DNA from: a virus
Length of the DNA stretch: 28,176 bases
IMG/VR virus record: IMGVR_UViG_3300050028_000010
Span: 1-28,176 of that record
Reading direction: 5' to 3' (one strand)
Shown here piece after piece: positions 1 to 28,176 of the stretch. The position numbers and the translations under genes are program-made. Each line of letters opens with the position of its first letter. Position 1 is the stretch's first letter. A model generated the notes under the pieces. It had not been told where the DNA came from. It was given only the letters and a program-made list of their open reading frames with translations, and did not search any database.

Positions 1-375
1 CTCGTCAATGCCAACCTCATCGGTGCCAACCTCGACGGTGCCAGACTCGACGGTGCCAACCTCATCGGTGCCAACCTCGACGGTGCCAGACTCGACGGTG
101 CCAACCTCGACGGTGCCAACCTCAACGGGAAGAAAATAAAATCGATGCGGATTTTCTCCGGGCTTTATCGCTACACGGTCCACGCCGTTCTCTTTCAAGA
201 TGGCTCCCGGTGGGTGCGAATGGGCTGCCTGTGGAAGTCGCTTGAAGACTGGGAAATTATAGGCATCCGCAAGAGTAACGAATCAGAGTTTCCCGACGAT
301 GGCTCAGAAAGCTGCGAAGAGCGTGTGGCTGCGTTTGAGTTCGCCAAAGCTGCTGCGTTGAGAATGAAGAAGTAG
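1..375 (+). CDS. Pentapeptide-repeat protein, 5' end missing
   Basis: The reading frame is open from base 1 to the TAA at 373-375, so the gene starts outside the window; the ATG at 145 is internal. The first 42 visible residues are pentapeptide repeats of the A(N/R)L(D/I)G type ([15 protein letters not shown] and so on, eight units), which fold as a right-handed quadrilateral beta-helix. A non-repeat C-terminal domain of about 80 residues follows, with GLYRYTVHA, a WVRMGC motif and a charged tail. Known pentapeptide proteins include DNA-mimicking gyrase binders (Qnr, MfpA), but many have no known role, and nothing here fixes the target. The gene heads the visible plus-strand accessory operon; the next gene follows after 34 bases. 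Family confidence is high; function is unknown. Confidence 0.85.
11..100 (+). repeat. Two exact 45-bp tandem repeats in the pentapeptide gene
   Basis: Bases 11-55 and 56-100 are identical. Each is three 15-bp pentapeptide codon units ([15 protein letters not shown] type). A third copy starts at 101 and diverges after 8 bases. Exact identity at synonymous sites points to recent slippage or unequal recombination in the beta-helix. Confidence 0.9.
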
Positions 376-409
376 CTCCCGCTAGGCGGGGAGCAGAAGG
401 AGGACGACG

Positions 410-793
410 GTGGCGAACGATTATTTAATCATCGAAAATGAATTGCAGAAACGTGCTGCGCAATCTGAAAGTGTGCGCGGAACGGATTGTCCCTTCCGTG
501 TTGAGTTTAGATATAAAGCGGGAACAAAGCATTGGCAGTACTTCACGAACCTTGAAGATGCGCAGCGCGCGGACGATTCGTCATGTTCATATGGACCGAC
601 AGGAAGAGCGGTTATTGAACGGCCAACTTCTATGGTAATTCAGATACGCGGCCCCAAAGGAGGATGGTCAAAGGTTAGAATTTGCAGTCTCTGTGGAAGA
701 CGACCTAGCGATCCATCATGTCCTGTTTTAGTTGATGAGTGCAACGAGGACGCCTGCAAAACTTGTTATTTAGAACTTAGGCACCGCCCCTGA
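410..793 (+). CDS. Hypothetical protein with two CxxC pairs
   Basis: The 127-residue protein begins at a GTG with a strong ribosome site (AAGGAGG at 397-403, 6 bases before the start). The N-terminal half is mixed alpha/beta with no motif I recognise. The C-terminal part holds CSLC (residues 92-95) and CKTC (116-119), with further Cys at 104 and 111. This spacing is typical of a small zinc-ribbon or treble-clef structural zinc site. There is no signal peptide or TM segment. It lies between the pentapeptide gene and the 'EHDDEH' gene in the same operon. Zinc binding is inferred from Cys spacing only; no enzymatic function can be assigned. Confidence 0.75.
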   Translation: MANDYLIIENELQKRAAQSESVRGTDCPFRVEFRYKAGTKHWQYFTNLEDAQRADDSSCSYGPTGRAVIERPTSMVIQIRGPKGGWSKVRICSLCGRRPSDPSCPVLVDECNEDACKTCYLELRHRP

Positions 794-813
794 TCGGGAG
801 AAGGAGAAACGAG

Positions 814-1686
814 ATGCTGAGTGAACAAGAAGTAGACAGGGCCGCAATAGCGGCCTACAGTCGTTACCGTGAATTGAGCCCTAATCGGCGCATTGAAACT
901 GTCGAATGGGTGTATCTCAATGAGCATGACAGAAATGATTGGCGAGACTCCGCTCAGGCGGCAGTCGAGGCTGTTCTGACCCAGCGCACGGATGGGGCGA
1001 CGGACGGCGCAGCGTTAATCGCGGCGGAACGCAAGCGCCAGATTGAATCCGAGAAATGGACCGCTGAGCATGACGACGAACACGATGCTGGTCAGATGGT
1101 AGAGGCAGCAGTCACCTACGCCCTCGAAGCTACCTATGATGGTCCTGCATTAAAAGGGACGTGGTTCAAGAAATACTGGCCGTGGGATGATGAATGGTTC
1201 AAGCCGAAGAACCCTCCGCAGGATTTGATCAGGGCCGGGGCATTGATTGCGGCAGAGATTGACCGGCTACAACGCGCCACCCAGCGCACGGAACCCGCAC
1301 CCGCGCAGGAGCAGCTTGGAAGAGATCGCACAGACGAATGGGAGAGCCGCATGGACGCACAGAAGCAAGCCGCGCAGGCCGGCGCGCAGAGCGCAGGCAA
1401 CAATTCATCCGGAGCCGAGCAGATCAACGTGCCCCAGTGCACCGCGCCCGTCCAGCAGAGCGTAGGGACGGATGAATTGCAGCGTATTCAGATGACCGCC
1501 GCCCTCGCAGCAGCGCGTCCTGTCATAGAAGCAGAGCGTGACAAGCAGTGGTCAGCGGCGCTACAGGATGAAGTGGAGCAATGGCCGGGATATGAGTCCT
1601 GGTACAAGTGTTTCACGAAAGACGTCCTCGCCCGCCTGAATGCGCACAAGGAAGAGCGGGTCACGGTGGAGAAGGAGATGCGATGA
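814..1686 (+). CDS. Phage protein with EHDDEH motif, unknown function
   Basis: The 290-residue soluble protein starts at ATG 814 after an AAGGAG site. Residues about 68-155 carry a pattern I recognise from many phage and prophage hypothetical proteins: AAERKRQIESEKWTAEHDDE, a YWPWDDEWFKPK segment, then DLIRAGALIAAEIDRL. The acidic/His cluster could bind metal, but this is unproven. Residues about 165-215 form a low-complexity Ala/Gln/Ser linker, followed by an alpha-helical C-terminal region rich in Ala and charged residues. The stop codon overlaps the start of the next gene (ATGA at 1683-1686), so the two are probably translationally coupled. The role is unknown; it is an accessory gene of the early type. 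Confidence 0.8.
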   Translation: MLSEQEVDRAAIAAYSRYRELSPNRRIETVEWVYLNEHDRNDWRDSAQAAVEAVLTQRTDGATDGAALIAAERKRQIESEKWTAEHDDEHDAGQMVEAAVTYALEATYDGPALKGTWFKKYWPWDDEWFKPKNPPQDLIRAGALIAAEIDRLQRATQRTEPAPAQEQLGRDRTDEWESRMDAQKQAAQAGAQSAGNNSSGAEQINVPQCTAPVQQSVGTDELQRIQMTAALAAARPVIEAERDKQWSAALQDEVEQWPGYESWYKCFTKDVLARLNAHKEERVTVEKEMR

Positions 1687-1693
1687 CAGACGA
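1673..1693 (+). repeat. Gene-junction repeat, copy A
   Basis: This 21-bp segment matches 2011-2031 at 20 of 21 positions. It contains the Shine-Dalgarno core AGGAG, the last codons and stop of one gene and the start and first codons (MTDE) of the next. The only mismatch is the first base of the start codon (A here, G in copy B). Confidence 0.8.
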
Positions 1694-2024
1694 GATGTAT
1701 GTGCGGAGTGTGTGGAAAAGGGTTGAAGTGAGTACATTTACGGGATTCAGCATCGCTCTTCGCCCCGGAAATTGGCCGGTAGACCTCCAAGGTTTTGAGA
1801 AAGAATTGGTGGCTTGGAAATATGCCGCCGAGTTCACCCGCCAGCGCCTCGAGCAGATTCGGCAGGTGGAGGAAGAGATTCGCATCTGTGAGGGGTGCCT
1901 GAGATTTTGGCAGGAGCCTTTGGGGACTGAATACGGCGGCGTTATCCCCATGAGACGCATTCTTGCTAGGGAAAAAGCCGCCCTCGCCGAACTGAAGCGC
2001 GGCATGAAGGAGGAGATGCGGTGA
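1683..2024 (+). CDS. Small charged helical protein, unknown function
   Basis: I choose ATG 1683 because it overlaps the previous stop as ATGA and sits 5 bases after AAGGAG; an upstream ATG in frame at 1608 lies deep inside the previous gene. The 113-residue product starts MTDEMYVRSVW. It has a helical, charged second half (about residues 40-72 and 92-113) and an isolated CEGC motif near residues 69-72. No TM segment or family match is recognised. Its end, stop and downstream start nearly duplicate its own beginning (see the 21-bp junction repeats). Probably an accessory phage gene. Confidence 0.75.
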   Translation: MTDEMYVRSVWKRVEVSTFTGFSIALRPGNWPVDLQGFEKELVAWKYAAEFTRQRLEQIRQVEEEIRICEGCLRFWQEPLGTEYGGVIPMRRILAREKAALAELKRGMKEEMR

Positions 2025-2031
2025 CAGACGA
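2011..2031 (+). repeat. Gene-junction repeat, copy B
   Basis: Second copy of the junction at 1673-1693. Here the downstream start codon is GTG (2021) instead of ATG. Upstream genes both end in EMR and downstream genes both begin MTDE. Confidence 0.8.
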
Positions 2032-2506
2032 AGAGAAAAGAGACGTGGCGAGAGACGAATTTGATAATTGCTGCTGCAATTATGCCATAGACCTGCACGA
2101 AAAGCTTGACGCCCTCACCAAGGATCTCGACGTGGCGACACGCGAGTCCGACGAAGTCATAAAGATTCTGGGAGCGCTGGCACCCGGCGGGAGCATCGTG
2201 AACATGGCAATAGCCGCGCACACGGCTATAGGTTCGCTGAAAGAACAGCGGGACGCGGCGAAGGCGGAAGCTGACCGACTGGAGAAGCTAGTAGCTTCAG
2301 CGGACTTTTCCGGGGGCAGCATGATCTGGACCAGCGATCACGAAAAGATTCTCGAACGCGAACTCACCCAACTGCGGGCCGCGCTGGACAAGGCGACGGG
2401 GCCGGTGAGCGATTGGTGGTTCAAGAAAGCGCGTCCGATTATCAATGCAATCGGCGAGATTTCGGTGCAGGAGGCTATGGATGGTATCGAACGCGGTCTT
2501 AAGTAG
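2021..2506 (+). CDS. Coiled-coil phage protein, unknown function
   Basis: The 161-residue protein uses GTG 2021, overlapping the previous stop (GTGA) and preceded by AAGGAGG. A CCC triplet occurs near residues 17-19. Two heptad-rich segments (about 24-45 and 72-92) suggest coiled coils, and another helix follows around 107-124. No catalytic motif is visible. It shares the MTDE start with the preceding protein, but the bodies are not obviously similar. It overlaps the next gene by 26 bases. General form resembles phage accessory proteins with central coiled coils; the function is unknown. Confidence 0.75.
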   Translation: MTDEEKRDVARDEFDNCCCNYAIDLHEKLDALTKDLDVATRESDEVIKILGALAPGGSIVNMAIAAHTAIGSLKEQRDAAKAEADRLEKLVASADFSGGSMIWTSDHEKILERELTQLRAALDKATGPVSDWWFKKARPIINAIGEISVQEAMDGIERGLK

Positions 2507-2804
2507 AATCCTGTTGCTTTTCGCTGGCCACGCGCTCTGCGATTATCCGCTCCAAGGGAATTTTCTGGCCAAGGGGAAGAACCACCGTAACCCGCTTCCC
2601 CGCGTTCCTTGGTATCAGTGTATGTTTGCCCATGCCATGATCCATGCTGGAATGGTTTATCTCATCACGCAGTCTGTAACCTTCGCCTCGCTTGAGTTCG
2701 TCGTTCACTTCTGGACAGACTTTGCCAAGTGCGACGGGAAACTGACATTCAACCAAGATCAGTCGATCCATTACGCATTCAAGGTGCTATGGGGTGTATT
2801 GTGA
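2481..2804 (+). CDS. DUF3307-like small membrane protein
   Basis: The start is ATG 2481, with AGGAGG at 2469-2474 six bases upstream, inside the end of the previous gene. The 107-residue protein has a hydrophobic N-terminal helix followed by AGHALCDYPLQGNFLAKGKN. It then has an HAMIH motif (residues 51-55), a hydrophobic stretch, HFWTDFAKC and DQSIH (93-97). The D-x-P-L-Q, HxxxH and DQxxH pattern is that of the DUF3307 membrane family found in phages and bacteria. Conserved His/Asp residues near the membrane suggest a metal site, but no activity is established for the family to my knowledge. Two to three membrane segments are likely. Confidence 0.8.
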   Translation: MVSNAVLSRILLLFAGHALCDYPLQGNFLAKGKNHRNPLPRVPWYQCMFAHAMIHAGMVYLITQSVTFASLEFVVHFWTDFAKCDGKLTFNQDQSIHYAFKVLWGVL

Positions 2805-2826
2805 TCGCCGCCAGAAAGGAACACGA

Positions 2827-3066
2827 ATGGCTGACGCGATAAGTAGAGAGTTCCGATCCTCCCCCGATCATCCAGACGTCGTCTGCGGGGTATTTGTGCG
2901 CAAAAGTCCCAAGGCCGCGGCGGAATTAAAAGCCCTGCTTACAGGAGGCCTCTTGGCCGCGCTTGTCTATCAGAGGGAATTGGCTAAAGAATTGAATCTG
3001 CCTCTGCGAAAAGTTGAAATAGTCGCGTATTGGGCAAAGCCCAGCGCCACCAGGAGCAACGGATGA
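2827..3066 (+). CDS. Hypothetical 79-residue protein
   Basis: ATG 2827 is preferred over ATG 2794 because it has an AAAGGA site at about 2815-2820 and avoids overlap with the preceding gene. The product has a short polar N-terminus, a Val-rich strand (DVVCGVFVRKS) and a long helix of about residues 33-60 (AAAELKALLTGGLLAALVYQ). A Lys/Glu/Leu segment, KELNLPLRKVEIVAYW, follows. The helix is not long or hydrophobic enough to be a confident TM segment. The stop overlaps the start of the VRR-NUC gene (ATGA), which suggests coupled expression and possibly a shared task. No family recognised. Confidence 0.7.
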   Translation: MADAISREFRSSPDHPDVVCGVFVRKSPKAAAELKALLTGGLLAALVYQRELAKELNLPLRKVEIVAYWAKPSATRSNG

Positions 3067-3380
3067 GCGAGACGAGTGAATTGACAGGGCCGCTGCGCAA
3101 GATGTACGAGGAAGCCGGCGCCCTCGCGTTCAGGATGCCCGTGGGAAAGCTCCAGAAGGGCAAGCACTGGATTCACCTATGCCCGGAGGGAACTGCGGAC
3201 CTGCTCGTGTTTCCGCGCGGCGGAGGGGTATTGTGGGTGGAGACGAAGACGCCCAAGGGAACTACGCAGAAGGAACGTGCGATTGCACAGGACGAGTTCA
3301 GGCAGCGCGTTGAGTTGTTCGGCCACAAATACCGGCGCGTGACCACTCTAGACGAGGGAATGGACGCGCTGAAACTGTAG
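3063..3380 (+). CDS. VRR-NUC domain nuclease
   Basis: The 105-residue protein is a stand-alone VRR-NUC (PD-(D/E)xK superfamily) nuclease. Visible core: GTADLLVF with Asp46, then VLWVETK giving the E-x-K pair Glu60 and Lys62, and Gln76 in the following helix (ERAIAQDEFRQRVE). These are the usual metal-binding and catalytic positions. Stand-alone VRR-NUC proteins of about 100 residues are common in phages; biochemically studied ones cut branched DNA such as Holliday junctions, so a role in DNA recombination or packaging clean-up is plausible. The start at 3063 overlaps the previous stop (ATGA) with AGGAG nearby. The specific substrate is inferred. Confidence 0.88.
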   Translation: MSETSELTGPLRKMYEEAGALAFRMPVGKLQKGKHWIHLCPEGTADLLVFPRGGGVLWVETKTPKGTTQKERAIAQDEFRQRVELFGHKYRRVTTLDEGMDALKL

Positions 3381-3474
3381 CAAGCCGCCGCGCACTGACG
3401 CGCATGTGTGCTGAGCAAATATGCACATCCATCCCCGCATCCCTTGCGCTTATACTAGAAACGAGGTATACCCC

Positions 3475-3681
3475 ATGCTCGGACTGCTCATCACCGTTCT
3501 CGTAATGTGCATCATCTTCGGGTTGATCTGGTGGATTTTCACGCAGATCCCGCTCCCGGCGCCATTCGCACAGATTGCCCGCGTTGTGATTGTGGTCATC
3601 TTCTGTATTTGGCTTATCTATCTTCTGCTGCCACTCGCGGGCGCAGGCGGATTCGGTCTCGGACATCCCTACATTCGCTAA
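3475..3681 (+). CDS. Two-helix small membrane protein
   Basis: The 68-residue protein starts at ATG 3475 with GAGGT at 3463-3467. It consists of two hydrophobic helices (about 3-22 and 34-55) joined by a Pro-rich turn (QIPLPAPFAQ). Its C-terminal tail is Gly-rich (GGFGLGHPYIR). Similar small proteins occur in proteobacterial genomes and phages as uncharacterised membrane proteins; the shape also fits a holin-like protein, though its strand and distance from the endolysin operon argue against a simple lysis pair. It is the last plus-strand gene before the terminator at 3695. The 94 bases upstream (3381-3474) hold no other gene; a TATACT box at 3451-3456 has no convincing -35. Confidence 0.78.
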   Translation: MLGLLITVLVMCIIFGLIWWIFTQIPLPAPFAQIARVVIVVIFCIWLIYLLLPLAGAGGFGLGHPYIR

Positions 3682-3694
3682 ACAGACACGTAAA

Positions 3695-3719
3695 AAGGCC
3701 CCCGCTGACTGGGGGCCTT
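3695..3719. terminator. Bidirectional intrinsic terminator between converging operons
   Basis: A 9-bp perfect stem (AAGGCCCCC paired with GGGGGCCTT) with a 7-base loop. It is preceded by five A and followed by TTCTCTTT. It lies between the plus-strand stop at 3681 and the minus-strand stop at 3755, so it can end transcripts from both sides. Confidence 0.9.
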
Positions 3720-3754
3720 CTCTTTGCTCTGGCAGTTCCGCCGCGCCCCTTTCT

Positions 3755-4264
3755 TTATGTAAAATTTGGAATCTTAGCCGCTCTCGCAAGCCAGCCGGGC
3801 AGCGATGGGCCTCCGACCTCTCTATACCGATCTTCTCTGAGTTCGATAAACCGTCCAACCTGATAATCGAGATTGGCGGCGTTCGCAGAAGCTACCGTGT
3901 CAGGCCCCCAGGCCCCGTCTACGGTCGCGCCACTGGCCCCTTGCAGGAAACGTACCGCCCAGCCTGCGCCTTGGTTCACAGAGGCGTCTAGCGTCATGGC
4001 GGCGATACGGTTGGATATGAGCGATCCTAACCAATGGCCCCAGAAGTTCTTTTGATAGAAGGCTGCGACGGCTGGCCCGCGCTGAGGCTGAGGGATGGCT
4101 GCAATCACGGCGAAGTCTGCCGCCCAAAAGTGCGAATTGATACCGGAGATTGCCTTGGCACTAGGATCTACGCCGTGCACGGGATCGGCGACAATCTCGT
4201 AGCGCGGCGGGTCAAAGTCCTCATTGGGCAAAACGAACGAAAAGCAGATGTCGAATGAACTCAC
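3755..4264 (-). CDS. Endolysin, GH108-type muramidase
   Basis: The 169-residue protein resembles the glycoside hydrolase family 108 lysozymes (ZliS type) with the short C-terminal peptidoglycan-binding segment that family carries. The catalytic Glu is expected near the N-terminus after F..F; here it is Glu15 in LPNED. Other landmarks are YQKNFW (70-75), LDASVNQGAGWAVRFLQ (92-108), the family's conserved N-G-A helix, and VDGAWGPDT (115-123). The usual EGGY after the Glu is altered to NEDFDPP, so activity should not be assumed. It has no signal peptide, so a holin is needed for release. The GTG start overlaps the upstream gene's stop (GTGA). It is the last gene of the late operon. Confidence 0.82.
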   Translation of the reverse strand: MSSFDICFSFVLPNEDFDPPRYEIVADPVHGVDPSAKAISGINSHFWAADFAVIAAIPQPQRGPAVAAFYQKNFWGHWLGSLISNRIAAMTLDASVNQGAGWAVRFLQGASGATVDGAWGPDTVASANAANLDYQVGRFIELREDRYREVGGPSLPGWLARAAKIPNFT

Positions 4265-4530
4265 TGCGGGATTCCCTCAATTTTCTTGGCGAACGCATTC
4301 ATCACGTCCTGCTCACAGTGGAATCCGGCCAGTTTGAGCGCCCAGCTGAATACGGGCACCGTGATCGTGACGGTCAGCACAGGAACGGCTAACAGCCATG
4401 AGAAGTTGATGCCATGGGAGGAATCGCTACCGTCCTCGCTGTCGATGGTCAGGCCGGCGTCGGAGTGCATGACCTGTTTGATGGCCTGCCAGCGCTCAGG
4501 CGTGATGCCTGTAAATGTTTGGGTGATCAT
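4261..4530 (-). CDS. Hypothetical protein upstream of the endolysin
   Basis: ATG at 4530 has GAGG six bases upstream; an earlier in-frame ATG at 4596 would run through the terminator hairpin and lacks a ribosome site. The 89-residue product has a helix containing ITPERWQAIKQVM (9-21). A GLTID-SEDGSDSSHG turn region follows, then a strongly hydrophobic stretch (about 42-70). That stretch could be one TM segment or, from its V-T-V-T-I-T-V pattern, a beta-hairpin. It is coupled to the endolysin by a GTGA overlap, which makes a lysis-related role possible, for example a spanin-like or holin accessory, but nothing in the sequence proves it. Confidence 0.65.
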   Translation of the reverse strand: MITQTFTGITPERWQAIKQVMHSDAGLTIDSEDGSDSSHGINFSWLLAVPVLTVTITVPVFSWALKLAGFHCEQDVMNAFAKKIEGIPQ

Positions 4531-4541
4531 GGGTGCCTCGC

Positions 4542-4581
4542 AAAAGGCGGCGGCCCGGCTGTTTGAGTGACCGAGCCGCCT
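4542..4581 (-). terminator. Probable intrinsic terminator or attenuator, minus strand
   Basis: Read on the minus strand, a 7-bp stem (AGGCGGC pairing with GCCGCCT) with additional inner CGG/CCG pairs and a run of four T (plus-strand AAAA at 4542-4545). It lies between the secreted-protein gene (stop 4607) and the start at 4530, so it may reduce read-through into the endolysin pair. The T-run is short. Confidence 0.5.
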
Positions 4582-4606
4582 GTTAGTCCCGCACACGCGG
4601 GGTGAA

Positions 4607-5176
4607 CTACTGCGCGCGATGCTTCAGCGCGTACACCCTGTTGAATGCCTTTTTCGCAGCGCTCGGTGTAGCGCTCGGAGTTCCAAAAAGCTGGTGCGAC
4701 AGTCCCGCGCTGATGGTGTAGAACTGATCCTGTCCAATGAGTCCTCCGCCAGCATATCCGCCCGTGAAGGAAGTTGCGGGCGTGAGAGCGATCTGAAAGT
4801 TGAGGCGCCCCTCGACTCCAGGTTTTGTGGTACCGCTTGGAAGAGTGGCCACACCGCCGGCGAAGTCAATGCTCAGGCTCACCGCGTTCGGATCGAAGTT
4901 TAGCTTCTGCATAAGCGCCGTCAGGTCAGGCTGGTAGTTCACCAGTCCCCCGTAAAGCTCGAACACGGTCGGCACGATGACTTCCCGCGTTCCGAAGCTG
5001 ACAATCTGGTTCTTCGATGCGCCGCCGTAGAAGACGGGGAATTGCTGCGTCTGTTCCGTGCCCATGCTCCAGCCGTGCTGGTAGTAGACTGCGGAGGCTG
5101 TGCCGCCAGCTTGGACCTGCGCCACGGCGGGAATGCTCATGGCAAGGATGGTGCAAATCAGGATGATGCGTTTCAT
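4607..5176 (-). CDS. Secreted protein of the lysis block, possibly outer-membrane
   Basis: The 189-residue protein opens with a textbook Sec signal peptide, MKRIILICTILAMSIPAVA|Q (cleavage expected after residue 19). The mature part is rich in Gly, Thr and aromatic residues with alternating patterns (for example VEGRLNFQIAL and FYTISAGLSHQLFG) that resemble amphipathic beta strands of a small outer-membrane barrel. A helical, basic tail of about 20 residues follows, which is unlike a classic barrel C-terminus. The start overlaps the preceding short gene (ATGA at 5173-5176). It may alter the host surface, for instance by superinfection exclusion, or take part in outer-membrane disruption. I do not recognise the family. 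Confidence 0.72.
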   Translation of the reverse strand: MKRIILICTILAMSIPAVAQVQAGGTASAVYYQHGWSMGTEQTQQFPVFYGGASKNQIVSFGTREVIVPTVFELYGGLVNYQPDLTALMQKLNFDPNAVSLSIDFAGGVATLPSGTTKPGVEGRLNFQIALTPATSFTGGYAGGGLIGQDQFYTISAGLSHQLFGTPSATPSAAKKAFNRVYALKHRAQ

Positions 5177-5358
5177 GGCTGCTCCTTAGGTGGTTCGTAA
5201 ATTGCCATTTCTCCGTTTTCCAGTGAGCGGAAAAGGCATTGCGCTTCGCCTTCTGGTTGCGCTTGGAGAAGAAATAACAAGTAATCGCGCAAATGCGGGC
5301 TCATTTTTAGAACATATTCGACTGATGGCTCAGGGATACTAATGCCTTCTTCATTCAT
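5173..5358 (-). CDS. Hypothetical 61-residue protein
   Basis: Start ATG 5358 has GAGGAAAAACC just upstream, and the stop overlaps the next start (TGA/ATG at 5173-5176). The acidic protein has one predicted helix (about 14-33, YVLKMSPHLRDYLLFLLQAQ) and a short beta-like C-terminus. No signal peptide or TM segment. The overlap and ribosome site support a real gene; nothing indicates the function. Confidence 0.6.
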   Translation of the reverse strand: MNEEGISIPEPSVEYVLKMSPHLRDYLLFLLQAQPEGEAQCLFRSLENGEMAIYEPPKEQP

Positions 5359-5367
5359 GGTTTTTCC

Positions 5368-6198
5368 TCAAAGTGCTTTCTGTGCTGCCAGCAGCCCGTT
5401 CAAGTCTACTCCTGAAGGCGTTTGGCCGGTTTCAGATTCAACCCACGCGGGTGTCGTTACCACGTAATCCTCGTCCGCGAGCTTTAGCGAAAACTCCCAT
5501 GTGCCCTTGATCCATAGGCCCCACGAGCCAATGTGCCAGCCTACTCCACCTTGGCCGGCGCGGTTGACGCCGTGACCACCCACGATAGGAGAGTCCGGAA
5601 CATAGGTCCAGTTAGACGTGTCGTTCTCGGCCGATTTGGGGCACTGAATCCCCATCAGCGTTCCGCCAAACAGATCGCAGGCGTACCGCTGTTGCGCGAT
5701 AGAGCTTAGATCGAGCGATGCCCAGCCAAGAATCCGATGAATGACTTCCTTGCCGTTCTTGTCGAGCAGCGGAATACCGAATTCCTTCCAGTGTTTCAGC
5801 GCGTCGGTCCAGCAAGTCCCTTGGTCTGTGCTTGGGTCTTTGGGGTCGTATCCGGTGATGGCCGAATAGACCTCGATGGTCAGTTGCCGGGTTGGGGTCA
5901 GCGGGTTGGACGTATTCGCCGTCTCCTCCTGAGCGTAGTGCATCATGGCGGCGATAACGCAGTCCCCAAGTTCATCGTTGGCAAGGATGTCCAGCTTATC
6001 AGCCGGGACCGCATACTCCCAGCCGCGGGGCTTAACGGCCGGCCAGGTTATCGCCTTATCGAGAAAATCTCCGAAGGCGGGAGTAGTCAGCAGCTTCTTG
6101 GGTGGGAGTTTTCCGAGACAGAATCCCATGGTGTCCTTTCCTGTTTCTGGCAGGGGCAGTCCTGAGAACCGCGCCCACCAGTTGGTTAGCCAGTTCAT
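5368..6198 (-). CDS. Papain-like cysteine-peptidase-fold protein
   Basis: The 276-residue protein has the landmarks of the papain-like fold: NDELGDCVIAA with candidate nucleophile Cys80; YSAITGYDP-x-DPSTDQG (111-127); GGHGVNRAG with candidate His209; and an IGSWG segment (223-227) corresponding to papain's N-S-W-G. At the papain Asn position there is Gly224, and Asn74 stands where the oxyanion Gln is expected. Either the protein uses a Cys-His dyad or it is inactive. Similar proteins occur as uncharacterised genes in phages and actinobacteria. There is no signal peptide, although two Trp-rich helices begin the protein (MNWLTNWWARF). ATG 6198 overlaps the stop of the holin-like gene. It could cleave peptidoglycan cross-links, process virion proteins or act on host factors. 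Confidence 0.75.
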   Translation of the reverse strand: MNWLTNWWARFSGLPLPETGKDTMGFCLGKLPPKKLLTTPAFGDFLDKAITWPAVKPRGWEYAVPADKLDILANDELGDCVIAAMMHYAQEETANTSNPLTPTRQLTIEVYSAITGYDPKDPSTDQGTCWTDALKHWKEFGIPLLDKNGKEVIHRILGWASLDLSSIAQQRYACDLFGGTLMGIQCPKSAENDTSNWTYVPDSPIVGGHGVNRAGQGGVGWHIGSWGLWIKGTWEFSLKLADEDYVVTTPAWVESETGQTPSGVDLNGLLAAQKAL

Positions 6199-6527
6199 TG
6201 CTTGCTGGTGTCCGCCGCGTTCACTTCCACTTGCGTTTGCGGGTTGTCAGAGGCTTGGATGGCCTGAGCCGTTGCCACGATCCCCGCGGGCGAAAGAGAG
6301 TGCGAGATCTTAGCCCAGATCGCCGCTGCGATGAGGATGTTACTGCACACCATTCCGATCTTCGTGACAATGATGGGATAGCCAAAGAACAGCGTGGCTA
6401 TCTGGTCCCGCAAAGCCGAAGAGGAATCGTAAAGGACGGCAAAACCTAGCAGCCCGACCCAGACGGTATGCGTAGTTAGATTTTTACTTTTGAACCATGA
6501 ACCTATCTTTGCGAAAAATTCGTTCAT
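6195..6527 (-). CDS. Holin-like two-TM membrane protein
   Basis: The 110-residue protein has a basic N-terminal helix (FFAKIGSWFKSKNL), a TM segment at about 21-36 and a second at about 46-72. Its hydrophilic C-terminal tail is Gln/Ala/Asp-rich. Size, two TM segments and placement in the lysis block fit a class II holin, which would release the endolysin encoded downstream. The ribosome site AAAAGGAG lies about 6 bases before ATG 6527. Its stop overlaps the papain-like gene's start, so these two are co-translated. Holin identity is inferred from topology and context, not from family similarity. Confidence 0.65.
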   Translation of the reverse strand: MNEFFAKIGSWFKSKNLTTHTVWVGLLGFAVLYDSSSALRDQIATLFFGYPIIVTKIGMVCSNILIAAAIWAKISHSLSPAGIVATAQAIQASDNPQTQVEVNAADTSKQ

Positions 6528-6554
6528 TTTGGTTCTCCTTTTTCGGTGCCTGCT

Positions 6555-6641
6555 TCATCGGTTTCTGTCCCGCTTCTCTGCCAGCACCACGCAGACCGAG
6601 AGCAGCAGCGCTAACACGATGCCGATGTCACACCAGTTCAC
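6555..6641 (-). CDS. 28-residue single-TM micro-protein
   Basis: A GTG at 6641 opens a frame for a 28-residue peptide, MNWCDIGIVLALLLSVCVVL followed by AEKRDRNR. It is one clean TM helix with a basic tail. The GTG overlaps the upstream stop (GTGA) and its own stop overlaps a downstream ATGA. Without this and the next entry, 6528-6713 would be an empty gap inside an otherwise gapless operon. Candidate roles are a small lysis regulator or antiholin. No Shine-Dalgarno is obvious, so translation would depend on coupling. Confidence 0.45.
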   Translation of the reverse strand: MNWCDIGIVLALLLSVCVVLAEKRDRNR

Positions 6642-6703
6642 AGGTCATCTTTCTGCGGCTCGTCCAGCGGCTCAGGCTTTTCAGGCTTTCCCATACGAAT
6701 CAT
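6638..6703 (-). CDS. 21-residue Pro/Lys/Glu-rich micro-ORF
   Basis: The frame reads MIRMGKPEKPEPLDEPQKD and ends TGA overlapping the GTG of the micro-TM gene. It begins 10 bases after the stop of the coiled-coil/TM gene. Its repeated KPE/EP pattern is striking, but the ribosome site is weak (GGGG). A second ATG lies at 6694. It may be mainly a translational bridge. Confidence 0.3.
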   Translation of the reverse strand: MIRMGKPEKPEPLDEPQKDDL

Positions 6704-6713
6704 AATAACCCCG

Positions 6714-7046
6714 TTACACCCTTTTTGAAAGAAAACTGATCAGCCAACCGATAATTGCACCGATGCTTGTAAAGGACGCTGCGATTCCACCTATAAACAC
6801 CTTCCATTGCTCTAGGCGGGAGACCCGCTTTACCAGCTCCGGCAAGTCCTTGGTCCGCTCAACTACCAAAATCATGCTCTCTTTCAGTTCCTCCAGCGCG
6901 ATGCCGTGGTCGCGGAGCAGCTGCGTTTGATTGCCCTCGCGCTCTTTTTGCAGGCGCTCGATTTCCTTCGCTAGATCATGCGCCGATTGAAACCCTATCT
7001 GTACGTCGCCCATGGCCCTCTCCAAGTGCTTTGATTGGTCACGCAT
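6714..7046 (-). CDS. Coiled-coil protein with C-terminal TM, XhlA-like
   Basis: The 110-residue protein is charged and heptad-rich over about residues 20-80. It ends in a single TM segment of about 82-105 (WKVFIGGIAASFTSIGAIIG then WLISFL) and a short basic tail, SKRV. This layout matches haemolysin XhlA-type phage membrane proteins, which act with holins in lysis, and is also compatible with a tail-anchored spanin-like component. ATG 7046 is preceded by AAGGGA. It is the first membrane protein of the lysis block in transcription order. Assigned by topology and position only. Confidence 0.65.
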   Translation of the reverse strand: MRDQSKHLERAMGDVQIGFQSAHDLAKEIERLQKEREGNQTQLLRDHGIALEELKESMILVVERTKDLPELVKRVSRLEQWKVFIGGIAASFTSIGAIIGWLISFLSKRV

Positions 7047-7087
7047 GAAATCCCTTCTGTTCCCCTACTTCCAATGCGCCGGTCCTG

Positions 7088-7435
7088 CTAAAACCTCAGC
7101 GCCATGCCCGCTCCGAACCCGTGTACGCCCATCACAATCCACGGCACCAGGCGTCCGACCCTGTGCCCATGCTTCTCCATCGCGTAGTCGATCAACGTTC
7201 CTGCTGCCGCTGTGCTGAGCGCGATGCTGTACTGTCTGCCCGCGCTGCCCTGCATCAACGGATTCGCCTCGTGGCAGGTGTTCGCGTCGATGCACCGGCG
7301 TGTGGTGGTCACGTCCAGCGCGGCTGCGCCCAGGCTGGCACCGTTGACGATCAGGAAGCCGGGAGTCGCCACGCGCTGGGGCTGCTGCGCGTGAAGCGGG
7401 AGGCAAAGGGCGAAGAAAATAAGCAGCCAGCGCAT
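7088..7435 (-). CDS. Secreted or membrane hypothetical protein
   Basis: The 115-residue protein begins with a Sec signal peptide, MRWLLIFFALCLPLHA|Q, supported by GGAG six bases before ATG 7435. The mature protein has Cys48 and Cys54 (RRCIDANTCHEANPL), which could form a disulfide in the periplasm. Two hydrophobic helices follow (about 70-86 and 97-112). It is placed between a fibre-like secreted protein and the lysis genes. An envelope location is well supported; the family and function are not recognised. Confidence 0.7.
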   Translation of the reverse strand: MRWLLIFFALCLPLHAQQPQRVATPGFLIVNGASLGAAALDVTTTRRCIDANTCHEANPLMQGSAGRQYSIALSTAAAGTLIDYAMEKHGHRVGRLVPWIVMGVHGFGAGMALRF

Positions 7436-7457
7436 GAGGGCTCCTATGTGATCGGGA

Positions 7458-8921
7458 CTACGGTGTTGAATACTGTGCGGTAACTACAAAAGAGTCAGTG
7501 GTGCAGGTCGCGCCAGCCGTCGATATGTAGATGCCGATTTGGTCACCGGCAGCGAAGGTGCGCGTCTGCGCCTGAACAGTGGCGTTCCCCTTGGTTTGGG
7601 TAGTGGCTGTCGCCGTAACAGCGGTGCCAACGTTGCTGGTCCCATCGAATACGTTGAACTGTGGCGGAGTGGTGCAAGTGCCACCAAGAGAAGCAATGAC
7701 TTGGAGATTGGTAAAGTGACCAGCCTGAGATGCCTTCGTTCCAGCAATGACAGTGTTAAGAGCAGAAGCGCCGAATAGGCCGGGACCAGCCGAGATCGTC
7801 CCCTGCGAAATTACGAATGCTGTGGTGGCTATCTTGGTGCTGGAATCCCCCGCAGGCTGAGTGGTGGCGGTGGCCCCGTTGGTAAGCACAGGTGCTACCA
7901 AAGTAAGAACGTTGGGAGTGGTGATGCCAAAATCTATCGCGTTACCAGCAGTATTGACGAGCAACTGGAAGGTGGTTCCTGTCTGGAGTAATATAGGACC
8001 GGAAGTAGTCTGTAGTGTGATGTAGCTACCAGAGGCACTAGGACCTCCCTCATATATTGTTATTCCACTACTGCTGTTGTCGTAAATCTCAGTTCCCGCG
8101 TTACTGATCAGAGTCATAAAAGAGGCAGAAATAAGCTCTAGACCATGAGTTGACGTGTCAGTCAAACTTGTGCCATTTACGGGATCGCCCAAAACTAATT
8201 CTGCCGGGCTGCCGCTAGCTGCCACCATATCCGTTTTTCCGGAAGATACAGAATAGAAAGTGGTGCTGGCATCTTGGGTGGAATCAAGCGTCACTTGATC
8301 TGGAGTAGTCACGTTGTAATCAATCGTTCCGTTTCCAAGGGTGTTTGTCCCGGTCGCAAGCGGATAGTACCCCGATGTCAGTGTGCCGGAGAGATTTCCT
8401 CCGCCGCTGCCAGAACAGTTGGCATAACTTCCGTTTGTTAGCCAGCAATTCGAGGATGATCCACCGTTGTTAGCTTCTAACCCGGTTCCCGTAATGGTGC
8501 CAGGGAACACCGGGTTATTAAGAGGGGTTCCGTCTGGAGATGCCGTCATGTTGATTTGAGCGGCCCCGGAAGAAAAACTCGATGCCTGTACAAGCACGAA
8601 GGTAGAAAGCCCGTTGGCAACGGACCAATTTCCATTACCTGTAATCTGCGCTTGCAGGCTCCATGTCTGCGAGTTGAGATTCTGAAAGCTAGCATTCGGC
8701 GAAGTGACCGAATAGACTTGGAGCGTACCCGACCAAGTGCCGGAGACTTGAATAGTCACCCATGCCGTATTGGGGGGAACCTGAAAATACACGCATCCAC
8801 GCGCCGTGCATTGATTGCTCGTCGCGGCGGCGTTGATCGTTCCTGATGTGGATGTGTTTTGGGCGTAGCAACATGAGGCGAGGATAAGCGCCCATGTAAA
8901 TAAAAGAACTCGTCTTGTCAT
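7458..8921 (-). CDS. Fibre/adhesin-like protein with lipoprotein-like signal
   Basis: I start at ATG 8921 (AAAGGA nine bases upstream), giving 487 residues. The leader MTRRVLLFTWALILASCCYA has a lipobox-like L-A-S-C, so Cys17 could be lipidated; cleavage by signal peptidase I after A20 is the alternative. Next come a beta-sandwich region (about 25-135, CVYFQVPPNTAWVTIQVSG) and a long Ser/Thr/Gly-rich repetitive shaft. The fibre motif ATTQPAGDSSTKIATTAFV (about 352-370) follows, then a C-terminal beta domain with paired Cys (about 380-487). The PAGDSSTKIATTAFV pattern is typical of phage tail fibres. In-frame ATG 8996 overlaps the preceding micro-gene's stop and would give 512 residues with a buried leader. 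Confidence 0.78.
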   Translation of the reverse strand: MTRRVLLFTWALILASCCYAQNTSTSGTINAAATSNQCTARGCVYFQVPPNTAWVTIQVSGTWSGTLQVYSVTSPNASFQNLNSQTWSLQAQITGNGNWSVANGLSTFVLVQASSFSSGAAQINMTASPDGTPLNNPVFPGTITGTGLEANNGGSSSNCWLTNGSYANCSGSGGGNLSGTLTSGYYPLATGTNTLGNGTIDYNVTTPDQVTLDSTQDASTTFYSVSSGKTDMVAASGSPAELVLGDPVNGTSLTDTSTHGLELISASFMTLISNAGTEIYDNSSSGITIYEGGPSASGSYITLQTTSGPILLQTGTTFQLLVNTAGNAIDFGITTPNVLTLVAPVLTNGATATTQPAGDSSTKIATTAFVISQGTISAGPGLFGASALNTVIAGTKASQAGHFTNLQVIASLGGTCTTPPQFNVFDGTSNVGTAVTATATTQTKGNATVQAQTRTFAAGDQIGIYISTAGATCTTDSFVVTAQYSTP

Positions 8922-8940
8922 TTTGCTGTATCCTTTGAGC

Positions 8941-9114
8941 ATGTTAGAAACACTCGTCATTGGGTATGCCTTCGCTTGGATTGCGGTGAAAGTCATTGCA
9001 TCGGTGATTGAGTGGGAATGTCGGCGCTCGATGTGCTCAGATTCTGCGCCGGTGCCATTGCCGCAAGCGAGAGCAATGCGGTCAATCCTATCATCTTTGC
9101 GAGTCGACTCATGA
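8941..9114 (+). CDS. Antisense mini membrane protein, copy 1
   Basis: This plus-strand frame lies opposite the minus late operon. From ATG 8941 it encodes 57 residues: one TM helix (LETLVIGYAFAWIAVKVIAS), then VIEWECRRS and an unrelated tail. Its first 30 residues align without gaps to the protein at 9276: MLE-T/S-L, AFAWIAV, (E/D)WECRRS. By my count 18 of 30 base differences in the aligned 90 bp fall at third codon positions of this frame, 8 at first and 4 at second, which is the mark of selection on this protein. No Shine-Dalgarno or promoter is visible. It overlaps the minus-strand gene 8993-9112 and the leader of the fibre-like gene. Confidence 0.5.
   Translation: MLETLVIGYAFAWIAVKVIASVIEWECRRSMCSDSAPVPLPQARAMRSILSSLRVDS
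8993..9112 (-). CDS. 39-residue secreted micro-protein
   Basis: ATG 9112 overlaps the upstream stop (ATGA), and the frame encodes a signal peptide, MSRLAKMIGLTALLSLAAMA, followed by PAQ and a 16-residue Ser/Thr/Gln-rich mature peptide. The expected cut after A22 gives A-P-A|Q, the same A|Q style as the other secreted proteins in this window. Its TGA overlaps ATG 8996. The C-terminus (ADIPTQSPMQ) resembles the end of the ejection protein encoded at 9322 (GDTPNQSAQPQQ), because the two regions are homologous. Small, but supported by coupling and the clean signal peptide. Confidence 0.5.
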   Translation of the reverse strand: MSRLAKMIGLTALLSLAAMAPAQNLSTSSADIPTQSPMQ

Positions 9115-9258
9115 CTTTTTTAGCTCCTGACTTCCTTTTTTCGCGTGACCTAGAGATGGGTTCTGGTGAAGCTCCTGCTTATCCTTGGCCTTCTGTGCCG
9201 CGGTAAGCGGGGAATACTTGCTCAAGAGTAGGCGCACCTGTTTACGTGTCCATGGCAT
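9109..9258 (-). CDS. 49-residue basic phage micro-protein
   Basis: ATG 9258 with GAGGAT about 8 bases upstream opens a frame encoding MPWTRKQVRLLLSKYSPLTA, then AQKAKDKQELHQNPSLGHAK and a Lys-rich end. The pattern of T-K-x-Q-V-R-x-L-L-S-K-x-S-P-L followed by Q-K-x-K and E-L-H-x-N-P-x-L-G-H-A is one I recognise from small uncharacterised phage proteins, which supports a real gene. It is helical, strongly basic and has no TM segment. The stop overlaps the start of the secreted micro-protein. Nucleic-acid or protein binding is possible but unproven. Confidence 0.65.
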   Translation of the reverse strand: MPWTRKQVRLLLSKYSPLTAAQKAKDKQELHQNPSLGHAKKGSQELKKS

Positions 9259-9275
9259 AGGCGTATCCTCAATTT

Positions 9276-9473
9276 ATGCTGGAATCGTTAATCGTCGGCT
9301 GCGCCTTCGCGTGGATCGCTGTCACTGTTGCGGTTGCGCTGATTGATTGGGAGTGTCGCCGGTCGAATTCTCCTGTCCAACGGAAGAAAACGATCCAAGA
9401 GATGTTGCGTAGGATTGAACGCGAGCGAGAGCTTGAGCATAAGGAATCTTTCCGCCCTTGCTCACCGCGATAG
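9276..9473 (+). CDS. Antisense mini membrane protein, copy 2
   Basis: The 65-residue plus-strand frame starts at ATG 9276 and encodes one TM helix (LESLIVGCAFAWIAVTVAVA), then LIDWECRRS and a charged helical tail with KKTIQEMLRRIERERELEHK. It overlaps, antisense, the last 50 codons of the ejection protein ending at 9322. It is paralogous to the frame at 8941, with an excess of synonymous third-position differences. The ribosome site is not visible, so expression may be leaderless or low. Function unknown; the topology (short N-terminus, TM, basic cytoplasmic coil) would suit a membrane regulator. Confidence 0.5.
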   Translation: MLESLIVGCAFAWIAVTVAVALIDWECRRSNSPVQRKKTIQEMLRRIERERELEHKESFRPCSPR

Positions 9474-10971
9474 CTAACCTCGACTTTATGTTGGGATTGT
9501 CCAGCACCGCCTTTGCAACCATCGCCACTTTGCCGAGCGTAGTGCTGCCAGTAACAGCCGTCGCTGCTGCTCCAGCAACAGGCGTTCCAATCCCAATGAT
9601 CTGATGGTTAGAGATGCGATTCACAGCACGCTCAAGAACTGGTTGCAAATCCAACAGTTTCCCCTCTGCGGCATTCAGGTTGCTGATTTCTGGAAACTGC
9701 GTAGCGATCTCTTCTTTCAGACCACGCGCAAGTGCCTTTTGAGCCTCAACCGTTGCGCTTCCCTGCTCTCCATATTTACCCTTAAGCACACCATAGGTTC
9801 CCTGCTTCATGGCTTGCGCGTCAATAGCATTCATCGGAGGGGCTGGGGTTGGAGGAACTGCGGGTGTTCCACCATTCATTACAGATCGCCCATACGCATC
9901 GAGTATTCCAGTTGGCTGAGGGGGGATAGCAGGGACACCCGGACGAGCTCCGCGCTCGGCGAGGAACTGCTGACGGGTCGCTTCGATAGCGTTCAAATCC
10001 GGCTGTGCAACAACTTGATTACCGAATCTATCGAGCGTTGGCTGAATGCGCGTTGCTACTGCGTTCGGATCAATCGTCCGTGTCGGGTCTTGCGCAATGG
10101 TTCCCTTGATCTTGTCGTTGAGATCGTCGATCAAGTCGCCGAGCTTCTCCACGCCTGCCTTGGATACCGGGATGGCATTCTGAAGCCCGGTCTGCACCAT
10201 CGAAGCCCGATCCGCTTGGCTGATAGTGGTTCCCGGCTTCATGGCGCTTTCGTATGCAGCCTCCGGCGTCTTGCCAAGCAGAACTGCGCGGCCCGCTACG
10301 TTCGGCACGGCATTCATCGCGGCCTTTGCGACTGGTGCGGCAATGCGTCCGCCTTCGTAGGCTCCTAACGCCTGCCCTGTCAAGTTCTCAGCTGCCAGCG
10401 GAACGCCGCCTTGTTGGTAATCGTTCTGTACTTGTTGCCCGATGGCCTTGGCAGTATCGATAGGATGGCGCACCGTGTTGTACAGGCCCTCTAACGTGTC
10501 GAGGGGGTGAATCACCGGCTGCACCATCGCCTTGACCGCTTGGCCACCAACTTGGAGCGCGCCCCCGAGAACACCTTGATCGCGGCCACCAGAGCCGACA
10601 GGATTTGTGAGTGCATCCCAGTAGCTTGCCTTTGCAGCGTCTGGTACTTCGAGCGGAACCATTTTGAAACCCTTCGCTGCGGCATCGGGAACACTCTCAG
10701 CGGGGATATACCCATTTTCCCCGTCAGGAGAAGTCATCTGCACGGCCACTTTGAATCCTGCCTGCTTGGCTGCCGAAACATTCGTAATCGGAACATCTCC
10801 CGTATGCCCATCGGGTGACAGCATCGTTATGGTGGTATTCTCCGGCGGAGGATTGTTTACGTTAGACACCTCTCCGCCATTAGGAGGCGTGGAGATTCCT
10901 TCCCGAGAGGAATCTAGCGGAGGCCTTGGAGTGGCGCTGATGCCGGTATAAAGCTGCGGAGTGGTTGCCAT
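9322..10971 (-). CDS. Putative ejection / internal virion protein
   Basis: The 549-residue protein is the last of three genes lying where P22 encodes its ejection proteins. It begins with a Pro/Asn-rich segment. Two tandem 26-residue repeats follow, at 50-75 and 79-104 (M-x-SPDG-x-x-G-x-(V/I)P-x-x-x-V-x-x-A-x-x-x-GFK(V/M)). Next are helical regions with amphipathic Ala/Gly stretches (about 145-235 and 455-500) suited to membrane insertion, a Pro-rich linker (about 345-380) and a polar tail. No lysozyme motif is visible. ATG 10971 shares one base with the previous stop (TAATG). Function is inferred from gene order and composition; plausibly it enters the cell envelope with the DNA. Confidence 0.6.
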   Translation of the reverse strand: MATTPQLYTGISATPRPPLDSSREGISTPPNGGEVSNVNNPPPENTTITMLSPDGHTGDVPITNVSAAKQAGFKVAVQMTSPDGENGYIPAESVPDAAAKGFKMVPLEVPDAAKASYWDALTNPVGSGGRDQGVLGGALQVGGQAVKAMVQPVIHPLDTLEGLYNTVRHPIDTAKAIGQQVQNDYQQGGVPLAAENLTGQALGAYEGGRIAAPVAKAAMNAVPNVAGRAVLLGKTPEAAYESAMKPGTTISQADRASMVQTGLQNAIPVSKAGVEKLGDLIDDLNDKIKGTIAQDPTRTIDPNAVATRIQPTLDRFGNQVVAQPDLNAIEATRQQFLAERGARPGVPAIPPQPTGILDAYGRSVMNGGTPAVPPTPAPPMNAIDAQAMKQGTYGVLKGKYGEQGSATVEAQKALARGLKEEIATQFPEISNLNAAEGKLLDLQPVLERAVNRISNHQIIGIGTPVAGAAATAVTGSTTLGKVAMVAKAVLDNPNIKSRLAIAVSKGGKIPYAQALARVQSYATSLGSFSSVGQENSTGDTPNQSAQPQQ

Positions 10972-12602
10972 TAGTGAGCCTTTCCGCCGAACTGCGCAAA
11001 CGGATCATTGCTATTGTTTTGTACCGAAGCGCCCTGTGGAGTGGCGTTACCCTGGTTCATTCTCGCGGCGAAAGAGGGATCGAGTGCGGCCCGCGCCTTA
11101 ATCGCCTGCGGGCTGATACCAGGCATCGGTGCTTCGTATGCTTTGCTGGGGGCGGCGTTCTGCCATTGCTGCTGGAAGCTGTCCAGTTTATCGCCCATCG
11201 ACTGCGCCTGCGTCTGGATCGCTGCTTTCCGGTTTCCGGGGAGTTGCGCTGTGAGCGTCTTCTTAATAGCATCAATCGCGGGAATAGTAGCATCGCCGTA
11301 GAATTTCGCGAGTTCGGAGGCTACGGTGTCGGCCTTGTTCTGGTAGGCGTTATAGTCGGGAGTTCCTGGAATATGGCTCTCGACTGTGTTCATTTGTTGG
11401 AGTTCGTTGAGATGGGAAAGAGCCGTCCCTCCAGAGTTGATTGCAATGCTGGTTTTCCCGGAGGTAAAATCCTTGTACGTCGCGGGATATGATTGGGCTT
11501 TCGAGCCGTCAAAGGATGGATCAATCTGCATCACTCCTGAAATTAAAGCAGGATTCCGAGCAAGCAAATACCCCATTCTGTCAAGGGGAATATGACCACT
11601 CGCGATAGCCTGGGCCAGATCACTTGGTTGCCCATTCGTTCCAATTCCCATCTGCTGTTGCTGGAGTGCCGTGCGCTGCGCTTCAAGTCCCAATGTCTGC
11701 TGGCGGAAACTGTTCGTTTCATTCCTTTGGGATGCTGTGGCCTGTGAGGTCACAACTTCGGCAGGTGTCATTCCAGCTTGAAGAATCTTCTGCTGGTCAA
11801 ACTGTTGCGGAAAGTTCTTCGCAATCTTCATCGGCAACTCGCCAAGCGCGGCCTGATAGGTCGCCTGGTCAGGAGACGCCGCAAGCTGTTGCGCCGCATT
11901 CTTGAGCACCAGCGAATCCGATGTAGCCTGTTCGCCGGGGGCCTTGATTCCTGCCGTCTGCGCGCCGGTCTGCGCTGTCTGCATTCTCGCAACCGACGCA
12001 AGGAATGCGGAACTGACCCCGAGCCCATGCTGCATCGACTTCAGTTGATCGTCCGTAATCGCCGCCGGATTCTGCATCATCTGCTGAGCCTGTTGTGGCT
12101 GGATCGCCTTGGCCTGGACGGCAGTCTGAATCAACGGCGTCATTAATTGCGCGCGCTGTTGCGGGTCGGTCACGCCTATAACGCCATTGATGCCGTTATA
12201 GACGTTATTCGATAGCTCCTGCTGATTGGCGAGCTGATCCTTGGTCATGGTCAGCACGGTCTGCTGGTGCTGCATGAGTTGCTGTTGGGCAGCCATGATG
12301 CCCTTGCCAGAGACTCCGGATTGCGCAAGTGTCTTGCCGACCTTGATGGGATCGAAAGCGTTCGGATCAGACGGGTCAATACCCATAAACCACTTAGAGA
12401 TTCCCTGCTGGTCCTTCAAGTCCTGCTGCCTCTGTTGCAGTTCAAGGCCGCCCTGCTGCACTTGTTGCTGGGCGGCTTGCTGCTGCAATGGTTGCATAGC
12501 CTGTTGATTCTTTATCTGCATCAGTTGCCCGTACTGCTCCAGCACGTTAGGCGAGGGAGAGGGCGGGCGTACATCTAAAGCCGGGAGAGGAATCGAACTC
12601 AT
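10971..12602 (-). CDS. Gln-rich putative ejection protein
   Basis: The 543-residue protein is very rich in Gln, with a coiled-coil-prone N-terminal third (QQQAAQQQVQQGGLELQQRQ and surroundings). Helical segments follow throughout, including LMTPLIQTAVQAKAIQPQQA. The C-terminal third is more globular (SYPATYKDFTSGKTSIAINS, then SHLNELQQMNTVESHIPGTP) and ends DPFAQFGGKAH. No enzymatic motif or TM segment is evident. It overlaps the DNA-transfer gene by ATGA (12599-12602) and abuts the next gene. Long Gln-rich helical proteins next to the gp7-like gene are typical of podovirus internal/ejection proteins. The specific P22 counterpart (gp20 or gp16) cannot be settled from sequence reading. Confidence 0.6.
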   Translation of the reverse strand: MSSIPLPALDVRPPSPSPNVLEQYGQLMQIKNQQAMQPLQQQAAQQQVQQGGLELQQRQQDLKDQQGISKWFMGIDPSDPNAFDPIKVGKTLAQSGVSGKGIMAAQQQLMQHQQTVLTMTKDQLANQQELSNNVYNGINGVIGVTDPQQRAQLMTPLIQTAVQAKAIQPQQAQQMMQNPAAITDDQLKSMQHGLGVSSAFLASVARMQTAQTGAQTAGIKAPGEQATSDSLVLKNAAQQLAASPDQATYQAALGELPMKIAKNFPQQFDQQKILQAGMTPAEVVTSQATASQRNETNSFRQQTLGLEAQRTALQQQQMGIGTNGQPSDLAQAIASGHIPLDRMGYLLARNPALISGVMQIDPSFDGSKAQSYPATYKDFTSGKTSIAINSGGTALSHLNELQQMNTVESHIPGTPDYNAYQNKADTVASELAKFYGDATIPAIDAIKKTLTAQLPGNRKAAIQTQAQSMGDKLDSFQQQWQNAAPSKAYEAPMPGISPQAIKARAALDPSFAARMNQGNATPQGASVQNNSNDPFAQFGGKAH

Positions 12603-13618
12603 ACGGATGCCCCCAATTCGTTTACTGGTTGGCCTGAAGGGTTATAGTTATAGTTGGCGGTATTTGAGTTGTTCCCCAGAAGCGAATTCAGTTGCAACAT
12701 CTGGCTCAAGCTATTCGTGCCTCCATTGATCGCGCCTCCCAAGGCGTTCGCACTTCCGACGTACCCTGATGCCGTCGCTGCGGCCGCGTTTGTATTTTGC
12801 TGCCCGACTTGCTGCCCAGTATTGCTGAGCGTGTTCGCTACCTGGCCGGCGCTTTGGAGGCCCGCTGAACTCAGTTGCTGCGCCGTCGTCTGCCCCAGTC
12901 CCGATTGCGCGGCGAGTTCGTTGTACTTGGTCGCGTTCTGATTCGCCCAAGTATTGTAATTCGTGTTGTAGGTCTGGAGCGCTTGATTGTAAACATTGTT
13001 GTAATTGGTGCTGGCGAGCCCCTGCGCATACTGGTCAAGGGCATTCATCGTGCCGCCGGTAAGAAGTGAGCCGTTCGCGGCGGCGCTGCCCTGCACGGCG
13101 CCTTCGCCCTGCTGGAGCGCGAATTGTTCACCCGGAGATGCCGCCGCTTGTGCTGCCGTGGGAGCCGCGAACTGCCCCCCAGAGTAAGGCTGCATCAGTG
13201 AGCCATAAGCGCCTAGATTCGTGTTTGCCGTTCCCTGCAATCCCTGGACGCCGGGGAGCGTTACCGTGCCGTTGGCGCCGGGGATGCTTAGCGTTTGGCT
13301 CGCTCCAGTGGTGTTGCTTCCCACGGTGCCGCTCGTGCCGCCCTGTCCAAGTAGATAATCGAGGCTTGCGAGGTTATTGGCTCCGCTCTGTAGCCACGGT
13401 TGGTCATTGGCCTGGGCCTGTTGGTACTGGTAATTCTCATTCTGAAGCGATTCCTGGCCGAGATCCGCCTGCATCGCAGCGTTATTCTCAGCAGCGGTAG
13501 CCTGAGTAGAGGCTGCGTTTTGAGAGGCATTCGAACCGATGATGCCGCTGGCAACGCTTCCCCCCGCCGCCAGAGCACCGCCAATAAGTAACGCCGTGCC
13601 TGTTGCGATTCCGCTCAT
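12599..13618 (-). CDS. DNA-transfer (ejection) protein, P22 gp7-type
   Basis: The 339-residue protein has the recognisable pattern of phage 'DNA transfer/injection' proteins. It has a hydrophobic, Gly/Ala-rich N-terminus (IATGTALLIGGALAAGGSVA) and a Gln/Asn/Ala helical stretch with QPWLQSGANNLASLDYLLGQ. A Gly/Thr linker follows, then the core SPGEQFALQQGEGAVQGSAA-x-x-GSLLTGGTMNALDQYAQG, an N/Y-rich helix and VGSANALGGAINGG near the end. Family members are packaged in the capsid and ejected to help genome passage through the envelope. ATG 13618 directly abuts the cupin stop (TAAATG) and has a GAGG site. This is the best identified of the three ejection genes. Confidence 0.82.
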   Translation of the reverse strand: MSGIATGTALLIGGALAAGGSVASGIIGSNASQNAASTQATAAENNAAMQADLGQESLQNENYQYQQAQANDQPWLQSGANNLASLDYLLGQGGTSGTVGSNTTGASQTLSIPGANGTVTLPGVQGLQGTANTNLGAYGSLMQPYSGGQFAAPTAAQAAASPGEQFALQQGEGAVQGSAAANGSLLTGGTMNALDQYAQGLASTNYNNVYNQALQTYNTNYNTWANQNATKYNELAAQSGLGQTTAQQLSSAGLQSAGQVANTLSNTGQQVGQQNTNAAAATASGYVGSANALGGAINGGTNSLSQMLQLNSLLGNNSNTANYNYNPSGQPVNELGASV

Positions 13619-14077
13619 TTATGCCTCTTTGCTCCTTCGAGAGAGCAAGTCTTCCGATTCATCTGTAAACTCTGCCTCTGCCTCTTCTACAGTCTTCGCA
13701 GCGGATGGGAAAAGCATCGTGATTTCTGTTTCATTTTCTCCGAACGTGGCATAAGCCTGAATGCGATGGGCGCTGGCTGCGAGCACATTGTAGCCACTCA
13801 TAATATGCCATTTACCATCGACAAACACGCAGCATTCGCCATGAACAATAACTAGAGTCGGAATCTTGATCATGACGCTGGTAAAAGCCATATTCGGAGC
13901 AACCCGCGATGTACGCGCATACATCCCGCCGTGCAAATGGTGCTCCATCTTGCACCTGAAACTTGCCTCATGCGGCCTTATTTTTGCAGAAGCCTCGCGG
14001 ATCATTGCCTCAACCTCGGGTGTTACCGGAGGGAGCGCATAAAGACCGCATTCGTCCGCTGGTAAGGCCGGAGGCAC
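13619..14077 (-). CDS. Cupin-like phage protein
   Basis: The core reads HHLHGGMYARTSRVAPNMAF, then VMIKIPTLVIVHGECCVFVD, GKWHIMSGYNVLAASAHRIQ and ETEITMLFPSA. This is a small double-stranded beta-helix of the cupin kind found in many phage genomes, with candidate metal-site His residues near the GGMYAR turn and in SAHR. The start is uncertain. GTG 14077 (about 152 residues, GAGAGG upstream) overlaps the GNAT gene by 55 bases. TTG 14134 has a strong AAGGAG but would overlap by 112. The cupin core is the same either way. It lies between GNAT and the gp7-like gene. Ligand unknown; it may be a regulatory or accessory virion protein. Confidence 0.72.
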   Translation of the reverse strand: MPPALPADECGLYALPPVTPEVEAMIREASAKIRPHEASFRCKMEHHLHGGMYARTSRVAPNMAFTSVMIKIPTLVIVHGECCVFVDGKWHIMSGYNVLAASAHRIQAYATFGENETEITMLFPSAAKTVEEAEAEFTDESEDLLSRRSKEA

Positions 14078-14484
14078 GATAACAACCTCTCGAATTGGCT
14101 CCCTGTCCGCGCACTGTACGAGATCACTTCGCAATCCTTCTCCTTCCCGTAAGCCTCAATCGCATTCATGAGCGCATTTCCGGCGCGGCAAGTGCGATAG
14201 ACCGGAGACACAAAGAGGCTTTCGACATTCGCAATCTTTCGCCCATAGTGGGGCAACATAAAGTCTAGCGCCGAAGCAAATCCAATTAACTCGGAACCTG
14301 CGAACGCGCCGAAAGATTGGAACATGCCGGAACGTTCCATTTGCGCGTACATTTCCGGCTGTGGGTTCGTCTCGCCAATCTCCGGGATCGAGCATTCTGC
14401 GCTGTAGGCCGCAAGCAAGATTGCTGCGTTCGAAGCGCCTAGAATCTCTGCGTAACTGATTGGCCGCACATCAAGAGTCGCCAT
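14023..14484 (-). CDS. GNAT family N-acetyltransferase
   Basis: The 153-residue protein has the GNAT signature. Beta-4 is VESLFVSP (87-94). The acetyl-CoA pyrophosphate loop is in YRTCRAGNAL (96-105), followed by the helix ALMNAIEAYGKEKDCEVI and the beta-5 segment SYSARTGSQFERLL. Phage GNATs may modify host proteins, virion proteins or surface sugars; the substrate cannot be read from sequence. The gene lies directly after the tailspike. Its ATG at 14484 is 20 bases from the AGGAGG (14505-14510), too far for normal use, while an 8-codon frame at 14497 is ideally spaced; see that entry. It overlaps the cupin gene out of frame. Confidence 0.83.
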   Translation of the reverse strand: MATLDVRPISYAEILGASNAAILLAAYSAECSIPEIGETNPQPEMYAQMERSGMFQSFGAFAGSELIGFASALDFMLPHYGRKIANVESLFVSPVYRTCRAGNALMNAIEAYGKEKDCEVISYSARTGSQFERLLSCLRPYQRTNAVFMRSLR

Positions 14485-14497
14485 ATGCTCGTTTCAT
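14471..14497 (-). promoter_or_regulatory. Possible 8-codon leader peptide before the GNAT gene
   Basis: AGGAGG at 14505-14510 is followed after 7 bases by ATG (14495-14497) of a frame encoding MKRAYGDS and stop. That frame overlaps the GNAT start at 14482-14484. The GNAT gene would then be translated by re-initiation. Supported by spacing only. Confidence 0.35.
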
Positions 14498-14510
14498 TAT
14501 TGTGCCTCCT

Positions 14511-17228
14511 TCAATTGCAAGTGCATGATCCATTTGAAGCCACCGCGGTTGAGCAATAGCCAATCACACCGTTGGCCTTCCAACAGGCGGCGGCATTTAC
14601 TGACGGCGTAACCGCGTTGATCGTGTCGCCGGCCGCATCGTATACCGCCATGCCGCCCGTGCTCGGATTCCCTGTTGAGTGCTGAAGCTTGACTCCCGTA
14701 CCCTGATTGTCGGTCAAGGCACTTCCACCGCTGAGGGTAAAACTCGTACTGAGAGTGTCGCTGTCAACCGGCCTGATCCCAATCCACGCCACCGCGCCGT
14801 TCTGCGTTGCGGAGAGCAGTGAGATGCGGAACTGATCGCCACCTAACCCGGTAGCATCTGCGTCACAGGAGGCGATCTGGTAGCTCGTTCCCACGCCGGT
14901 AACTGTCGCACAGGATGCTATGCTCGTCCAGACCGAAGCCTCGTCCGCCTGTAGATAAATCGACCAGTTCGACGTACTCGCCGCCGATGCGATCTTGGCG
15001 TAGAAGCGGAACTTTCCTGCCGGGATTTGCGAGCCGATATAGAAGTTTGTGCCATTAGCTCCGTAAAGATAGAAGTTAGCTCCTGAGACCGTAGCAAAAT
15101 TCTCCCCCGTCTCCGAGTTGGCATCAGGAACCGGCACGGGCTGTGTTGCTCCCAAACCAGTCAACTCATCTGGCCACATCCACAAATCCTGAGAATTGAA
15201 GTAGTAGCTAGATGCGCCCGTGTTGATGAAGTCGGAGCGCCTATCGAACGCTTTGCCCCCGTGCGAAAGGTTAGGAGGCCCGAAGGCACTAACTTGCAAT
15301 CCGTAGTATTGTTCTCTACCCGCCTGATGGCCTCCGTAGGGATTTGAGGATGATGCTGTGGTAAACGTGTTACCGCGCCCCGTGATGGTCGGTGTCGCAG
15401 CGCTCGTGAGCGCATTTCCACCGTGCGGCGATGTAAAAAAGTTAAGGTCTCCCGTCACATTGAAGGCCGCGATGTGGTTAACGTACATATCCTTGAGTGT
15501 TGAGGAGGAGGCATCCCATTGAATCGTTCCAGGATTGCTTGTGCACATCGCCGCTTGGAAGCGATCCAGCGTGTGATTCAACCCCGACAAGCGCAGCGCC
15601 GTGTTTGCGGCTGGACAACTGCTGTCCGGCTCCATCTCCCGAATATCGATCACCCAGTCGGAAGGCGTGGATTCAACACTCAATGATGAAATAAACTGCG
15701 GTCCTGCGTCCACTCCGGCAATCTGCATTGCGGAGATCGTACCGAAGCCCGCGGCGTAGGTCTGGAACGGATACTTGGCTCCGATAAAGATATTCTGCCA
15801 GGTGTTGAAATCGTTGTTTCCTGCCCACATCGAGGCAGTTGGGGCCACGGTACTCTCAGGCACATAGGAAAATCCCCATGTAGCGCTCACAGTAACGTTC
15901 TGCCAGCGCGTCCAGGTCGGTGCTTCGTTGCCCTGAAAGAAGAATCCGCAACTGGTGTTTAGTTGACTGTTGCTCAGGGATTCAATAGCAAAATTAGTAA
16001 AATCGCTCTTGAAAGGTCCCGCGTCTAAAGGCGCTGTCGCCGCTCTATCGGGATATGCGAAACCGCAGTTGCCGATGGTTGCTGTGACAGGGAGCCCAAG
16101 AATGCTGATATAGGCATTGAGTCCTGTTCCACTCGGAACTGTGGTGGCGAGTGTGACCTGTGTCGGGGATTGGTAGGAAAGTATTGTGGTTGTAGTCGAG
16201 CCGACCGTGATTGCTTGGTTAGGGGTCGCGTCTCCCGGTTGAAACAAGCACTGTGCCGCAGAGGTGATGACCGCTGTACCATTCGCCACGACGTCCATGC
16301 AAATGCGACCCGGCTTGCGGTAAGGGAAACTCGCGGAGGCATCCACCGAGTCATCCACGATCACTGCGAAATCACGCATGGCGAACGAAGGAAGCGGCGC
16401 GATTCCGCCATCGGCAGCATCCACCAGCGCGAACACGTCCTGACTCGGAGCGCCGCGAACGGCGACAGGCAGCGTATACTGGTAGAAATTTCCCGGTCCG
16501 CTGCCCCCTGGAGGCCCGAACATGCTCACACCCTTAGGATTTATCGCAGTTGCGATGTAGTAGACAGTCTGAGTCGTTGCGCTGGGATTTGATGGAAAGA
16601 ATACACTGGCACCCGACACATAGGCCGCATCGATTGCCCTCTGGATTGCATCGTGGTTATTCGTGCATCCTGCCGTTGAGCCGGAGCCCGTGCAGTCGCC
16701 AAGCGCATTGTAGGGCGGGGCGGCAACGTTGATGATGCCGTTCACATTGGCGTTGTTCACGCTGCTCGGTGCAATTGGATTGCCGTTGACGATGTTGACT
16801 GCAGCTCCCTGCGCTGTCGTCGCGCCTGTGCCGCCCCAGAGGATTGGGCAAACTACGCCTGTATTCGGACCGCAGCCGATGAATCCCTGGATCTGGTCAA
16901 CAGTCCACTGCTCTACGCCAGAGGCGCAATTCGTGCCGCCTGTGCTGAACCCTACGAACTTGTAGGCATTGGCGCTGAGCCAGATCACAGCGCTGCCGGT
17001 GGAATCAAGGGGAATCGGATTCGGATTTGCGGTGCCACCTGTGTAATCGGTATAGGTCGCTAGTGGCGTTGACGTTCCACCCGAGTACGTGAAGATACAG
17101 CCGTTCGCCAGCGGTACGCCGTTCGGATCAAGGAAGGTGGCGCGCGGGGTCTGAAACGGCGCTACCGTAACCTGTGCGAGTGCCGATGCCGCAAATGCGA
17201 AAGCGAGAAGCGCGAATAACTTCTTCAT
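14511..17228 (-). CDS. Tailspike-like beta-helix protein with Sec signal peptide
   Basis: ATG 17228 (GAGAGG upstream) gives 905 residues beginning MKKLFALLAFAFAASALA|Q, a clear signal peptide. Residues about 20-100 form a phage head-binding-like module (ATFLDPNGVPLANGCIFTYS, then TPLATYTDYTGG and GSAVIWLSANAYKFVGF). A pectate-lyase-type right-handed beta-helix starts near 173 (YNALGDCTGSGSTAGCTNNH, DAIQRAIDAAYVSGASVFFP). Long repetitive strands follow to about 680. A jelly-roll-like carbohydrate-binding region is around 690-830 (FYIGSQIPAGKFRFYAKIAS), and the tail is Cys-containing. Family knowledge makes it a candidate polysaccharide depolymerase or adhesin; catalytic residues cannot be placed by eye. 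It stands alone with a 149-base gap upstream. A secretion signal on such a protein is unexpected. Confidence 0.82.
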   Translation of the reverse strand: MKKLFALLAFAFAASALAQVTVAPFQTPRATFLDPNGVPLANGCIFTYSGGTSTPLATYTDYTGGTANPNPIPLDSTGSAVIWLSANAYKFVGFSTGGTNCASGVEQWTVDQIQGFIGCGPNTGVVCPILWGGTGATTAQGAAVNIVNGNPIAPSSVNNANVNGIINVAAPPYNALGDCTGSGSTAGCTNNHDAIQRAIDAAYVSGASVFFPSNPSATTQTVYYIATAINPKGVSMFGPPGGSGPGNFYQYTLPVAVRGAPSQDVFALVDAADGGIAPLPSFAMRDFAVIVDDSVDASASFPYRKPGRICMDVVANGTAVITSAAQCLFQPGDATPNQAITVGSTTTTILSYQSPTQVTLATTVPSGTGLNAYISILGLPVTATIGNCGFAYPDRAATAPLDAGPFKSDFTNFAIESLSNSQLNTSCGFFFQGNEAPTWTRWQNVTVSATWGFSYVPESTVAPTASMWAGNNDFNTWQNIFIGAKYPFQTYAAGFGTISAMQIAGVDAGPQFISSLSVESTPSDWVIDIREMEPDSSCPAANTALRLSGLNHTLDRFQAAMCTSNPGTIQWDASSSTLKDMYVNHIAAFNVTGDLNFFTSPHGGNALTSAATPTITGRGNTFTTASSSNPYGGHQAGREQYYGLQVSAFGPPNLSHGGKAFDRRSDFINTGASSYYFNSQDLWMWPDELTGLGATQPVPVPDANSETGENFATVSGANFYLYGANGTNFYIGSQIPAGKFRFYAKIASAASTSNWSIYLQADEASVWTSIASCATVTGVGTSYQIASCDADATGLGGDQFRISLLSATQNGAVAWIGIRPVDSDTLSTSFTLSGGSALTDNQGTGVKLQHSTGNPSTGGMAVYDAAGDTINAVTPSVNAAACWKANGVIGYCSTAVASNGSCTCN

Positions 17229-17377
17229 TGAATCCTCTCTAGGTTGGGGCCACATATAGAAGCTGAGATAATCTTGCCGAGCGATATGGAGGATGATCCC
17301 ATATCTGCATCTTACGCACTGCCTTTCAGTCCCCGCGTCACTGCACGTTCAGGCTCAGGCTCAATAGTTGAAGGCAA
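17229..17377. other. Largest intergenic gap in the late operon
   Basis: 149 bases lie between the fibre gene stop and the tailspike start. On the minus strand I see the tailspike ribosome site (GAGAGG) and a weak 25-codon frame (MGSSSISLGKIISA start) ending in ATGA over the tailspike ATG. No convincing promoter or terminator is visible. A plus-strand frame through this gap has no support. Confidence 0.4.
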
Positions 17378-18673
17378 CTACGGTAACCACGCGCAACTGC
17401 TGCCAGCCTGCACCGTTAAAGTCCCGGCATTGATCTTGGCATAAAGCGTGATCGTCTGAGCATTGGTGTTCGTGCTCACGGTGAAAGCTACGTGCGTTTG
17501 GTAGAAGGTTGTGGCTCCTGCTGCGGTCAGTGCTGCCGTGAAAGCTGTCTGAGTGGCCGAAGTGACTACCGCGACAGGCAGGAAGTTCGTGACCGTGCTG
17601 GTAGAGCCATAAGTTTGTGATCCGGCGATCCAGAGGCCAGTCAGGGTAGCACTTGTGTTCAACGCAAAGGTCGGTGTATCGGCGGTGGCACTGGTCTCCC
17701 AGATAATATCGCACTCGCCTTGGCGCGTGGTGCTGGCGGGCACGGCCTGCATCACCAAGCTGGTCGTGGTCAACGCGGCAAAGGATGTGGAGGTGGTGGT
17801 ACCGTTCGCGGCCATGACCGTTGTGTTTTTACTGATCAAAATGTTATTTACCGTTGTTATCCCACTAAAGGTGTTCGTACCGGAGAATGTCTGGTTTACC
17901 CCTAGAATCGCAAATGTGTCGGGCCCTCCCAAGGCCGGTATTTGGAGAGTATGGTTTCCGGTTGGAGGGGCCGCGCTGATAGTCACAGAGTATGTCGCAC
18001 CGCCGAGGATGAGGGCGCCGAACCAGTTAGAGGCTGTGCCTCCAATCGATCCGTTTCCCGCACCGTTGGATACTAGACCAGCATTAAAAATTGGAGCTAT
18101 TGCAAATACAGGGGCCGTCGTGCTAAAAGTTGGTCCTGCTGTAAATGTCTGCACGGTTCCTAGCACGGCCAGCGTGTCCGTAGCTGCTGGAACCGTCATG
18201 ATGAAAGCTGAGGTCGCCGCCGCTGGAGTAAGCGATACGCTGCCGGTAGCAGTTGAGGATGACAGCTTCAGAATGCCTGTTGTGGTTCCAGCTACGCCGA
18301 CAGTCAGTGTCGGTGAAGACCACGTCAAGTTGGCGCTGCCTGCAAGTGCTGAAGTTGTTCCGGCACTGTACAAAAGCTGTGTCCCAGTGATATTGGCCAA
18401 GGTGCCTAGTTGTGCTGCGGTGGCTGCTGCCGGAGCGCTAGAGGTAGAGTTGAACTGGAAACCGGATATTGCTGCCCCGCTCAATGTCTGTACCGTTCCC
18501 GCCGCCGAATAATATGGAACATCATACTGAGCCGCTGCATTCACGGTCGGTGCCCCGCTCAACGAAGAGTACGGATAACCGTTATTGGCTGACTGAGCGT
18601 GCGCTATCCCTGCAAACAAGGCCAGCGCCAGACCGAGCTTAATTAGTGCGTTCAACTTCTGCATGAAGGTCAT
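17378..18673 (-). CDS. Fibre-like secreted protein
   Basis: The start is ATG 18673 (GGGGA close upstream) or ATG 18664; both keep the signal peptide MQKLNALIKLGLALALFAGI-AHA|Q. The 431-residue protein is rich in Thr, Ser, Ala and Gly. It has two related beta modules: SVSLTPAAATSAFIMTVPAA then TDTLAVLGTVQTFTAG, and SVTISAAPPTGNHTLQIPAL then DTFAILGVNQTFSGTN. Both follow the phage-fibre pattern of a strand pair, a 'TLTIP' strand and a 'QTFSG' turn. The C-terminal ~140 residues form a separate beta domain with Cys (GECDIIWE and SSCAWLP ends). The start lies within the end of the preceding gene (35-base overlap). Probably a surface adhesin or fibre; a virion role is unproven because of the signal peptide. 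Confidence 0.75.
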   Translation of the reverse strand: MTFMQKLNALIKLGLALALFAGIAHAQSANNGYPYSSLSGAPTVNAAAQYDVPYYSAAGTVQTLSGAAISGFQFNSTSSAPAAATAAQLGTLANITGTQLLYSAGTTSALAGSANLTWSSPTLTVGVAGTTTGILKLSSSTATGSVSLTPAAATSAFIMTVPAATDTLAVLGTVQTFTAGPTFSTTAPVFAIAPIFNAGLVSNGAGNGSIGGTASNWFGALILGGATYSVTISAAPPTGNHTLQIPALGGPDTFAILGVNQTFSGTNTFSGITTVNNILISKNTTVMAANGTTTSTSFAALTTTSLVMQAVPASTTRQGECDIIWETSATADTPTFALNTSATLTGLWIAGSQTYGSTSTVTNFLPVAVVTSATQTAFTAALTAAGATTFYQTHVAFTVSTNTNAQTITLYAKINAGTLTVQAGSSCAWLP

Positions 18674-19790
18674 AAGTCCCCGTTCCGCTGGTGCAAGCTG
18701 TGTAAGTGGTGGTGTAACTGATGGCCGAAGATGTAGCCGACCAGAAAGGGAGCGCAACATCAACGAAGCCGCTAGCCGTAGAGATGGTGGTATTGGTGAG
18801 CGTCAAAGGAATGGTCTGCGCCGTGTGCGCGGCAGTTGCATCTGTCCAACTAACTGTTGCGTAAACCGAACCTGTGCCAGTCGTGCAGAGCGCGTTCTGA
18901 TCCAGGTAAAAACGGACAAGGTAGTGCCCTGCCGCGCCCGTAGAAGCGATGAGGTTTTGGGTGGTCAGAGACGAAGATTGCGCCGTCTTATCTGAAACAC
19001 CTTCAACGGTGACGAGCCCAAGACCCGCCGTGGTAATACCATCGTAGGTTGTTGCCGCGCCGCTGCTGTTCAGAATGAAGCCGCTGAGACAAGCGAGTTG
19101 TGTTGCCGACGAACCGTAAACCACTTGGCCAGTTCCGCAGCTCGAAGGGTGCCCAACCGTACTCCAAACCGGAGCGGAGGCTCCCTGCCCGATCAAGGGC
19201 ATGTTCGATGCACCCTGCGCAGTGGATGTGGGTGCGCCACCCGTTCCGCCTCCTAACAAGATGCCGTATTGCGTGAGAAGGCCGGTCGATCCCCAGGCGC
19301 TGTTGCTCGAAAAGTAGACGATGCCTCCGCTCGTACCTGAGATGGTCATCGTCACGGACCCAGTCGAACCGCTGTTGGTGACCACCGTTCCATCGCCCGT
19401 AAACGAGGCGACGCCAGAGCCAGTTCCTGTGGCCGGATTCTGCAACTCCATGTCGGTTCCGTCGTAGATGAATGTGGCGATCTGAGTTGTGATCAAATCG
19501 TTCGCAGCCAGCGCCGAGGTACCCTTCTTGGTGATCGTCTTTGCGCCAAGGCCACAGAAGTTGAGCGTCGGCGTAGTGATCGAATTGGCGTGAAGCGGTA
19601 GCACCTTGATAAACATGCCGGTGGTGTAGGCGGCTGGGCAACTGTTCACCGTGGCCGTGAGCACGTTGGCGGCACCAGTGTCAGCCGCGTAGGAGGGTTG
19701 CAACTGCACTTCAGGGTAGTTAGCCGTCTGCGCCAAAGCCTGAAGACTCAAGACGCCGGTGATCGCGAGAAGCGAAAGAAACTTTTTCAT
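18639..19790 (-). CDS. Tail-fibre-like secreted protein
   Basis: ATG 19790 follows AAGGAG with 6-7 bases spacing; the upstream frame to 19991 would lie inside the previous gene. The 383-residue product begins MKKFLSLLAITGVLSLQALA|Q. Residues about 25-120 match a common phage fibre module: SYAADTGAANVLTATV, GMFIKVLPLHAN, TLNFCGLGAKTITKKG and ATFIYDGTDMELQNP. A Gly/Ser-rich shaft follows with GILLGGGTGGAPTSTAQGAS, a typical fibre linker. The C-terminal beta domain (about 270-383) begins TAQSSSLTTQNLIASTGAAG and ends DLHAEVERTN. Cys residues are several, fitting oxidation after export. The fibre module is clear; the signal peptide is the surprise. Confidence 0.8.
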   Translation of the reverse strand: MKKFLSLLAITGVLSLQALAQTANYPEVQLQPSYAADTGAANVLTATVNSCPAAYTTGMFIKVLPLHANSITTPTLNFCGLGAKTITKKGTSALAANDLITTQIATFIYDGTDMELQNPATGTGSGVASFTGDGTVVTNSGSTGSVTMTISGTSGGIVYFSSNSAWGSTGLLTQYGILLGGGTGGAPTSTAQGASNMPLIGQGASAPVWSTVGHPSSCGTGQVVYGSSATQLACLSGFILNSSGAATTYDGITTAGLGLVTVEGVSDKTAQSSSLTTQNLIASTGAAGHYLVRFYLDQNALCTTGTGSVYATVSWTDATAAHTAQTIPLTLTNTTISTASGFVDVALPFWSATSSAISYTTTYTACTSGTGTYDLHAEVERTN

Positions 19791-19801
19791 GAAAATCTCC
19801 T

Positions 19802-20638
19802 TCAATACCTGTAGTCTGCCATCAAAGCCCCAGCCGTCCATGAGGCCGCAGTTACCATTGTGTTGCCGGTTATCGAAGTTATCGCGGTCGGCGGCAAACG
19901 AACAAACGGACCACCGGTATATTCCTGCACGTAGAGATGAACACTTGTCGAAGCCGGAAGCGCGGATATAGGCGCATTGGCAAACGTCCACGCCGTACCG
20001 CTGCCTGCAAGGATCTCATTGTCGGCAAAGTTTGGCCCTGATCCGCCCGGAAGGGGGGTCCAAGCCCCCGTGCCGCCGTCTACATATTCGCCCGCCAGCG
20101 GCGTTCCAGTCCCTATCTGACTTTTCGCTGCGGTCCCGCTAATATCCGAGAATGCGGGCTGCGATTGGGTAAAGTTTCCTGTTGCTTGGTCGTAGCTTGC
20201 CAGCCATTCATGAGATGTAGGCGCCTGGGTCTGAGCGCGCGCTACCCACTGCCAACTCGCTCCATCCCACTCCAGAACATTACCTGTGAGCGGATTCGAG
20301 AGTGCTAGAAATGCGATCTTACCGCCCGCAAGCGGGCTACCGGTCCCGTCCGCGATGTAATCGATATTTTGATTCTTATATATGCGGGAGAAATCGATTC
20401 CGTCAGCAGTAATGACGCCATTTGCATCGATATTCTGCGTGATCGTGCCAATCGTCCCTTGCTTGCCAATGATCGCTACTTGTTGCGCGAGGGCGCTAAT
20501 TAGATTTCCCTCGGTACTTAGCCCATTCTGGAGTTGCGTGTTCCAGACAAGAAACGTCTGCAATCCGGCCCATGTAAGGGTTCCATCTGGGTTGACGGCA
20601 GCGGCGCGAGCTAATACGAAGGTGTTAGATTGCGTCAT
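19802..20638 (-). CDS. Tail-fibre protein without signal peptide
   Basis: The 278-residue protein starts MTQSNTFVLARAAAVNPDGT with no hydrophobic leader, unlike its three downstream neighbours. The N-terminal third is helical (about 20-60, TFLVWNTQLQNGLSTEGNLI), which could be a trimeric stem or virion-attachment segment. The middle has 'F.DI.G.A...QI' style fibre linkers (QPAFSDISGTAAKSQIGTGT). The C-terminal ~80 residues form a fibre-tip-like beta domain (FADNEILAGSGTAWTFANAP to GALMADYRY). It directly follows the gp10-like hub gene (ATG 20638 two bases after the stop codon's end). In P22 this place belongs to the needle gene gp26, so this is the best candidate for a needle or a hub-attached fibre. 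Confidence 0.75.
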   Translation of the reverse strand: MTQSNTFVLARAAAVNPDGTLTWAGLQTFLVWNTQLQNGLSTEGNLISALAQQVAIIGKQGTIGTITQNIDANGVITADGIDFSRIYKNQNIDYIADGTGSPLAGGKIAFLALSNPLTGNVLEWDGASWQWVARAQTQAPTSHEWLASYDQATGNFTQSQPAFSDISGTAAKSQIGTGTPLAGEYVDGGTGAWTPLPGGSGPNFADNEILAGSGTAWTFANAPISALPASTSVHLYVQEYTGGPFVRLPPTAITSITGNTMVTAASWTAGALMADYRY

Positions 20639-20639
20639 C

Positions 20640-22157
20640 TTAAGTCATCTTTGCGATTTGCTTAGCATACCGCTCGGTTGGCTCTGTAAATCCAGGCGAA
20701 GCCTTCAAGTAGGCATCTATGACCCGCCAGGTAATCGGGTCGCTGACCGCCATCTCATAAACACGGTCGCGGGAGTAGCCAAGCCGGTTCCAGAGAACGC
20801 GGGTGCGATAGGTTCCCACTTGCCCAGCGCCAATCCAATGCTCATTGCTCCATGAGCGGCCGCCATCGTCAGACCAACGCAACATTACTTGAGGATCGCG
20901 GGGATCGCCGTTCGCATCTACAAGTGGCGGACTGGGGCCATCTCCAACTTCCATATCGATCTGCATCTGCTGGTGGAAAATACGCTGTTGCTCACTCGAA
21001 ATATGCGGGGCGCGGCGGAAGCGGCGAATCGGTTTCCCATTGTCGTCGAGAATGGTAATCGACATGGTATATATGTTGCCACTATTCCAATCGCCTACTA
21101 AATGCTGTCCAAAAGCGTAGCAGTGACAAGTCGAGAGATGCGCGCTGTATCCCGTCACTCCCTGCTGAATCCAGTACCCGCGCTCATGCCACATCTGCGT
21201 AGCGGCGTCATATACCCACGTCGCTCCCTGGCCGCCGTTCGCGCTCGGGAAGCGTAGCACCCAGAATGTGTGCCCTTGGTCGATATAGGCATAGCCAACA
21301 GCGTCCGCGCTGCCCTGCGGATAGGTCGCCCAGGCAGTTTCTATCGCATGGTTTGAAATCCTCAGTGGTGAATAACCATTCGCGCGCCATGCGATTCCCA
21401 CTCCATTTTTGTTGCCGCCAATCCAGAAAGGCGTATTGTCCAGCACACATATGGAATTCGGCGCGCTGATGCCCTGTTCCATGAATGCGCCGGAGATTAC
21501 ATCGAACGGAGTGTATTGGTTCGCTCCGGAGTCGTAGTAGATCTGCGCGTGTCCATCAATTCCCAGGACAAATAATTGCCGAAACGCCTGCTTGATTGCG
21601 CCGACATTCTCGGGGAATACGGAAACCTGCTGAACGCCCAGCGGATTCCAGGTTGTCATATCTTCCAAGTTCGATACCTGAAACTTGTTGGAATTAGCCA
21701 GCAACGCGATCCCATATCCATCGCACCATTCAACCATGGAAGGCGTTCCTTCAAGCGGGGGCACAATGGTAAAGGTACTGGTTTTCAGATTGAAAACGTA
21801 AAGGTTTCCGGCAGAACAGACGCATACCTGATTCCCGGCTGTGCCATTAGTGACCATCGTTACCGGGTTGCCGTCGTTCCCCACGTCGCCAAGTTCGGTG
21901 GCTGTGCCGCCACTCAGAATCTCGTAGAGCTTCGATCCACCCACCGCGAAGGCCCGCCCATTGATCTCCAGCAGCCCCCTCACGGGGTTTGTTGGCAGCT
22001 CAACGAACAGCGCGAGCCCCGGAGTGCAATACATAGGCATCTGCGACTTGCCTTGGCCGCTCTCGTCGCTTTCAGGGTAGAAGTTGAACGTCCGCTGACA
22101 GTCAGCGATGATCGACTGCGACTGGTACGTTGGTCCGCAGAATGAAAATCGAGCCAT
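20640..22157 (-). CDS. Tail hub / packaged-DNA stabilisation protein, P22 gp10-like
   Basis: The 505-residue protein has the P22 gp10 family pattern. An N-terminal QSIIADCQRTFNFYPESDES is followed by CTPGLALFVELPTNPVRGLL and a beta-propeller-like series of strands. The conserved C-terminal block is VMLRWSDDGGRSWSNEHWIG, GQVGTYRTRVLWNRLGYSRD, then RVYEMAVSDPITWRVIDAYL. In P22, gp10 hexamers plug the portal/gp4 channel, hold the packaged genome and carry the needle. The stop is followed at once by the fibre gene, and it is just downstream of the gp4-like gene in transcription order, as in P22. Confidence 0.9.
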   Translation of the reverse strand: MARFSFCGPTYQSQSIIADCQRTFNFYPESDESGQGKSQMPMYCTPGLALFVELPTNPVRGLLEINGRAFAVGGSKLYEILSGGTATELGDVGNDGNPVTMVTNGTAGNQVCVCSAGNLYVFNLKTSTFTIVPPLEGTPSMVEWCDGYGIALLANSNKFQVSNLEDMTTWNPLGVQQVSVFPENVGAIKQAFRQLFVLGIDGHAQIYYDSGANQYTPFDVISGAFMEQGISAPNSICVLDNTPFWIGGNKNGVGIAWRANGYSPLRISNHAIETAWATYPQGSADAVGYAYIDQGHTFWVLRFPSANGGQGATWVYDAATQMWHERGYWIQQGVTGYSAHLSTCHCYAFGQHLVGDWNSGNIYTMSITILDDNGKPIRRFRRAPHISSEQQRIFHQQMQIDMEVGDGPSPPLVDANGDPRDPQVMLRWSDDGGRSWSNEHWIGAGQVGTYRTRVLWNRLGYSRDRVYEMAVSDPITWRVIDAYLKASPGFTEPTERYAKQIAKMT

Positions 22158-22164
22158 TTGTCAG

Positions 22165-23124
22165 TTACCTCGGCAGCGAATCGTAATAGTTGAAGCCGCC
22201 ATGAGTGCCGATCCCAGGCATCCCGGCATCGCCTGTCACTCCCCGTGGCGACTTGGCATTATTTGATTCGACCGCCTTCATGGCCAGAACCCAACTGCTC
22301 TCCTGCTGCTGCGACCACTGCGCAGAGAATGCGCCGGCCATTGTGCGCGCCAGATTCATGGTGATTGCGTCTTGGTAGCCAGGCGGAAGACTGAAAACGT
22401 AGTTCAGCGCTGGGAATTGCGGAATTGATCCCCAAATCTCAAGCCGCACGCCGTAGTTATAATTCGGCACAGGCCAGAAATAGAGCCCTCCGTTCGGAAA
22501 ATCTGTCGAATAATAGAGATCGGTCGGAACGTTGCTCTCGAGAGCCTTGATGCGATTGTTCATCCACCAGTCGTCATCCCTGATATTTATCGGGATTTCT
22601 ACATTAGGCGTCTGATCGGTCAAAATAAGGCTTGCAGCCTCGATACGCTGCGGGCGCTGACCCATGTTGGGGGTGGCGAAGGTCGGAAGAGCACTCCCCG
22701 CCAAAACCGCGTTGCCGGTATCGGCCGCCAGAGCAACAGCAGCTCTAATGAGCGGAATACTGAACTTTGCTGCCGTTGCCGATTGGACATTCCCAGTCCC
22801 GCTGAGTCCATTCGTGGAGTTTGGGATCGTGGCCGACTGCCCATTTACGAAATTGTTCTGCGCGATGTAGGTAGCAACTATTCCATTGCTCGAACTCTGA
22901 GTAATCTGCGCTTTCGGCCCAATCGTATGCGGGGATAGACCGGCAACCAGCGTAAATGTCGGGAAAGTCACATTGTAGATGTAGACCTTCCGCGCAGCCC
23001 AGTTATCGAGTAGGCGATTGAGCTTCCGCAAACCAAAAGACGCATCTCCGGGCTGCGCAGTCTCCCCCTGGGCGACTACGTTCAACTCCATCAATGCGTC
23101 TGTGACAATATCCAGGGCGGTCAT
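22165..23124 (-). CDS. Head-tail adaptor, P22 gp4-like, with inserted domain
   Basis: The 319-residue protein has the gp4-type ends. The N-terminal helices contain ALDIVTDALMELNVVAQGET and LRKLNRLLDNWAARKVYIYN, followed by FTLVAGLSPHTIG. The C-terminal helices have PPGYQDAITMNLARTMAGAF. Between them is an extra beta-rich stretch (about 72-150: NGIVATYIAQNNFVNGQSAT and following, IPLIRAAVALAADTGNAVLA) that P22 gp4 (about 166 residues) does not have. In P22, gp4 binds the portal ring and hub; the insertion would project from that ring. The start shares one base with the previous gene's stop (TAATG). Confidence 0.85.
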   Translation of the reverse strand: MTALDIVTDALMELNVVAQGETAQPGDASFGLRKLNRLLDNWAARKVYIYNVTFPTFTLVAGLSPHTIGPKAQITQSSSNGIVATYIAQNNFVNGQSATIPNSTNGLSGTGNVQSATAAKFSIPLIRAAVALAADTGNAVLAGSALPTFATPNMGQRPQRIEAASLILTDQTPNVEIPINIRDDDWWMNNRIKALESNVPTDLYYSTDFPNGGLYFWPVPNYNYGVRLEIWGSIPQFPALNYVFSLPPGYQDAITMNLARTMAGAFSAQWSQQQESSWVLAMKAVESNNAKSPRGVTGDAGMPGIGTHGGFNYYDSLPR

Positions 23125-23660
23125 TATGCCGCCTCAGTTACTTCCTTGCGGGGCCGGCCAGGGCCTCGGCGCCGTGCGTCAATCTGCTCCTGCACCTTCT
23201 CCGCTTCCGCCGCCAGCTTTGCCGACAAATGCTCGTTGGGCATTTCGCGGAATTCCGGCGCTTCTTCACTCCAACCGTCTCCCAGCGCCCGCTGAAGCTG
23301 CTCCTCAGTCTCGACGACAAGCGTAATAACCTTTGCTGGCACATGGAAGGTATCAGTCCCCATGCCAACGCGCGATGGCCGCTCCTCGTCGTAGGCCGAA
23401 TGGCTGTTTGCATGGTCGTAGAGCATCATCGGGAACTTTTGGAAATGGTATTGCTCCTTAGGCGGGTTGTTCAGGTCAAAAACCTGCATCGGCTTGTGTT
23501 CTGAATCGTGCTGGGCAAGAATCTGCCGCATGTGAGCAACTTCCTGCTCGCTCAGCTGCTGAGTTGGCATAGTAACTCCATAGATCGCAGCAAGTTGATC
23601 TTGCTGCTGCTGTTTCGTGAGATTAGATCGACGAATACTGCCGGGTTCTGGAATTGGCAT
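23124..23660 (-). CDS. Virion-module protein with AT-hook tail
   Basis: The 178-residue protein lies between the coat/decoration genes and the gp4-like adaptor. Landmarks are SNLTKQQQQDQLAAIYGV near the N-terminus, FDLNNPPKEQYHFQKFPMML (61-80) and ALGDGWSEEAPEFREMPNE. The basic end RRRGPGRPRKE (about 163-173) contains the G-R-P core of an AT-hook. An AT-hook binds the minor groove of AT-rich DNA, so contact with packaged DNA is possible. ATG 23660 abuts a terminator T-tract and has no ribosome site; ATG 23570 (148 residues, GGAG five bases upstream) is the alternative start. The conserved position in phages of this type suggests a virion-related role, not established here. Confidence 0.7.
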   Translation of the reverse strand: MPIPEPGSIRRSNLTKQQQQDQLAAIYGVTMPTQQLSEQEVAHMRQILAQHDSEHKPMQVFDLNNPPKEQYHFQKFPMMLYDHANSHSAYDEERPSRVGMGTDTFHVPAKVITLVVETEEQLQRALGDGWSEEAPEFREMPNEHLSAKLAAEAEKVQEQIDARRRGPGRPRKEVTEAA

Positions 23661-23692
23661 AAGAAAAAGGGCGGGGAGCCCGAAAGCTCCCC
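23661..23692 (-). terminator. Intrinsic terminator or attenuator after the coat module
   Basis: Read on the minus strand: a 7-bp perfect stem GGGGAGC / GCTCCCC with a 6-base loop (TTTCGG), then GCC and TTTTTCTT. It follows the decoration-like gene (stop 23699), and the T-tract runs directly into ATG 23660. It probably raises capsid mRNA relative to the downstream tail genes. Confidence 0.82.
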
Positions 23693-23698
23693 TAATGC

Positions 23699-24154
23699 TT
23701 AGAACGTGACGAGTCCGAGCCCGTAAATAGAATAGGTCGGGGTTTGGCCGATTGCCGTAACTTCCAACAGGTACTCTTCCTGATGGAGATACGGAATCTG
23801 GCTTGTGGCTGACGTGCCGGTCAATGTTCCGCCCGTTCCTGCCGAAAGCGTCAAGGTGCCCGCTCCGGCAGAGATATTGCGGATCATGAAACGGATGGTT
23901 GTGCCCACCGCAGCCGCCTCAATCTGCGGAACCAAAAGCGCGGCGGTCGGAAGGACATCCGACACTGCACCGCTGCTGGTATCGCGCAGAATAAGGCCTG
24001 CGAGTATCTGCGCAGGGGTCAGCGTAACCCCGGCGCCGATAATCGTGGTAGGCGTAAGTTGCTGATTGATCAGGCCGGAAAAACTCGGTGACTGCTTCTC
24101 CGGGGTGTAATCAGCAATCGGATGCAAATTGGCTGTTGCTGGAATTGTGCTCAT
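23699..24154 (-). CDS. Putative capsid decoration / head accessory protein
   Basis: The 151-residue protein directly follows the coat gene (2-base gap) and has AGGAG before ATG 24154. A short polar N-terminus leads into LTPAQILAGLILRDTSSGAV and LPTAALLVPQIEAAAVGTTI. A beta-rich C-terminal half contains RFMIRNISAGAGTLTLSAGT and LLEVTAIGQTPTYSIYGLGL. The N-terminal half reads like the 'lPtAa' motif of small beta proteins often found next to phage coat genes. Co-expression with coat upstream of a terminator fits a high-copy head decoration or stabilising protein. This is inferred from position and fold impression. Confidence 0.6.
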   Translation of the reverse strand: MSTIPATANLHPIADYTPEKQSPSFSGLINQQLTPTTIIGAGVTLTPAQILAGLILRDTSSGAVSDVLPTAALLVPQIEAAAVGTTIRFMIRNISAGAGTLTLSAGTGGTLTGTSATSQIPYLHQEEYLLEVTAIGQTPTYSIYGLGLVTF

Positions 24155-24156
24155 GG

Positions 24157-25401
24157 TTACGCTCCTGCCACGGCGACTGCGCCGTTATCCTGATAGAGGT
24201 TGCCCAAGCCGAAAAGTGAGTCCATGCGGTTCACCTGGACGCTGCGCACGGGGTCCCACGCCTTGACCTTGCGGACGGAGAGGCCGGTATCGGGGTCCTG
24301 AGCCGATCCGCTCTCTTCAACTGCCTTCGGCGAGTACAGTTTCGAGCCGACGAAAGCGAAAGCGTCACGAGTCAGGTTCAGGCCAACCGTGCCGACCTTC
24401 CCATTAGGGGCTGTGGTTCCAGGCCAGAGAGTGAGTGCCACGCCGCTAACCGGCAGCGCGTCCACGTTCTGGTACTGTGAGGGCGGCCCGTAGATCGGGG
24501 GCAGGAAATTGATCGTGTCCGCTCCCACGCCGCCGGCAGCCGTAAGCGCCTGGGTGATGGTGAAGACCTTGTTTGTAGCGTGGCCAGGAACGCGGCGAGT
24601 CATCGGGTTAACGGTATTCACATTCAAGATGGAGAACTTGTCCCCCACATTGAAGGTGTCGCCTGCCGTGGCCGTGATGACTAACGAGGTTCCACTCTGG
24701 TTTGATCCGTAAACCACTACGGACGCAGCCCAGGTGCCTGCCGTGTGCGAGTAGAGCGATTGCGACTCATAGAATGTCGCGCCGCCCAACTTGCCGATGG
24801 TGCCTTCTTTCCACATCTGATCGATTTCATCGGCAGGGTGGAAGATGTTGGTGATGTTGGTCCCGAGCGAAGTCATCATGCTCGAAGAAATCAGCATCGC
24901 ACGCTTGCCAAGGACGCCGGCCGCGTTTTCTTCGAGGCGCTGGCGGGCTTGGTAGTAGGTCTGGACGGTGGTTGGGTCAACTCCGAGAGCACCCACGGTC
25001 ATGCTGGCATTCTGGTAAGCCCATTTGGCGCAGCGCGAGTCGCATTCCTGCGCAAGAGCCGCGGCTGCTGGCTCGAAATACTGATCTTCGAGTTCCTCCT
25101 CCGAACGCTCCAACTTGACAGCCTGTTCGTAGTCGTCCCACTCGAAAGCAACCTGCAGCCATTGATTGAGATTGACGGCAGTTTGCAGACGGTTGATCCC
25201 TTGCGGTTGGTAGCCCATGCCATCGGACACCGTAAAGCGCTGAGGGAATTTAACCGTTACCTGGGAGCCGGGCGCGAATTCCTTTTCGAAGTCCTTTTCC
25301 CATGAACGGTTGAAGTATTCCGCGACTACCAGCTTGTTGAGCAAGAGGCGCAGTACCTTCATCGATACCCATTGCGTATTTAGAAAATTGTTGCCTGCCA
25401 T
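24157..25401 (-). CDS. Major capsid protein, P22 coat (gp5) family
   Basis: The 414-residue protein is close to the P22 coat length (430). N-terminal arm: NNFLNTQWVSMKVLRLLLNK, then FNRSWEKDFEKEFAPGSQVT and the family-typical FPQRFTV. Spine helix and A-domain features include QLERSEE-type residues (AVKLERSEEELEDQYFEPAA) and AYQNASMTVGALG. A variable beta insertion (about 225-300) fits the P22 I-domain region. The C-terminal region has LTRDAFAFVGSKLYSP and VRKVKAWDPVRSVQVNRMDS. It forms the HK97-fold icosahedral shell with scaffold help. The GGAG ribosome site and the 3-base gap after the scaffold gene indicate strong coupled expression. Confidence 0.92.
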   Translation of the reverse strand: MAGNNFLNTQWVSMKVLRLLLNKLVVAEYFNRSWEKDFEKEFAPGSQVTVKFPQRFTVSDGMGYQPQGINRLQTAVNLNQWLQVAFEWDDYEQAVKLERSEEELEDQYFEPAAAALAQECDSRCAKWAYQNASMTVGALGVDPTTVQTYYQARQRLEENAAGVLGKRAMLISSSMMTSLGTNITNIFHPADEIDQMWKEGTIGKLGGATFYESQSLYSHTAGTWAASVVVYGSNQSGTSLVITATAGDTFNVGDKFSILNVNTVNPMTRRVPGHATNKVFTITQALTAAGGVGADTINFLPPIYGPPSQYQNVDALPVSGVALTLWPGTTAPNGKVGTVGLNLTRDAFAFVGSKLYSPKAVEESGSAQDPDTGLSVRKVKAWDPVRSVQVNRMDSLFGLGNLYQDNGAVAVAGA

Positions 25402-25404
25402 TGG

Positions 25405-26472
25405 TTAAGCTCCGCGGCGGCGCCGCATATCTTTGGCATCTTCGGCGCGCTTGAACGCCCGAAAATCACCGGCTTTGAACGCTCTTCCAGTCTCATCGAC
25501 TGGCCCTGATCCGCGATGGTTGATTTCAATCGGCGGCTCTGAGGCGCTTTCTGGGCTTTTCTTGGCGGGAGTTATTGACCCTTTAGGTTCTGGCGCTACA
25601 AATTGACCTTGCTCATTGCGTATGGTGGATTCCGTGGCGCTCTTGCCCTTCGCAAGCTCTGCGATGATCTCCTGCTCCATCAGCAGGGCAACACGCAGCG
25701 CTTTAGAGGGATTCGAGCGGCAGGCGGCGAGAAAATCCGCCTTGCTTTCCTCGGTTCCACCAATCGTATAGAGCAGATCCGCCAGAACTGGAGAATCATT
25801 CATTACCGAAAACACTTCGCGCGGAACATCCGGCTTCAAAAGCTCCCGAACGACCGGCGCTGCCACGGATTCATAGTCCGGGTAACGCTTTTTGGCCTCT
25901 TCGAGCTTCTGAGATACCGTTTGGCGCAACTGCGTAACTTGCTGCTCACGTTCACGATACTGGTCCCGCACATCTGCCAGGTGGTCCGCCTGTGCCGCCA
26001 TAAGGTCTTCCCAAGTCGCCTGCGGATTGTCGGTTGCGTACTTGTTCGCCCATTCGGTAGGCTTGAAGGCTTTTCGCCATTCCTGGTAAGTCTGGGGCGC
26101 TGCGGGCTCACTTGCCTTTGCGGGTGACGGTTCCGCTTGCGTCGATTTAGGCTTGCGCGCTTCTTCCAGTTCCGTTTCGATTCGCTTGAGTTTCGCGGTC
26201 AATTCACCAATGCGAGCTTCCGCGCCGGGTTTCCGGCGTGACTCCTGCGTAGTTTTGCCCGGTTCCGTGCCGGGGGCAATTTCAGGCTTTGCAGCCTCGG
26301 AAGTCGTCTCTTTCGACGTGTCAGCGGAAGCCGTATCCGCAGTTTCAGGCTTGGAACTTGGCTTTTCCGGCAGGGTTCCGCTGAGGCGCCATTCGGCATA
26401 CTCGCTGGTTCCGCTGCGGGGAATTTCGATTGCTACCGGTGCGGATGACGGAGCCGCTTGTTCTACGTCCAT
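25405..26472 (-). CDS. Scaffolding protein
   Basis: The 355-residue protein is highly charged, with a long disordered Pro/Ser/Thr/Glu N-terminal part (to about 80) and coiled coil around 85-107 (ARIGELTAKLKRIETELEEA). Helices carry YQEWRKAFKPTEWANKYATD and DQYREREQQVTQLRQTVSQK; the C-terminus is strongly basic (AEDAKDMRRRRGA). In P22 the C-terminal basic helix-turn-helix of scaffold binds the coat N-arm, and the tail here fits that. It lies between portal and coat, exactly the P22 position. A GAGG site precedes ATG 26472. Confidence 0.85.
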   Translation of the reverse strand: MDVEQAAPSSAPVAIEIPRSGTSEYAEWRLSGTLPEKPSSKPETADTASADTSKETTSEAAKPEIAPGTEPGKTTQESRRKPGAEARIGELTAKLKRIETELEEARKPKSTQAEPSPAKASEPAAPQTYQEWRKAFKPTEWANKYATDNPQATWEDLMAAQADHLADVRDQYREREQQVTQLRQTVSQKLEEAKKRYPDYESVAAPVVRELLKPDVPREVFSVMNDSPVLADLLYTIGGTEESKADFLAACRSNPSKALRVALLMEQEIIAELAKGKSATESTIRNEQGQFVAPEPKGSITPAKKSPESASEPPIEINHRGSGPVDETGRAFKAGDFRAFKRAEDAKDMRRRRGA

Positions 26473-26484
26473 GATTGAACCTCA

Positions 26485-28176
26485 TTACTGATTTGATTCT
26501 CCTTGCGCCGGAGTAGCGGAAACTTGTTGGGCCTGCGCGGACTGCTGCTGCGCCGCATCCTGCGCACTCTGCTGCGACTGGGCCTGTACCTGTTGCTGCC
26601 CCATCTGCTGCTGGTGCTGCTGATCCTGAGCCTGCATGGCCGTCTCGTGCGCAGAGCCGTGCAGTAACTGATAAACATCGATCTCGCGGTCAGCAATGCC
26701 CTCATGAATATCCTTGCTGGCATTCATCTGAGCTACAGCTAACTTGGTAGCTTCCTGCATCTGCACGACTTGCGCCTTACCTTGCTGCTCAATAACCTTG
26801 CCTTCGCGCTCAATCATCAGCTTTTGCAAAACAGCCTGCATTTTCTGCATCTGCTCTCCTTGCTGCTGAGATTGCGCCTGCAATTGCGCAAATTGCTGCT
26901 GCTGTTGCGCGCCCTGGTTCGGTGGATCAATCGCATCCGCCATCTGATCCCCCAACGGCCCTAACTGCTTCAGCCGAATACCTAGCGCCATCAACTTCTG
27001 CATCTGCGGGGGCGCAAGCGGAAGGTTCTTCAGGTTCCCCATCAACGTATCGACGAATTCAGAACCCTCTTCGCGCTGCGATTCGTGAGATGGGCCGCTG
27101 CTGATCGTGACCTGATAGCGTCCCTTGTCGTCCTCAATGGGAAAGTGGTAGGTGTGATCCCCATCCTCGATAGGCTCGTCGCTATTGATCTGCACCAACT
27201 TGTGCTTTCCGTCCGCTAGACGCACCGGCTTGGTCGTCTGGCCCAGGTCCGTCTCGCTCAGCCAATGGTTGATAATCCGCCCAGTGAGCTTAATTGCCTG
27301 GTCGTAAGCATCCACCAAGTGATAACTGCCAATCGCTTGCTCGGACTGGATCTTTTCAAGAGCTACGCCCGACTTTTGATTTTGGCGCTGAGCGGCGGTA
27401 GGTAGCGGCGCCACGCCCATAGCGGACTGGATTGCCCGGTGACAGATATCGACGCCCGTAGCGTAAGCCTGGAAGTCCGGAGTCAGCGGCGTGCGCTGCG
27501 GAGGTGGCAACGTTTGCCCACTAGCTGGGTCCACAATCGGATCATATTGGATCGTGGGGTGGAAAACCGTGTTGACGGTCCCCCAAGCCTCGGAATCTGA
27601 CTCAAATTGTCCTTTGGCACCAATGTAAGTCGTCTTGGGAAGCTGGCCTACATTTTCCAACATCGCGCTCATCACATACGCAAGCGCCTTCTGCGGATCA
27701 CGCGCCAGGGATACTAACGATAACAGTACGCGCTCAGGGACGCCGCCATCCTCGATCCATAATTCCTTGCCGAACACTGGCACAATGGGAATATACGGCC
27801 CAGGCTGGATATCGCCCTTTTGCAAGATTTCGACCCCATTGGTAATATATTGGCAAATCGTGCGCGCTTGGACAGTGCGCTCTTTCTTGCCCACCTTCTT
27901 CTTTTTGTACTCGACCTCCCAATAAGAGGTAATCAGGATCGATTTCCCGTCATACCAGAGACTGCTGTCCTCCCCAAAGTCTGCTGCGGCGAAACTGACC
28001 TTCTCAGCGTCTGGAAACATTCTCTCAAACTCGTTGAGTGGCATCCGGTCCAACTCAAACGCCCATTCAATATCTGAGCCGTCAAGTTCTTTGTAATCAG
28101 GATCAATAAGCACTGCGTCTGGGTTCATGATCGGCAAGATCAGGATTTCCTGCTCATCGGTTTCATCATTCACATA
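26485..28176 (-). CDS. Portal protein, P22 gp1-like, 5' end missing
   Basis: The frame is open to the right edge (codons ...Y-V-N-D-E-T), so the GTG at 28173 is an internal Val codon, not a start; at least 563 residues are visible of a family usually about 650-730 long. Portal landmarks are ILPIMNPDAVLIDPDYKELD, SLWYDGKSILITSYWEVEYK and SLARDPQKALAYVMSAMLEN. Further on are AQRQNQKSGVALEKIQSEQA and YHLVDAYDQAIKLTGRIINH. The C-terminal ~130 residues are a Gln-rich helical barrel-like tail (QGAQQQQQFAQLQAQSQQQG and later), as in P22 portal's long helical barrel. The portal dodecamer forms the packaging and ejection channel. It is transcribed first of the visible late genes. Confidence 0.92.
   Translation of the reverse strand, partial: YVNDETDEQEILILPIMNPDAVLIDPDYKELDGSDIEWAFELDRMPLNEFERMFPDAEKVSFAAADFGEDSSLWYDGKSILITSYWEVEYKKKKVGKKERTVQARTICQYITNGVEILQKGDIQPGPYIPIVPVFGKELWIEDGGVPERVLLSLVSLARDPQKALAYVMSAMLENVGQLPKTTYIGAKGQFESDSEAWGTVNTVFHPTIQYDPIVDPASGQTLPPPQRTPLTPDFQAYATGVDICHRAIQSAMGVAPLPTAAQRQNQKSGVALEKIQSEQAIGSYHLVDAYDQAIKLTGRIINHWLSETDLGQTTKPVRLADGKHKLVQINSDEPIEDGDHTYHFPIEDDKGRYQVTISSGPSHESQREEGSEFVDTLMGNLKNLPLAPPQMQKLMALGIRLKQLGPLGDQMADAIDPPNQGAQQQQQFAQLQAQSQQQGEQMQKMQAVLQKLMIEREGKVIEQQGKAQVVQMQEATKLAVAQMNASKDIHEGIADREIDVYQLLHGSAHETAMQAQDQQHQQQMGQQQVQAQSQQSAQDAAQQQSAQAQQVSATPAQGESNQ

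Follow-up and report, generated by a model that had tools for sequence, protein, structure and literature searches.

Signal peptides on the tailspike and other late proteins of a P22-like phage suggest export of spikes before they join the virion

Introduction

Tailed phages are, to our knowledge, generally held to assemble entirely in the cytoplasm. The viral DNA analyzed here, which is referred to as the window (all 28,176 nucleotides of IMG/VR record IMGVR_UViG_3300050028_000010), carries late genes that appear to begin with secretion leaders, raising the question of where the spikes of such a phage fold and meet the particle. A preliminary description of this DNA listed seven leaders and proposed that their products are released in trans, attached to virions outside the cytoplasm, or held as hydrophobic virion anchors.

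Leader genes in the late region

The window has a P22-type late region with P22-like podovirus markers, namely the portal protein (26485..28173; PHROG 156), the major head protein (24157..25401; PHROG 283) and the gp10-type head closure protein Hc3 (20640..22157; PHROG 578). A gp4-type head-tail adaptor (22165..23124) is indicated by a weak match to Ad3, and three genes between the spike and F4 genes (9322..13618) are of ejection type, one through a match to a DNA ejection family (12599-13618) and the other two from position alone. All of these genes are on the minus strand and none shows a leader, the 5' end of the portal gene possibly being outside the window.

Sec-type leaders with a possible A-x-A↓Q-like cut (↓, cleavage) begin 7 of the 26 late genes, with starts at 5176, 7435, 8921, 9112, 17228, 18673 and 19790, all on the minus strand and all as previously listed; the other 19 have none. 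The calls were made with a rule based on n-, h- and c-regions, using late-gene starts as proposed in the preliminary description. The seven genes score 10.1-14.1, no call was made in the remaining 19, and no leader arose from any alternative start within, or up to 60 codons into, those 19 frames. At a lower threshold of 8, the background was 1.5-1.8%, with 79 calls in 5200 shuffled N-termini and 88 in 4800 internal segments. By rule, the leaders have the features of Sec/signal peptidase I substrates (charged n-region, hydrophobic core, A-x-A-like cut); Tat is also possible.

A stricter scan (ORFs of at least 90 codons, ribosome-site motif required) found 4 leaders among 30 ORFs in the window, on the 4607-5176 gene, F4, F1 and the spike, compared with 2 among 90 ORFs in stretches taken from five phage records whose spikes are leaderless. 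One of these 2 belongs to the PBR31 esterase gp40 and is a signal peptide already described in the literature (PMC10975493). The leaders at 18673, 7435 and 9112 are outside the stricter-scan results, the 9112 frame (39 codons) being below the size limit. Leaders called by the plain rule are also overlooked elsewhere by a scan demanding a ribosome site, for example in L015.

Pfam and PHROGs scans of ten proteins selected at first look gave almost no matches for the leader genes. F1 (18639..19790, 383 codons, LQALA↓Q) and F2 (17378..18673, 431 codons, GIAHA↓Q, ribosome site not clear) are called fibre-like from their position. F4 (7458..8921), also fibre-like, has the leader ASCCYA↓Q and a beta-rich N-terminal domain common to other leader-bearing proteins of virus contigs; a fold search with this domain found the prophage protein YomS at a moderate, uninformative TM-score. 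The lipobox earlier proposed at 8921 was not borne out, as LASC is seen in the window and absent from homologues, with no conserved Cys at +1, while A/G/S before Q is mostly kept, making CYA↓Q the better reading. Upstream of F4 is the 39-codon frame (8993..9112, AAMAPA↓Q, rule call), perhaps a leader relic. A small gene (7088..7435, LPLHA↓Q) has a weak DUF5658 match under the cut-off, and a gene adjoining the lysis genes (4607..5176, IPAVA↓Q) has no family match; that its product is an outer-membrane-type protein is only a guess. The proposed A↓Q cut is possible in all seven genes, except that in the last the rule favors AVAQVQA↓GG, with AVA↓Q also possible.

The spike and its head-binding domain

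The spike gene (14511..17228, minus strand, 905 codons) encodes a leader, MKKLFALLAFAFAASALA↓Q, a head-binding domain and a long distal part, with 18 Cys in total. The signal peptide, a rule call of 18 residues (17175..17228), is directly followed by a tailspike head-binding, or virion-anchor, domain (16878..17174) containing Cys26 and Cys83. This domain was identified by profile (PDB 7eeq/9vyg; E 6e-15 to Pam1) and by fold (P22/Sf6; the 13 best chains at Z 8.0-10.3 over 81-95 residues), a Pfam scan of the spike giving no match. No second, leaderless copy was found in the window.

The same N-terminal fold is found in P22/Sf6-type tailspikes and in the spikes of cyanophages Pam1 and Pan3, whose late regions likewise have gp4- and gp10-type genes. 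Translation starting at the head-binding domain is a trait of P22-type tailspikes, and the Pam1 and Pan3 chains of known structure have no more than about 12 residues ahead of it, whereas in the window spike a leader precedes it and a Cys pair is present. Homologous N-terminal domains are also carried by the Xanthomonas phage PBR31 spike (49% identity over 94 residues) and Rhodoferax phage P26218 gp26 (39% over 85 residues), both of which, unlike the window spike, start right at the domain, are leaderless and have no Cys in it. In agreement with the earlier statement that known spikes lack secretion signals, the homologues in five named phage records, whether spikes or fibres, lack a leader and begin with the domain itself in 5 of 5.

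This comparison was extended to 116 distinct homologous domains (E-value cut 1e-6), of which 82 are leaderless and 34 have a leader ending at the domain start. Of the 82 leaderless rows, 80 have an ATG no more than 3 codons away from where the domain begins; the same holds for 2 of the 34 leader-bearing rows, both without a ribosome-site motif. Because that motif is visible in just 49 of the 82 leaderless rows, its lack in leader-bearing rows says little. The leaders differ in sequence, yet 32 of 34 have A/G/S-Q where leader and domain join. Together, these alignments show that the predicted mature spike begins at the point of translation start in leaderless relatives. The preliminary description named true starts downstream of the leader as evidence against secretion; such starts were seen only among leaderless relatives, for which the named hosts belong to other phyla, and not among close ones.

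L048, missed by the rule, was entered as leader-bearing by eye. L185, near-identical to the window, leaderless by count and with at least 2 Cys, was left out because its contig begins inside the domain; with it included, 1 of 83 leaderless domains has at least 2 Cys. The weak matches L139, L141 and L142, below the cut, all have rule-called leaders and were read as not being the domain. Eight more spikes adjoining F4-type genes, outside the 116, have leaders (6 by rule, 2 by eye), and their aligned parts contain 2, 2, 2, 1, 2, 4, 1 and 2 Cys. In one relative, L039, a weak pectate-lyase-like match was seen under the cut-off. A literature search found no published description of tailspikes with an export leader before the head-binding domain.

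Cysteines and folding

Leader-bearing domains contain 0 (7 domains), 2 (26) or 4 (1) Cys, compared with 0 (72) or 1 (10) in leaderless domains, the pattern expected if leader-bearing copies fold with disulfides in the periplasm. These Cys are mostly at positions 26 and 83; L015 and L135 instead have them at 70 and 96. Among closed mature proteins, the mean is 18.8 Cys per 1000 residues with a leader (n=30) and 6.1 without (n=58). Parity in whole proteins was discarded as a discriminator, separation being poor: Cys number is even in 26 of 30 closed leader-bearing proteins (odd in 4) and in 25 of 34 leaderless spikes with at least 2 Cys.

Other proteins of leader-bearing phages are somewhat richer in Cys (gp10, 12.6 vs 9.0; coat, 8.6 vs 5.1 per 1000). 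The leaderless gp10 of the window is itself Cys-rich, with 9 in 505. Leader and cysteine pairs are partly of shared ancestry, as starred branches force just 2 changes of leader state, and pairs were too few for an independent-pairs test.

Other leader genes and the likely host

The contrast between leader-bearing and leaderless forms is drawn from the head-binding domain, because F1, F2 and F4 had no match in the phage collection by tblastn (E 0.01); the F4-type domain had none there at E 1. Leaders are also present on F4-type proteins and, in five relatives, on the gene directly after the coat gene; in L013, the latter matched just 42-63-residue pieces of named-phage tail proteins (15 of 95 records listed). 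Among 22 of 28 F4-type loci, the remainder being near-copies, a leader was called by rule in 16 and by eye in 3 (L260, L261, L274). The 3 leaderless loci give no clean contrast, since the domain is internal (L266, L269) or preceded by 29 residues (L268). A generality sample of Peptidase_S74 loci (47 of 347 genomes) had leaders at 8 of 30, from which nothing is drawn, because many frames are 5'-cut and host surface genes are inseparable from phage genes.

The lineage appears to consist of soil phages infecting Acidobacteriota. A leader precedes the domain in 6 of 6 strong matches from Acidobacteriota, one weak match being leaderless (L138, E 1.2e-14), and in 0 of 20 loci from Pseudomonadota, Bacteroidota and Planctomycetota; two further phylum samples had no leader in any true domain match. 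A prophage remnant within a 6.4-Mb contig of an Acidobacteriota-phylum genome holds an Sf6-type terminase small subunit, three consecutive leader genes and a phage lysozyme. Q follows the cut in 14 of 30 called leaders of one acidobacterial genome and in 3 of 17 of a Burkholderia genome, consistent with the earlier suggestion that the A↓Q style fits the secretion machinery of the host. One survey reports 35 putative prophages in 19 Acidobacteriota genomes and found that prophages of this phylum formed no clusters with sequenced phage isolates (PMC5900883).

Where spikes may meet the virion

The leader comparison supports the earlier expectation that these products leave the cytoplasm, and spike export is, at the level of sequence, well supported. 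We think it probable that spikes are exported, processed and oxidatively folded, and that they then encounter virions outside the cytoplasm, probably during lysis. Outer appendages, comprising the spike and, judged from gene position, the fibre-like proteins, would be made as preproteins, exported by the host Sec machinery and cut by signal peptidase, mostly before Q, steps that the sequences strongly support. Cysteine pairing points to periplasmic folding with disulfide bonds, and the mature spike would begin with its head-binding domain. Heads would be built and filled in the cytoplasm, since leaders are absent from the capsid, portal, neck and ejection-type proteins; with heads there and spikes exported, the two would most likely meet just when lysis opens the inner membrane. 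We infer that the spike then docks on the gp4/gp10 neck as the final assembly step, outside the intact cytoplasm. Among the three options first proposed, the best fit is attachment outside the cytoplasm, given the virion-binding domain at the front of the mature protein.

Release in trans, with spikes and fibres cutting capsule, masking receptors or excluding superinfection instead of being virion parts, ranks below this and is unlikely. Leaders and cysteine pattern argue for export alone, and an export signal is known from one cellular enzyme that resembles tailspikes: Pantoea WceF is reported to be a trimer made with a Tat signal (PMC7949094), although encoded by a bacterial exopolysaccharide-linked gene, unlike the phage late gene of the window. 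However, the mature spike opens with a head-binding domain whose fold is kept and which has no evident use in a free enzyme, and the window offers no leaderless copy to serve the virion.

Sec export is sometimes inefficient, and some chains could escape it and assemble in the cytoplasm with the leader on, the exported pool having a separate role. The near-universal lack of a second start at the domain in leader-bearing genes suits such partial export, but a retained leader would precede a domain that in relatives starts a few residues from Met, and the cysteine pairs favor an oxidizing folding place, making this quite improbable. That the leaders stay uncut as virion or membrane anchors is suggested by their hydrophobicity and yet very improbable, as the cleavage motif keeps its fixed place amid otherwise variable leaders and the same domain is leaderless in relatives. 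Chance or wrongly placed starts can hardly be credited, despite the measurable background of the rule and the three leaders missing from the stricter scan: distant relatives likewise have a leader before the same domain, 32 of 34 leader-bearing rows lack an ATG at that point, and for the spike the homologue comparison already contradicts this explanation.

Significance

Spanins and Bor/Lom-type proteins are phage-encoded and have signal peptides, but neither these nor PBR31 gp40 are spikes with a virion-binding domain. The data suggest that the spikes leave the cytoplasm before joining the particle, unlike those of the related phages compared. Extended to a group of tailed phages of diderm Acidobacteriota, appendages would be exported, disulfide-bonded in the periplasm and docked at lysis, splitting assembly between two compartments, a generalization that we regard as possible, if still short of probable. 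The appendages would then comprise spikes, fibres and, in some relatives, the protein encoded right after the coat protein. Such leaders could be wrongly trimmed in annotation, or their genes mistaken for bacterial ones. If a neck-binding virion part is routinely exported, phage assembly can be divided between compartments and spikes can be stabilized by disulfides, and a signal peptide on a spike may serve as a marker of Acidobacteriota phages.

Leaders among the late genes

The window is an IMG/VR virus fragment of 28,176 bases with a P22-like late region on the minus strand, in which portal, scaffold, major head protein, gp4-type adaptor and gp10-type head closure were identified by PHROG matches. 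Next on this strand are a leaderless gene without family match (at 20638), three genes with leaders (Sec-type signal peptides called by an n/h/c-region rule; starts at 19790, 18673 and 17228), a GNAT-type acetyltransferase (14023-14484, Pfam PF00583) adjoining the spike gene (14511-17228, 905 codons), a DNA-ejection-family gene (PHROG match), two ejection-type genes named by position only, four further leader genes (9112, 8921, 7435 and 5176) and an endolysin (PHROG 315). The tail region of the Xanthomonas phage PBR31 likewise contains an annotated acetyltransferase. The gene at 5368-6198 (minus strand), between the fibre-like and lysis genes, has a product with a match (E 4e-18) to PHROG 19005, a family of unknown function. 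An open frame at the window edge (1-375, plus strand) encodes pentapeptide repeats (Pfam PF00805, E 1.7e-13).

The preliminary description had proposed secretion signals on seven late genes, and the rule-based caller, applied to the starts given there, recovered leaders in 7 of 26, each scoring at least 10; the remaining 19 had none from those or other in-frame starts. At a lower threshold of 8, the rule called 79/5200 shuffled sequences and 88/4800 internal segments. A stricter scan demanding a ribosome-site motif retained 4 leaders among 30 window ORFs and 2 among 90 ORFs taken from parts of five phage records whose spikes have no leader. The leader at 18673 is called by the rule but lacks a clear ribosome site, and that at 9112 is present but opens a frame of 39 codons only (8993-9112, minus strand). 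This short frame encodes a complete leader; the mature product would begin with QNLSTSS, similar to the QNTSTSG of the fibre-like gene F4 (start 8921) just downstream, and the frame is perhaps the relic of a duplicated leader. The lipobox-like LASC read at 8921 is not kept in homologues; the junction of A, G or S with Q mostly is.

The head-binding domain and its starts

Residues 20-116 of the spike, or parts of them, match N-terminal domains of spikes, fibres or hypothetical proteins in six records of five phages: PBR31, the Rhodoferax phage P26218 (twice), DSL-LC05 and the uncultured podovirus genomes MW202483 and MW202674. A profile built from 59 domains of this kind matches the head-binding domain structures of the Pam1 (7eeq, E 6e-15) and Pan3 spikes, and an AlphaFold2 model of the spike domain (mean pLDDT 82) matches those of Pan3, Pam1 and P22 in Foldseek; in a second fold comparison, the best 14 rows were all Pan3, Pam1, P22 or Sf6 tailspike or tail-complex entries (Z 6.9 to 10.3). 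By these profile and fold matches, the mature spike begins with a neck-binding module, of which the window has one copy. Among the PMC matches listed, none was found to describe a tailspike that has both a signal peptide and a head-binding domain.

All five phages begin translation at the domain, and in relatives of the window varied leaders precede it, ending at about the same residue. The set was widened from genome and virus collections (at least 80 loci from one listing), giving 117 distinct domains at 92% identity among the matches listed, or 116 after removal of the truncated L185. Leaders precede 34 of these (L048 judged by eye, the rest by rule) and are absent from 82. An ATG no more than three codons from where the domain begins is present in 80/82 leaderless rows vs 2/34 leader-bearing ones; in those two the Met codons fall inside the leader and lack a ribosome-site motif. 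L009 offers a GTG that does have the motif, which was detected in just 49 of the 82 leaderless rows. In 32 of the 34 leader-bearing domains, A, G or S followed by Q occurs at most three residues from the junction.

Cysteines as an independent sign of probable export

Within the aligned domain, leader-bearing rows have no (7), two (26) or four (1) cysteines, and leaderless rows none (72) or one (10). The pair is mostly at positions 26 and 83, with shifted forms in L014 and L209 and positions 70 and 96 in L015 and L135, a pattern that fits disulfides formed in an oxidising compartment. Closed distinct proteins average 18.8 cysteines per 1000 residues with a leader (30) vs 6.1 without (58; Mann-Whitney p 7e-12, kinship ignored). 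Core proteins, compared in selected subsets (18 loci with a leader and 13 without), again ignoring kinship, differ less than spikes: per 1000 residues, gp10 has 12.6 (17) vs 9.0 (11), coat 8.6 (11) vs 5.1 (3), portal 2.7 (10) vs 5.3 (1) and ejection protein 0.0 (16) vs 1.0 (5). On a tree of 116 rows including L185, leader state requires eight changes, one owing to L185, and starred branches force two; pairs were too few for a paired test of leader against cysteines. An even cysteine number in the whole protein discriminated poorly as a leader marker (26/30 with leader, 25/34 without) and was discarded.

Host phylum and wider occurrence

Among 24 genome loci, leaders occur in 4/4 from Acidobacteriota (L022, L026, L033 and L039; taxonomy of L033 and L039 checked) and 0/20 from other phyla. 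Five of 396 genomes in the phylum of L033 matched: leaders are present in G003 (L033 itself), G251 and G291, the last two close to each other; G203 (L138, E 1.2e-14) has the domain without a leader; and G122 (E 7e-4) does not hold the domain in our reading. Adjoining the one leaderless acidobacterial match is a frame that spans 3226 codons or more (L150, 10224-19901, minus strand). Four matches came from 296 genomes in the phylum to which the Bacteroidota locus L029 belongs, two being leaderless domains and two weak matches to proteins read as unrelated. The phylum of the Burkholderia locus L024 gave five in 299 genomes, and in no case did a leader precede the domain.

The G251 locus lies on a 6.4-Mb contig within a prophage remnant holding an Sf6-type terminase small subunit, three consecutive leader genes and a phage lysozyme. 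In L148 (16141-19421, plus strand), an unmatched gene and then an MBOAT-family O-acyltransferase gene follow the remnant's lysozyme. The window's host is probably a member of the Acidobacteriota, since gp10 of L022, a contig in an acidobacterial bin, shares 61% identity with that of the window, although binning can err. The style of cut before Q fits this phylum, because Q is commoner after the rule's cut in G251 (14 of 30 leaders called in 263 genes) than in a Burkholderia genome (3 of 17 in 198 genes).

Domains related to the N-terminal domain of F4 have leaders by rule in 16/22 cases and by eye in 3/22, with none in 3/22; eight further spikes adjoining such genes have leaders by rule (6) or by eye (2). 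In L013, L007, L011, L186 and L201 the gene immediately after the coat gene has a leader. In L210, the same leader with the start of the head-binding domain occurs twice in tandem (7905 and 8399, plus strand), both copies called with TTG starts. Peptidase_S74 proteins were found in 47/347 acidobacterial genomes (at most 15 matches per genome), with leaders in 8/30 loci.

A possible route of spike assembly

The comparisons show the spike's leader and junction, the identity of its head-binding domain, the cysteine pattern and core genes free of leaders. Probably the spike is exported from the cytoplasm, its leader is cleaved and disulfides form, and it would dock outside the cytoplasm. P22 tailspikes join the virion last and can attach to completed heads in vitro, so docking once the cell has lysed is plausible.
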